A program made the position numbers and the translations under genes. A DNA stretch of 64,000 nt from Malus domestica (lineage: Eukaryota; Streptophyta; Magnoliopsida; Rosales; Rosaceae), in NCBI RefSeq assembly GCF_042453785.1, contig NC_091661.1, positions 29,875,501-29,939,500 on the forward strand, given 5' to 3'. The number at the start of each line of letters is the position of its first letter. Positions within the stretch are counted from its first letter, which is position 1. The notes beneath the pieces are model-generated. The model was not told the origin of the DNA. It worked only from the letters and a program-made list of their open reading frames with translations, and ran no database searches. Below, piece after piece: positions 1 to 64,000 of the stretch.

Positions 1-468
1 CCGTTTATGACTAATCTAATAAAATCTATCATTTAACAAAAAACAAAAACAAAACAAAAAATAAACGAACTTATAATTTATTGGTGAATTGAATCCAATT
101 GATATGAAAGAATATTTGCTTTTCTTTTTCCTGTTTTCGAACAAGCTATGCCATGTATGGAAAGGGATCATTTTCGGATCCCTTCCATCGAATCATCTAA
201 TTCGGACCCTTTAATCAAACGGTTAAAGTTATTATAAGGGATCTCATGTTTGTAGTCGTTTGATCAAATTTCAATGATCCAGATTGATTAATTGGGTGAA
301 TTTGGTAAAAGGGAACCAGAGAAAATCCCTTTCCGCCATGTATATCACTTTGTCTCCTTCTTTGGGAAAAGCCCCTGAAGACCTTTGTGACCTAGCTAAT
401 AGCTTGTAAATCTTCTTAAAGGGCCTGCAATATATATATATATGTTTTTTCGAGTCAGATCAATGGAA
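1..468. other. AT-rich flank, nothing recognised
   Basis: No coding segment or repeat family is recognised here. The stretch is AT-rich, with a short (TA)n run near 430-442. It lies beyond the last exon of the minus-strand pectin acetylesterase locus, so part of it may be that gene's 3' untranslated region. That is inference from position only. Confidence 0.4.
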
Positions 469-819
469 TTAATAAATAAATAAATAAGGTACGGGAGAAT
501 CTCGGATGCAATGTACGGTATGTATATCTTTGATCATGTGATGAAGAAAACTAATATAAAATATATCCCGGTTGTATATTAGAATCTCTCTGCAATAATG
601 CCTCAAAATCATGATAACGTTAACTACCTGAGTCGAAGGTATAAGGTTATGGCAGGTAGTGTCACAAGGATATGGGCAATCAATTTCCCTTGTTACTGTT
701 CTGCTGAAGTACCAATCACCTACTGCTTCTGCAATCGTCTGCAAAAAAAAAAAAAAAACCTCATCAATCCACAACCTCTACCAAAACCTTCTTGCATTCT
801 TAGCATATGAAATGACATG

Positions 820-893
820 GGCGACCCCAATCCGATAAGGTTTCTCGCTTTGCGAGAGTCGGGAGTACGCGACCTTACCCTTCGTTTAAATTG
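820..893 (-). repeat. Short insertion between 19-bp direct repeats, truncated SINE-like
   Basis: A 74 bp piece in the last intron of the pectin acetylesterase locus is flanked by perfect 19 bp direct repeats (801-819 and 894-912, beginning tagcatatga). Direct repeats of that length fit target-primed reverse transcription. Read on the minus strand, the piece looks like the 3' half of a SINE. The family is not identified. Confidence 0.5.
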
Positions 894-3573
894 TAGCATA
901 TGAAATGACATGAATCTCCTTAAATTGTGGAAATATTAACATTAATACCTTATTGTGTACTCTTGGAGAATCATCACCAAACCATGTGTCTTGAGACTCG
1001 CTTTGGCAATGAGCAAAGCATGAATTGAGGAAAATCCCTCCTCTTCTGGAATATTTGTAGAACAATCCCATCGCGACAATCATATCACGCCTGAATTCTG
1101 ACGATTAAGAGAAAAAGAGCGATGATTCAGCTACCGCAGAGTCCGTGATCGCGCTTTGGTTAAGGAAAATGATGCAACTTGAAGGGGGAAAAAAGGAAAG
1201 AACTGAAGAAGAACCTTGCAATGTATTTAGGTGGTCAGGATTGCATTCTGCAGGATTCAATTTGCAACGGTTCCAATGTCCGCGTGGATCAGCTGAAGGC
1301 GGAACCAGTATGTGATGGAACTGTGGACAATACGAGGTCCATTAATTGCTAAGGACTGTTTATGTGCATCATGTGACGAGAGATGCAGAGAGAAAGGAGG
1401 TATGAAACATATTGCAGCTAAGTTTCACGCCTACTAATTATTTCAAAATTTATACCTGGTAAACGTCATAGGCTGAGTTCAATATGAAGAAAGGTGTTGT
1501 GATGAATTTCAGTGCATACTGTGGAAAGAAACACTGCATCAAAACATAGCAAATGTTAAAAACCAGGTGATTAACATGCATTAATCGGCTAACAGCTCAA
1601 CGATCAATGCTACGAAAATCTTACCAGCTCGGGATAAACGGAATTCTTGGTACCGTTCTCCTCCAGATTCTTCTCTACTCCCTGCCTTCCATATAATAAG
1701 AACATGGAAAATATAGAATAAAAAAAAATTTTGGTTTATTTCGGCATTAGAACTTGTTACCTGTAGAGTCACAAGATCTATGGTGTGGTTCAAGCTTATA
1801 TCTCGTTTGCAAAAAAATGTGACGCCGAAAGTGGAAGATATAATGATACATGCATTAACTGCAAAGTACTTTGGCGTTGGAAAATTGACGTAACGAACTT
1901 ACTCATCGAGAAAGAATCCGGCATCACTCAAGCATTTTACACTGGCGTTGCTTGGTAAGTATTTGGTGAAGTTGTTACAATGCAAAAATGATGCTAAACC
2001 ACCAGCAGAACAACCTGATAAAAGAGCCTAGAAAACAGATGGAATGTGACAAAGTAACTGAATTCGGGTGTCTAAGTTCGTGTAAAAAATGCCAGAAGAA
2101 TTTCTCTGATCGATCAGTGTTACCTTACGCGCTTGTCCTAGACCTTTCGGCAGAAGATCAAGGATGATTGCTTCCCAAATCTTTTGCCCTCTGAAATAGA
2201 GCAACGATGTCTGTCACAATCATTTCACACGAGCATTACGTGCAAAGAAATGATCAGTTAAGAATGTGGGAGGGAAATAGTTGTTTAGAGATAAGTACCC
2301 CGTTATTAACAACTGCATCTCCAGCAAATGAAGCTCCATCACAATATCTAAGCTTCACTCGGTTCCAGTTGTAAAATCTGGTTCAAAATTAGAATGTAGC
2401 GATGTACATCAAGCTTAGACGCTCCCTGACGTGCATAACAGGTAGAGGGAACCAATAAAAAAAGAAAGGATCAAACTCAATGCCCATTTTTTTAAAAACA
2501 GGAGCACGACGACTAGTCCAAAGCTTAAGTAAGATAATAGGCCAATAATATCAATATGTATCAAACTTACGCGCTCACTCACATAGAGATACAAACTAGT
2601 AAGAAAAGTGAGATTGTTCGTATTCATGACATGGGAACACTGTGATGTGGCGTTTTGTAAATATGTTTAGACAAAACGTCTTTATTTCATTAGCCTCATC
2701 TTGACGGTGTTTTTGTGCCATGTAAGCCGTTCTGCATAGTCATGGGACATGCATAGGCCAATGTGCACTATGGACTATGTTTGGCATGGCCTTAAACAGT
2801 CCAACAACAAGAGGAAATGACAAAACTAGAAAGAGGCTGGAAGGATGGTCAGCTAGATCAGAAGCTACCACTGAGAAAATAGATGTCATCTCTATTTTTT
2901 TCCACGTGATCGGGACAACAGAAAAGCAAAGGATACATGGACTGTCTGCAAAAAGTGATTTTTTTTTTTTTTTTTTAGAGACGGATTAGGCAAGATTAGT
3001 TATTCGTTAATAGTTATGTGCGAGGCACCAACTCTTTCTCGAAAAAGAAAGGAACTTTGCACCCAGTAACCCCCCACCCGTCCCCCCTCTACTAGAACTG
3101 TCTGCCTAAAAGTTAATATTATTTGGGATTAGTGGTAAATTATGAAATAAGTAATGCAGAGAGGCTCGCCCCTCTCTTAAGCTGTATGCCAAAATATATA
3201 GACCAAATTATGAAAAAGCAGCAATAGTAGTATAGCTTGTAAAAATGTGATGCCAAATATGGACCACAAGATATGAGTAAATAAAAGAAAATTATGGCAT
3301 GATTGTCTGGTTATGGCAGTTCTCTTATTAAGTAAAACCACAAAATATAAGTTTAGTTGAGAAAAATTTGAATAGAATTGTCTAATTATAGCAATTTAAA
3401 CATGAGTAAGACTAGTGTGAAGTCGAGTGAGACTAAAATACATAACTCTAATGCTTTCAAGAAAGACATCTTACGTGATTCGACATTCATACACAAGTTT
3501 TTGTCAACTAAATCAATGACTATTAGTTAAAGCATGCATTGAGGAATTGAAGATGATGTATATATTATACGGT

Positions 3574-3715
3574 AGTGTTATCCACACATGCATTTTTATT
3601 TCTCACAAACTTCTCTCAATTTTTTGTCGTCAAATTAAATGAATTAAAGAAGATCAATGATAAAAAATTAAAAAATATATATATGAAAGGTAAAAATAAA
3701 TATGTGAATAACACT
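3574..3715. mobile_element. Degenerate MITE, same family as the copy at 39548
   Basis: The ends gtgttatccacac and gtgaataacac form an imperfect inverted repeat. The interior carries the same order of words (tttctcac, attaaagaagatca) as the well-defined 147 bp MITE at 39548-39694, which has a 9 bp target duplication. It lies in an intron of the pectin acetylesterase locus. No clear target duplication remains. Confidence 0.5.
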
Positions 3716-4011
3716 TTCGTGTATGTATACCTGGATTAAGAGATGCATTATTGCTGAGAATTCCAGAAAAGACCTTCCACTTGCTCATATAACGTGTTGA
3801 TCCTCTTCGCGTGTTGGCTCTGTCCGAGCATGATTTCACATCATTGTACCACCCTCCACCCTAATCCAATTAATCAAACGGCTATGATTTAACATCATGG
3901 TTTATGATTATCAATGCAAAACTTCAAGCTTCATAAGGTTTCTCAAGTGATCACAATTATCACAAACAGTGGCGGAGCCATAATTCTGAATGAGGAGGGG
4001 CCTTTTACACA

Positions 4012-4045
<34 letters not shown>

Positions 4046-4047
<2 letters not shown>

Positions 4048-4252
4048 AATTGCTTAAGGGGAGGGATCCCCATTTTTTCAAAAAAATTGGGACACGCTCC
4101 CCACCGTTGGATTTGAATTAAATGAAATCCTGTGGTTGAGATTCTATGGCCTATGTTTTAATCTCAACCACACAATTTCATTAAAGTCAATCTAACGGTG
4201 GGGAGCGTGTCCCCATTTTTTTTGAAAAAATGGGGATCCCTCCCCTTAAGCT

Positions 4253-4255
<3 letters not shown>
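4046..4255. mobile_element. Fold-back MITE nested inside the hAT element
   Basis: Almost the whole 210 bp is one long inverted repeat. The left arm begins ggaattgcttaagggg and the right arm ends ccccttaagctccc; the middle is a few bases. It sits in a (TA)n tract, so the target duplication (probably TA or a short TA-rich word) cannot be fixed. A transcript across this intron would form a hairpin of roughly 95 bp. Confidence 0.8.

Positions 4256-4320
<65 letters not shown>
4256..4320. repeat. (TA)n microsatellite
   Basis: About 65 bp of uninterrupted TA directly follows the fold-back MITE. A shorter run (about 4014-4045) precedes it. The element probably inserted into a TA tract that then expanded. 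Confidence 0.95.
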
Positions 4321-4323
<3 letters not shown>

Positions 4324-5538
4324 TGTGTAAAAAGTTGAATTCATAACATGTTGACATATGTAATTTGTGTAATTCTTACAAAACTGAAAAAATTCTCTTA
4401 AATTCAATACTAAGAAGAAAAAAATGTAAAAAAACCCAGACAACCAAGTAAGAGGTAGGTTGTGGAAGGCTAAAGAAAATACAAAGAAGTAGAAAAAGAA
4501 GGAAAAGGGGAAGATGTCTGCAAATAAAGAAGGTGAGTTGCTTTAGAAAATTATAGGGTGTATATTACTGTTAGGTGAGAGAATCGAACCAGAAGTGAGG
4601 TTGCTTTTTCCATTTAAAATTGCACATCTCTTTTAAAACTTCCCTACCAAACTTATCGTTTCATTAGACAGTAGAAAAGATTTAAAATCAAAACAGCTTA
4701 ACGACGTCGTTTGCTTCATCTTCTTCCATGAGGTTCACACCTCAGATGAAGTCAGGATGGGCCGGGAACTACCCTAGTCCCTTGGTGGCTCCGCCCCTGA
4801 TCACAAAGTAGAGACCCCAACGAACCCCTTTTCTAACAACAACTCGACTCAATACCTATACAACTGATATAACGAGAGGAATGACTAAACTCGTAACTCG
4901 AAAATAAAAATGAATACTCTTAACTAATTGACATCGCCACACTAACTAATCATTGCGATTTGTTTCTGAATCGGCGACCGACAAAATCTATCGTTGCTTT
5001 TAGCCAATGAAACAACGCCACTGACAAAAGTGCGGCTGAAAGCGCCCACGGGTGGTGTAAGTTGTACATTACATGGTAACGTGCACAAGACGCAAGACGA
5101 ATACAACCGACGATGTCGTACTGGTTTCCCAAATTTAAACTTTCACTCTCAATTATACGCTATTAACTTTAATTATCACTAATAAAAGTTTTCTTTGAAC
5201 CCATATAATTATAAAAAGAGAGTTACCTCGAACTGCAAAAGCCAGTTTCTTGCTCCGGCCCCGAATCCTCTGTGCAGGTGATACGCAGGCAAACTCCCAT
5301 CCAAGCAAACTAAATAAATAAACATGTTTAAATCATTCTTTTACTACATAATTACAAGTTTTTTAGTACAAGCTCCGAGAGCGGAACCATCCCGGACAAA
5401 GGTCATGTTCACCGCGAGACGCCGCTCGTCGGAGTAAATGCGCTGACGAGCGCACGCTAGCAGAGCCACCGTGATGGCAACCAGGACTGCATTTACATGC
5501 ATCATCGTCGCCGTTATACGCTCTCTCTTCACTAACAT

Positions 5539-6750
5539 TGATTTTTCATAGCCAAACGTGAAACTTACTGTATATATTGACTACTCTGGTGACGAAGATG
5601 AAGGTGCTTTTCGTGTTAATGGTGGAGCCGTGGAGGACCTGAAGGTGGTGGGTTTTATAAGCCGATGGAGAGGCTGCTTGGTGGTACGTTACGGTCATAA
5701 TTCCCAAGTTGGATTGTGTTTGTGGAGCCCACCCGCCCGACTTGTTTGTGTGATGGCCCTACTGACTAAATGCATTATGATTTTGACGGTGGATGATGAA
5801 CCCGTGATGAGTGGTTTGGATTGGTTAAGAACGGTGAGAATGTGGGTTGGTTTTAAATGGAGTCTTTAATCTTGGATTGGTTAGAAGTAAGTTAGGGTGA
5901 TTAACCACTTTGAATTTTGGGGGCCAATTTGTCCGTGACAAGTGTTTTCAAGTTTGCATGCCAGAATCTGTGTTTAAGTTGATTAGACGAGGAATGTTAA
6001 TGAGATTCTCTCAAAAATTGAGATATTTTTTGCGTTTCATTTTTTTGGCATAATTCTTGTGTCGACATTATAAAACATTATGTAAAAAACATAAGGTAAC
6101 ATATAGTTCATGAAAAGTTTCACTTTGAGAGAGTCTTCTTAGCAATTCTCTGATTAGAAAATTGTGTTTTGGGTTTGTATTGTAGTTCGAGTCTCGTTCT
6201 TCATGGTTTGCATACAATGATATTTGATTTAGTAAGACTACGTTCCCATTTTATTGGCAGAAATCTTGAGCTTGGATTATAGAGACGGAAGCTGGTGTTA
6301 CAGAGAGAGAAGAGAAGATTTGGTGATTATATGGTGATGATTATTACCCACCATGTCTTTATTTATACAATGACTTCTTTTTTTTTCATTTGTCGATGGT
6401 TCAAAATCTAAATCTTTATCCTTATTGTTATTGACAAGATAAAACAAGTTTTGGTGATCACATAAAATCGATATGAGCAAAATCGTTGATCATGGTGTTT
6501 TCTTGTGAAATAAGAAATTAGGTTAAATGGGTAAATTTTGGAACAAACTAATGAATAATTAGATCTAAGATTCTAAGATGATGATCCATCATCTATCAAG
6601 CCTCAATTATTAGAAATAATGATAATGATGACTTCACATGTGGTTTGCAACTAACATTCTCCATCTTTGCATTTATTTTTCCTTAATGTTGTTTAATTGC
6701 TTTCGATTAGGATGTGACATATTGACACTAACATTAATCCTTGAATTCAA
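5539..6750. other. Upstream region of the pectin acetylesterase locus, no gene recognised
   Basis: This region should contain the promoter of the minus-strand gene. I see no protein family and no RNA gene. A frame of about 100 codons on the plus strand (5558-5869) resembles nothing and has no homologous exon structure around it. The composition is AT-rich from 5,900 onward. Confidence 0.4.
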
Positions 6751-6772
6751 TTATCTACAAAATATTAACTAC

Positions 6773-6980
6773 AACTGGGTGGTTTAGTGGTTAATGACGA
6801 ATTACAGGTCCGTACTCCACACAACACGTCTTGATTCGATTCCTAATGGTAGTCGATCATAAGATGATGCCCAATGGGAGGCTGAAACGCCTCTGTGAGT
6901 TTTCTCGGCATCCGAAAAAGTGGGCTACTGTAACAAAGCCACCAACTGATCCTTCTTCTATTTGAAAAAAAAAAATTATC
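6773..6980 (+). mobile_element. tRNA-derived SINE
   Basis: A polymerase III box A match (tggtttagtgg, 6780-6790) is followed about 40 bp later by a box B-like word (gattcgattcc, 6832-6842). The piece ends in an A-rich tail near 6965-6975. Spacing and order fit a tRNA-derived SINE. The target duplication is not clear, so the left end is approximate. Confidence 0.6.
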
Positions 6981-7336
6981 TGAAAAGATTGAAATATAGT
7001 TGATGTTGTACACCAAGAAAAAAAAAGTCTAGCTATTGTATGAAATGTATATTTTTCTTCTACAGCCATAAGTTACTATACGAAGCTTATTTCTTCATTT
7101 TTTCTAAACTTCGTTACAGGGAGTTTATGGTCTAGATGATTAAGAAAATTTACTCATGACACATCTAAGATTTTTGTTTGATCTCGCTCCCCTATAAAAC
7201 TCGTCGCAAATAATAAAAAATAATAAGATGATTAAATGTAAACATCTTTTAAATCCGATAAAAATATTAATGAACAATTTTTTAAAATAAAATAAACAAC
7301 TATTATTTTTTGTCGGAGTAAGCAACTTTTGAAAGA

Positions 7337-8012
7337 TAATGCTATTTACACACTCATTTTTACCTATAACCATTGTTCTAAAAATATCCGCCTAGCGCTA
7401 CCTAAGTAGCTAGGCGGCTGGCCACCGCGCCGATTAATGCCTAGACGTTTGAAAATTAAGAAATGACGCCTAGACATGCTGAGGCGCCAGCCCAGACCGC
7501 TTAGGCATCTGCTTAGCCTGCTCAGACCCGCTTGGGCATCCGCCTACGTTGTGACTCATTTAGACAGAAAATAGATAACTTTCATTTTGCATTTTATTTT
7601 TCTCAATAAATTGTAAGAGACTTGTTGAATACTTAAAATGAACACATTATATGCTTGTTTCTCATGTTTTCATTATGTTCCAATACTTCATAATATATAT
7701 GTTATTTTATTTTGTAGTTTATGATGAAATTACATATATTTTAAGTAAAAAAAGACACTTATTTACATGAAATATAATAGATTTACTTAAATCTACCTAA
7801 TTCACCTAGGTGCCTACTTAAGCCTTGCCTAGCCACCTAGGTGCTAGGCCCCAGTTCGCCGCTCGATTAGCGCCTAGCGTCTTTTAGAACCTTGCCTCTA
7901 ACACACTCTTGTTATTTTTTTCCAATTATTTTGTTTTCAATTCATTTGATCAAACAACAAAAAATTAAAAAGGCAGTATCATAAGTAAAATGATTACGTG
8001 GATAACACTATT
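7337..8012. mobile_element. Outer MITE (39548-type family) split by a second element
   Basis: The left piece (gctatttacacactcatttt) and right piece (gtaaaatgattacgtggataacac) are inverted-repeat ends of the same family as the MITE at 39548. The element at 7371-7894 separates them, so the outer one is older. Confidence 0.45.
7371..7894. mobile_element. Non-autonomous hAT-like element nested in an older MITE
   Basis: The inverted ends are cattgttctaaaa and ttttagaaccttg. Subterminal words such as cgcctagcgct and agcgcctagcg are also inverted. The flanking 8 bp words are cctataac and cctctaac (one mismatch), which fits a hAT target duplication. No coding potential. Confidence 0.65.
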
Positions 8013-8804
8013 TTTTTACAAATCTTATATTGAACACGTCGTAACCTATGAATGAATCCAAAAGACCAAAACTAGGCCCAATATGCCAATCCAGCAATCC
8101 CCGTTGTACCCCAACCAACCCAACCCAAAGATTATGTAAAGAAAATTGGAAAATACTAAAAAGATATAATTACATTAAGGCCCCTATATAAGATAAGATC
8201 AAGAATACCACCCATATTGTCATCGCCAATTGGGGATCAGTTCATAAAATAGGAAAATTTGTGGGGTGAAAATGAAAACTAGAAAACGCTTCTTACCAAG
8301 TGTAGAGCTCCGAGAAAAGAGGCTCGCTTTGCTTTAAACCAGAGAGGAACGCAAAAGTCCAAGGTTAGTCCTCTCAACAATCACTTTGATGAACTCCAAT
8401 TTCTCATTCCAATTGGCTTAATTTTCTCAGATCTTTAGATATGATTGGATGTAAAATTGCTACGAATACCAAAATTTGGTACTTGGTTTCCTAAATTTAC
8501 TCATGCTTGTGTTTTTACTTTGGGTTTTGATAAGGGGTTGTTTGGTTGATGGGAAAATGTAGGAAAGGAAATGAAAATTTGACATTTTGAGTCTCACCCT
8601 TTGTTTGGTGGCTGGGAAAATTGGGGGAAATGGAAAAGAAAATGTTAAAGATTGATACTTTTGTGTGAGATTGGAAAGATTATTGTTAAAGATTGATGCT
8701 TTTTGTGTGAGATTGGATTAGGGTCCCAATTGTGTGTGCAAAGTATCGCTGAGTTGGGATTTTGTAAGAAAGAGATGCAAAACCAAGTTTCTGAGATTTT
8801 TAAA

Positions 8805-8905
8805 TCTTTTGCAGAAGTGGGTTAGCCCCGCCTCTGGCATCCAAGTTCGAATTCCCTCGTTGTAGGTTAGAGTAGTATAGAATATCGCCTTGTCAAAAAT
8901 CTTTT
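8805..8905 (+). repeat. Possible SINE remnant in the SPPL1 leader intron
   Basis: A box B-like word (aagttcgaattccc) is followed by a sequence typical of tRNA-derived SINE bodies. The box A half is degraded and no tail or target duplication is seen. Weak call. Confidence 0.3.
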
Positions 8906-9161
8906 CCTTCTCCCATTGATATAAATATGGTGTGCTGGATATGATTTTGAATTAGGATTCCATTACTTTAAAAGTTGGCGATAAATTCTTTAACATATTT
9001 CTCCTTAATGTTTGGCAGGTTGCAGGGGTTTCTCTGCTCAAGTGTCAGACGGAGAAACGTTGCAACTTTGGTTCCATATGCTGTGACCTTTTGTGTTACT
9101 TTATATGCGTTGAAATCAAGTTCGAGATAAGAATTGGAATAAATTGCGTGGTTGATTAGTT

Positions 9162-11051
9162 ATGGAGCCTCTCTGGAAGCTTTTTTATTTGCTGGAGCCT
9201 GCACCTTTTACTCTAGTTGTAACGGCAGTAGGCGTGACTTTTGGATCTGCATTTCGGGCTCTAAATTATGGGAAAGAAATGGAGAAAAACCATGATTTAT
9301 CCGAAACATCAATTACGTTAGATAGGTCCCAAGCACTCATGATCCCGGTGATGAGCTCTGTAAGCTTGCTTTTGATGTTCTACTTGTTCACTTCCGTCTC
9401 ACAACTCCTCACTGTATTCACAGCCGTTGCCTCCGTTTCCTCCCTGTTTTTCTTCCTATCTCCTTATGCAGCCTATTTGAAGTCACAATTTGGTCTTGCG
9501 GATCCATATGTGTCAAGGTGTTGTTCCAAGTCATTTACGCGAATCCAAGCCCTGTTATTGCTGTTATGCATTGGTACAGTTGCTGCTTGGCTTGTTTCTG
9601 GGCACTGGGTATTGAACAATTTGTTGGGCATTTCCATATGTATTGCCTTTGTGAGTCATGTTCGTCTTCCAAACATCAAAATTTGTGCAATGCTCCTTGT
9701 CTGCCTATTTGTATATGACATATTCTGGGTTTTCTTCTCTGAGAGATTTTTTGGGGCAAATGTCATGGTATCAGTGGCAACACAACAAGCCTCAAACCCA
9801 GTTCATACTGTTGCAAATAGTTTGAGTCTTCCTGGGCTGCAAATGGTAACGAAGAAGTTGGAATTGCCTGTGAAGATTGTCTTTCCTAGGAACTTATTGG
9901 GTGGAGAGATTCCTGGAGGGGCCAGAGACTTCATGATGCTTGGTCTCGGTGACATGGTATGACATCCTTCTTTCAACAATGTAACTACTGTAACATATTA
10001 TAACTAATGATGGTGTTTCTCTTTTATTGCAACAATCAATATCGTGCTGCATTCATGGTTTTAATTAGAGTTTACCGTGCCAGACTAAGAATAAGGTTAC
10101 ATATGTTAAAAGCATTGTGGGTTAGTCCCTAAATCTAGAGTTAGTACTTTTTTAATGTTCCAGTTATGTTGATTATATTCTATTGGGTCATTAAATTAGT
10201 GGTTAATTACTTGATTTGTCTGGGCCTTCATTGTTGTTTTCCGTTCATTTTGTATGTCTACAAATTAGTTGGTTCAGACTAAGTTTCTCATAATTGCAAG
10301 CCCTTAAGATTCTGTTTTTTTTTAAGTGTATTATTGCGACATGATCATCATGCATATTCTATTCGGAGTAGTTACTCTTGCCTCAAGCAATTTGAATATT
10401 TTTTTGTTAATGTTATATTGCAGGCAATTCCTTCCATGCTGCTGGCATTAGTCCTATGTTTTGATCATCGAAGGAGCAAGGATACGGTAAATCTGTTAGA
10501 TATGCATTCCTCGAAGGGGCACAAATATATTTGGTATGCCCTTCCTGGATATGCCATTGGGCTGGTTACGGCTTTAGCAGCTGGCATCTTGACAAACTCT
10601 CCTCAACCTGCGCTTCTTTATCTGGTAAGTCCTTTTGTTGGTTTTCAAGTTGATTTGTATTATTGCTATTCTCCCATGAGAGTCGATGGATCTTTCCGCT
10701 TTAATAGTCTGGTTTATTCAATAAATGGTACGTTTAGCACTAAGCTATGGTGCTCGGCAAAATTAGAGGTGTTTTTTTTGACAAAATCATATCAAATTTG
10801 CATTTGGATATGACTGAGAGCTTCCATTAGCTTCTTTGGGGTAGTTTTGGTCGTCAGAGTTCATATAAGATTTGATTGCACGGCTTGAGTCTCGACCATC
10901 TCTTTGAATATTCCCGCTTTATTGGTGAATGCAGGTGCCTTCGACGCTGGGACCAATTGTTTTCATTTCTTGGATAAGGAAGGAACTAGCGGAGCTATGG
11001 GACGGACCCTTGCCAAACATGAACGATAAAGCTCACCAGATTGAAGTATGA
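9162..11051 (+). CDS. SPPL1: Signal peptide peptidase-like protein, SPPL1 type
   Basis: An intramembrane aspartic protease (GxGD type, peptidase family A22B) that cuts type II membrane segments in endomembranes; plant SPPL1 substrates are not established. Exons 9162-9956, 10424-10624 and 10935-11051 have clean GT-AG borders and give 370 residues, the family's usual length. Hydrophobic helices run through the whole protein. The first catalytic motif YD lies at residues 185-186 (VYDIFWVFF), the second, GLGD, at 261-264, and the PAL motif at 327-329 (QPALLYL). All are intact. The lack of an N-terminal luminal domain favours SPPL1/2 over the larger SPPL3-5. A probable non-coding leader exon ends at 8363 (aag|gttagt) and rejoins at 9019 (ggcag|gttgc), giving a leader intron of about 650 bp. 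Nothing looks broken. Confidence 0.92.
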
Positions 11052-12082
11052 GCCGCTTGTCTGTGCGGCCGCTTACTAGCTCAGTGCTTGCTTGCAGAGC
11101 AAAATGAAAGTTGTACATTCCTTGGAATTGACAGTCCTCTGTTCCAACTTGAAAAAGAACTGATATAGGGAATTAGCGATCGATGTTTATTTTCCGAAAC
11201 CTGATGCTTGAAACATTTCCGATCCAATTCCTTCGACTGGCTAATGAACGAAATGTATGCGTCAATCTTGTCATACCTTGTTACAGAAATCTTCTTAGAA
11301 ATAAAGAGATCATATGTTTTCTTGGTAAAGCTGATCGAGCAGATGTGTGAATGGGAGAAACATGTGAAAACAGCTCAAACAGAACAACAGAGAGAGAGAA
11401 AAGCACACTTCAACAGAACCAGAAACGGCCAAACTAAAAACATGTCGTTAAGAGGACATGCATATCACTGCACCTTTTATCCAGATTTTTAAAATGCTTC
11501 TATTGTGATTCAAGGGCAGTGTTAAAACTATCAAAGAAATTGTTGATATTTTTGTCGAAATATTAAAAAAATCAAGAAGCGATATGGAAAGTGAGTGAAA
11601 GGCAAACTTCACCCTATATCGGCAGAAGTCATTATGGATTTTGAACTTAAAAAATCATAGAATGATATTTATTGATACAATACATAGATTTTGTCAGAAG
11701 CCATTATAGATTTTGAACTTATAAATTTTTTTTCTTGAGAAAATTATCTCTAATTTCGAGTCTCGACTAAATCTAAATATGAAGAATACTCACTCCATTA
11801 CAAATTTCCATAATTTTCGTTGGATACAAGTAATATTGATATGTCCATCGATATTACTATACATTTGCATATCGATACACTGTTTAGGAACTGGATATCA
11901 TACCCTCCCAACTTAAGGCCCCCCCCAAAAAAAAAGTAATAGACAAAAAAAAAAAAAAAAAAAAAAAAAAGTTAGAAACGACTTGTAAGGCAACCTGAAA
12001 CGGTGCCGTCGAACAGCAAACATTTCAGTCGCCGCAGTTGCAGAGATTTGAAGAGAGGGAAACTCTCTGAAGAAAAATTCGA
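11052..12082. other. Intergenic region between SPPL1 and CPSF2
   Basis: The first part is likely the SPPL1 3' untranslated region. From about 11,510 to 11,900 it is AT-rich and holds a related pair of words (agaagtcattatggattttg and agaagccattatagattttg, about 90 bp apart), perhaps from an old transposon. A C-tract followed by long A-tracts lies at 11,920-11,970. The rest should be the CPSF2 promoter. No gene is seen. Confidence 0.4.
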
Positions 12083-15000
12083 ATGGGAACTTCAGTTGAG
12101 GTGACGCCGCTGTGCGGCGTATATAACGAGAATCCGCTGTCGTATATAGTTTGTAGGCAAAGGAGAGGGCATTGTGATTTCTCCCCATGTGTCTGGACAT
12201 CTCTTGGGTGGTACCGTCTGGAAGATAACAAAGGATGGGGAGGATGTTATATATGCCTTGGACTTCAACCATCGAAAAGAGAAGTAATTTTCGCTCTTTT
12301 TTTTTAACTGCCAGTGGAAATTTGGTTAATTGTATGTGTACATGATGTTTTGGAATAGAGATTGATGATTTTGAACTGCTTACTGCTGTGATTTTCATCG
12401 GGCATTTGAATGGAATTAATCAATCAGCCTTCGTACGCCCAGCTGTTCTGATAACAGATGCCTACAATGCTTTGAACAATCAGCCTTATAGACGCCAAAA
12501 GGACAAGGAATTTACAGGTCTCTTAACTACTCTTATGAACCAGGAATTGAAGTGTTTGCTTCTCTTCATTATTTTTGTTTTTCCTGTTGCAGAACATGTA
12601 TGGAACAAACAACTATCTATATGAGGTTCTTTTATTCTTTGACTGTTAGTTTCTGGATATTATTCAGATACTATAAAGAAGACTCTGCGATCTGATGGGA
12701 ATGTGCTGTTACCTGTTGATACTGCCGGGCGGGTTATGGAACTTGTCCAGATATTGGAATCGGTAGGGGAGATGAGTGCTGTTTTCTATCCTTGTTACAA
12801 CAACAGAACAGTTTTCTCTTGTCATGTATGATGCATTTATTAATTTTGGTTCTTCCCATCAATTGCAGTGTTGGACAGAGGAAAATTTGAACTATCCCAT
12901 CTTCTTCCTAACATACGTTGCATCAAGCACAATCGATTACGTAAAAAGTTTCCTTGAGTGGATGAGTGATGCTATAGCAAAGTCCTTTGAGAAGACACGT
13001 GAGAATGTTTTTAATTTGAAGTAAGTGGTCTTTTCTATATATGTTCACTCTTGACTGTTTGAAATTTTGATTCACTAAGTGGAATATTGTTGTTTCTGAA
13101 CGATTTACTATGTATGTTTGCGAACATTTGCAGGCGAATCAGACTTTTAGTTAACAAGAGTGAACTTGACAATGCTCCTGATGGTCCCAAGGTTTACCAT
13201 ATATACATTAGTATTTTATCTCTAGTTTGCCTACCCATTTGAATGACTTTGACACATTCTTCCAATACAGGTTGTTTTAGCATCCATGGCCAGTTTAGAA
13301 GCTGGTTTCTCTCATGATATATTTGTTGAATGGGCAAATGATGCCAAGAATCTTGTGCTTTTTACAGAACGAGCCCAGGTATCCTATATGGACATAACCA
13401 TCATTTTCAGGCGTTAAATGTTATGATTAGCATTCTAGATTCTTTGTTTCTTTTTTTTGCATTAATAGGCACCATATGTTGATACCTTAAGCTGTTTATG
13501 TAGTTTGGAAGTTTAGCTCGCATGCTTCAGGCAGATCCGTCTCCAAAAGCTGTTAAGGTTACCATATCCAAAAGGGTCCCTTTGGTTGGGGATGAACTAA
13601 TTGCTTATGAAGAAGAGCAGAACAGAATCGGAAAGGAAGGAGCTCTAAAGGCTAGTTTGATAAAAGAGGAGGAATCAAAAGCTTTTCATGGGGCTGATGT
13701 CAACACGAGTGATCCAATGATCATTGATGCTAGCAATACACATCCTTTGCCGGATGGTAGGTTTGAAAACAATTTCTGTTTTCTGCCAATCTTTTGAACG
13801 ATGCTTGTAAGCATCTGAGAAACTTTCTTTAAATGGACATATTCTATTTGGAATGAGCGTCAAAGCATTTACTCATTCTTTTGACCTTTGTAATTTGAAG
13901 CTTTCCGTGCAAGTTCTTTCTTCTGAGAAGCTTTTGTGATTATTTGTTGCAGCAGTAGGTCCACATGGTGGTGGATACCGTGACATGTTAATAGATGGAT
14001 TTACTCCTCCTTCAACCAGTGTTGCCCCCATGTTCCCCTTCTATGAGAATAATTCTGAGTGGGATGACTTTGGTGAAGTTATAAATCCAGATGATTATGT
14101 CATAAAAGATGAAGACATGGACCATGGAACTATGCCTGCAAGTTTTTATTGTGAATCATCATATTCTTTGGTTTCTTTCTATTTAGATTATTGTTCTTTT
14201 AAGTCTGAGTTATTTACATTCTGACTCGGTTTGTGGGGATAAAACATGGATAAGAATGGTCTCATGTCTTAGGTGATGTTGGAAGGTTGACATGAGGTCC
14301 TCTGAAAACCATCCTTATTAAAAGTTAAAAGTTGGATGAGGAATATTGTTTAGCATTTCCCATCATTGCCAGATTCTTGATGTGTATATAAGACTAGTAG
14401 TGGGATCTCCTCCATGATTCTCCCGGGCATGTTAGCTATATTGCGTGCCATCAATTTTTTTCTTCTTTTTCTGAGAATGTCCACTATGTCAAATTGTTGT
14501 CAGTTATTTTTTTTACAGAGATTTGTACATGCCATTATCCTTCATTATATTAACATTTCATCTGCCTCAGGTTGGTGGTGATGTGGATGGAAAACTTGAC
14601 GAAGGCTCTGCTAGTTTGATACTCGACATGAGGCCTTCAAAAGTTGTATCGACTGAATTGACGGTAAGTAGAAGTCTGGTAAATTAGTTTATAGTTTTAT
14701 CAATCTTGATATCAACTTAAACTATGTTCTATTCTGGTTTCTTCTCTAATTCAGGTTCAAGTGAAGTGTTCATTGATTTATATGGACTTTGAGGGCCGGT
14801 CCGATGCGAGATCCATCAAATCAATTCTTTCCCATATGGCTCCTCTAAAGCTTGTAAGTTTACTAATTCAATCTATATATAATCAGCTCCTGAAATGCAG
14901 TCGCCGGCTGTGTCTTTCAGGTTGGCCCGAGACTATTTTATAACTGTCTTTTGAATAATCATTTGATTGTCCAGAAGTGTTTTTTTTCACTTAAACATAA

Positions 15001-16127
15001 AATTAACCTTATGGTATGGTATGCGTTTTTATTTTTCCTGGAGGTTTTGGTTCACGGAACAGCTGAGGCCACGGAACATTTGAAGCAACACTGCTTGAAA
15101 CATGTTTGCCCGCATGTTTATGCTCCCCAAATTGAAGAAACAATTGATGTCACTTCTGACTTATGTGCTTATAAGGTAAAATCTTAGGTCGTACCCAGTG
15201 CACAAGGCTCCCGCTTTACGCAAGGTCTGGAAGAGGTGAATGCCGGCTAGCCTTACCCCCATTTATGGAGAGGCTGCTCCCAAGTCTCGAACCCAAGAGA
15301 GTTGCACCTGCATGAGAGCATCAAGATTTTACCTTATTTGATTAATTTTGCATTATTTGAAATGCAGGTGCAACTGTCTGAGAAGTTAATGAGTAACGTG
15401 CTCTTTAAAAAGGTAAGCATGAGAGCATCAAGTTTCACCTTATGTTGTCTGTATCATAATCATATCCTCCTCACCATCTTGATGTAATTTCAAACACAGC
15501 TCGGAGATTACGAAATAGCTTGGGTTGATTCTGGGGCAGGAAAGACAGAAAATGAAATGCTATCTTTACAACCCCTCTCAACCCCGCCTCCACCGCATGA
15601 ATATGTCCTTGTTGGTGACTTAAAAATGGCTAATTTCAAGCAATTTCTTTCCGACAAGGGTGTTCAGGTACCGTTTCCGTTCATTGCTTAATTTCTTGGA
15701 CTATGGTCCGTCACCAAAATTCGTTCTGTGAAATAATCTCACGTTCTCAACTTCATGTTTTGAAGCCCAGAGAAAAGGTGAAGCTCTATGGAACTATTGT
15801 ATTTACAACGATCTTGATCTGATTTCCTTGACAGGTTGAATTTGCTGGTGGGGCGCTGCGATGCGGTGAATATGTGACATTACGCAAAGTTGGGGATGCA
15901 AGCCATAAGGTTCGTCAGATACAGATATGCTAATAGTATTAGCACCCAAGTTTTTGGTACAACAGTTGCATTTTTGCAGATGGAAAGTCTGACTAGCGTA
16001 TTTATATTTTTTATCTTTTTTGTAGGGTGGTGGTTCCGGAACCCAACAAATTGTGATCGAAGGCCCCTTATGCGAGGATTATTACAAGATTCGGGAGTAT
16101 CTCTACTCACAATTTTATTTGCTTTAA
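12083..16127 (+). pseudogene. CPSF2: CPSF2 (CPSF100) locus lacking its N-terminal catalytic-fold region
   Basis: CPSF100 is the partner of CPSF73 in the nuclear complex that cleaves and polyadenylates pre-mRNA. Exons: 12083-about 12150, 12157-12283, 12402-12517, 12668-12762, 12869-13020, 13134-13191, 13271-13378, 13504-13756, 13953-14137, 14571-14663, 14755-14853, 15044-15175, 15368-15412, 15500-15667, 15835-15909, 16026-16127. The start MGTSVEVTPLCGVYNENPLSY is exact for the family. It is then joined directly to the [15 protein letters not shown] region, so roughly 120-150 residues of the metallo-beta-lactamase part are gone. The third exon has CG in place of an AG acceptor. From exon 4 to the stop, frame and phases are kept, ending in YLYSQFYLL. 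The intron after 14137 appears to use a GC donor (GCAAGT). Probably a non-functional or partial copy, with a full CPSF2 elsewhere in the genome. Its 3' end is the source of the CPSF2 pieces in the array. Confidence 0.8.
15186..15298 (-). mobile_element. 5'-truncated SINE in a CPSF2 intron (same family as 58622)
   Basis: It matches the complete SINE at 58622-58786 over its outer 110 bp, including the words ggctcccgctttacgc and ggagaggctgctccc, and stops before the tRNA-like head. The family resembles the plant Au SINE. It lies in the intron between the CAYK and VQLSEKL exons. Confidence 0.75.
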
Positions 16128-16598
16128 GTAGAGATACATAATATCAAACGCCTTCGGATGAACTGTCATTTTTAATTTCTAGTGATTTCCTGAACCACAC
16201 TAAAGTTTAATTTAAATGTAGGACGTATTTTCCGTTGAAATTGTCAATTCTGTTCATGCATGATGAAAATATTTGAAATAAATTGACAGTTCAAGTAAAT
16301 CATATTCAAGGAAACAAATCATGTTTGATGAGTTAGAGACGAACGTGTTAACTTCAATTAGTACCAAGACATTACATTAGTACTCAAACAAAACATCACA
16401 AACGAATCACAGTTAAACATTATAATTTTTTTATGTGACAATATGCAAGTGAGTCGGAATAATGCGGCAAACATGGCAAGTAAATTACAATGCATTTTTA
16501 CTATTTTAGGCTGCTTGATTGGTTTGAGATATTTTGCATAAGGCAAGAGTTGATTTCCAGGTGTCAACGTTCGAGCAAAGGAGCTTTATCCATCTCTT

Positions 16599-16606
16599 TA
16601 TATAAT
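16599..16606 (+). promoter_or_regulatory. TATA box of CYP89A copy 1
   Basis: The word tatataat lies 71 bp before the start codon, in a leader conserved among the array's P450 copies (ending cggttgaccatgg). Confidence 0.55.
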
Positions 16607-16669
16607 ATGGAAAATAACAATTTCTTAAGCAGACGCATTTGCCCTTTGTCCGATTGCTGACGGTTGACC

Positions 16670-18226
16670 ATGGAAACCTGGTTCCTGATCTTCATCGCCT
16701 TCTGCGTCTCCTTCCTCCTCAAACCCCTTCTTTCCCTATTCCTACCCACTTCCATCTCCAAACCCAAGCTCCCTCCCGGGCCCCGCGTCTTCCCCGTCAT
16801 CGGCGGCTTCTTATTCCTCCTCGAATCCTTCTTGGAGCTCGAGCCTATCATCCGCAAACTCAAGGCCAAATACGGGCCCATCATCTCCCTCCGCCTCGGC
16901 TCCCGCCCCTCCGTCTTCATCGCCGACCGCTCCCTCGCCCACCAGGCCTTAATCCAGAACGGCGCCGTGTTTGCCGACCGCCCCCTGGCCTTGGCCACCA
17001 ACAAGTACGTCACCAGCAACCAGCACAACATCAGCTCCGCCATCTACGGCCCCACTTGGCGCCTCCTCCGCCGCAACCTCACCTCCGAAATCCTTCACCC
17101 TTCCCGCATCAAATCCTACGGAAACGCCCGCAAATGGGTTCTCGATATCCTCGTCAACCGCCTCAAAACCGAGTCTCAATCCCACTCCGAAGGCGGCGCC
17201 GTCGTCAGGGTGGTCGACCACTTCCAATACGCCATGTTCTGCCTCCTGGTCTTGATGTGCTTCGGCGACAAATTGAACGAAGAGCAAATCAAAGAAATCG
17301 AGCATGTGCATCGCCAACTACTTTTGAGTTCCAGGCGGTTCAATATCCTCAATTTCAAGCCGAAATTGACGAAGATTATCTTCAAAAATCGGTGGCGGCA
17401 ATTCTTCAAAATCCTCGAGGAACGACGAGAAGTGCTCGTCCCTCTGATTCGAGCACGACAAAACAGGGCAAAGCAGGGCAGCAAAACCGACGACAAAGAC
17501 GATGAATTTGTGTTGTCGTATACTGATACGCTGCTGGACCTCGAACTTCCCGACGGCAACGAAAAGCGGAAGCTTTCGGAGGGAGAAATGGTCAGCCTCT
17601 GCTCAGAGTTTCTGAACGGCGGCACCGACACGACTTCCACCGCGCTGCAGTGGATCATGGCCAACGTAGTGAAGTACCCGCAAGTTCAGGAGAAGCTGTT
17701 TGCGGAGATTAAAGGGGTGATGGGAGAAACGGAGGAGGAGGTGCGGGAGGAGGTCCTGCACAAGCTGCCGTATCTGAAAGCCGTGATCTTGGAGGGGCTG
17801 AGGCGCCACCCGCCGGGGCACTTTGTGCTGCCGCACGCTGTGACGCATGACGTGGTTTTGGGCGGACACGTTGTGCCCAAGAACGGGACCGTTAATTTCA
17901 TGGTGGCGGATATAGGGTGGGACCCGCAAGTGTGGGAAGATCCCATGGCGTTCAAGCCGGAGAGGTTCTTGGGCAGCGGCGGAGGAGAAGAAGGGTTCGA
18001 TTTGACGGGGAGCAGGGAGATTAAGATGATGCCGTTTGGGGCAGGGAGGAGGATCTGTCCTGCATCGGGATTGGCGGTGCTTCACCTGGAGTACTTTGTG
18101 GCGAATTTGGTTTGGAAGTTTCAGTGGAGGGCTGTGGAGGGAGATGACGTTGACCTGTCAGAGAAGACGGAGTTTACTGTGGTGATGAAGAATCCATTGC
18201 AAGCCCACGTAATCCCTAGAATTTAA
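16670..18226 (+). CDS. Cytochrome P450, CYP89A type, copy 1
   Basis: An intronless, ER-anchored monooxygenase of 518 residues. Its reaction is unknown; within the subfamily, Arabidopsis CYP89A9 oxidises chlorophyll catabolites during senescence. Visible parts: hydrophobic anchor at residues 3-26, proline hinge KLPPGPR, I-helix motif GGTDTTST around 317-324, ExxR (E375-R378), FKPERF, and the heme loop [10 protein letters not shown] with the ligand Cys463. The residue after CP is Ala, where most P450s have Gly (ICPASGLA). The start METWF is chosen because all copies share it; the in-frame TTG two codons earlier is not a start. The CPSF2 stop codon lies about 540 bp upstream on the same strand. 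A hAT element begins 64 bp after the stop codon. No defects. Confidence 0.95.
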   Translation: METWFLIFIAFCVSFLLKPLLSLFLPTSISKPKLPPGPRVFPVIGGFLFLLESFLELEPIIRKLKAKYGPIISLRLGSRPSVFIADRSLAHQALIQNGAVFADRPLALATNKYVTSNQHNISSAIYGPTWRLLRRNLTSEILHPSRIKSYGNARKWVLDILVNRLKTESQSHSEGGAVVRVVDHFQYAMFCLLVLMCFGDKLNEEQIKEIEHVHRQLLLSSRRFNILNFKPKLTKIIFKNRWRQFFKILEERREVLVPLIRARQNRAKQGSKTDDKDDEFVLSYTDTLLDLELPDGNEKRKLSEGEMVSLCSEFLNGGTDTTSTALQWIMANVVKYPQVQEKLFAEIKGVMGETEEEVREEVLHKLPYLKAVILEGLRRHPPGHFVLPHAVTHDVVLGGHVVPKNGTVNFMVADIGWDPQVWEDPMAFKPERFLGSGGGEEGFDLTGSREIKMMPFGAGRRICPASGLAVLHLEYFVANLVWKFQWRAVEGDDVDLSEKTEFTVVMKNPLQAHVIPRI

Positions 18227-18290
18227 TACGTGGGAGAATTCTGTACTAATTTTTCGATGTACGTTCAACCGCTAAATCCATCAATGTATA

Positions 18291-19224
18291 GAGGGGTGGG
18301 TTCAAAAAACCGAAAATCAAAAATCAAACCGCACCGAAACCGAAAAAACCGAACCGAATTGAAAAAACCGAACCGAATCGAATTCTTTTGGTTCGGTTTG
18401 GTTTTAGTGCTCTAGAAACCGAACTAAACCGAACCGAACCGAATTAATTAAATTAATTTTTTATTTAATTATTTGTTTTGGGTATTATTTTCTAAACCCA
18501 ATTTGTAAGTTAAAATGTGCTAAACCCAATGTGTTGCCAAACTTTAAGCTCAAAATATTTAAAAAAGGCCTATAAAAACTCTAAACCCTAACATATTATT
18601 TATCTCCCATATAAGGTTCTGGAACCAAACCTCCTCCAGAAGTACTTACATCCATCTCCATAGCACTGCCTACTTCTGCCATAGCTTTCTTTTCCAAATC
18701 TACTCTCATATAACATGTAACAGAATCCATAAACATTTATTTCGGGTAGATTACTTGGGTAATTTGTGATGGAAAAGAATCTAACACACACTAAATAAAT
18801 CTACCCACGCATTATTTTTACTAATCAAGTTGTCAACATGCAATTACAAGCAAACAACCTTGATCTTTGAACAACATCATACAATTTAACTTTTCTAAGT
18901 CATTTGTACGATTTTTGTGAGGTTGTTAGTTTGGACTTTGGAAGACTTGATTGATGATTTTAGTTCAATTTTAAATGTTTATTTTCATTGTCTTTGATTC
19001 TAGTTAGAATGCTTATGTTATGATTGTGTTAGATATGTTAAAATTTAAAATTTCAATGTTTTTCATTTTTTGAAAAAAAAAAACAAAAAACCGAAACCGA
19101 ACCGAAAAAAAACCGAACCGAAAAAAACCGAAAAAAAAATGAACCGAACCGAACTGAACCGAAATTTCGGTTTGGTTTCGGTTTTGGCAAAAAACCGAAC
19201 CGATTTAAACCGAACCCACCCCTA
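18291..19224. mobile_element. Non-autonomous hAT element with ACCGAA repeats
   Basis: The ends GAGGGGTGGGTTC and GAACCCACCCCTA form an inverted repeat of 12 bp, flanked by the 8 bp target duplication aatgtata (18283-18290 and 19225-19232). The empty site is present after copy 2 (about 30,490), where the text runs uninterrupted. Both subterminal zones are dense with accgaa/ttcggt words in opposite orientation, the kind of array that hAT transposases bind. No transposase inside its 934 bp. Confidence 0.9.
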
Positions 19225-19364
19225 AATGTATATGCTCTTCATTGATTATGCAATTTCGAAAATTTGGAATTTTAGTTTACCAAGTGTGATTCAAGACAGA
19301 TTTTATAATTTTAATATTTAGTGAGTGATTTGAGTGAGCTGTATTTGCTACCTTGATTTTACAC

Positions 19365-20171
19365 TTCCTCCAGTTTGCATATATTCAGGCAAAAAAAGTT
19401 TTTCAATCTCATTTTCCACATCAATGACATCATGAATAGTTGTATTAGATGTGGGATACTTACTTGCACTAACTTTCAAGGTTATAAGATAGAAGACCTT
19501 CAAAAATTCCACAAACATTTCTACACCATTCCAATCTTCCTCCTTAGGTGGTCCAACCTTCCTTTTACTCGCCACTTCTTCTCCTTCATCATTAAGCACA
19601 TTTTTCCTGAAATAGGTGGAGTATATATTGGCTTCATCATCTTCGGACATCCTTTCAAATGCTTTTTTAAACTTCAAGCAATATTCTAGCATTATGTATG
19701 TGCTATTCCACCTAATAGGCACATCCATAACAACTAGACCCCTAATATCCAACTTCTCATTCTCCACACATTTCTTGAAATAACTAAACCTTCGGGGACT
19801 TGATGTCACAAACCGCACGACATTTCTAAAAACATCCACACTTGTATCTAATCTTTTCAACCAAGTTGATAATATGAGCTAAGCACCTCACATGCATAAA
19901 CTTGTCATTCATAATAATTTTACTATTAGGCTATTTCTGCATTTTTCGAACAACATACTCAATTGCCACCTTATTAGCCGATGCATTGTCAACTGAGATA
20001 CACATTACCTTTTCAATCTCCCACTCAACCAAACATTGCTCAATCATCTTCTCTATTTCTTTGCCTTCATGACTTGAAATCAAACAAAAGTTTAGAATCC
20101 TTTTATGCATATTCCATTCATCATCCACAAAATGAGCAGTGAGCACCATGTAGTTCAAATTTTGCACACTT
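19365..20171 (-). mobile_element. Fragment of a hAT transposase gene
   Basis: It is homologous to the middle of the transposase at 37,610-38,410. Recognisable pieces, in coding order: EWEIEKVMCISVDNASANK (catalytic Asp region), then VPIRWNSTY (the conserved Trp region), up to FLPEYMQTGG. Both element ends and both ends of the gene are missing, so this is a relic of about 800 bp. Two separate frames remain. It joins the 3' flank of CYP89A copy 1 on the left and an LTR-like fragment on the right. Confidence 0.85.
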
Positions 20172-20657
20172 GTAACGCCCCGTCCCGAATTAATTCTTTA
20201 ATTCCAGAAATAATATTATTAATATTGATAGGCCCAAACTAAACTCCACTTTATTTAGCAAATTTTAAATCACAAATCTTTATTTAAATAACTCATTCAC
20301 ATACAAAACCATCAATATTAATTAAAAATCAAAACGTATAGTTACCTTACCAAATTTATGTACTAAAATTTATTTATTATACTTTATAAAAATTTCTTCA
20401 TTTCCAATATGATTCATAAACATTATTATTTTATCAACCACACAATTATAATCTCAAGATATTTCCATTTTCTTTCAATTGATCAAAGTTCTCAAAATAA
20501 GAATAATTCTCAATTAAAGTGAAATTCTCGATTATTTAAGGCCGCATCTAACACTGTTAGACTGCCTACGTACCCTGTAACCGGATCAAGCCTTTCGTAG
20601 TTCACATTTCAAAAATTCAACCAAATCCCGAATATATTCAATTAACAAACGATATTA
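20168..20657. mobile_element. Probable LTR-retrotransposon fragment
   Basis: The piece begins TGTAACGCCCCGTCCC, a typical plant LTR start, and contains a block around 20,540-20,610 (gactgcctacgtaccctg ... cgtagttc) that I recall from plant LTR elements. No partner repeat, target duplication or coding region is seen. Very AT-rich. It separates the hAT relic from the next CPSF2 piece. Confidence 0.4.
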
Positions 20658-20993
20658 ACTACTGTATTTACAACGATCTTGATCTGATTTCCTTGACAGG
20701 TTGAATTTGTTGGTGGGGCGCTGAGATGCGGTGAATATGTGACATTACGCAAAGTTGGGGATGCAAGCCATAAGGTTCGTCAGATACAGATATGCTAATA
20801 GTATTAGCACCCAAGTTTTTGGTACAACAGTTGCATTTTTGCAGATGGAAAATCTGACTAGCGTATTTACATTTTTTGTCTTTTTTTGTAGGGTGGTGGT
20901 TCCGGCACCCAACAAATTGTGATCAAAGGCCCCTTATGCAAGGATTATTACAAGATTCGGGAGTATCTCTACTCACAATTTTATTTGCTTTGA
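20658..20993 (+). pseudogene. CPSF2 3'-end fragment B
   Basis: It holds the last two exons of CPSF2 only (20699-20773 and 20892-20993) with the intron between them, nearly identical to 15835-16127 of the parent. The acceptor before the first exon is intact and the frame is open to YLYSQFYLL, but nothing upstream can supply a start. It came along as a passenger with CYP89A copy 2. Confidence 0.9.
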
Positions 20994-21497
20994 GTAGAGA
21001 TACATAATATCAAACGCCTTCGGATGAACAGTCATTTAGTCGCGATGTTAATTTATAGTGATTTCATGAAACACACTAAAGTTTAATTTAAATGTAGGAC
21101 TTATTTTCAGTTGAAGTTGTCAATTCTGTTCATGCATGATGGAAATCTTCGAAACAAATTGGCAGTTCAAGTAAATCATATTCAAGGAAACAAATCATGT
21201 TTGATGAGTTAGAGACGAACGTGTTAAATTCAAATAGTACCAAGACATTACATACGTACTAAAACAAAACATCACAAACGAATCACAGTTAAACATTTTA
21301 ACTTGTTTACGGGACAATATACAAGTGAGCCGGAATAATGCGGCAAACATGGCACGTAAATTACAATGCATTTTACTATTTTAGCTTCTCATCGATACAA
21401 TGCTGCGTGATTGGTTTGGGATATTTTGCTTGAGGCAAGAGTTGATCTCCACGTCAACGTCAACGTTCGTCAGCAAAGGAGCTTTATCCATCTCTTT

Positions 21498-21505
21498 GTA
21501 TAATA
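21498..21505 (+). promoter_or_regulatory. TATA-like box of CYP89A copy 2
   Basis: The word gtataata sits 67 bp before the start codon, at the place of tatataat in copy 1. Confidence 0.4.
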
Positions 21506-21564
21506 TGGAAAATAACAATTTATTAAGCAGACGCATTTGCCCTTTGTCCGATTGCTGACGGACC

Positions 21565-22706
21565 ATGGAAACCTGGTTCCTGATCCTCATCGCCTTCTGC
21601 GTCTCCTTCCTCCTCAAACCCCTTCTTTCCCTATTCCTACCCACTTCCATCTCCAAACCCAAGCTCCCTCCTGGGCCCCGCGTCTTCCCCGTCATCGGCG
21701 GCTTCTTATTCCTCCTCAAATCCTTCTCGGAGCTCGAGCCTACCATCTGCAAACTCAAGGCCAAATACGGGCCCATCATCTCCCTCCGCCTCGGCTCCCG
21801 CCCCGCCGTCTTCATCGCCGACCGCTCCCTCGCCCACCAGGCCTTAATCCAGAACGGCGCCGTGTTCGCCGACCGCCCCCCGGCCTTGGCCACCAACAAG
21901 TACGTCACCAGCAACCAGCACAACATCAGCTCCGCCATCTACGGCCCCACTTGGCGCCTCCTCCGCCGCAACCTCACCTCCGAAATCCTTCACCTTTCCC
22001 GCATCAAATCCTACGGCAACGCCCGTAAATGGGTTCTCGATATCCTCGTCAACCGCCTCAAAACCGAGTCTCAATCCCACTCCGAAGGCGGCGTCGCCGT
22101 CGTCAGGGTGGTCGACCACTTCCAATATGCCATGTTCTGCCTCCTGGTTCTGATGTGCTTCGGCGACAAATTGAACGAAGAGCAAATCAAAGAAATTGAG
22201 CGTGTGCATCGCCAACTACTTATGAGTTCCGGGCGGTTCAATATCCTCAATTTCAAGCCGAAATTGACGAAGATTATCTTCAAAAATCGGTGGCGGCAAT
22301 TCTTCAAAATCCTCGAGGAACGACGAGAAGTGCTCGTCCCTCTGATTCGAGCACGACAAAACAGGGCAGCAAAACCGACGACAAAGACGATGAATTTGTG
22401 TTGTCGTATACTGATACGCTGCTGGACCTCGAACTTCCCGACGGCAACGAAAAGCGGAAGCTTTCGGAGGGAGAAACGCTCAGCCTCTGCTCAGAGTTTC
22501 TGAACGCTGGCACCGACACGACTTCCACCGCAAGTTCAGGAGAAGCTGTTTACGGAGATTAAAGGGGTGATGGGAGAAACGGAGGAGGAGGTGCAGGAGG
22601 AGGTCCTGCACAGGCTGCCGTATCTGAAAGCCGTCATCTTGGAGGGGCTGAGGCGCCACCCGCCGGGGCACTTTGTGCTGCCGCACGCGGTCACGCATGA
22701 CGTGGT
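21565..22706 (+). pseudogene. CYP89A copy 2, 5' part (interrupted)
   Basis: It is closest to copy 1 over its whole length. It reads well from METWF to about residue 265, then shows two deletions relative to its sisters: 10 bp near 22367 (AKQG region) and 38 bp near 22531 (between STA and QVQEK, covering the end of the I helix). Together they remove 48 bp, so the frame is lost between them and regained afterwards. The gene is then cut at 22706, in the THDVV codons, by the LTR element. The 3' part resumes at 30060. Confidence 0.93.
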
Positions 22707-23257
22707 TGTGGATGCAAATTTCTTCCTCCTTGATCTTGGACAATTTTGCACCTACAAAACAATTAATACCTTAGGTTAAGGCCAAGAGCCTCACGCGCCC
22801 ACGATGAATGGGGGGGGCTTTGGCCGAATAACCTCCGATGCTAAAGTTAGAATTTAGAGAGAAAGAGTGTTTAGAGAATTTTGGGATTTTTGCCAAAGTG
22901 TTGGAATTGATTTTTTGGTGAGAATAGGTGCCTATTTATAGAGTTAGGAGGTGGCTAGGGTTTTTAGGTTTAATTTAGGTTTAATTAGCCAATTTATTAT
23001 GATTAATTGGCTAATTTAAACATAAAGGAATGTTTTGATGGTTATGGGTTTAATTGGCTAGTTGAATAAGGAAAAAATGAGGTAAAAACATATATGAAAT
23101 AGGTTTTGAATTGTTACCCATTTTGGGTACTTCTGACTTGGTTGATGGATGATTCTCCACTGCTCGCGTGTAGGAGACCCGGTATGCCTCGAGGGTATTT
23201 TTGTCCTTTTTGTCCAAAAAACCCATGTGTCGCCTTGTGAATATTTTTGGCTCCACA
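22707..23257 (-). repeat. Left LTR (3' LTR in element sense)
   Basis: 551 bp, TGTGGA...TCCACA, matching 29510-30059 nearly base for base. It follows directly on the gtggt target duplication. Confidence 0.95.
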
Positions 23258-24099
23258 AATGCCCCCACACCTGTTGGGCTGCTCGCAGAAAAGGGCGGCA
23301 GGTGTAGAGATTTTCTTGCTTTAGGAAACTTAGGACTGCTTCCTATTTTGATGTAGATTCTCTCTTTAATAGGAAATTAGATCCTTCTAGGAAAGGGAAA
23401 TAAATTTCTCTCAAAACCTATTTAAGTCCACCTTAAGTGGGTTATTAAATCAACTTTGGAGAGCGATTTATTCTACCCTACAAGAGAGAGATAGCTTAGA
23501 GGATATTTGTTCCCCCTCCTCTAGCAATCTTCTACATCTTGCCCGTGCAAATGACCGTCTTTCGTTGCTTTCTTCGTCTTCTTCGTGCCGCACCAATGTA
23601 AGAAAAATTTAATTTTTCTTGCCTTATTCTTGGATAGTGCTATTGCGAGGTAGCCGTCGGGGTGGTGTGGCATGTCGGCTGGCAGGGGCCAGGAGCTGGC
23701 TCGGCATGAGCTGAGGAGATGTCGTGGCAGGGACCACTGCTTGGGTAGCTTGGCTTGGCCTGAGCCAAGGGCAGCTTGTGCAGCTGGGGTCGAGGATTGT
23801 GGCGCTAGGGCACAATGTTAGGCGAGCCGCATAGCTCATGTCCTTTGGGCTCTTGGACCTGACTCGGGCCAGGCTGGCGATTGAGAGAAATAAAGAGATT
23901 GCGGGTCTCATGGGCTGCTGGAATGTTGGGCATGCATGCCTTCTGCCTGCTGGAATGCTGGGTTGAGCTCCCCTGCTGAGTACCATGAATGTCGTTGGCT
24001 ACTTAGTCTTCTTTGCTGAAAGAAAGGTGGGCTGCTCCAGAAAGATGAGGTAAAGAGGATCAAGGCGGATGCATTGGCTCGTCTGATCGCTGTCGTGGA

Positions 24100-24830
24100 G
24101 CTTACTATGAATGAAGATGGAAAGAAGAGATCTTCCCCGCCTGCTCATGAGATGCCTAGTTAAGAAAAAACTGAAGACTTCTTCTGCTGTTCATGAGGGT
24201 CCGCTTGCTACCGAGAGGTATGTGATTGACATGACTTCTTCTAATGGGAAGAAAAATAAGGCTGCTAGATCTGAGCATGTGGCGTCTTCCATGTTGAGAA
24301 TGGCTAGTACAATTGTGGATAAGATTGCTTAGCGTAAAGGTTTTATCATGCCCCCAGTGCCGAAGTCTGTACCAGGACGTTCTTTGGGAGCCAAGTCCGG
24401 TTCACCTTTGTAGAGACTTGCTATTATGAAGAGTGGTAAGGTGGACTCTGCTACTAAAGTGGCGCCAAAGCCTGCTCCCTTTGCTGCTGAGATTGATTCG
24501 CCTCAGATTCAAGATCTTAAGCTTGCAATTTCTGAGCTTCGTTTCACTGCTTATGCTAAGAAGGGAGTGGATGAGCTGCAGCGCGTCTGTGTTAGTCTGC
24601 TTAAGAAGAATGAGCAGCTGAAGGGTGAGAATGATGGGCTTGAGGTTTTAAGACCTTCTCTATTTCTCCGAAAGACTTGCTTGCTTTTACTTTTAAGGCT
24701 TCCATTGGTGAAGTAGTTGGAGAAGTTAGTGCCCAAACTGGGGCAGCCGGGGGTGAAGTGCCGGATGATGCCGTTGCTAAGAGTATTACGGCTGTTGAAG
24801 GTGTGGCGACCGAGTAGTCGTGGGATGTCC
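24100..24830 (+). other. Extra open region of the LTR element, opposite in sense to gag
   Basis: Between the pol trace and the 3' LTR the plus strand, opposite to gag, shows protein-like text. One stretch reads SSMLRMASTIVDKIA; another, rich in Leu, Lys and Glu (ELQRVCVSLLKKNEQLKGEN), looks like a coiled coil. Tat-lineage gypsy elements of plants are known for an additional reading frame in this place, often antisense. The region appears decayed. The assignment is inference from place and sense. Confidence 0.4.
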
Positions 24831-27800
24831 AAACTGCTGTAGTGTAGTATTTTAGGTAGCCTTTAGGATTTTCTTTGTTTTTCCTTGTAGCTTTTGTTTT
24901 GCTTGAACTCCTTCGGCCTTTGCTAGTTGTTTATAAACATGTTTTCCTTCGTTTTTCTTTATCTTCACTTCTTTTGTTCATGCCCTAACCTTTAGACTTG
25001 ATAGACCAGTGGCAGGCATGCTACTTTTTTATAAGCAGACAAACTCGCGTAGCCTATGCAGCCGTAGGTGTTGGTGTAGAACTTTGCAAAGTTGTTAGCC
25101 ATAGGGTTGGCAGCCGGATGCCTTACTTACAGAAGCAGACAAGTCCGCGTAACCACTAGGCTGTTAACCTTGACTTTCTTCAATTCCGTAGGTTGCGTAG
25201 CAAGTATCACAACACTTTAGGACTTGGTGTAGGTTGTTCCGCGCTTGGCAGAGGTGAAGCTTATCGACTACGTAGCATGTCGGCAGTGGATAAAACTTCG
25301 TATATGCGCGCTAGCTTGTTTAACCTTTCACAAGAATGTGCGGTTGTATAAGTCTAGTGCGGCTTCACTGCTCGAAGGGCAAGCCGTAGGCAGTCTTCCG
25401 GAATCCGTAGGCTACCTTAGTGCACTCGGTAGCAGCTTTAGGATTCCAGGGCAGCCGTCCATCGGATGTACTGCGTAATGTGCCCTCTCCGTCTCTAGGG
25501 CCCGGTTCCCTACGGATTAGGCCAAGAGACCCAAAATCCTTCAGTTAGCTAAGCCTTGAAAAAGACCATTGCGGCTACTTCTAGGAATCCCGGCGCAAGC
25601 CATCGTGCATCTAGTTATACTAGGGCAGCCAGGCTCATCCACGTCTGGATATTCGGAGTGTAAAGTTTATCCTCCCGTCTTGGAGAGCTGACCCATATGG
25701 GTGTTGGAGAATTGGTTTACCCTCTCGCACTGGAGAGCATGGTTGGTCCCTCGGGGGGCGCAATTCCTGCGATGAGTCCCTAAGAAGGGCGCAGTCTTCT
25801 TTTGAAGTGCAGGAGTGATTAGTTGTTGTAAGCATGCAGCCAAGCCAAGTTGTGATTACTTCTAAATTCCTCATTGAAAAACGAGTGAAACGAACGAGAA
25901 CTTTAGCTGTAAGGTAGGAACTGCATAACAACTGGATAGTCCTCAGCTTGTGAGGTGGTGCCCGTCGAGCTTATTGAGTCTTCGGGTTTTGATGTAGCAG
26001 GAGGTCACACATGGTACTTCTTCAGATTGTAGGCCATCCATTTCTTTTCAATCTTTTTGCCGCTTCATGGTGGTGAGGGTGTAATTACTCTTGCCCCCTA
26101 CTCTGCTGATCTTGTACGGACCTTCCCAGATGGGATCCATCTTTTTGGAGCCTTCTCTGCCGGCAGTGATGAAGGTTTTTTTGCGTCGTCGACATGCAAA
26201 TGCCAGAAGTCTCCATCGGGTGGAGTAGGCGCAGCTAGAGTGTGCTCGGCTACTTCTGAGGCATCGTTGGGCCGCTCTGTTGCGTCACCTAGGCTCGGCG
26301 TGAAGACGCAGTAGGGAGCTGTGGAGATGGGGCCATGTCATACGCAACAGGAGATGCTCAACTGCCGGTATTGGGCCACTCTAGAGTTGAATCATTGAGC
26401 AAGGGTCGGCTAGGGCCGTGTGATGCGCAGCAAGAAATGGTACTCAACTGCCGGTACATGTGTGCTCCTATGTAGAATCTTTTAGGGTGACGAGGACAAA
26501 ACTTGCTTTCGAGTGTGTCCTTCCAGTGTTGCGTTCGTCAGAAAACTTTACATCCGCCAGGGTCTACGTCTTTATCGTCGCGCGTCTGGATTGGGCAGAA
26601 TAGTACGTCATTAGGATAATTGCATGCGTTTGAAAGTAAAACTTGTGCTTCTGGGTTGCAACAACTATCGCCAAAGTTAGCTTTTGAATTTTTAATAACA
26701 TCGAAGAGAGCTTTTGAACTGTAGAATACAGGTAACTGTGGAATACAGGTAGTCGGGCCCCCATCTCTTCTCGCATGATGGTAGAGCTTATTGCTACTTT
26801 AGATACCGTCAAACATGTGAATAAGTCCTCCGCTGCTTCTAGGGAGGTGATGTCGGGTACTTCTTCAAGTCCTTGAATGTGCATTGGCGAGCCTCATCCC
26901 AAAGTGCATACTTCTCTGCCAAAGCAAAAGAGTCTGCCAGAGTTAGATCTTCTTTCATGATTAATTTTCCGAATAACGGGTGGTCTGCTGGAAGTCCTTT
27001 TTGGAAGGCTGCTCTAGCTATCGAGTCGTTGCATCCGACTATTTTTGCCTTCTCTACTTTGAACCTCCTCACATAGTCGCGAAGTGACTCCTTTGGGTTC
27101 TTCTTGACGTTGAACAAATGATCAGATTTCTTTTTGATCGAGCGATAGGATGAATATTCTTTGGTGAAAACCAAAGAAAGTTCGTAGAAATTCCGGATGG
27201 ATTGTGGCGACAGGGTGTAGAACCAATCTTGCGCCTCGCCTTGTAGAGTGGTGGCGAATATCTTGCACATAAGCTCATCGTTGTTTCGATAAAGGATCAT
27301 TGCGCTTCGGTAGCGCTTTAAGTGTCTCTCCGGGTCTTTATCCCCTTTGAAAGATGTGAAATGTGGCATGCTGAACTCTCGTGGAGGCTCTGCCTGCTCG
27401 ATCTCGTCCGTGAAGGGTGACCTGCTTATGTTGGTCATGTTCCATCGTAGTGCCTCGTCCGTGACCTCGTTGCGTTGGAAATCATGCAATCGCTTGGTCA
27501 AGAGTCTCTCTACTTCTTCCTGAATTTGCCTTTGTTGGGGTAGCGGAGCTCTCGGCTGCCCCCAGCCATGACTTGGTGGTCTAGACTGCTCTTCCATGTG
27601 TTTGGCTCGTCTACGCCGCAGATGCAGTGCATGTGGTGCGTTCCTAGCAGGCTGCTGGTTGAACTTGAGCTGGATTGAGTGACTGCCTCTTTCCGTCCGT
27701 CGTGCTGCCTACTCTGATGTGAGGTGGATGATGCTCCTTGTGGGCTTAGCCGCGAATGAACACTTTGTCCGGAAGGTTGCTCATGTTGACTATCGGAGTG

Positions 27801-28309
27801 TGACCCCAACCGTGAATGTATGCTCATCCGTGGGCCTAGTCGAGAGTACACGCTCCTCCGCGCGCTAAGACGGGAGTATACGCTATCTCGGGGGCCCAAT
27901 CGGGAATGTACACTGCCTGAACGTTCGGCTCGTGGCTGGTCGAAAGGCTGCTTGCTGCTGCTGGAAAGGTTCGTCTGCCCTTGTCCTACTTCGGGATACC
28001 TTGTCCGGGGCACGTTGGATCCGATGCGTTGCAAAAGTTGATTCACCAAAGTTGTCTGTTGTGCAAGGGCGCTCGTCAACTCTATGACTTGTCGAGACAA
28101 GTGTTGTTCGCCATTTGGATTGGAAGAGCTTGGAAGGAATGCGCCTCCTTGGGCAGTGGAAATGTGGTAGACTCCGGGTGCGAGATTTGAATTGGGAAAT
28201 GTCAAATCCGCGAAAAAATATGGTAAGAATGCCCCCGGCTCGATGGTAGGTCCGGATGGTTGAGATAGTCTTGGGTCGACTTGGGCTGCTTGGAAAGCCA
28301 CTGGAGCAT

Positions 28310-28760
28310 GATGAGCCTTGAGAGTGGGCTGCTCGTCGGGAGTAGGCTGGGTCACGAGAGCAGGCTGCTTGGCAGGAGCAGGTTGGGCCGTGAGAGTGGG
28401 CTGCTCGACGGAAGCAGGCTGAACCACGAGAGTGAGCTGCTCGTCGGGAGCAGGCTGGGTCACGAGAGCAGGCTGCTTGGCAGGAGCAGGCTGGACCACA
28501 GGAGTGGGCTGCTCGACGGAAGCAGGCTGGACCGCGGGAGTGGGTTGCTCGTCGGGAACAGGCTGGGTCACGAGAGCAGGCTGGGCCACGGGAGTGGGCT
28601 GCTTGGCAGGAGCAGGCTGGGCCACCGGAGTGGGCTGCTCGACGAAAGCAGGCTGGGCCACGGGAGTGGGCTGCTCGTCGGGAGCAGGCTGGGTCACGAG
28701 AGCAAGCTGCTCGGCAGGAGCAAGTTGGGCCGTGAGAGTGGGTTGCTTGACGGGAGCAGG
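28310..28760. repeat. Tandem repeats coding the Pro/Gln-rich part of gag
   Basis: About ten imperfect tandem units (words gagcaggctgg, gtgggctgctcg) make a (VAQPAPxEQPTP)-like protein repeat on the minus strand. The periodicity is about 42-48 bp. Confidence 0.8.
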
Positions 28761-28849
28761 CTGCTCAATGCGCGGTGCATATGAATGCGAGGCTTGGGCT
28801 TGGGTCCACGTAAACTCAGATGGCACGGCTTGGATCGTGGTCTTGGTAC

Positions 28850-29260
28850 CGTGAGCCTTGGATGGCACGGCTCGGGCCGTGGTGAAGGCTCCATGGACCT
28901 CGCCACGAGTGGCTACCGAAGTAGCCACCGCGGTGGTTCCCATGGTGGCCGTGGTGAAGGCACCATGGACCTCGCCGCGGGTAGCTACCGAGGTAGCCAC
29001 CACGGTGGTTCCCATGGTAGAAGCTTGTGGTGATGATGCCGCTCCCCTTATTGTCGCATTTTGCCTCACGGATCTCCGGGTCGTGGTGAAGGCTCCATGG
29101 ACCTCGCCACGAGTGGTTACCGAAGTAGCCACCGCGGTGGTTCCCATGGCGGCCGTGGTGAAGACACCATGGACCTCGCCGCGGGTGGCTATCGAGGTAG
29201 CCACCACGGTGGTTCCCATGGTGGAAGCTCGTGATGATGATGCCACTCCCCTTATTGTCG
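28850..29260. repeat. Second repeat block at the start of gag
   Basis: A 60-65 bp unit with accatggacctcgcc and gtagccaccgcggtgg is repeated four times, in two pairs about 210 bp apart. Each pair is followed by a copy of the gcctcacggatctcc word. On the minus strand it codes TTVVATSVATRGEVHGAF-like repeats. Confidence 0.8.
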
Positions 29261-29509
29261 CATTTAGCCTCACGGATCTCCGCAATCCCATTTCTTGAAC
29301 ATTATAATTTTCACTTGTGGAATTTTCTAAATTTCTAGCCATTATATTTTGCTTATACGTTTTATCAAAGAACCTTTGCAAGTAAAAAATTCTAATAATA
29401 AGAACGTATGAAAAATATTCAAATGGACTAGAAAATAAAGAAAAAAAAACATTTTTGTGTGAGAGTCTTCTACGAGTATGGATTTCAACTCTCAATGAAA
29501 GCACCAATT

Positions 29510-30059
29510 TGTGGATGCAAATTTCTTCCTCCTTGATCTTGGACAATTTTGCACCTACAAAACAATTAATACCTTAGGTTAAGGCCAAGAGCCTCACGCG
29601 CCCACGATGAATGGGGAGGCTTTGGCCGAATAACCTCCGATGCCAAAGTTAGAATTTAGAGAGAAAGAGTGTTTAGAGAATTTTGGGATTTTTGCCAAAG
29701 TGTTGGAATTGATTTTTTGGTGAGAATAGGTGCCTATTTATAGAGTTAGGAGGTGGCTAGGGTTTTTAGGTTTAATTTAGGTTTAATTAGCCAATTTATT
29801 ATGATTAATTGACTAATTTAAACATAAAGGAATGTTTTGATGGTTATGGGTTTAATTGGCTAGTTGAATAAGGAAAAAATGAGGTAAAAACATATATGAA
29901 ATAGGTTTTGAATTGTTACCCATTTTGGGTACTTCTGACTTGGTTGATGGATGATTCTCCACTGCTCGCGTGTAGGAGACCCGGTATGCCTCGAGGGTAT
30001 TTTTATCCTTTTTGTTCAAAAAACCCACGTGTCGCCTTGTGAATATTTTTTGCTCCACA
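29510..30059 (-). repeat. Right LTR (5' LTR in element sense)
   Basis: 550 bp, TGTGGA...TCCACA. The adjoining inner sequence on the minus strand begins with the ttggtgcttt primer-binding-like site, which fixes the orientation of the element. Confidence 0.95.
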
Positions 30060-30434
30060 GTGGTTTTGGGCGGACACGTTGTGCCCAAAAACGGGACCGT
30101 TAATTTCATGGTGGCGGATATAGGGTGGGACCCGCAAGTGTAGGAAGATCCCATGGCGTTCAAGCCGGAGAGGTTCTTGGGCAGCGGCGGATGAGAAGAA
30201 GGGTTCGATTTGACGGGGAGCAGGGAGATTAAGATGATGCCGTTTGGGGCAGGGAGGAGGATCTGTCCTGCATCGGGATTGGCGGTGCTTCACCTGGAGT
30301 ACTTTGTGGCGAATTTGGTTTGGAAGTTTCAGTGGAGGGCTGTGGAGGGAGATGACGTTGACCTGTCAGAGAAGACGGAGTTTACTGTGGTGATGAAGAA
30401 TCCATTGCAAGCCCACGTAATCCCTAGAATTTAA
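30060..30434 (+). pseudogene. CYP89A copy 2, 3' part
   Basis: It continues the interrupted gene from [11 protein letters not shown] to the end, after the second gtggt. The heme loop [15 protein letters not shown] and the C-terminus HVIPRI are present and almost identical to copy 1. Two in-frame stops occur (TGG to TAG in QVWED and GGA to TGA in SGGGEE), so this copy is dead even without the LTR insertion. Confidence 0.93.
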
Positions 30435-30615
30435 TACGTGGGAGAATTCTGTACTAATTTTTCGATGTACGTTCAACCGCTAAATCCATCAATGTATATG
30501 CTCTTCATTGATTATGCAATTTCGAAAATTTGGAATTTTAGTTTACTAGTGTGATTCAAGACAGATTTTATAATTTTAATATTTAGTGAGTGATTTGAGT
30601 GAGCTGTATTTGCTA

Positions 30616-31261
30616 TCTTCATGTAATTGTAAACACGCATCGGAGATTACGAAGTAGCTTGGGTTGATTTTGAGGCAGGAAAGACAGAAAATGAAATGCT
30701 ATCTTTACAACCCCTCTCAACCCTGCCTTCACCGCATGAATCTATCCTTATTGGTGACTTAAAAAGGGCTAATTTCAAGCAATTTCTTTCCGACAAGGGT
30801 GTTCAGTTACCATTTCCGTTCATTGCTTAATTTGTTAGATTATGTTTCATCACCAAAATTCGATATGTGAAATAATCTCACGTTCTCAACTTCTAGATAA
30901 GGTTAAATCTCTATGGAACTACCATATATACAACGATTTTGATCTGATTTCCTTGACATGTTGAATTTGCTGGTGGGGCGCTGAGATGCGGTGAATATGT
31001 GACATTACGCAAAGTTGGAGATGCAAGCCATAAGGTTGGTCATATACATATATGCTAATAGTATTTGCACCCAAATTTTTAGCACAACAGTTGCATAGCT
31101 AGAGTTCTGGTTTGCGGATGGAAAGTCTAACTAGCGTATATATAATTTGATCTTTTGTAGGGTGGTGGTTCTGGCACCCAACAAATTGTGATCGCAAGCC
31201 CTTATGTCAGGATTATTACAAGATTCAGGAGTATCTCTACTCACAATTTTGTTTGTTTTAA
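30616..31261 (+). pseudogene. CPSF2 3'-end fragment C
   Basis: The P450 3' flank ends at about 30,615 and the text jumps into the CPSF2 intron (tcttcatgtaattgtaaacac, matching 15,475-15,498). Three exons follow: GDYEVAWVD..., VEFAGGALRCGEY... and GGGSGTQQIVI.... The acceptor before VEFAGG has changed from ACAG to ACATG, and there are frame-breaking changes in the last exon. A MITE has entered at its stop codon. Confidence 0.9.
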
Positions 31262-31849
31262 GACTATCTTCAACCCTTGGGGACAAGACAAAGCTTAAAA
31301 ATTTAAGCCAGAAAATTTGAAGTCATAAGCCATAAACTATTTTTCTCTTTCAACACTTATGGCTTAAAATTTTAGCCCGTGATGATCAAATAATGATATT
31401 AGCCTAATTTTTTGTTTTCTGTAACTTCTTTTGAAAATAAAATTTATGTAGATTATCTTAATTTATTTTTATGAACATTTTAGTCTAAAAATATTTAAAT
31501 TCTCAAATACATATGTATTTATAAAGTTCTAAGTTAAATTTGATTTAAATAATTTTCTTAAATTATTTTAGACGTTGGTTTAATTTTGGGCCGTCAAATC
31601 TTTTTTTTACTATTAGATTTGATCTCATTTGATCGTAGCCGTTAGATTATAAGTAAACAACAAAAAAATAATTGAAATATAACAGTTTGGTGGATCCAGA
31701 ATAATTTAAACCAGGCTTAAATCCTGGAAGTAATCTAGCTTAGAGATATATTTTCTCTCCAGGGTTTATTTTAGCCCATGATTGGAGATGATTTGGGAGA
31801 AGTTTTAAAACTTATGTTTTAAGCTTTATTTTATGAATTGGTGATGGTC
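31262..31849. mobile_element. Tourist-like MITE at the CPSF2 stop codon
   Basis: The ends GACTATCTTCAAC and GTTGGTGATGGTC are inverted repeats (GACCATCTCCAAC in sister copies). The flanking TAA on both sides is the 3 bp duplication typical of PIF/Harbinger-type MITEs. The left TAA is the former CPSF2 stop codon. Sister copies lie at 45521-46083, 60406-60673 (partial) and 63895 onward. Confidence 0.8.
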
Positions 31850-32044
31850 TAAGTGAAGAGACATAATATCAAACGGGTGAACTAACATTTAATCACGATG
31901 TTAACTTCCAGTGATTCCACGAAACACACTAAAGTTATTTCAACGTAGACTTATTTTTCTTCGAAGTTGCAATGGTAAGACATTTTAAGTGAAAGTGACA
32001 ATATGTGCAGCTGAGTCAAAGCCGTGGAAACCTGATTTCTTATA

Positions 32045-32258
32045 GGACAAGGATTGTCTGCCCTCCTAGTTGTGGTGCCCTTTCATGCACTCTTATTTTG
32101 TGCGGTCATGATTAAGCCATGTCAATATTTTATATTTTTATTGTTTTTTATCTTATTATCTCATTAAAAATTAATATAAAATATTAATATGACTTAAGCG
32201 TGACCGCACAAAATAAGAGAGAATGGAAGGGCACCACAATTAGGAGGGCAGACTGTCC
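32045..32258. mobile_element. Mutator-like MITE directly upstream of the copy 3 TATA box
   Basis: The ends GGACAAGGATTGTCTGCCCTCC and GGAGGGCAGACTGTCC are inverted, and the arms extend over about 40 bp. A perfect 9 bp target duplication, tttcttata, lies at 32036-32044 and 32259-32267, which points to the Mutator superfamily. Confidence 0.88.
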
Positions 32259-32263
32259 TTTCT

Positions 32264-32270
32264 TATAAAG
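32264..32270 (+). promoter_or_regulatory. TATA box of CYP89A copy 3
   Basis: The word tataaag lies 80 bp before the start codon and overlaps the right-hand target duplication of the MITE. Everything farther upstream in the promoter is therefore pushed away by 223 bp. Confidence 0.6.
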
Positions 32271-32343
32271 TATGGAAACTAACAAGAACTAACAATTAAT
32301 GAGCAAACGCAGTCGCCCTCTGTCTGATTGCTTACGATTCACC

Positions 32344-33897
32344 ATGGAAACCTGGTTCCTTATCCTCATCGCCCTCTGCGTCTCCTTCCTCCTCAGACCC
32401 CTTCTCTCTCTATTCCTACCCACTTCCATCTCCAGATCCAATCTCCCTCCCGGGCCTCGCTTCTTCCACATCATCGAAGGCTTCTTATTCCTCCTCAAAT
32501 CTACCTCGGAGCTCGAGCCTATAATCCGCAAACTCCAGGCCGAATACGGGCCCATCATCTCCCTCCCCATCGGCTCCCGCTCTACCGTCTTCGTCGCCGA
32601 CCGCTCCCCCGCCCACCAGGCCTTAATCCTGAACGGCGCCGTGTTCGCCGACCGCCCCCAGGCCTTGGCCACCAACAAGTGCGCCAGCAGCAACCAGCAC
32701 ACCATCGCCTCCGCCGTCTACGGCCCCACGTGGCGTCTCCTCCGCCGCAATATCACCTCCGAAATCCTCCACCCTTCCCGCGTTAAATCCTACGGCAGCG
32801 CCCGCAAATGGGTTCTCGACATCCTCGTCAACCGCCTCAAAACCGAGTATCAATCCCACTCCGAAGCCGCCGCCGCCGGGGTCAGGGTGGTCGACCACTT
32901 CCAATACGCCATGTTCTGCCTCCTGGTTCTGATGTGCTTCGGCGACAAATTGAACGAAGAGCAAATCAAAGAAATCGAGCACGTGCAGCGCCAACTACTT
33001 TTGAGTTCCGGGCGGTTCAATATCCTCAATTTCAAGCCGAAATTGACGAAGATTATCTTCAAAAATCGGTGGCGGCAATTCTTCAAAATCCTCGAGGAAC
33101 GACGAGAAGTGCTCGTCCCTCTGATTCGAGCACGACAAAACAGGGCAAAGCAGGGCAGCAAAACCGACGACAAGGATGATGAATTTGTGTTGTCGTATAC
33201 AGATACGCTGCTGGACCTCGAGCTTCCCGACGGCAACGAAAAGCGGAAGCTTTCGGAGGGAGAAATGGTTAGCCTCTGCTCAGAGTTTCTGACCGCCGGC
33301 ACCGACACGACTTCCACCGCGCTGCAGTGGATCATGGCCAACGTAGTGAAGTACCCGCAAGTTCAGGATAAGCTGTTTGCGGAGATTAAAGGGGTGATGG
33401 GAGAAACGGAGGACGAGGTGCCGGAGGAGGTCCTGCACAAGCTGCCGTATCTGAAAGCCGTGATCTTGGAGGGGCTGAGGCGCCATCCACCGGCGCACTT
33501 TGTGCCGCGCGCGGTGACGCATGACGTGGTTTTGGGCGGATACGTGGTGCCCAAGAACGGGAGTGTTAGTTTCATGGTGGCGGATATAGGGTGGGACCCG
33601 CAAGTGTGGGAGGATCCCATGGCTTTCAAGCCGGAGAGGTTCTTGGGCAGCGGCGGAGAAGAAGGGTTCGATTTGAGGGGGAGCAGGGAGATTAAGATGA
33701 TGCCGTTTGGGGCAGGGAGGAGGATCTGTCCAGGGTCGGGATTGGCGGTGCTTCACCTGGAGTACTTTGTGGCGAATTTGGTGTGGAAATTTGAGTGGAG
33801 AACTGTGGAGGGAGATGACGTGGACCTGTCAGAGAAGCAGGAGTTTACTATAGTGATGAAGAATCCATTGCATGCCCACGTAATCCCTAGAATTTAA
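32344..33897 (+). CDS. Cytochrome P450, CYP89A type, copy 3
   Basis: 517 residues, intronless, all motifs present: N-terminal anchor, NLPPGPR hinge, AGTDTTST in the I helix, EGLRR, FKPERF and heme loop [15 protein letters not shown] with Cys462. It differs from copies 1 and 5 in the N-terminal third (for example FFHIIEGF for VFPVIGGF), in HPPAHFVPRAV for HPPGHFVLPHAV, and in having the usual Gly after CP. Its closest sister is copy 4. An in-frame ATG 15 codons upstream would add MSKRSRPLSD..., but METWF is preferred because it begins the membrane anchor as in the family. Role as for copy 1, substrate unknown. Confidence 0.95.
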   Translation: METWFLILIALCVSFLLRPLLSLFLPTSISRSNLPPGPRFFHIIEGFLFLLKSTSELEPIIRKLQAEYGPIISLPIGSRSTVFVADRSPAHQALILNGAVFADRPQALATNKCASSNQHTIASAVYGPTWRLLRRNITSEILHPSRVKSYGSARKWVLDILVNRLKTEYQSHSEAAAAGVRVVDHFQYAMFCLLVLMCFGDKLNEEQIKEIEHVQRQLLLSSGRFNILNFKPKLTKIIFKNRWRQFFKILEERREVLVPLIRARQNRAKQGSKTDDKDDEFVLSYTDTLLDLELPDGNEKRKLSEGEMVSLCSEFLTAGTDTTSTALQWIMANVVKYPQVQDKLFAEIKGVMGETEDEVPEEVLHKLPYLKAVILEGLRRHPPAHFVPRAVTHDVVLGGYVVPKNGSVSFMVADIGWDPQVWEDPMAFKPERFLGSGGEEGFDLRGSREIKMMPFGAGRRICPGSGLAVLHLEYFVANLVWKFEWRTVEGDDVDLSEKQEFTIVMKNPLHAHVIPRI

Positions 33898-34080
33898 TAC
33901 GTGTGAGAATTCTGTACTAATTATTCGGTGCATATTCAACCGTTGAATCTATCCATGTATGCTTTTCATTGATTATGTAATTTTGAAAATTTAGATTTTT
34001 AGTTTACTAGTCTGATTCAAGACGGATTTTATAACTTCAATATTTAGAGAGTGATTTGTGTGAGATGTATTTGCTACTTT

Positions 34081-34345
34081 TTAGCTTATAACTAATACAA
34101 CTTTCAAATCTTGGGAAGACAACTTCTGTATTAGAGACTGCCCAAGAGCAAGGAGCATTTGAGCATTTGAGAATTTGATGGGATTGCCTACATAGGTACA
34201 ACTCTCCTTTAATCTTTGTGTTACAGCTTGTCTAATGACTAATTCGAAATCCAAGTTACTGTAGTCTAAACAAATTCGGTGGAGTAGTGTTTTTGTTTTT
34301 ACCTTTGCATATATGGAAATGAAAGAATAAATAACTCTTTGAAGA
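34081..34345. other. Recurrent block of unknown origin, copy D
   Basis: About 265 bp lie between the P450 3' flank and the CPSF2 fragment. The block recurs after copies 4 and 5 (48,301 and 63,139) but not after copies 1 and 2. The core 34128-34340 is flanked by the 13 bp direct repeat gaagacaacttct, which looks like a target duplication. On the minus strand a frame with TKTLLHRIC, ELVIRQAVTQRLKESC and YVGNPI is kept in all three copies. The family is not recognised. Confidence 0.5.
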
Positions 34346-34729
34346 CAACTTCTTTCCGACAAAGGTGTTGAGGTACCATTTCCATTCATTGCTTAATTTG
34401 TTAGACTATGCTTCATCCCCAAAATTCATCATCTGAAGTAATCTCAAGTTTTCAACTTCATGTTTTGAGCCCCAGAGAAAAGGTTAAGCTCTATGGAACT
34501 ACTATATTTACAGCGATCTCGATCTGATATGCTAATAGTATTAGCACCCAAGTTTTTGTTACAACAGTTGCATTTTTGCAGATGGAAAATATGACTAGTG
34601 TATTTATATTTTTTATCTTTTTTGTAGGGTGGTGGTTCCGGCACCCAACAAATTGTGATCGAAGGCCCCTTATGCGAGGATTATTACAAGATCTGGGAGT
34701 ATCTCTACTCACAATTTTATTTGCTTTAA
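34346..34729 (+). pseudogene. CPSF2 3'-end fragment D
   Basis: It starts in the middle of the third-last exon (tttccgacaaaggtgtt). It then lacks the whole VEFAGG exon: the text jumps from ctgat to atgctaatag in the following intron. It ends with a good last exon (GGGSGTQQIVIEGPLCEDYYKI...) and stop codon. The same jump is found in fragment F, so both come from one duplication. Confidence 0.88.
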
Positions 34730-35293
34730 GTAGAGATACATAATGTTAAATGCCTTCGGATGAACTGTCATTTAGTCGTGATGTTAATTTCTAGTGATTT
34801 CATGAAACACCCTAAAGTTTAATTTAAATGTATGACTTATTTTCCGTTGAAGTTGTGAATTCTATTCATGCATGATGGATCTTCGACACAAATTGGCAGT
34901 TCAAGTAAATCATATTCAAGGAAACAAATCATGTTTGATGAGTTAGAGACGAACGTGTTAACTTCAAATAGTACCAAGACATTACATACATGCTAAAACT
35001 AAACATCACAAACGAATCACAGTTAAGCAGTTTAACCTTTTTACGTGACAAAATATAGTTGAGTCGGAATAATGAGGCAAACATGACAAGTAAATTGCCA
35101 TGCATTTTAGCTTTTCATCGATACAATGTTGTGTGATTGGTTTGCGATATTTTGCTCCACCCAAGAGTTGGTCTCCAGGTCAACGTCAACGTTCGTCAGC
35201 AAAGGAGCTTTATCCATCTATTTATAAAATATGGAAAATAACAATTTATTAAGCAAACTCATTTGCCCTTTGTCTGATTGCCAACGGTTGACC

Positions 35294-35421
35294 ATGGAAA
35301 CCTGGTTTGGAAGTTTCAGTGGAGGGCTGTGGAGGGAGATGACGTTGATCTGTCAGAGAAGATGGAGTTTACTGTGGTGATGAAGAATCCATTGCAATCG
35401 TGCATAATTCCTAGAACTTAA
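35294..35421 (+). pseudogene. CYP89A remnant: start codon fused to the 3' end
   Basis: After a normal P450 leader, ATGGAAACCTGG is joined directly to the last 100 bp of the gene (tttggaagtttcagtggagg). About 1.43 kb has been deleted between two ctggtt/ttggtt words, and the tail is out of frame with the start. It marks a lost P450 copy between copies 3 and 4. Confidence 0.92.
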
Positions 35422-35540
35422 TAAGTTAGTGAATTCTGTACTAATTCTTCGGTGCACCGTTAAATCCATCCATGTATGCTCTTCATTGATTATGTAATTT
35501 CGAAAATTTGGATTTTTAGTTTACTAGTGTGATTCAAGAC

Positions 35541-35667
35541 CCTTAATAAAAGGTTTAGTATTTGAATCTAACAGAGGACATGACATATAACCAAGCGCAA
35601 TGACGTTTTATGATTCATATAGCCAACCCTACTTAGTGGAAAAAGACTTTGTTGTTGTTGTTGTTGT
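35541..35667 (+). mobile_element. 5'-truncated RTE-type LINE tail
   Basis: 127 bp ending in agccaaccctacttagtgg...gactttg(ttg)n, the known 3' end of plant RTE LINEs. It is flanked by the 15 bp target duplication agtgtgattcaagac (35526-35540 and 35668-35682). Confidence 0.8.
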
Positions 35668-35736
35668 AGTGTGATTCAAGACAGATTTTATAACTTCAAT
35701 ATTTAGTGAGTGATTTGAGTGAGCTGTATTTGCTAT

Positions 35737-36065
35737 CTTGATGTAATTGTAAACACGTATCGGAGATTATGAAGTAGCTTGGGTTGATTCTGAGGCAGGA
35801 AAGACAGAAAATGAAATGCTATATTTACAACCCCTCTTAACCCCGCCTCCACCGCATGAATCTGTCCTTGTTGGTGACTTAAAAATGGCTACTTTCAAGC
35901 AATTTCTTTCCGACAAGGGTGCTTAGATACCATTTCCGTTCATTGCTTAATTTGTTGGACTATGTTTCATCACCAAAATTCGTTATATGAAATAATCTTT
36001 CTCAACTTCATGTTTTGTAGCCCATAGATAAGGTTAAATCTCTATGGAACTACCATATATACAAC
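35737..36065 (+). pseudogene. CPSF2 3'-end fragment E, left part
   Basis: It has the same entry point in the CPSF2 intron as fragment C, then the exon GDYEVAWVDSEAGKTENE.... In the following intron it is cut by the 9.1 kb hAT element, and it continues at 45185. Confidence 0.88.
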
Positions 36066-36659
36066 TAGGGGTGGGCACGGGCCGGGCCGGGCCCAATTTT
36101 GAAGGGACTGGACCGGACCTGGGTTCAAAGAAAACGGGTCAAAGATTACATTTTTTAATATAGGAACCAGACCTTACCCGGCCCGGTTGAAATGGGCCAG
36201 TTCAGGCTAGGTCCACGGGTCCCTTTTTTTTTTTTGGTTTGAAAAAAAATAATAAAATTTGCACTGATTGCAAACTGCACTGATTGCAACTGCACAGAGT
36301 CACAGACTGCATTTATGCAAATTTTGCACAAATTCACCATTATTCACATCCAATCAAAAATTCTAAATACAAAGTCCAACATTCAAGTTCATAGATTAAC
36401 AATACATCCAAAATAACAATATTACATCGTCCAACATCTAAAAATCAAATCAACATACAAAATATCCGAAAGTCCAAGGCATCCACAATAAATTCCAAAT
36501 TAACATCCAAAACCACATCCAACGTCCAAGTTCTAACAACAATCCTCATTGAATCTGTAAGCAAAAATAGAATATAAACATGACATTTTTAACGTCTAAT
36601 ATCACATTATCCTCATTGAATCATTGAAATTTAAAGTTTATTCATTTGAGTTTAAAATA

Positions 36660-39148
36660 TTACCGCAATTCCTTTTCCTTTATTCGTTCGAGTTGTTTGA
36701 GGAGCTTCAATTTCAGGAACACTTGGTAAGATGGTTGAGCTTGTAGATATAGTATTTGCTCTTCTTCTTTTATATTCTACAACAAAGAACAAACGTTAAT
36801 TGTAAACCAATTAATATAAAGTATAAATCAAGCTATGCAAAACAAAATAATTACCTTATTCACACTCTTGATAAAATTCAAGCTCAGCCGAACTTGCTTC
36901 ATACTCAATGTTGCTAATTGGTTCACATCTTAACCAATTTTGGAGGCATATCAATGACTCCAATGTTTGAGGAAGGAGAGATGATCTAAAAGGGTCAATT
37001 ACTCACTTTCCTCCACTAAATGCACTTTCACTGGCAACTATGGACACTTGAATTGGCAAGACATTTTTCGCTATCAAAGCAAGTGTGGGATATGTGCTCC
37101 TCCCTTTCAACTTCCACCATTTCAAAACGTCAAATTGTGAACCATATGGTACTTTCTCTACAATGTCAAGGAGATACTTATCCACCTCATGTGCAAGCGC
37201 AATATCTTCGGTGTCTTCTAGTTCATTCTCCCAATCATTTACGATTTGACTAAATATCATTAGATTTTCTGTTGGCACACTAGAAGATGATTGTTTTACC
37301 CTTGAACAAGTAGTGTCAACAAGTAAATCTTCTCTACCCTTTTGTTGTGTTATGAACCGAAAGCTTGGTAAGCATATTCATCACACATTGCCTTCAACAA
37401 TGTCTTCACTTCATTACTTTTCTGTTGAATCTCTTTTTCAGGAAGCTATAATTGCTTTCCACACAAGTGCATGTAGTGCCTCAATTTGAACCTTAGGTCT
37501 AAGATAAGGGCAACTACAAATATTTGATTAAGGGAGTCAATTGAACAAAAATATTTTCAATATTTGGCTCTCCTGCTAAATGTCATATCACGTAGCACCA
37601 ACTATATACTTTCTCCAGTTTGCATATATTCAGGCAAAAAAAACTTTTCAATCTCATTTTCCACAACATTGACATCATGAACAGCTGTATTAGATGTGGG
37701 ATATTTACTTGCACTAACTTTCAAAGTTATAAGATAGAAGACCTTCAAAAATTCCACAAACACTTCTACACCATCCCAATCTTCCTCTTTAGGTGGTCCA
37801 ACCCTCCCTTTACTCGCCACTTCTTCTCCTTCATCATTAAGCACCTTTTCCCTAAAATAGGCGGAGTATATATTGGCTTCATCATCTTCGGACATCCTTT
37901 CAAATGCTTTTTTAAACTTTAAGCAATATTCTAGCATCATGTATGTGCTATTCCATCTAGTAGGCACATCCATAACAACTAGACCCATACTATCCAACTT
38001 CTCATTCTCCACATATTTCTTGAAATAACTAAACCTTTGGGGACTTGATCTCACAAACCGCACAACATTTCTAAGAACATCCACACTTGTATCTAATCTT
38101 TTCAACCAAGTTGATAATATGAGCTAAGCACCTCACATGCATAAACTTGCCATTCATAATAATTTTACTATTATGCCATTTCTGCATTTTACGAACAATA
38201 TACTCAATTGCCACCTTATTAGCCGATGCATTGTCAACTGAAATACACATTACCTTTTCAATCTCCCACTCAACCAAACATTGCTCAATCATCTTCCCTA
38301 TTTCTTTGCCTTCATGACTTGAAATCAAACAAAATTTTAGAATCATTTTGTGCATATTCCATTCATCATCTACAAAATGAGCAGTTAGCACCATGTAGTT
38401 CAAATTTTACACACTTGTCCATGTATCAGTAGTCAAGCTCACTCTATGATTGTGTATCTCCCTTTTTAAATAATCTTTCATGGTATCATACATATTGAAT
38501 AACTCCCTCACGATGGTTCTCCGAGATGGAACATGCAATCTAAGCTGGACTTTGCACATCATCCGCCTAAACCCTTCACTCTCCACAACACTAAAATGTA
38601 CCTCCTCGATCACAATATACTCAATAATACCTTCCACACTTTCTTCTTGGCTCCACCCTTTAGCAACAAGCATGTTTTTGACATCCCCCAAAAGGTTCAG
38701 AACTGCCTAGAACCTTTTGCAACTCATTAGTTGGTTTAAATAACTTGCAATGTTTATTGATATGTTCAATGTAAGTACTAGTTCCACCCCCACTAGTATC
38801 ACATGCAAAAAGGGTGTTACAATAGTTACACTTAGCCTTCAATACTTGTACCTCCACCATATCTTTCTTTCCATCCTTTTCTACTTCTTGTATTTCCGAG
38901 ACGGTACACTTAGTGACATGATCCCAAACCCAAGATCTCTCAGAAGAAGATCTCTCTAGTGAAGCTATTATAGTTGGTTGTTTTGTCTTTAGAATATGTG
39001 GTGCTTTTCTTTTTCTGGAGGATGAGGGGTTTGGGGGAGGCATTGATGATTTTGCCTATGTGGGTTGTGCTTGTGGAAGACATGGTGATGTAGCCGTAGA
39101 TGATGCTACATTAGTAGTAAGGGTACTTTGACTTTGAGATTGAGACAT
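36660..39148 (-). pseudogene. hAT transposase gene, broken
   Basis: In coding order from 39148: Ser/Gln-rich start, basic SSSRKRKAP, a BED zinc finger (KAKCNYC...YIEHINKHC, near 38,770-38,840), VSLTTDTW with the first catalytic Asp, ISVDNASANK with the second, CLAHIINL, VPTRWNSTY, and the C-terminal dimerisation region with VASESAFSGGK holding the catalytic Glu (about 37,010-37,040). A likely last exon (KRRRANTISTSS) lies near 36,700-36,780. A stop codon in the N-terminal part, frame changes near 38,690 and 38,090, and a degraded stretch at 37,280-37,600 break it. It is not expected to make active enzyme. Confidence 0.87.
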
Positions 39149-39547
39149 TATGTAAAAATCTGTAAAAATTAAATAATGGAAGTATATTCATTAATCAAAT
39201 AAAGCTATTTCGAAATATGTACACCAATTTCATGAAATTACCACAAAATACTAATCATCTCAAGAAACCATTAAAACTTCAGAGTTCAGATCACGAATAA
39301 AACCAACTACTAAATCCATCCCCATTAAGAGAAAGAAACTAAATGAAACCAAATGAAAACAAGAGAAAGACGTGCTCAATGAAAACAAAGAGAAACCAAA
39401 TGAAAGACGTGCTAAATAAATCCATCCCCATTAATACTCGATATGAAACCAAATGAAAATAGGAGAAAGAAACTATATGCTAAAAAGAGGAAGAGAGCAA
39501 TTTTGAATCATGCTAAATTTGACTTACATTAGCAATATTTTAAAGAA

Positions 39548-39694
39548 GGGGTGTGATATCCACACACCATTTTTTACTTCTCTCACACCTTTTTGCTTTT
39601 TGGCCGTCGGATCGGATGAATTAAAGAAGATCAACGGACAGAAATTAACAAGGGTGTGTGAGAAGTAAAAATGGGTGTGTGAATAGCACACCCC
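39548..39694. mobile_element. Mutator-like MITE inside the hAT element
   Basis: 147 bp with inverted ends GGGGTGTGATATCCACAC and GTGTGAATAGCACACCCC and the 9 bp target duplication tttaaagaa (39539-39547 and 39695-39703). The duplicate of this hAT at about 56,376 lacks it, giving the empty site. Confidence 0.9.
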
Positions 39695-39800
39695 TTTAAA
39701 GAAAAACTAGTTTAAAAAAAAAGTGCAGATATATTAACTATTAAGTACTTACATTTGTTGGGTTCCAAAGAAAAGACTAGTGCTTTCTTCCAATCAAAAG

Positions 39801-42404
39801 AGTAGCCCCACTTCTCTGGTTCACTTACCTGCAGAATGATTAGGAATAATTAGGAATAAGGAGAGAATCAAACTATAAGTTCACACACATTCCCATATAC
39901 TACAGAAACCAAAATCATACTAAATTTGTTTGAGAAGACATAAACCAAATCAGAGGCTGTTATGCTTCTAAAAGAACATATGAGCACTCACCTAATGCAA
40001 AACAACATCAAATGGTCCTTGATCTGAAAGTGGCTTGTTGACATCAATTGTAATGAAGAAGATTCCTTTATTCTTGCAATGAAGAACATCCCCTTACAAC
40101 AATCTGTATTAGAGAACCTGTTTAATGTGCTAAACCTAAAGACAATAAGAGCACAGCCCCCAATTACTCAGAAATTACAAGGAAACAAGGTTGACATCAG
40201 AGGCAACAAAGAAGTAAGCCTACAAGACTAAAAGGAAACAAACAGCCTAGCCTGCAAAGATTCAGAGAAGTCTGGACACAAAGCCAGGAATAATTAGCAC
40301 TTTAACCCTGCAGATTATGATTGACGAGTGACAACCCATCTTTGTTTACTTTTACTTTTGTTTGTTGGATTAGCTAGCACTTTAACATTCAACAGAAACT
40401 AGTATGTAAAACTTTAATGTGTTGTTCATCTGCTACACATTAGGTTAATTAATTTGTGTGTGGGTGTATGAGTGTCACCCTTCAAATTCATGCAGTAATT
40501 GCCATGGCACTAGTGCCACTGCAGCTAGGCCTTGTCCTCCACCTCCAATATATATTGAATTAATTGCACTTTCATCCAAGTACCCATACATCACTCCATA
40601 CAAAATAAAAACAAAGACTTGTCACAATATCACTAATGCCGGCTTGGTTCTTAATGTTATGTTGTATTTTTAAATCCATTTGTAATTATATCGGTCCGTG
40701 AAACAATAATATAAATTGACCAAATTAAAATACAGACCATTGCCAATGTATTATGAATTAATTGCGCTTTCATCATCCAACAACTCATACATTATTCAAT
40801 GAATAAAATAAATATATTAATAAAGAGGATAAGATTGAATAATAATAAACAACACTACGAACACGTATGATTGAAAGTTGTACTTTTAAACACATTTGCA
40901 ATTTCATCGGTAGTATATAGAAAGAGGGGAAACTTAGTGAACTTAAAACATGTTTGAATACTAAGTGAACTAAAGCAGAACAAATCCCTAAAAATTGCTT
41001 AAGTTCAAATGGGTTTTCTATCCGAAAATCAAATCTAATTTCCAAAACAGATCAATATAAGAACATCTAAAATTGAATTGTATCATCATCAACCAAATCT
41101 ACACCGGCCATTGGTGAAACCAAACTCATACAATCACCAAATCACGAACTTTTTGAGATGCAATCGAAACACAAATTGACAACTGTGAACGATAAGAACT
41201 AAGAAGAACTTGACTACATTGAATCTGAGATGACAACTGAGATTGGAACATTAGAAAAAACAAACTAAAACTCACCAGAGACATGGCTGTTCCAGAAAAA
41301 CGTTTTGCTTAGACTTAGATCTGAAATATGCAAAGCCAAAAAAAACCCAAACTTTGTTATCAGTGATTCAGTATTACAGTGGAAAAAAAAATGGTAGATG
41401 CAAAAAGAAGAACCCTAAATGGTGGCAACAGATCAATCATCAATCTACAAATGCAATTCAAATATAAATGACACTGAATTACATGGATTAAACAAGAATT
41501 ACAATCCTACAAATAAATGACACTAAATTTGCCATGAAAAGTGAAGCTCCACAATAGGTAATAACCCATGGAAAATCAAAAGAGCATGTTTGACAGAGAT
41601 GCAACTGAAAATCTAAAACCCAAATCACTTCCACAGAACCTGAGACCATGCTTGCATGCATCAATCAAATCCAAATGACACGTGGGAAGATAGTCGACAT
41701 TGCCTCGCATCTACGAGACCCAAAACACAACTTCCCTTCTCCCATTTGTTCACAAGTGCTCATATGGTTTCTATTCTATTTTGCGCAAGTAATAACCCAA
41801 AATTTGTTATAAGTGATTCAGTATTACAGTGGAAAACAATTGGTATATGCGAAGAGAAAAACCCTAAATGGTGGCAACACATCAATCATCAATCTACAAA
41901 TGCAATTCAAATTTTAAGAAAACCCTAAATGGTGGCAACAGGATTCAATCATCAATCTACAAATTCTAACTTAAAACCCCTAAAATCCCTACACCAGATA
42001 TTCACAATTTCACATTAATAATAAAACCTAATTCAAAATTACCTAAATTTTAAAGGGATGATGGTTGGTAGTGGTACTGGACCACTGGTGGTAGCAGTGT
42101 TCGTCGACGGTGGTGATGGGGTGATGGTGGTCGCGACGGCGGATGTGGTACCATTGTGTTGGTAGCGACGACGCTGTGAGAGTGTGAGAGTTGAAGCTCG
42201 ATAGTGGTGATGGGGTGATGGGGTGATGGTGGTTGTGACGGCGGAAGTGGTGCTGTTGTGTTGGTCCCGACGACGTTAAGCAATGTAAGTGAGAGTCTGA
42301 GAGTTGGAGTCGAGGGAAGGGACAGGGAATGAGTCGAGTCGAGGGAGGGAGATATTCTGAGAGACTGAGGGTGATTCTAGAACTCGGGAGGTGGAATTGG
42401 CTAA
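39801..42404. repeat. 2.6 kb direct repeat in the hAT element, first copy
   Basis: It begins agtagccccacttctctgg and ends ggtggaattggcta. The second copy follows at once at 42405. It is non-coding as far as I can see. On the minus strand it lies upstream of the transposase, so it probably holds the promoter and leader. Confidence 0.88.
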
Positions 42405-44945
42405 AGTAGCCCCGCTTCTCTGGTTCACTTACATGCATAATGATTAGGAATAATTAGGAATAAGGAGAGAAACAAACTATAAGTTTACACACATTCCCGT
42501 ATACTACATAAACCAAAGCCATGCTAAATTTGTCGGAGAAGACAGAAACCAAATCAAAGGTTGTTATGCTTCTAAAAGAACATATGAGCACTCACCTTAT
42601 GCAAAACAACATCAAATGGTCCTTGATCTGAATGTGGCTTGTTTACATCAATTGCAATGAAGAAGATCCCCTTATTCCTGCAATAAAGAAGATCCCCTTC
42701 TAACAATCTGTATTAGCAAACCTGTTTAATGTGCTAAACCTAAAGACAACAAGAGCAGAGCCCCCAATTATTGAGAAATTGCAAGGAAACAAGGTCGACA
42801 GTAAAGGCAACAAAGCAGTAAGCCTACAAGACTAAAAGGAAACAAACAGCCTAGCCTGCAAAAATTCAGATAAGTCTGGACGCAGAGCCAAGAATAATTA
42901 GCACTTTAACTTTTGTTTGTGGGATTAGCTAGCACTTTAACATTCAACACAAACTAGTATGAAAAACTTTAATGTGCAGTTCATCTGCTACACATTAAGT
43001 TAATTAATCTGTGTGTGGGTGTGTGAGTGTCACCCTTCAAATTCATGCAGTATGAGGGGGAATTCCCACGGCATTAGTGCCACTGCAGCTAGGCCTTGTC
43101 CTCCACCTCCAATATATATTGAATTAATTCCACCTTCATCCAAGTACCCATACACCACTCCATACAAAATAAAAACAAAGACTTGTCACAATATCACTAA
43201 TGCCGGCTTGGTTCTTAACGTTATGTTGTATTTTTAAATCCATTTGTAATTATATCCGTCCGTGAAACAATAATATAAATTGATCAAATTAAAATACAGA
43301 CCATTGCCAATATATTATGAATTAATTGCGCTTTCATCATCCAACAACTCATACATTATTCCATAAATAAAATAAATATATTAATAAAGAGGAGAAGATG
43401 GAATAATAATAAACAACACAACAAACACGTATGATTGAAAGTTGTACTTTTTAAACACATTTACCATTTCATCGGTAGTATATAGAAAGAGGGGAAACTT
43501 AGTGAACTTAAAACATGTTTGAATACTAAGTGAACTAAAGCATAACAAATCCCTAAAAATTGCTTAATTTCAAATGGGTTTTCTATCCGAAAATCAAATC
43601 TAATTTCCAAAACAGATCAATATAAGAACATCTAAAATTGAATTGTATCATCATCAACCACATCTACACCGGCCATTGGTGAAACCAAACGCTTACAATC
43701 ACCGAATTACGAACTTTTTGAGATGCAATAGAAACACAAATTGACAACTGTGAATGATAAGAACTAAGAAGAACTGGACTACATTGAATCAGAGACGACA
43801 ACTGAGATTGGTACATTAGAAGAAACAAACTAAAACTCACCAGAGACATGGTTGTTCCAGAAAAACGTTTCGCTTAGACTTAAATCTGAAATACGCAAAG
43901 CCAAAAAAAAACCCAAACTTTGTTATCAGTGATTCAGTATTACAGTGGAAAAAAATTGGTAGATGCGAAGAGAATAACCCTAAATGGTGCAACAGATCAA
44001 TCATCAATCTACAAATGCAATTCAAATATAAATGACACTGAATTACATGGATTAAACAAGAATTACAATTTTACAAATATAAATGACACTGAATATGCCA
44101 TGAAAAGTTAGGCTCCACAACAGGTAATAACCCATGGAAATTCAAAACAAGCATGTTCGACAAAGATGCAACTGAAAATCTAAAACCCGAATCACTTCCA
44201 CAGAACCTGAGACCATGCTTGCGCGCATCAATCAAATCCAAATGACACGTGGGAAGATAGTCGACATTGCCTCGCATCTACTAGACCCAAAACACAACTT
44301 CCCTTATCCTCTTTGTTCACGAGTGCTCATACGGTTTCTATTCTATTTTGCGCAGGTAATAACCTAAAATTTGTTATCAGTGATTCAGTATTACAATGGA
44401 AAAAAATTGGTAGATGCGAAGAGAAGAACCCTAAATGGTGGCAACACATCAATCATCAATCTACAAATGCAATTCAAATTTTAAGAAAACCCTAAATGGT
44501 GGCAACAGGATTCAATCATCAATCTACAAATTCTAACTTAAAACCCCTAAAATCCCTACACCAGATATTCACAAATTCACATTAATAATAAAACCTAATT
44601 CAAAATTACCTAAATTTTAGAGGGATGATGGTTGGTAGTGGTACTGGACCACTGGTGGTAGCAGTGTTCCTCGACGGTGGTGATAGGGTGATGGTGGTTG
44701 CAACGACGGAGGTGATGCCATTGTGTTGGTAGCGACGGCGCTGTGAGAGTCTAAGAGTTGGAGCTCGATGGTGGCTACGACGGCGGAGGTGGTGCTGTTG
44801 TATTGGTCCTGACGGCATTAAACACTGTGAGTGAGAGTCTGAGAGTTGGAGTCGAGGGAAGGGACATGGAGGGAGTCGAGTCGAGGGAATGAGAGATTCT
44901 GAGAGACTGAGGGTGATTCTGGAACTCGGGAGGTGGAATTGGCTA
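42405..44945. repeat. 2.6 kb direct repeat in the hAT element, second copy
   Basis: It is very similar to 39801-42404 throughout. The main visible difference is the absence of about 60 bp near 42,905 (tgattgacgagtgacaaccc region), plus small changes. It ends at the same ggtggaattggcta word, followed by the right-hand subterminal zone. Confidence 0.88.
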
Positions 44946-45184
44946 GGGTTGAAACTAACTGTTGAGATTGGATGGAGATATGATATTTTAAATCTCGTCT
45001 GTCCATTGTAATTACAAACAGGCCGGTCCGGGTTCTCGCATTTCTTATACTTTTAGAACTGGCCCAAACTGAAAACTTCAAAGGCCAGGCCCGGCCCGCC
45101 TCGTATCGTTCTGTTTTTACAAAATTAGGAACTGGTCCGTACCCGCCCCGACCAGCAATTCCTGTACCCATTTGCCCACCCCTT

Positions 45185-45520
45185 TATACAACGATCTTGA
45201 TCTGATTTCTTTGACATGTTGAATTTGCTGGTGGGGCGTTGAGATGCGGTGAATATGTGACATTACGCAAAGCTGGAGATGCAAGCCATAAGGTTGGTCA
45301 TATACAGATATGCTAATAGTACTAGCACCTAAATTTTGGGCACAATAGTTCCATAGCAAGAGTTATGGTTTGCGAATGGAAAGTCTGACAAGCGTATGTA
45401 TAATTTGATCTTTTGTAGGGTGGGGGTTCCGGCACCCAACGAATTGTGATCAAAGACCCCTTATGTGAGGATTGTTACAAGATTCGGGAGTATCTCTACT
45501 CACAATTTTATTTGCTTTAA
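45185..45520 (+). pseudogene. CPSF2 3'-end fragment E, right part
   Basis: It continues fragment E after the hAT: the exon VEFAGGALRCGEY... (acceptor changed to ACATG) and the last exon GGGSGTQRIVIKDPLCEDCYKI... to the stop TAA. A Tourist-like MITE starts at that TAA. Confidence 0.88.
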
Positions 45521-46083
45521 GATCATCTCCAATCCTTGGGGATAAAGCTTAAAATTTTAAGCCATAAGTCAGAATCTGATTTTCCTTTACAACCCTTATG
45601 GCTTAAAATTTTAGATGATCAAATAATGATTTTAGCCTAACTTTTTGTTTTTGGTAACTTTTTTTGAAAATAAAATTTATGTAGATTATCTTAATTTATT
45701 TTTATGAACATTTTAGTCTAAAAATATTTAAATTCTGATAAGTAATTAAAAATCATACAAATACATAGGTGTTTATAAAGTTTTAAGTTAAATTTGATTT
45801 AAATAATTTTCTTAATTTTGGGCCGTCAAATCTTTTTTTTTACTATTAGATTTGATCTCATTTCATCGTAGCAGTTAGATTATAAGTAAAAAAACAAAAA
45901 AAAGTTTGAAATATAACAATTTGGTGGGTTCAAAATAATTTAAGCCAGGCTTAAATCCCGGGAGGAATTTAGCTTAGAGATATATTTTCTCTCCCGGACT
46001 TATTTTAACCCATGATTGGAAATGGTTTGGGAGGGTTTTTAAAACTTATATTTTAAGCTTTATTTCATGAGTTGGTGATGGTC
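45521..46083. mobile_element. Tourist-like MITE, copy E
   Basis: Ends GATCATCTCCAATC and GTTGGTGATGGTC, TAA on both sides. Same family and same site as 31262-31849, so it was inherited through the duplication. Confidence 0.8.
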
Positions 46084-46201
46084 TAAGGGGAGAGACATAA
46101 TATCTAACGCTTTCGGATGAACTAACATTTAATCGCGATATTAACTTCTAGTGATTCGAGGAAACACACTAAAGTTTAATTTCAATGCAGGCCTTATTTT
46201 T

Positions 46202-46408
46202 GGACCCGGTTTCTCTGCCCTCCCAATTCCCATACACTCTCATCTCTTCCTATTTTGTGCAATCACGCTTAAGCCACATCAACATTTTATATTGATTTTT
46301 TTATAGAGATAATAAGACAAAAAATAATAGTGATATAAAATATTAACGTGACTTAACTGTAATCGCATAAATAGGAGGAGACGAGAGCGTATAGGGCTAG
46401 GAGGGCAG
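46202..46408. mobile_element. MITE in the promoter region of CYP89A copy 4
   Basis: It starts GGACCCGGTTTCTCTGCCC and has an inverted arm near 46,385-46,408 (ggctaggagggcag). Its right end is trimmed compared with the intact sister at 60999-61224. Confidence 0.7.
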
Positions 46409-46493
46409 TGTCATGGTCAGACATTTTAAGTGAAAGTGACAATATGTGCAGCTGAGTCAATGCATTGGAAACCTGGTTCCTCATCAATATGCT

Positions 46494-46500
46494 TATAAAG
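46494..46500 (+). promoter_or_regulatory. TATA box of CYP89A copy 4
   Basis: The word tataaag lies 70 bp before the start codon, in the same leader as copy 3 but without the MITE next to it. Confidence 0.55.
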
Positions 46501-46563
46501 TATGGAAACTAATAATTGTTGAGCAAACGCAGTTGCTCTTTGTCTGATTGCTTACGATTCACC

Positions 46564-48120
46564 ATGGAAACCTGGTTCCTTATCCTCATCGCCCTCTGCG
46601 TCTCCTTCCTCCTCAAACCCCTTCTCTCTCTATTCCTACCCACTTCCATCTCCAGACCCAATCTCCCTCCCGGGCCTCGCTTCTTCCACATCATCGAAGG
46701 CTTCTTATTCCTCCTCAAATCTTCCTTGGAGCTCGAGCCTATTATCCGCAAACTCCAGGCCGAATACGGGCCCATCATCTCCCTCCCCATCGGCTCCCGC
46801 TCTACCGTCTTCGTCGCCGATCGCTCCCTCGCCCACCAGGCCTTAATCCAGAACGGAGCCGTGTTCGCCGACCGCCCCCTGGCCTTGGCCACCAACAAGT
46901 GCGTCAGCAGCAACCAGCACACTATCGGCTCCGCCGTCTACGGCCCCTTGTGGCGCCTCCTACGCCGCAACCTCACCTCTGAAATCCTTCACCCTTCCCG
47001 CGTCAAATCCTACGGCAACGCCCGCAAATGGGTTCTCGACATCCTCGTCAACCGCCTCAAAACCGAGTCTCAATCCCACTCCGAAGCTGCCGCCACCGGA
47101 GTCAGGGTGGTCGACCACTTCCAATACGCCATGTTCTGCCTCCTGGTTCTGATGTGCTTCGGCGACAAATTGAACGAAGAGCAAATCAAAGAAATCAAGC
47201 GCGTGCAGCGCCAACTACTTTTGAGTTTCGGGCGGTTCAATATCCTCAATTTCAAGCCGAAATTGACGAAGATTATCTTCAAAAATCGGTGGCGGCAATT
47301 ATTTAAAATCCTCGAGGAACGACGAGAAGTGCTCCTCCCTCTGATTCGAGCACGACAAAATAGGGCAAAGCAGGGCAGCAAAACCGACGACAAAGATGAT
47401 GAATTTGTGTTGTCGTATACAGATACGCTGCTGGACCTCGAGCTTCCCGACGGCAACGAAAAGCGGAAGCTTTCGGAGGGAGAAATGGTCAGCCAATGCT
47501 CAGAGTTTCTGGATGCCGGCACCGACACGACTTCCACCGCGCTGCAGTGGATCATGGCCAACGTAGTGAAGTACCCGCAAGTTCAGGAGAAGCTGTTTGC
47601 CGAGATTAAAGGGGTGATGGGAGAAACGGAGGACGAGGTGCGGGAGGAGGTCCTGCACAAGCTGCCGTATCTGAAAGCCGTGATCTTGGAGGGGCTGAGG
47701 CGCCACCCGCCGGCGCACTTTGTGCCGCGCGCGGTGACGCATGACGTGGATTTGGGCGGACACGTGGTGCCCAAGAACGGGAGTGTTAGTTTCATGCTGG
47801 CGAGTATAGGGTGGGACCCGCAAGTGTGGGAGGACCCCATGGCGTTCAAGCCGGAGAGGTTCTTGGGCAGCAGTGGAGGAGAAGAAGGGTTCGATTTGAG
47901 GGGGAGCAGGGAGATTAAGATGATGCCGTTTGGGGCAGGGAGGAGGATCTGTCCAGGGTCGGGATTGGCGGTGCTTCACCTGGAGTACTTTGTGGCGAAT
48001 TTGGTGTGGAAATTTGAGTGGAGAACTGTGGAGGGAGATGACGTGGACCTGTCAGAGAAGCAGGAGTTTACTATAGTGATGAAGAATCCATTGCATGCCC
48101 ACGTAATCCCTAGAATTTAA
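46564..48120 (+). CDS. Cytochrome P450, CYP89A type, copy 4
   Basis: 518 residues, intronless, intact. Motifs: anchor, [26 protein letters not shown] and [15 protein letters not shown] with Cys463. It is closest to copy 3, sharing FFHIIEGF, HFVPRAV and EWRTVEGDD, with a handful of substitutions (for example MVSQCSEFLDAG, VSFMLASIGW). The last two lie in regions that shape the active site or its access, so the substrate range could differ from copy 3; that is inference. The start is METWF; an in-frame ATG 16 codons upstream is not preferred. The leader and 3' flank match copy 3. Confidence 0.95.
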   Translation: METWFLILIALCVSFLLKPLLSLFLPTSISRPNLPPGPRFFHIIEGFLFLLKSSLELEPIIRKLQAEYGPIISLPIGSRSTVFVADRSLAHQALIQNGAVFADRPLALATNKCVSSNQHTIGSAVYGPLWRLLRRNLTSEILHPSRVKSYGNARKWVLDILVNRLKTESQSHSEAAATGVRVVDHFQYAMFCLLVLMCFGDKLNEEQIKEIKRVQRQLLLSFGRFNILNFKPKLTKIIFKNRWRQLFKILEERREVLLPLIRARQNRAKQGSKTDDKDDEFVLSYTDTLLDLELPDGNEKRKLSEGEMVSQCSEFLDAGTDTTSTALQWIMANVVKYPQVQEKLFAEIKGVMGETEDEVREEVLHKLPYLKAVILEGLRRHPPAHFVPRAVTHDVDLGGHVVPKNGSVSFMLASIGWDPQVWEDPMAFKPERFLGSSGGEEGFDLRGSREIKMMPFGAGRRICPGSGLAVLHLEYFVANLVWKFEWRTVEGDDVDLSEKQEFTIVMKNPLHAHVIPRI

Positions 48121-48300
48121 TACGTGTGAGAATTCTGTACTAATTATTCGGTGCATATTCAACCGTTGAATCTATCCATGTATGCTTTTCATTGATTATG
48201 TAATTTTGAAAATTTAGATTTTTAGTTTACTAGTCTGATTCAAGACGGATTTTATAACTTCAATATTTAGAGAGTGATTTGAGTGAGCTGTATTTGCTAC

Positions 48301-48566
48301 TTTTTAGCTTATAACTAATACAACTTTCAAATCTTGGGAAGACAACTTCTGCATTTAGAGACTGCCCAAGAGCAAGGAGCATTTGAGAAATTGATGGGAT
48401 TGCCTACATAGGTACAACTCTCCTTTAATCTTTGTGTTACAGCTTGTCTAATGACTAATTCGAAATCCAAGTTACCGTGGTTTGAACAAATTCGATGGAG
48501 TAGTGTTTTTATTTTTACCTTCGTATATATGGAAATGAAAGAATAAACAACTCTTTGAAGACAACT
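48301..48566. other. Recurrent block of unknown origin, copy F
   Basis: Same block as 34081-34345, with the same place between P450 flank and CPSF2 fragment. The minus-strand words TLLHRIC, ELVIRQAVTQRLKESC and YVGNPI are preserved. Confidence 0.5.
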
Positions 48567-48751
48567 TCTTTCCGACAAAGGTGTTCAATTACCATTTCCG
48601 TTCATTGCTTAATTTGTTAGACTATGCTTCGTCCCTAAAATTCGTCATCTGAAGTAATCTCAAGTTTTCAACATCATGTTTTGAGCCCCAGAGATAAGGT
48701 TAAGCTCTATGGAACTACTATATTTACAGCGATCTCGATCTGATATGCTAA
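48567..48751 (+). pseudogene. CPSF2 3'-end fragment F, left part
   Basis: It corresponds to the start of fragment D, including the jump that drops the VEFAGG exon. It is cut at gatatgctaa by the PIF/Harbinger element and continues at 55144. Confidence 0.88.
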
Positions 48752-49372
48752 GGGTGCGTTTGTTGCGCCGGACTGTCTCGGATTGGACTAGCTGCCGGGA
48801 CTAAGCTGGACTGGCTTAGACTGGACTAAGCTGGACTAACTTAGTGAAGCGTTTGGTGTAATGTCGGACTAAGAAGCAGGATAAGAAAAACAGTACTGTT
48901 CACCAGATTTGTGTTTGCTTAGACTAGGATTACAAATTTTTGCCATTGTGTAATAGAGTAATGCTACAAATCTCATGATATGGGTTAATTGGAGCATATT
49001 TTTGCCATGTATATTATGAATCTTAAAAAAAAATTGACAATTGTTTTGTTTCTATTACCTGCTAATAGAATTGGGTTTAATTTGCAAATGTAGCTTGGTT
49101 TAAACTCTATCACCCAACAGAAGAAAAATAATAGTGCCCAATACATGCAACTTCAACAAATACAAGTACATAAGAAGATCTCCATAATTTAGAAAATCCT
49201 AGTTAACATTAGCCAAAATAGATCTCCATAATTTACAAAATGGCTAGTTAACATAAGCCAAAATACTAGTGCAAAGCTAAGTTATAAGCCATAACATAAG
49301 ATTGTATGATTAATAAAATACATCCATGTTAACATTAATAAAATACATCCATGTTAACATTAGCCAAAATCC

Positions 49373-50365
49373 TCATCCGCTTGCGTTGTCGCTTAAAAGC
49401 CTTTGGACGAACACTTTCTTGAGTTCCGGTTTGATTGCCCTGAACACTCCCACATTTTTTGGTTTATCCAAAATAAGAGACAATGCATCAATTTGATCCA
49501 TAGGAGAGAGACCCATTGCTTCAAGTTCATTAGCTATGTCAGTATGATCTGCAGTACCTTGAACTAAAGCTTCAGTTACCATTTGCATCCTCTTCCCACT
49601 TTCAACATAAAAATCTTTCAGTCCACTGATAATTGCCTCGGTTCCATCACTTGAACTTCCCACAGCTCTTTTCCTCTTTCTTTGGCTATTTTCAGATGGG
49701 GTGCTTTGTTGGCTTTGTTGGTTCATTGAAGAAACAAAATTTTCACCTCCAATATCACTTTCACCAACATGATCATGACTTTGTTCCTCCACCATTTGAG
49801 CAGGGGTTTCGGCTACATTACCCGTAGCCCGATCTTTTCCAAATATATATGCAAATCTATCAAACAGTGGAAAAGGTTTGCTTCTCCATCCATCGGCTTC
49901 TTTATTTCTCTAAGATTATATCAACATAGCAAAACTAAAATTTAGCATGCGTAACAAATATAGCAGCAATAATATAACTAATGTATAAATAAAATAGGAT
50001 ATGAACCTGCACATAAGTTTGCCATGAGTCATCACTGTCAACTTCAACGCACTTTTTGACATCATTCCATGCAAATCCACTTGTGTTTATCATGTCAACG
50101 ACCATACTATATGTTTTTTTTTCCATTTCTTCAACTTGGACTCAATATGTAGATTTGCCTTTATATTTGAATGAGGACATAAAACATTGACAGCTTTTGC
50201 TATTTCAACCAAAGTACCTTGTTTGAAAGCACCGGTGTCACACCGTTGCTTCCGAGCAACAAAATCCTCAAGAACTCCTAGTAATACTTCTTCCTCAAAT
50301 GCTTCCCATTTACGCCTTCTTCCTTTTGGCTCTTGAGTAGCATTCAAAATATTTTCGTTATCCAT
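49373..50365 (-). CDS. Myb/SANT-like protein of the PIF/Harbinger element (ORF1)
   Basis: Harbinger elements need this second protein to bind the ends and bring the transposase to the nucleus. Coding order: 50365 to about 50090 (MDNENILNATQEPKGRRRKW..., a SANT-like trihelix ending IESKLKKWKKK), continuing as SMVVDMINTSGFAWNDVKK...WQTYVQ to about 50008, an intron, then 49912-49373 with KRKRAVGSSSDGTEAIISGL and a helical C-terminus ending LSDNASG. A run of nine A (near 50113-50121) leaves the first part out of frame with SMVVDMI by one base. That is a homopolymer slip or a sequencing error. Without it the gene would look complete. Confidence 0.82.
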
Positions 50366-50565
50366 ACCTAAACAAAAAATATTTTAATGAAGGAAAATAC
50401 CATACAAATAATCAATCTGCATAATATCCAATCAACTTACATAATATCCAATCAACTTGCATAATATCCAATTAATTTGCATACCATCCAATCATTGTGC
50501 TAATATCTAACAAATGCATGATAAAAAGGAATACTAAAATAAAATGTTATCATTAACACATATAG

Positions 50566-51950
50566 CTAGTTCGGTTGCTGGTTCCTAATTGCTCTCCACT
50601 CGTTATACATTTCCTGAGCCATATCATTCCTCTTTGCAGTCCACTGGTCAGATGTTTGAACACTACCAACATATTCACCTTCTTCTGTATTTTGTCCATC
50701 TTCTATTATTGGCAAATTCTCCATTGGATCTACAGACATCTCTTGCCTAATAAGATTGTGTAGTAGGCAACAAGCGGTAATTATTCGACCTTGTGTCCTT
50801 ATCGGATAGAAAGATGGACTCCTTAGTATCGACCACCTTCCTTTTAGCAAGCCAAAACAGCGTTCAATTACATTCCTTGCCTTAGAATGATTCATGTTAA
50901 AATATTCTTCCTTATTAGAAGGTGTTCGTCCCTCCCATTCAGATAAATGATAAGGTATTCCTCTATAGGGTGCAAGGAATCCTTCACCATTTGTATAACC
51001 ACCATCTACAAGGTAATAATAACCTAATGAAAAAAAAAACAGACCTTATTAGTGTTTTGTAGTTGACAAACAGAACTAGACCTAACTTACAAAGTTGAGA
51101 CTAAGTAATAGTCTTACCCGCTGGTACCTTAAAACCATTAGGCATAGTAATTGCATCATGTAGCACTCTAGAGTCTGATGCGGAACCCTCCCACCCCAGA
51201 AACACATATATGAACTGCATATCTCCTGAACACACACCTAACACATTAGTTGCGACTCGACCCTTTCTTGTTCGGTATCTTGGTTTGTCAATTTCAGGTA
51301 CATGCACATCAATGTGTGTTCCATCCAATGCTCCCAAACAATTCTTAAAAAAAAAAAAAAAAAAAAAAGTTTTTGTTAATTTATACAAAGGGAATGAAGA
51401 GTTAAAGCTTAGGGAAAATGAAAAAAAATTCTCATCATACCTTAAAACATCGCCACCTAGGATCTGTAGAATCAATAGGCACAGGCTGTGGGACTTTCAG
51501 TAGGATACCTTGTAATCGCAAAATTCCTTGCAATACGCTATTAAAATACCTACTTATAGTCTCTCCCGACCTATAAAATCTACCGCCAACACTACGATTC
51601 TTAGTATGATGTGCTAATATTTGTAAAGTCATACACACCTGCTCCTCTACAGACACCAAACCATCAGTTTTTACCCTCACATCTTGACGAAGTAAGTCAC
51701 ATAATATGTCAAAAGTCCTTCTATCCATTCTCAATTCGTTGACACATTCAGTATCAGTATTCCCTATTATACCATTCAGATAACACAAACTAATCTCTCG
51801 TCTAATAAGTGAACGGTTAGTCAATGTGGGTCGTTCAACATGTCTCTGTTTGCCACGTAGCATCATCAACACAAGAATCGTACAAATGCAAATTGTCTCC
51901 AAATAAGACATCTCTAACAATAAGATCAATAAAAGCTTCCTTCGATCCAT
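50566..51950 (-). CDS. PIF/Harbinger DDE transposase
   Basis: A HARBI1-like nuclease that excises and inserts the element at TWA targets. Exons 51950-51441, 51343-51118 and 51023-50566 have GT-AG borders and phases that join without error to 397 residues, the usual length. Visible: a helix-turn-helix region ([30 protein letters not shown]), then the catalytic triad, with Asp in [11 protein letters not shown], Asp in [11 protein letters not shown], and Glu in [17 protein letters not shown], followed by LLHNLI. The start MDRRK is chosen because an upstream in-frame Met would add only a low-complexity Phe-rich stretch. No break seen. Confidence 0.93.
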
Positions 51951-52085
51951 ATCTATCCAAACAAAAAAAAAAACAAAAAACAAATTAAGGACATTATATA
52001 TGTAATATTTACTGTTATTAAGGGTGATGGAAATGAAGTGATTATGATACGAAATGAACTAGATCAAAGTAACTAGCGAAGTCAC

Positions 52086-52255
52086 AATCCGAGGCATCAA
52101 ATATACGGGTGGTGTTGGAAAAAAAAAGCTATCATTAACCCGAGGCAACAAATATACAGGTGGCGTTGAAAAAAAAAATTATCATTAACCCGAGGCAACA
52201 AATATACAGGTGGCGTTGAAAAAAAAAAAGTTATCATTAACCCGAAGCATCATAT
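52086..52255. repeat. Three tandem units of about 57 bp
   Basis: The word cccgaggcaacaaatatacaggtg plus an A-run and tatcatt is repeated three times inside the PIF/Harbinger element, between the transposase start and the (CA)n array. Confidence 0.9.
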
Positions 52256-52502
52256 TCAAAATGTTCTACTCTTATACATCTATAAACATGTGTCTAAGAA
52301 CACTAGTATGAGGATTGCTATCATTGCTAGGCATTGCATATGAAGAGGGAAATTAAAGGACACCTGTAATGCAGTAGCCTTAGCCTTAGCCTTCTGTTTA
52401 TGCTCCTCTTCTCTGCAACCAACAACCACAAAAAATTGCAATTCAGCATCAACCCCACACAATACAAAACATTCACATTGTAATATCATGGTTATAAACC
52501 AA

Positions 52503-52736
52503 GTACACACACACACACTCATGGACAAATGTGCAAAATACACATACATACTCACACTCACACTCACACTAACACACACACACGAACATACACACTCTCA
52601 CACACGGACATACACTCACACACACTCATGGACAAATGTGCAAAATACACATACATACTCACACTCACACTCACACTAACACACACACATGGACATACAC
52701 ACTCTCACACACGGACATACACTCACACACACCCTG

Positions 52737-52767
<31 letters not shown>

Positions 52768-53133
52768 TGCATACATACATACACACACACACACACACTG
52801 CATATATACATACACACACACACACATACTCACACTGCATACACACACACACACACACTGCATACATAGACACACACACACACTGCATACATACACACAC
52901 ACACACACACACTGCATACATACACACACACACACACTGCATACATACACACACACACACACGGCATACATACACACACACACACACACACTGCATACAT
53001 ACACACACACACACACTGCATACATACACACACACACACACTGCATACACACACACACTGCATACACACACACAAACATACTCACACGGACATACACACT
53101 CTTACACACGGACATACACTCACACACACCCTG

Positions 53134-53164
<31 letters not shown>

Positions 53165-54052
53165 TGCATACATACATACACACACACACACTGCATACAT
53201 AGACACACACACACACACTGCATACATAGACACACACACACACTGTATACACACACACACACACACTGCATACATACACACACACACACACACACTGCAT
53301 ACATACACACACACACACACACGGCATACATACACACACACACACACACACTGCATACATACACACACACACACACACGGCATACATACACACACACACA
53401 CACACACACACTGCATACATACACACACACACTGCATACATACACACACACACACACTGCATACATACACACACACACACTGCATACATACACACACACA
53501 CACACACTGCATACATACACACACACACACACACTGCATACATACACACACACACACACGGCATACATACACACACACACACACTGGTCAGCTGCACACA
53601 CTGCACTCACACAGACATACACACTCTCACACACGGACATACACTCACACACACACTGCATACATACACACACACACACACACTGCATACATACACACAC
53701 ACACACACACTGCATACATACACACACACACACACACTGCATACACACACACACACACACACACACACTGCATACATAGACACACACACACACTGCATAC
53801 ATACACACACACACACATTGCATACATACATACACACACACGGCATACATACACACACACACACTGCATACACACACACACACATACACTGCATACATAG
53901 ACACACACATACACTGCATACATACACACACACACACACTGCATACATACACACACACACACACACACACTGCATACATACACACACACACACACGGCAT
54001 ACATACACACACACACACACTGCATACATACACACACACACACACACTGCAT

Positions 54053-54098
<46 letters not shown>

Positions 54099-54397
54099 TA
54101 CATACACACACACACATTGCATACATACACACACACACACACTGCATACATACACACACACACACACTGCATACACACACACACTGCATACACACTCACA
54201 CACATACACACTCTCACACACGGACATACACTCTCACACACTGACATACACTCACACCCTGCATACATACACACACACACTGCATACACACACACACACT
54301 GCATACACACACACACACACACTGCATACACACTCACACACATACTCACACGGACATACACACTCTCACACACGGACATACACTCACACACACCCTG

Positions 54398-54428
<31 letters not shown>

Positions 54429-54640
54429 TGCATACATACATACATACACACACACACACTGCATACATACACACACACACACACACACAGATTACACACA
54501 CACACACAGAGTATACACAAACAGAGATTACACGCACACATAGAGTATACACACACACACAGACAAACCAGAGTACACACACACATAGTATACACACACA
54601 TGCACACACACACAGACACACACAGAGATTACACACACAG
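52503..54640. repeat. 2.1 kb (CA)n-based minisatellite
   Basis: Dozens of units of the form ctgcatacata(ca)n, 20-40 bp each, are mixed with stretches of cactcacacacggacatacac that recur at about 52,590, 53,090, 53,620, 54,210 and 54,350. This gives a higher-order structure with blocks of 400-600 bp. All six frames are open for long distances only because the repeat lacks stop codons; it is not coding. Confidence 0.97.
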
Positions 54641-55143
54641 ATTCTAATCTCAATTTGACCTAAAAATTGATTTTGAAGTTTACCAGAAAAGTTGAAATAC
54701 GAAAACCCCAAATTCTAATCTGAATTTGAACTAAAAATATGAAAACCCCAAATTCTAATCTCAATTCGACGAAATCAATCGAAGATTTGAAGCTTACCAG
54801 ACTGTCTCCGACCAGATGAGGGCGAGAATACGCAGAGATGAGGGTGAGGATGACGACGACGAGGAAGCAGGGCAAGGTCGACGACGAGCGACGAGCAGGA
54901 CGAAGGACGTTGGGGATCCTCGCAGAGATGAGGACGAGCAGGACGTTGGGGATCCTCGCGGTTTTCTCTCCGAGCTTACGAGTCCGCCCAAAATTGGGGT
55001 TCTTCGTTAAGAACTCGTAATGAGGCGTGTAATCCGAGCGAGTCCCACCTAAGCCCATTAAAGCTAATCCGGTTGCACACCAAACACAGGACTATAGTCT
55101 AGTCCAGTCCAAGCCTTGCTAATCCTGTCAAACAAACGTGCCC

Positions 55144-55340
55144 TAATAGTATTAGCACCCAAGTTTTTGGTACAACAGTTGCATTTTTGCAGATCGAAAA
55201 TATGACTAGCGTATTTATATTTTTTATCTTTTTTGTAGGGTGGTGGTTTTGGCACCCAACAAATTGTGATCGAATGCCCCTTATGCGAGGATTATTACAA
55301 GATTCGGGAGCATCTCCACTCACAATTTTATTTGCTTTAA
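55144..55340 (+). pseudogene. CPSF2 3'-end fragment F, right part
   Basis: It continues fragment F after the PIF/Harbinger element: intron rest, then the last exon (GGGFGTQQIVIECPLCEDYYKIREHLHSQFYLL) and TAA at 55338-55340. No Tourist-like MITE sits at this stop codon, as in fragment D. Confidence 0.88.
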
Positions 55341-55412
55341 GTAGAGATACATAATATCAAACGCCTTCGGATGAACTGTCATTTAGTCGCGATGTTAATT
55401 TATAGTGATTTC

Positions 55413-58400
55413 ACAACACTAAAAGGTACCTCCTCGATCACAATATACTCAACAATACCTTCCACACTTTCTTCTAGGCTCCACCCTTTAGCAACAAGCT
55501 TGTTTTTGACATCCTCAAAAGGTCCAGAACTGCCTAGAACCTTTGGCAACTCATCAGTTGGTTTATATGACTTGCAATGTTTATTGATATGTTTAATGTA
55601 AGCACTAGTTCCACCCCCCACTAGTAACACATGAAAAAAGGGCATTACAATGGTTACACTTAGCCTTCCATACTTGTACCTCCACCATCTCTTTCTTTCC
55701 ATCTTTTTCTACTTCATGTATTTTCGAGACGGTACACTTAGTGACATGATCCCAAACCCAAGATCTCTCAGAAGAAGATCTCTCTAGTGAAGCTATTATA
55801 GTTTGTTGTCTTGTCTTTGGAATAAGTGGTGCTTTTCTTTTTTTTTGGAGGATGAGGGGTTTTGGGGAGGTATTGATGATTTTGCCTGTGTGGGTTGTGC
55901 TTGTGTTGGTTGTGGAGGACATGGTGATGTAGCCATAGATGATGCTACATTAGTACTAGGGGTACTTTAACTTTGAGATCGAGACAATATGTAAAAATTT
56001 GTAAAAATTAAATAATGGAAGTATATTCATTAATCAAATAAAGATATTTTGAAATATGCACACCAATTTCATGAAATTACCACAAAATACTAATCATCTT
56101 AAGAAACCATTAAAACTTTAGAGTTCAGATCACGAATAAAACCAACTACTAAATCCATCCCCATTAAGAGAAAGAAACTAAATAAAACCAAATGAAAACA
56201 AGAGAAAGACGTGCTAAATGAAAACAAAGAGAAACCAAATGTAAGACGTGCTAAATAAATCCATCCCCATTAATACTCGATATGAAACCAAATGAAAATA
56301 GGAGAAAGAAACTATATGCTAAAAAGAGGGATAGAGCAATTTTGAATCATGCTAAATTTGACTTACATTAGCAATATTCAAAGAAAAACTAGTTAAAAGA
56401 AAAACGTGCGGATCTATTAACTATTAAGTACTTACATTTATTGGGTTCCAAAGAAGAAGACTAGTACTTTCTTCCAATCAACAGAGTAGCCCCACTTCTC
56501 TGGTACACTTACCTGCAGAATGATTAGGAATAATTAGGAATAAAGAGATAATCAAACTATAAGTTTACACACATTCTTGTATACTACAGAAACCAAAACC
56601 ATGCTAAATTTGTCTGAGAAGACAAAAACCAAATCAGAGGCTGTTATGCTTCTAAAAGAACATATGAGCAGTCACCTTATGCAAAACAACATCAAAGGGT
56701 CCTTGATCTGAAAGTGGCTTGTTTACATCAATTGCAATGAAGAAGATCCCCTTATTCCTGCAATGAAGAAGATCCCCTTACAACAATCTGCATTAACAAA
56801 CCGGTTTAATGTGCTAAACCTAAGGACAACAAGAGTAGAGCCCCAAATTACTGAGAAATTGCAAGGAAACAAGGTCGACAACAGAGGCAACAAAGCAGTA
56901 AACCTACAAGACTAAAAGGAAACAAACAGCCTAGCCTGCAAAGATTCAGAGAAGTCTGGGCGCAGAGCCAGGAATAATTAGCACTTTAACCCTGCAAATT
57001 ATGATTGACGAGTGACAACCCATCTTTGTTTACTTTTACTTTTGTTTGTTGGAGTAGCTAGCACTTTAACATTCAACAGAAACTAGTATGTAAAACTTTA
57101 ATGTGCTGTTCGTCTGCTACACATTAAGTTAATTTATCTATGCGTGGGTGTGTGAGTGTCACCCTTCAAATTCATGCAGTATGAGGGGGAATTCCCATGG
57201 CCCTAGTGCCACTGCGGCTAGGCCTTGTCCTCCACCTCCAATATATATTGAATTAATTGCACTTTCATCCTAGTACCCATACACCACTCCATACAAAATA
57301 AAAATAAAGACTTGTCACAATATCACTAATGCCGGCTTGGTTCTTAACGTTATGTTGTATTTTTAAATCCATTTGTAATTATATCGGTCCGTGAAACAAT
57401 AATATAAATTGATCAAATTAAAATACAAACCATTGCCAATATATTATGAATTAATTGCGCTTTCATCATCCAACAACTCATACATTATTCCATGAATAAA
57501 ATAAATATATTAATAAAGAGGAGAAGATGGAATAATAATAAACAACACAACGAACACGTATGATTAAAAGTTGTACTTTTTAAACACATTTGTAATTTCA
57601 TCGGTAGTATATAGAAAGAGGGGAAACTTAGTGAACTTAAAACAGGTTTGAATACTAAGTGAACTAAAGCAGAACAAATCCCTAAAAATTGCTTAAGTTC
57701 AAATGAGTTTTCTATCCGAAAATAAAATCTAATTTCCAAAACATATCAATATAAGAACATCTAAAATTGAATTGTATCATCTTCAACCAAATCTACATCG
57801 GCCGTTTGTGAAACCAAATGCATACAATCACCGAATTACGAACTTTTTGAGATGCAATCGAAACACAAATTGACAACTGTGAATGATAAGAACTAAGAAG
57901 AACTAGACTACATTGAATCAAAGACGACAACTGAGAGTGGAAACGTTTCGCTCAGACTTAGATCTGAAATATGCAAAGCAAAGAAAAACCCAAACCTTGT
58001 TATTAGTGATTCAATATTAGAGTGGAAAAAAATTGGTAGATGCGAAGGGAAGAACCCTAAATGGTGGCAATAGATCAATCATCAATCTACAAATGCAATT
58101 CAAATAAAAATGACACTGAATTACATGGATTAAACAAGAATTACAATCTTATAAATATAAATGACAATGAATGTGCCATGAAAAGTGAAGCTCCACAACT
58201 GGTAATAACGCATGGAAAATCAAAATAAGCATGTTCGACATAGATGCAACTGAAAATCTAAAACCTGAATCACTTCCATAGAACCTAAGACCATGCTTGC
58301 ATGCATCAATCAAATCCAAATGACACGTGGGAAGATAGTCGACATTGCCTCGCATCTACTAGAACCAAAACACAACTTCCCTTCTCCCCTTTGTTCACGA

Positions 58401-60405
58401 GTGCTCATACGGTTTCTATTCTATTTTGCACAGGTAATAACCCAAAATTTGTTATCAATGGTTCAATATTACAGTGGAAAAAAATTGGTTGATGCAAAGA
58501 GAAGAACCTTAAATTGTGGCAACAGATCAATCATCAATCTACAAATGCAATTCAAATTTTAAGAAAACCCTAAATGGTGGCAATATGATTCAATCATCAA
58601 TCTACAAATTCTAACTTAAAAAGGTCGTACCCAGTGCACAAGGCTCCCGCTTTACGCAGGGTCTGGGAGAGGTGAATGTCGGCTAGCCTTACCCCCATTT
58701 TATGGAGAGGCTGCTCCCAAGTCTCGAACCCGAGACCTACCGCTCATGGGCGAAGGCACTTGCCATCGCACCAAGTGCGACCTCTTCTACAAATTCTAAC
58801 TTAAAACCCCTAAAATCCCTACACCAGATATTCACAATTTCGCATTAATAATAAATCCTAATTCAAAATTACCTACATTTTAGAGGGATGATGGTTGGTA
58901 GTGGTATTGGACCACTGGTGGTAGCGGTATTGAACCACTGGTGGTAGCAGTGTTCCTCGACGGTGGTGATGGGATGATGATGGTCGCGATGGCGGAGGTG
59001 GTGCCGTTGTGTTGGTAGCGACGAAGCTGTGAAAGTCTGAAAGTTGGAGCTCAATGGTGGTGATGGGGTGATGGTGGTCGCGACGGTGGAGGTGGTGCTG
59101 TTGTGTTAGTCCCAACGTCGTTAAGCACTGTGAGTTAGAGTCTGAGAGTTGGAGTTAAGGGAAAGGACAAGGAGGGAGTCGAGTCGAGGGAGGGAGAGAT
59201 TCTGAAAGACTGAGGGTTGTTTTGGAACTCGGGAGGTGGAATTGGCTAGAGTAGCCCCACTTCTCTGGTTCATTTACCTACAGAATGATTAGGAATAATT
59301 AGGAACAATGAGAGAAACAAACTATAAGTTTACACACATTCCCGTATACTACAAAAACCAAAACCATGCTAAATTTGTCTTAGAAGACAAAAACCAAATC
59401 AAAGGCTTTTATGCTTCTAAAAGAACATATGAGCACCCACCTTATGCAAAACAACATCAAAGGGTCCTTGACCTAAAAGTGGCTTGTCTACATCAATTGC
59501 AATGAAAAAGATCCCCTTATTCCTGCAATGAAGAAGATCCCCTTACAACAATCTGTATTAGCAAACCTGTTTAATGTGCTAAACCTAAAGACAACAAGAG
59601 CAGAGCCCCCAATTACTGAGAAATTGCAAGGAAACAAGGTCGACAGTAGAGGCAACAAAGCAGTAAGCCTACAAGACTAAAAGGAAACAAATAGCCTAGC
59701 CTGCAAAGATTTAAAGAAGTCTGGGCGCAGAGTTAGGAATAATTAGCACTTTAACCCTACGGATTATGATTGACAAGTGACGACCCATCTTTGTTTACTT
59801 TTACTTTTTTTTGTTGGATTAGCTAGCACTTTAACATTCAACAGAAACTAGTATGTAAAATTTTAATGTGCTGCTTATCTGCTACACATTAAGTTAATTA
59901 ATCTATGCGTGGGTGTGTGAGTGTCACCCTTCAAATTCATGCAGTATAAGGGGGGAATTCCCATGGCACTAGTGCCACCGTAGCTAGGCCTTGTCCTCCC
60001 CCTCCAATATATATTGAATTAATTGCACCTTCATCCAAGTACCCATACACCACTCCATACAAAATAAAAACAAAGACTTGTCACAAATATCACCAATGCC
60101 GGCTTGGTTCTTAACGTTATGTTGTATTTTTAAATCCAATTGTAATTATATCGGTCCGTGAAACAATAATATAAATTGATCAAATTAAAATACAGACCAT
60201 TGTCAATGTATTATGAATTAATTGCGCTTTCATCATCCAACAACTCATACATTATTCAATGAATAAAATAAATATATTAATAAAGAGGAGAATATGGAAT
60301 AATAATAAACAACACAACGAACACGTATGATTGAAGGTTGTACTTTTTAAACATATTTGCAATTTCATCGATAGTATATAGAAAGAGGGGAAACTTAGTG
60401 AACTT
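55413..60405 (-). mobile_element. End-less relic of the 9.1 kb hAT element
   Basis: It is homologous to 38,585-43,510 of the hAT at 36066-45184. It holds the transposase N-terminal region (55,413-55,990, with the BED-finger region degraded) and the upstream 2.6 kb repeats (56485-59249 complete, 59250-60405 partial). Both inverted ends are missing and there is no target duplication. The left junction (gatttca|caacacta) and right junction (gaacttaa|ttttggg) show 2-5 bp microhomology. It was therefore inherited by duplication and then trimmed by two deletions. Confidence 0.88.
58622..58786 (-). mobile_element. Complete tRNA-derived SINE, Au-like
   Basis: On the minus strand it begins gaggtcgcacttggtgcgatgg, has a box B match (gggttcgagac) and the body ctctccataaaatgggggta, and ends ggtacgacct. 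A perfect 20 bp target duplication, starting ctacaaattct, lies at 58602-58621 and 58787-58806. The three other copies of this hAT repeat unit lack it. Confidence 0.92.
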
Positions 60406-60673
60406 AATTTTGGGCCGTCAAATCTGTTTTTACTAATATATTTGATCTCATTTGATCGTAGCCGTTAGATTATAAGTAAAAAAACAAAAAAAAAGTTTGA
60501 AATATGATAATTTAGTGGGTTCAGAATAATTTAAGCCAAGCTTAAATCCTGGGAGGAATCTAGCTGAGAAATATATTTTCTCTCCCAGGCTTATTTTAGC
60601 CCATGATTGGAGATGGTTTGGGAGTGTTTTAAAACATATATTTTAAGTTTTATTTCATGAGTTGGTGATGGTC
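60406..60673. mobile_element. 3' half of the Tourist-like MITE
   Basis: It matches the right half of 45521-46083, from ttttgggccgtcaaatc to gttggtgatggtc. The left half was lost in the deletion that trimmed the hAT relic. Confidence 0.85.
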
Positions 60674-60695
60674 TAAGGGGAGAGACATAATATCT

Positions 60696-60895
60696 AGGAT
60701 TTGGATTCTCTCATGAGCTAATGGAGAGGATCCTCCTGACCAACATATGTGGACCGTTGGATGAAAATTCAACGGCTACAAACAGAATGTTCTTTTAAAG
60801 TTATAATAATTATAGCCGTTGAATTTTCATCTAACGGTCCATATACGTTGCTTAGGAGGATCCTCTCCTTAAGCTCAGGAGAGGATCCAAATCCT
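60696..60895. mobile_element. 200 bp fold-back MITE
   Basis: The ends AGGATTTGG and CCAAATCCT are perfect inverted repeats and the arms pair over most of the element. The target duplication aatatct (60689-60695 and 60896-60902) is perfect. The sister site at about 46,098 (gacataatatctaacgc) is empty. Confidence 0.92.
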
Positions 60896-60998
60896 AATAT
60901 CTAACGCTTTCGGATAAACCGACATTTAATCACGATATTAACTTCTAGTGATTCGAGGAAACATACTAAAGCTTAATTTCAGTGCCGGCCTTATTTTT

Positions 60999-61224
60999 GG
61001 ACCCAGCTTCTCTGCCCTTCCAGTTCTCATACACTCCCATCCCCTCCTATTTTGTTTCGTGCGGTCACGATTAATCCACGTCAATATTTTATATTGATCT
61101 TTTTATAGAGATAATAAGACAAAAAGTAATAGTGATATAAAATGTTAACATAGTTTAACTGTTATCGCAAAAATAAGAGGAGATAAGAGTGTATGAAAAC
61201 TAGGAATGCAGAGAAGCCAGGTCC
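60999..61224. mobile_element. Mutator-like MITE in the CYP89A copy 5 promoter region
   Basis: The inverted ends GGACCCAGCTTCTCTGCCC and GCAGAGAAGCCAGGTCC extend into arms of about 38 bp. The flanks cttattttt and cttatattt suggest a 9 bp target duplication with one change. Orthologous to 46202-46408. Confidence 0.8.
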
Positions 61225-61327
61225 CTTATATTTTGTCGAACTTGTCATGGTCAGACATTTTAAGTGAAAGTGACAATATGTGCAGCTGAGTCAATGCGGT
61301 CGAAACCTGGTTCCTTATCAATCTCCT

Positions 61328-61334
61328 TACAAAG
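61328..61334 (+). promoter_or_regulatory. Altered TATA position of CYP89A copy 5
   Basis: Where copies 3 and 4 have tataaag, this copy has tacaaag, 71 bp before the start codon. If the TATA word matters, core promoter strength should fall. Confidence 0.4.
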
Positions 61335-61398
61335 TATCGAAACTAATAATTATTGAGCAAACGCAATTGCCCTTTTGTCTGATTGCCGACGGTTGACC

Positions 61399-62958
61399 AT
61401 GGAAACCTGGTTCCTGATCCTCATCGCCTTCTGCGTCTCCTTCCTCCTCAAACCCCTTCTTTCCCTATTCCTACCCACTTCCATCTCCAAACCCAAGCTC
61501 CCTCCTGGGCCCCGCGTCTTCCCCGTCATCGGCGGCTTCTTATTCCTCCTCAAATCCTTCTCGGAGCTCGAGCCTATCATCCGCAAACTCAAGGCCAAAC
61601 ACGGGCCCATTATCTCCCTCCGCATCGGCTCCCGCCCGGCCGTCTTCATCGCCGACCGCTCCCTCGCCCACCAGGCCTTAATCCAGAACGGCGCCGTGTT
61701 CGCCGACCGCCCCCGGGCCTCGGCCACCAACAAGTACTCCAGCAGCAACCAGCACAACATCAGCTCCGCCATCTACGGCCCCACTTGGCGCCTCCTCCGC
61801 CGCAACCTCACCTCCGAAATCCTTCACCCTTCCCGGGTCAAATCCTACGGCAACGCCCGCAAATGGGTTCTCGACATCCTCGTCAACCGCCTCAAAACCA
61901 AGTCTCAATCCCACTCCGAAGGCGCCAGCGCCGGCGTCAGGGTGGTCGACCACTTCCAATACGCCATGTTCTGCCTCCTGGTTCTGATGTGCTTCGGTGA
62001 CAAATTGAACGAAGAGCAAATCAAAGAAATCGAGCGGGTGCAGCGCCAATTTCTTTTGAGTTCCGGGCGGTTCAATATCCTCAATTTCACCCCTAAATTG
62101 ACGAAGATTATCTTCAAAAATCGGTGGCGGCAATTCTTCAAAATCCTCGAGGAACGACGAGAAGTGCTCGTCCCTCTGATTCGAGCAAGACAAAACAAGG
62201 CAAAGCAGGGCAGCAAAAACGACGACAATGACGATGAATTTGTGTTGTCGTATACTGATACGCTGCTGGACCTCGAGCTTCCCGACGGAAACAAAAAGCG
62301 GAAGCTTTCGGAGGGAGAAATGGTCAGCCTCTGCTCAGAGTTTCTGAACGGCGGCACCGACACGACTTCCACCGCGCTGCAGTGGATCATGGCCAACGTA
62401 GTGAAGTACCCGCAAGTTCAGGAGAAGCTGTTTGCGGAGATTAAAGGGGTTATGGGAGAAACGGAGGACGAGCTGCGGGAGGAGGTCCTGCACAAGCTGC
62501 CGTATCTGAAAGCCGTGATCTTGGAGGGGCTGAGGCGCCACCCGCCGGGCCACTTTGTGCTGCCGCACGCGGTGACGCATGACGTGGTTTTGGGCGGACA
62601 CGTGGTGCCCAAGAACGGGAGTGTTAATTTCATGGTGGCGGATATAGGCTGGGACCCTCAAGTGTGGGAAGATCCCATGGCGTTCAAGCCGGAGAGGTTC
62701 TTGAGCAGCGGCGGAGGAGAAGAAGGGTTCGATTTGACGGGGAGCAGGGAGATTAAGATGATGCCGTTTGGGGCAGGGAGGAGAATCTGTCCTGCGTCGG
62801 GATTGGCGGTGCTTCACCTGGAGTACTTTGTGGCGAATTTGGTGTGGAAATTTGAGTGGAGAGCTGTGGAGGGAGATGACGTGGACCTGTCGGAGAAGCA
62901 GGAGTCTACTGTGGTGATGAAGAATCCATTGCAAGCCCACGTAATCCCTAGAATTTAA
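61399..62958 (+). CDS. Cytochrome P450, CYP89A type, copy 5
   Basis: 519 residues, intronless, intact: anchor, KLPPGPR, GGTDTTST, EGLRR, FKPERF and heme loop [15 protein letters not shown] with Cys464. The protein groups with copies 1 and 2 (VFPVIGGF, HPPGHFVLPHAV, Ala after CP). Yet its upstream and downstream flanks group with copies 3 and 4, as do [11 protein letters not shown] and the EWRAVEGDD...EKQE end. That mixture suggests recombination or conversion. Unique changes include KYSSSNQ and NFTPKLTK. The reaction is unknown. Confidence 0.95.
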   Translation: METWFLILIAFCVSFLLKPLLSLFLPTSISKPKLPPGPRVFPVIGGFLFLLKSFSELEPIIRKLKAKHGPIISLRIGSRPAVFIADRSLAHQALIQNGAVFADRPRASATNKYSSSNQHNISSAIYGPTWRLLRRNLTSEILHPSRVKSYGNARKWVLDILVNRLKTKSQSHSEGASAGVRVVDHFQYAMFCLLVLMCFGDKLNEEQIKEIERVQRQFLLSSGRFNILNFTPKLTKIIFKNRWRQFFKILEERREVLVPLIRARQNKAKQGSKNDDNDDEFVLSYTDTLLDLELPDGNKKRKLSEGEMVSLCSEFLNGGTDTTSTALQWIMANVVKYPQVQEKLFAEIKGVMGETEDELREEVLHKLPYLKAVILEGLRRHPPGHFVLPHAVTHDVVLGGHVVPKNGSVNFMVADIGWDPQVWEDPMAFKPERFLSSGGGEEGFDLTGSREIKMMPFGAGRRICPASGLAVLHLEYFVANLVWKFEWRAVEGDDVDLSEKQESTVVMKNPLQAHVIPRI

Positions 62959-63138
62959 TGCGTGGGAGAATTCTGTAATAATTTTTCGATATACTTTGAA
63001 CTGTCAAATCCATCAATGTATGCTCTTCATTGATTATGCAATTTCGAAAATTTGGAATTTTAGTTTACTAGTGTGATACAAGACAGATTTTATAACTTCA
63101 ATATTTAGTGAGTGATTTGAGTGAGCTGTACTTGCTAC

Positions 63139-63394
63139 TTTTTAGCTTATAACTAATACAACTTTCCAATCTTGGAAGACATCTTCTGTATTTAGAGATT
63201 GCCCAATAGCAAGGAGCATTTGAGAATTTGATGGGAATGCCTACATAGTTACAACTCTCCTTTAATCTTGGTGTTACAACTTGTTTGATGACTAATTCGA
63301 TATCCCAGTTATTGTGGTCTGAACAAACTCGGTGGAGTAGTGTTTTTGTTTTTACCTTCGTATATATAGAAATGGAAGAATAAACAACTTTTTG
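63139..63394. other. Recurrent block of unknown origin, copy G
   Basis: Third copy of the block at 34081-34345, more diverged. The minus-strand words TKTLLHRVC and ELVIKQVV are still recognisable. Confidence 0.5.
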
Positions 63395-63894
63395 AAGACA
63401 ACTTCTTTCCGACAAAGGTGTTATGGTACCATTTCTGTTCATTGCTTAATTTGTTAGACTATGCTTCGTCCTAAAAATTCGTCAACTGAAGTAATCTGAA
63501 GTTTTCAACTTCATGTTTTGAGCCTCGGAGATAAGGTTAAGCTCTATGGAACTACTATATTTACAACAATCTCGATCTGATTTCTTTGACATGTTGAATT
63601 TGTTGGTGGGACGCTGAGATGCAATGAATATGTGACATTACGCAAAGTTGGAGATGCAAGCCATAAGGTTGGTCATATACAATATGCTAATAGTATTTGC
63701 ACCCACATTTTTAGCACAACAGTTCCATAGCTAGAGTTCTAGTTTGCGGACGGAAAGTCTGACTAGCGTATATATAATTTGATCTTTTGTAGGGTGGTGG
63801 TTCTGGCACCCAACAAATTGTGATTGAAGGCCCCTTATGTGAGAATTATTACAAGATTCGGGAGTATCTCTAGTCACAATTTTATGTCCTTTAA
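63395..63894 (+). pseudogene. CPSF2 3'-end fragment G
   Basis: It starts like fragments D and F (tttccgacaaaggtgtt), but it keeps the VEFVGGTLRCNEY exon (acceptor changed to ACATG) like C and E. The last exon stops early at EYL (TAG). The TAA at 63892-63894 is followed by the Tourist-like MITE. It is thus a hybrid of the two fragment types. Confidence 0.85.
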
Positions 63895-64000
63895 GACCAT
63901 CTCCAACCTTTGGGGACAAAGCTTAAAAATTTAAGCCAGAAAATTTTAAGTCATAAGCGAGAAACTGTTTTTCTCTTCTAACCCTTATGGCTTAAAATTT
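63895..64000. mobile_element. Tourist-like MITE, copy G, cut by the window end
   Basis: It begins GACCATCTCCAACCTTTGGGG after TAA, as in copies C and E. The rest lies outside the window. Confidence 0.8.

Follow-up and report, generated by a model that had tools for sequence, protein, structure and literature searches.

A 64,000-nucleotide stretch of apple (Malus domestica) contig NC_091661.1, here called the window, holds part of a tandem array of cytochrome P450 genes. The array was followed to its end on this contig (C1); about ten P450 copies have been made, each with the tail of a neighboring gene, CPSF2 (CPSF100). Comparative analyses make it likely that the array was built by three tandem duplications on C1 (t3, t2, and t1), followed by recombination between the CPSF2 tails. 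An unduplicated locus on contig C7, with one CPSF2, one P450, collinear flanks, and no array within 50 kb, served as the outgroup. Features of the window are collected in Table 1.

Table 1. P450 copies, CPSF2 tails, and associated features, in window positions.
Feature	Position	Strand	Description
R0, long CPSF2 (CPSF100) copy	12083..16127	+	Pseudogene, from exon frames, splice sites, Pfam and PDB matches, and comparison with C7
P450 A	16670..18226	+	518-aa ORF; class I (no MITE)
R1	20657..20994	+	CPSF2 from 15792 onward; 5' part replaced by transposon fragment
P450 B	21565..30615 (incl. 3' flank; coding 21565-22706 + 30065-30500)	+	Frameshifted; split by LTR retrotransposon
Junction t1	30615..30616	+	P450 flank joined to CPSF2 intron at 15476/7, ~23 bp before exon at 15500
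R2	30616..31262	+	Three CPSF2 exons; first acceptor lost (GC), second altered (ATG for CAG)
MITE-like insertion	31263..31844	+	At TAA stop codon of R2; class II marker
P450 C	32344..33897	+	517-aa ORF; class II
Native P450 3' flank past t1 point, up to t2	34077..34352 (C); 48300-48568 (D); 63138-63405 (E)	+	
R3	34353..34730	+	CPSF2 15824-15923 deleted; 5' part R7-like, 3' part R0-like
P450 remnant C'	35211..35735	+	About 100 bp from the start of a P450 and ~95 bp from its end, plus flank; terminates at t1 (35735/6)
R4	35736..45521 (pieces 35736-36065, 45187-45521)	+	Split by hAT-like insertion
P450 D	46564..48120	+	518-aa ORF; class II
R5	48569..55341 (pieces 48569-48744, 55143-55341)	+	Split by Harbinger-like insertion (TAA)
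P450 E	61399..62958	+	519-aa ORF; surroundings class II, body nearest A and B
R6	63406..63895	+	CPSF2 remnant that resembles R3/R5 in its 5' part and R2/R4 in its 3' part

The P450 domain (PF00067) is full-length in A, C, D, and E (profile positions 1-456/457 of 462). The pattern PFG.GRR.CP[GA] is present in all seven copies examined, its last G being replaced by A in A, E, and F, and AGTDTT is also present, reading GGTDTT in A and E; we take these to be the heme-binding and I-helix motifs of cytochrome P450. The best plant relatives of solved structure are sugiol synthase and ferruginol synthase, and the genes may belong to the CYP89A subfamily. The retrotransposon in B spans 22707-30059 (target duplication GTGGT). 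An apparent jump in A-B identity at its site (92% and 99% by BLAST) shrinks in gap-free windows to mostly 95-100% versus 99-100%, and conversion at this site is therefore not claimed. C' contains a 127-bp insertion at 35541-35667. P450 surroundings were classed by the presence (class II) or absence (class I) of the MITE-like marker, which recurs at 45521-46083 before D, partially at 60404-60690 before E, and from 63896 on after R6; its TAA target duplication was read by eye. The DNA preceding C, D, and E was considered as unrelated intergenic sequence, but proved to be the same DNA with the stop-codon MITE and other insertions.

The CPSF2 copy beside the array, R0, is dead. Its hand-joined exons match four Pfam domains (lactamase, partially, at positions 125-184 of 193; beta-CASP; RMMBL; and CPSF100_C), with human CPSF2 as the top PDB match, from residue 137. 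Nevertheless, the reading frame is not intact: exon 1 joins directly to the acceptor of the fourth exon on C7, with ~640 bp missing and the frame lost, and the exon at 12402 has the acceptor GG versus AG on C7. The C7 copy, whose exon 1 was placed by BLAST and by reading of frames, has neither fault. The C7 locus is the mirror image of C1, in that its CPSF2 is intact and its single P450 is frameshifted.

Besides R0, whose final three exons lie at 15500-15667, 15835-15909, and 16026-16127, six remnants of the CPSF2 3' end are interspersed among the P450 copies in the window. The original prediction placed the last two or three CPSF2 exons next to every P450. The six remnants bear this out in part, but R1, R3, and R5 are short of exons and E has none immediately upstream. 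In R1 the first of these exons is gone, and it is later deletions of this kind that make the remnant start points differ. R3 and R5 have the deletion of 15824-15923 in common; both lack the penultimate exon, and the preceding one is reduced to ~20 bp. The hAT-like insertion in R4 is flanked by an 8-bp duplication, TATACAAC, and has further elements nested inside it. The P450 that once followed R5 is lost, and 5 kb of transposon sequence separates R5 from E, directly upstream of which there is no CPSF2 remnant.

Three kinds of junction are present in the array: t1 (B and C'), t2 (C, D, E, and F), and t3 (before the final copy, H). The positions 30,616 and 35,736 had been proposed as a single join at which P450 flank gives way to CPSF2 intron, and alignment of 60 bases on either side confirms this. 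To the left, 56/60 bases of B and 58/60 of C' are identical to the P450 flank of D; to the right, they are identical to CPSF2 from 15,477 at 51/60 and 52/60, whereas the two native sequences that would continue from there agree at 12/60 and 21/60 bases. With up to 4 substitutions allowed, the junction word occurs at two sites in 113 kb of C1 (30,601 and 35,721, the joins 30,615/6 and 35,735/6), with no matches in 50 kb of C7 or in 20 letter shuffles. Tandem growth of a P450 unit carrying CPSF2 3' exons as a passenger, with one ancestral join common to B and C', is upheld. Among the P450 3' flanks of the window, those of B and C' enter the intron at this word, those of C, D, and E use t2, and that of A is interrupted by transposons. 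At t2, a P450 flank extending ~270 bp further out than at t1 is joined to CPSF2 at ~15,648; this join occurs at four places in the array, three of them among the six P450 3' flanks of the window (~34,352, 48,568, and 63,405 for C, D, and E), and nowhere on C7. The extra 270 bp are not an inserted element, since C7 (first ~65 bp) and G (entire) show them to be native flank. Both joins are nearly homology-free, with 1 base shared at t1 and 3 at t2, a poor fit to the unequal exchange envisaged for the founding event.

In contrast, later growth of the array looks homologous, judging from three remnants that switch parent inside the CPSF2 tail. R3 changes from R7-like to R0-like (13 versus 5 sites, then 4 versus 26; p 8.7e-5), as does R5 (14 versus 4, then 2 versus 22; p 9.6e-6), while the controls R2 (p 1), R4 (p 0.36), and C7 (p 0.77) show no such switch. 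In R6, 11/12 sites up to 15815 are like R3/R5, one of them lying left of the t2 join itself; 4/4 sites at 15834-15918 and 12/12 from 15950 are like R2/R4. Taking R7 as the 5' parent weakens the result for R6 (p 0.0093 versus R2 and 0.068 versus R4).

In the favored history, a CPSF2-P450 pair on C1 would have been duplicated in tandem three times after C1 and C7 parted, with different end points and, as the trees suggest, in the order t3, t2, t1. Each duplication would have copied a CPSF2 tail along with the P450, giving a two-unit repeat in which class I and t1 are followed by class II and t2. The tails, now present several times, would then have offered homology for unequal recombination, through which units multiplied and were sometimes removed, leaving the chimeric tails. 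CPSF2 decayed on C1, presumably because C7 retains an intact copy, and a frameshift disabled the lone P450 of C7. The joins, the chimeric tails, the two broken genes, and the intact CPSF2 of C7 are observed directly, and the order, crossing over as the mechanism, and the reason for the decay are inferred. Weaker points of this history are the left edge of t3, an unassigned 1-kb sequence, and the differing start points of the remnants.

The junction t1 had been taken as the scar of the first exchange, but with two other kinds of join present, and with both the P450 and remnant trees making t1 the youngest, it is probably the third. Rooted on C7, the P450 tree places H outside G and G outside A-F (bootstraps 94 and 95); dS is 0.255-0.279 between C7 and all array copies, 0.197-0.222 to H, 0.133-0.176 between G and A-F, and 0.108-0.137 between {A,B,E} and {C,D,F}. 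In the tree of the remnant 5' part, of which R7 covers just 110 of 176 bases, R0, R2, and R4 group together (bootstrap 89) apart from the t2 remnants (99). It might still be supposed that t1 came first and that later conversion between copies shaped the trees. The dimer pattern can also be drawn with t1 at the start, and E, with an A/B-like body (bootstrap 98) in class II surroundings, proves exchange between P450 bodies, whose tree is not purely a duplication history. The favored history is also weakened by a marginal overlap in dS between the t2 and t1 splits (G-E, 0.133) and by C', which joins A and B with bootstraps of only 44 and 54, the flank tree being poorly resolved. However, the t2 split is the deeper one in two independent trees, and the most diverged copies, G and H, are located beyond t1; we therefore regard a first-formed t1 as unlikely.

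The replaced body of E also shows that conversion-like events occur, and the chimeric tails could accordingly be short gene-conversion tracts, copy number having risen by other means. This is improbable too, if slightly less so, as the class II state of R6 extends through the MITE to P450 F, and beyond R3 and R5 the intergenic DNA is of the R0 type and lacks the MITE, both as expected of crossovers. Far less credible is that the tails were kept for a role in termination or polyadenylation between the P450 genes. The suggestion that they offer polyadenylation signals found no support: in the 350 nt that follow the CPSF2 stop, AATAAA is present in four of the nine copies examined (R0, R2, R4, and R6), belonging to the inserted MITE in R2, R4, and R6, and is absent from R1, R3, R5, R7, and the intact gene on C7. 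As plant poly(A) signals are degenerate, its absence is a lack of support rather than an exclusion. Exons differ less than introns in 18/21 pairs among R1-R7, which could mean constraint and which ruled out a claim of equal divergence across all remnants; it is made for sister pairs only, where exons have diverged as much as introns or more (0.076 and 0.080 for R2-R4; 0.073 and 0.040 for R3-R5). In older pairs, the smaller divergence of exons may predate duplication. With splice acceptors lost and exons deleted, the tails look like passengers with no evident function.

The human RCCX module and the maize P1-wr array are of the same kind as the apple array. The RCCX module, STK19-C4-CYP21-TNX, is a P450-bearing tandem module whose copies carry cut-off pieces of neighboring genes; its STK19B comprises no more than 914 bases from the STK19 3' end, TNXA is a truncated piece of TNXB, and TNXA/TNXB recombination deletes CYP21A2 (PMC8362596). 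In apple, too, the P450 was copied together with the cut-off end of its neighbor, and the chimeric R3, R5, and R6 point to non-allelic recombination between passenger pieces. However, people mostly carry one to three segments at the human locus, which are long and recent, whereas the single apple genome has ~10 short, old, diverged units, with three kinds of join, many transposons, and a neighbor gene that is itself dead on this chromosome. In the reconstructed growth of P1-wr, non-homologous end joining came first and homologous recombination later, and the array edges bear chimeric genes (PMC2686159). This order of events in a plant array is what apple would share with it. The maize array consists of eleven nearly perfect 12-kb Myb-gene repeats; in apple, the P450 copies have diverged and the passenger comes from an unrelated gene. 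The locus is not described in the titles and abstract openings of the papers listed in searches on CYP89A, CPSF100, and plant P450 arrays with gene fragments, and none linking CPSF100 with CYP89 was found.

As a tentative possibility, the CPSF2 tail may be the recombination handle of the array, given that, wherever a later gain or loss of units can be traced (R3/R5 and R6), the switch of parent falls in a stretch of ~200 bp of dead CPSF2 (15,746-15,950), and the array may have grown on C1 because the chromosomes divided the pair, C7 keeping CPSF2 and losing the P450 while C1 lost CPSF2 and multiplied the P450. For annotators, the array-side CPSF2 is to be treated as dead, and the CPSF2 fragments are not genes and should not be called as such. 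The C1/C7 pair exemplifies reciprocal gene loss at two related loci, and the array offers a rooted history of a plant P450 cluster, probably from nearly homology-free joining to homologous recombination, that can be read from a passenger seemingly under no selection.

The DNA analysed was the window (G000:C1:29,875,501-29,939,500 of a 651 Mb assembly in 19 contigs) lengthened to 113 kb of C1, with window numbering kept throughout; adding 29,875,500 gives the genome coordinate. It holds nine recognisable P450 bodies, A, B, C, C', D, and E within the window and F, G, and H beyond it, and these are interspersed with 3'-end remnants of CPSF2, R1-R6 within the window and R7 and R8 past its end. In the original prediction, the P450 flank was held to switch into CPSF2 at the same word after two of the copies. 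Indeed, B and C' both pass from P450 flank to CPSF2 at 15,476/7 (numbering of the long CPSF2 copy, R0), and the two junctions are thus one join, t1. The flank of A also ends at this base, and t1 is matched by 6 of the 7 bases that follow, after which a transposon fragment sets in; A is therefore compatible with t1, short of proof. At C, D, E, and F (join t2), the P450 flank is ~270 bp longer and is followed by CPSF2 from ~15,648. G carries this extra stretch and departs where the t2 copies turn into CPSF2, while C7, the related chromosome with an unduplicated locus, carries its first ~65 bp. In the third join, t3, which has no defined left edge, the flank of G is followed by 1 kb of unassigned DNA and then by R8. 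One base is shared at the join in t1 and three in t2, the latter figure being from G alone.

Coordinates of individual P450 copies and CPSF2 remnants (window numbering)
Feature	Position	Location	Description
P450 A	16670-18226	window	
P450 E	61399-62958	window	
P450 F	64,755-66,311	beyond window	one internal stop
P450 G	89,819-91,381	beyond window	full ORF
P450 H	94,996-96,558	beyond window	full ORF
R7	80,537-80,947	beyond window	CPSF2 remnant
R8	92,897-93,242	beyond window	CPSF2 14,486-14,775 fused to 16,033-16,100

The further proposal that t1 marks the first exchange is not upheld. In the P450 tree rooted with C7, H is outermost (94), followed by G (95), and then by {A,B,E} (98) and {C,D,F} (100); t3 sits before H and t2 before G, and t1 is confined to the remaining copies, so that H and G branch outside those bearing it. 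The 5' parts of the remnants give the same order, with the t2 remnants R3, R5, R6, and R7 (99) set against R0, R2, and R4 (89), R2 and R4 being those directly after t1. The dS values fit on average, although the ranges touch (G-E 0.133 vs 0.108-0.137 for the t1 split). Against a simple history, E combines class II surroundings (with a MITE-like insertion at the CPSF2 stop codon; class I lacks it) with an A/B-like body, and C' joins A and B at only 44 and 54, the flank tree being poorly resolved; the 3' part of R7 is placed with 56 only. This history is drawn from one genome and short remnants, and P450 bodies have been exchanged between copies.

R0 is itself damaged. Its exon 1, located on C7 by BLAST, continues straight into the acceptor of C7's fourth exon, with ~640 bp gone and the frame lost; three further coding-frame pieces that fill this gap are readable on C7. 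The R0 acceptor at 12,402 is GG (AG on C7) and the donor at 14,138 is GC (GT on C7), and 15 of 16 exons correspond to C7 exons of the same length with AG acceptors. With a hand-joined query, the Pfam lactamase domain is covered only at positions 125-184 of 193, and the match to human CPSF2 starts at residue 137. Between R0 and C7, dN is 0.023 and dS 0.171 (556 codons), and the pair was therefore constrained during most of its history. The CPSF2 C-terminus has 19 matches genome-wide, all within the C1 array or this C7 locus. An R0 intron also holds a short repeat (15182-15298) with dozens of near-identical genome copies, mostly at 96-97%, that is absent from the C7 CPSF2 gene.

On C7, a single P450 lies behind CPSF2 (C7:34,245,342-34,246,891), and its open frame ends at 335 aa, past a one-base gap relative to A; no second copy was found in the 50 kb fetched. 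C1-C7 synteny picks up again past H, from 98,399. In the window, pieces of a signal-peptide-peptidase-like gene (9162-10813; PF04258 in 9162-9959) lie in a stretch collinear with C7, and a near-perfect inverted self-match (4014-4287), a palindromic element, precedes the genes. According to PMC7393226, apple chromosomes 1 and 7 have collinear segments; for pear, PMC6249763 mentions partly homologous blocks on pseudo-chromosomes 1 and 7. In a review, assembly doubts are reported for GDDH13 chromosome 1 at 22.3-28.4 Mb (PMC6450873); the array lies at 29.88-29.97 Mb, a comparison valid only if the genome is the same.

Full ORFs are present in six of the nine P450s (A, C, D, E, G, and H); B is frameshifted and interrupted by a retrotransposon, C' carries a large deletion, and F has the stop listed in the table. 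Among the window's four intact copies, dN/dS is 0.295-0.455 (six pairs, two methods). These are putative CYP89A genes, a group in which CYP89A9 is linked to chlorophyll breakdown in the literature. At conserved sites, A and E have the unusual changes GGTDTT for AGTDTT and CPA for CPG, the latter also in F. The LTR retrotransposon in B (22707-30059) has LTRs ~98.6% identical, a GTGGT target duplication, and a gag domain on the minus strand; downstream of F lies a related frame of 1014 aa (L009 4897-7941).

No role is shown for the CPSF2 tails. Splice acceptors are gone in R2 and R4, and exons are missing in R3 and R5. Divergence is lower in exons than in introns for 18 of 21 pairs (R1-R7); however, in sister pairs the two are alike (R2-R4, 0.076 and 0.080) or exons differ more (R3-R5, 0.073 and 0.040), compared with 0.052 and 0.140 for the long-constrained R0-C7 pair. 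The suggestion that the tails offer polyadenylation signals is not supported: AATAAA is present in four of nine copies and is MITE-derived in three of these.

Along the array, the classes run A I, B I, C II, C' I, D II, a lost unit I, E II, F II, and no MITE was seen at the stop codon at G and H. Class I goes with t1 and class II with t2 wherever readable, giving a two-unit repeat. Because the CPSF2 remnant R5 is present, we infer that a tenth P450 once followed it. R2-C-R3 and R4-D-R5 are two copies of one collinear block (R2-R4 92.4%, R3-R5 95.1%, C-D coding sequence 96.5%) and have t2 and a deletion (15,824-15,923) in common. The insertion splitting R5 includes ~2 kb of CA/TG-type microsatellite (52529-54647). 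There are also two related transposon regions (38584-44949 and 55412-60407; CACTA-like ends at 55413 by eye), and an internal tandem copy lies at 39801-44945.

If this two-unit repeat spread through exchange between R7-like tails and R0, R3 and R5 would be expected to be R7-like at the 5' end and R0-like at the 3' end. Both match this expectation (p 8.7e-5 and 9.6e-6, with sites taken as independent in these parent-switch tests); no significant switch was seen in the controls R2, R4, and C7, and R1 has no 5' sites. R6 is R3/R5-like at 11 of 12 sites up to 15,815 and, from 15,834, R2/R4-like at 4 of 4 and then 12 of 12 sites, a test that is weaker when R7 serves as comparison. A class I unit may have been removed by exchange, of which this switch is the expected pattern. 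The C1 array is of the same kind as human RCCX and maize P1-wr.
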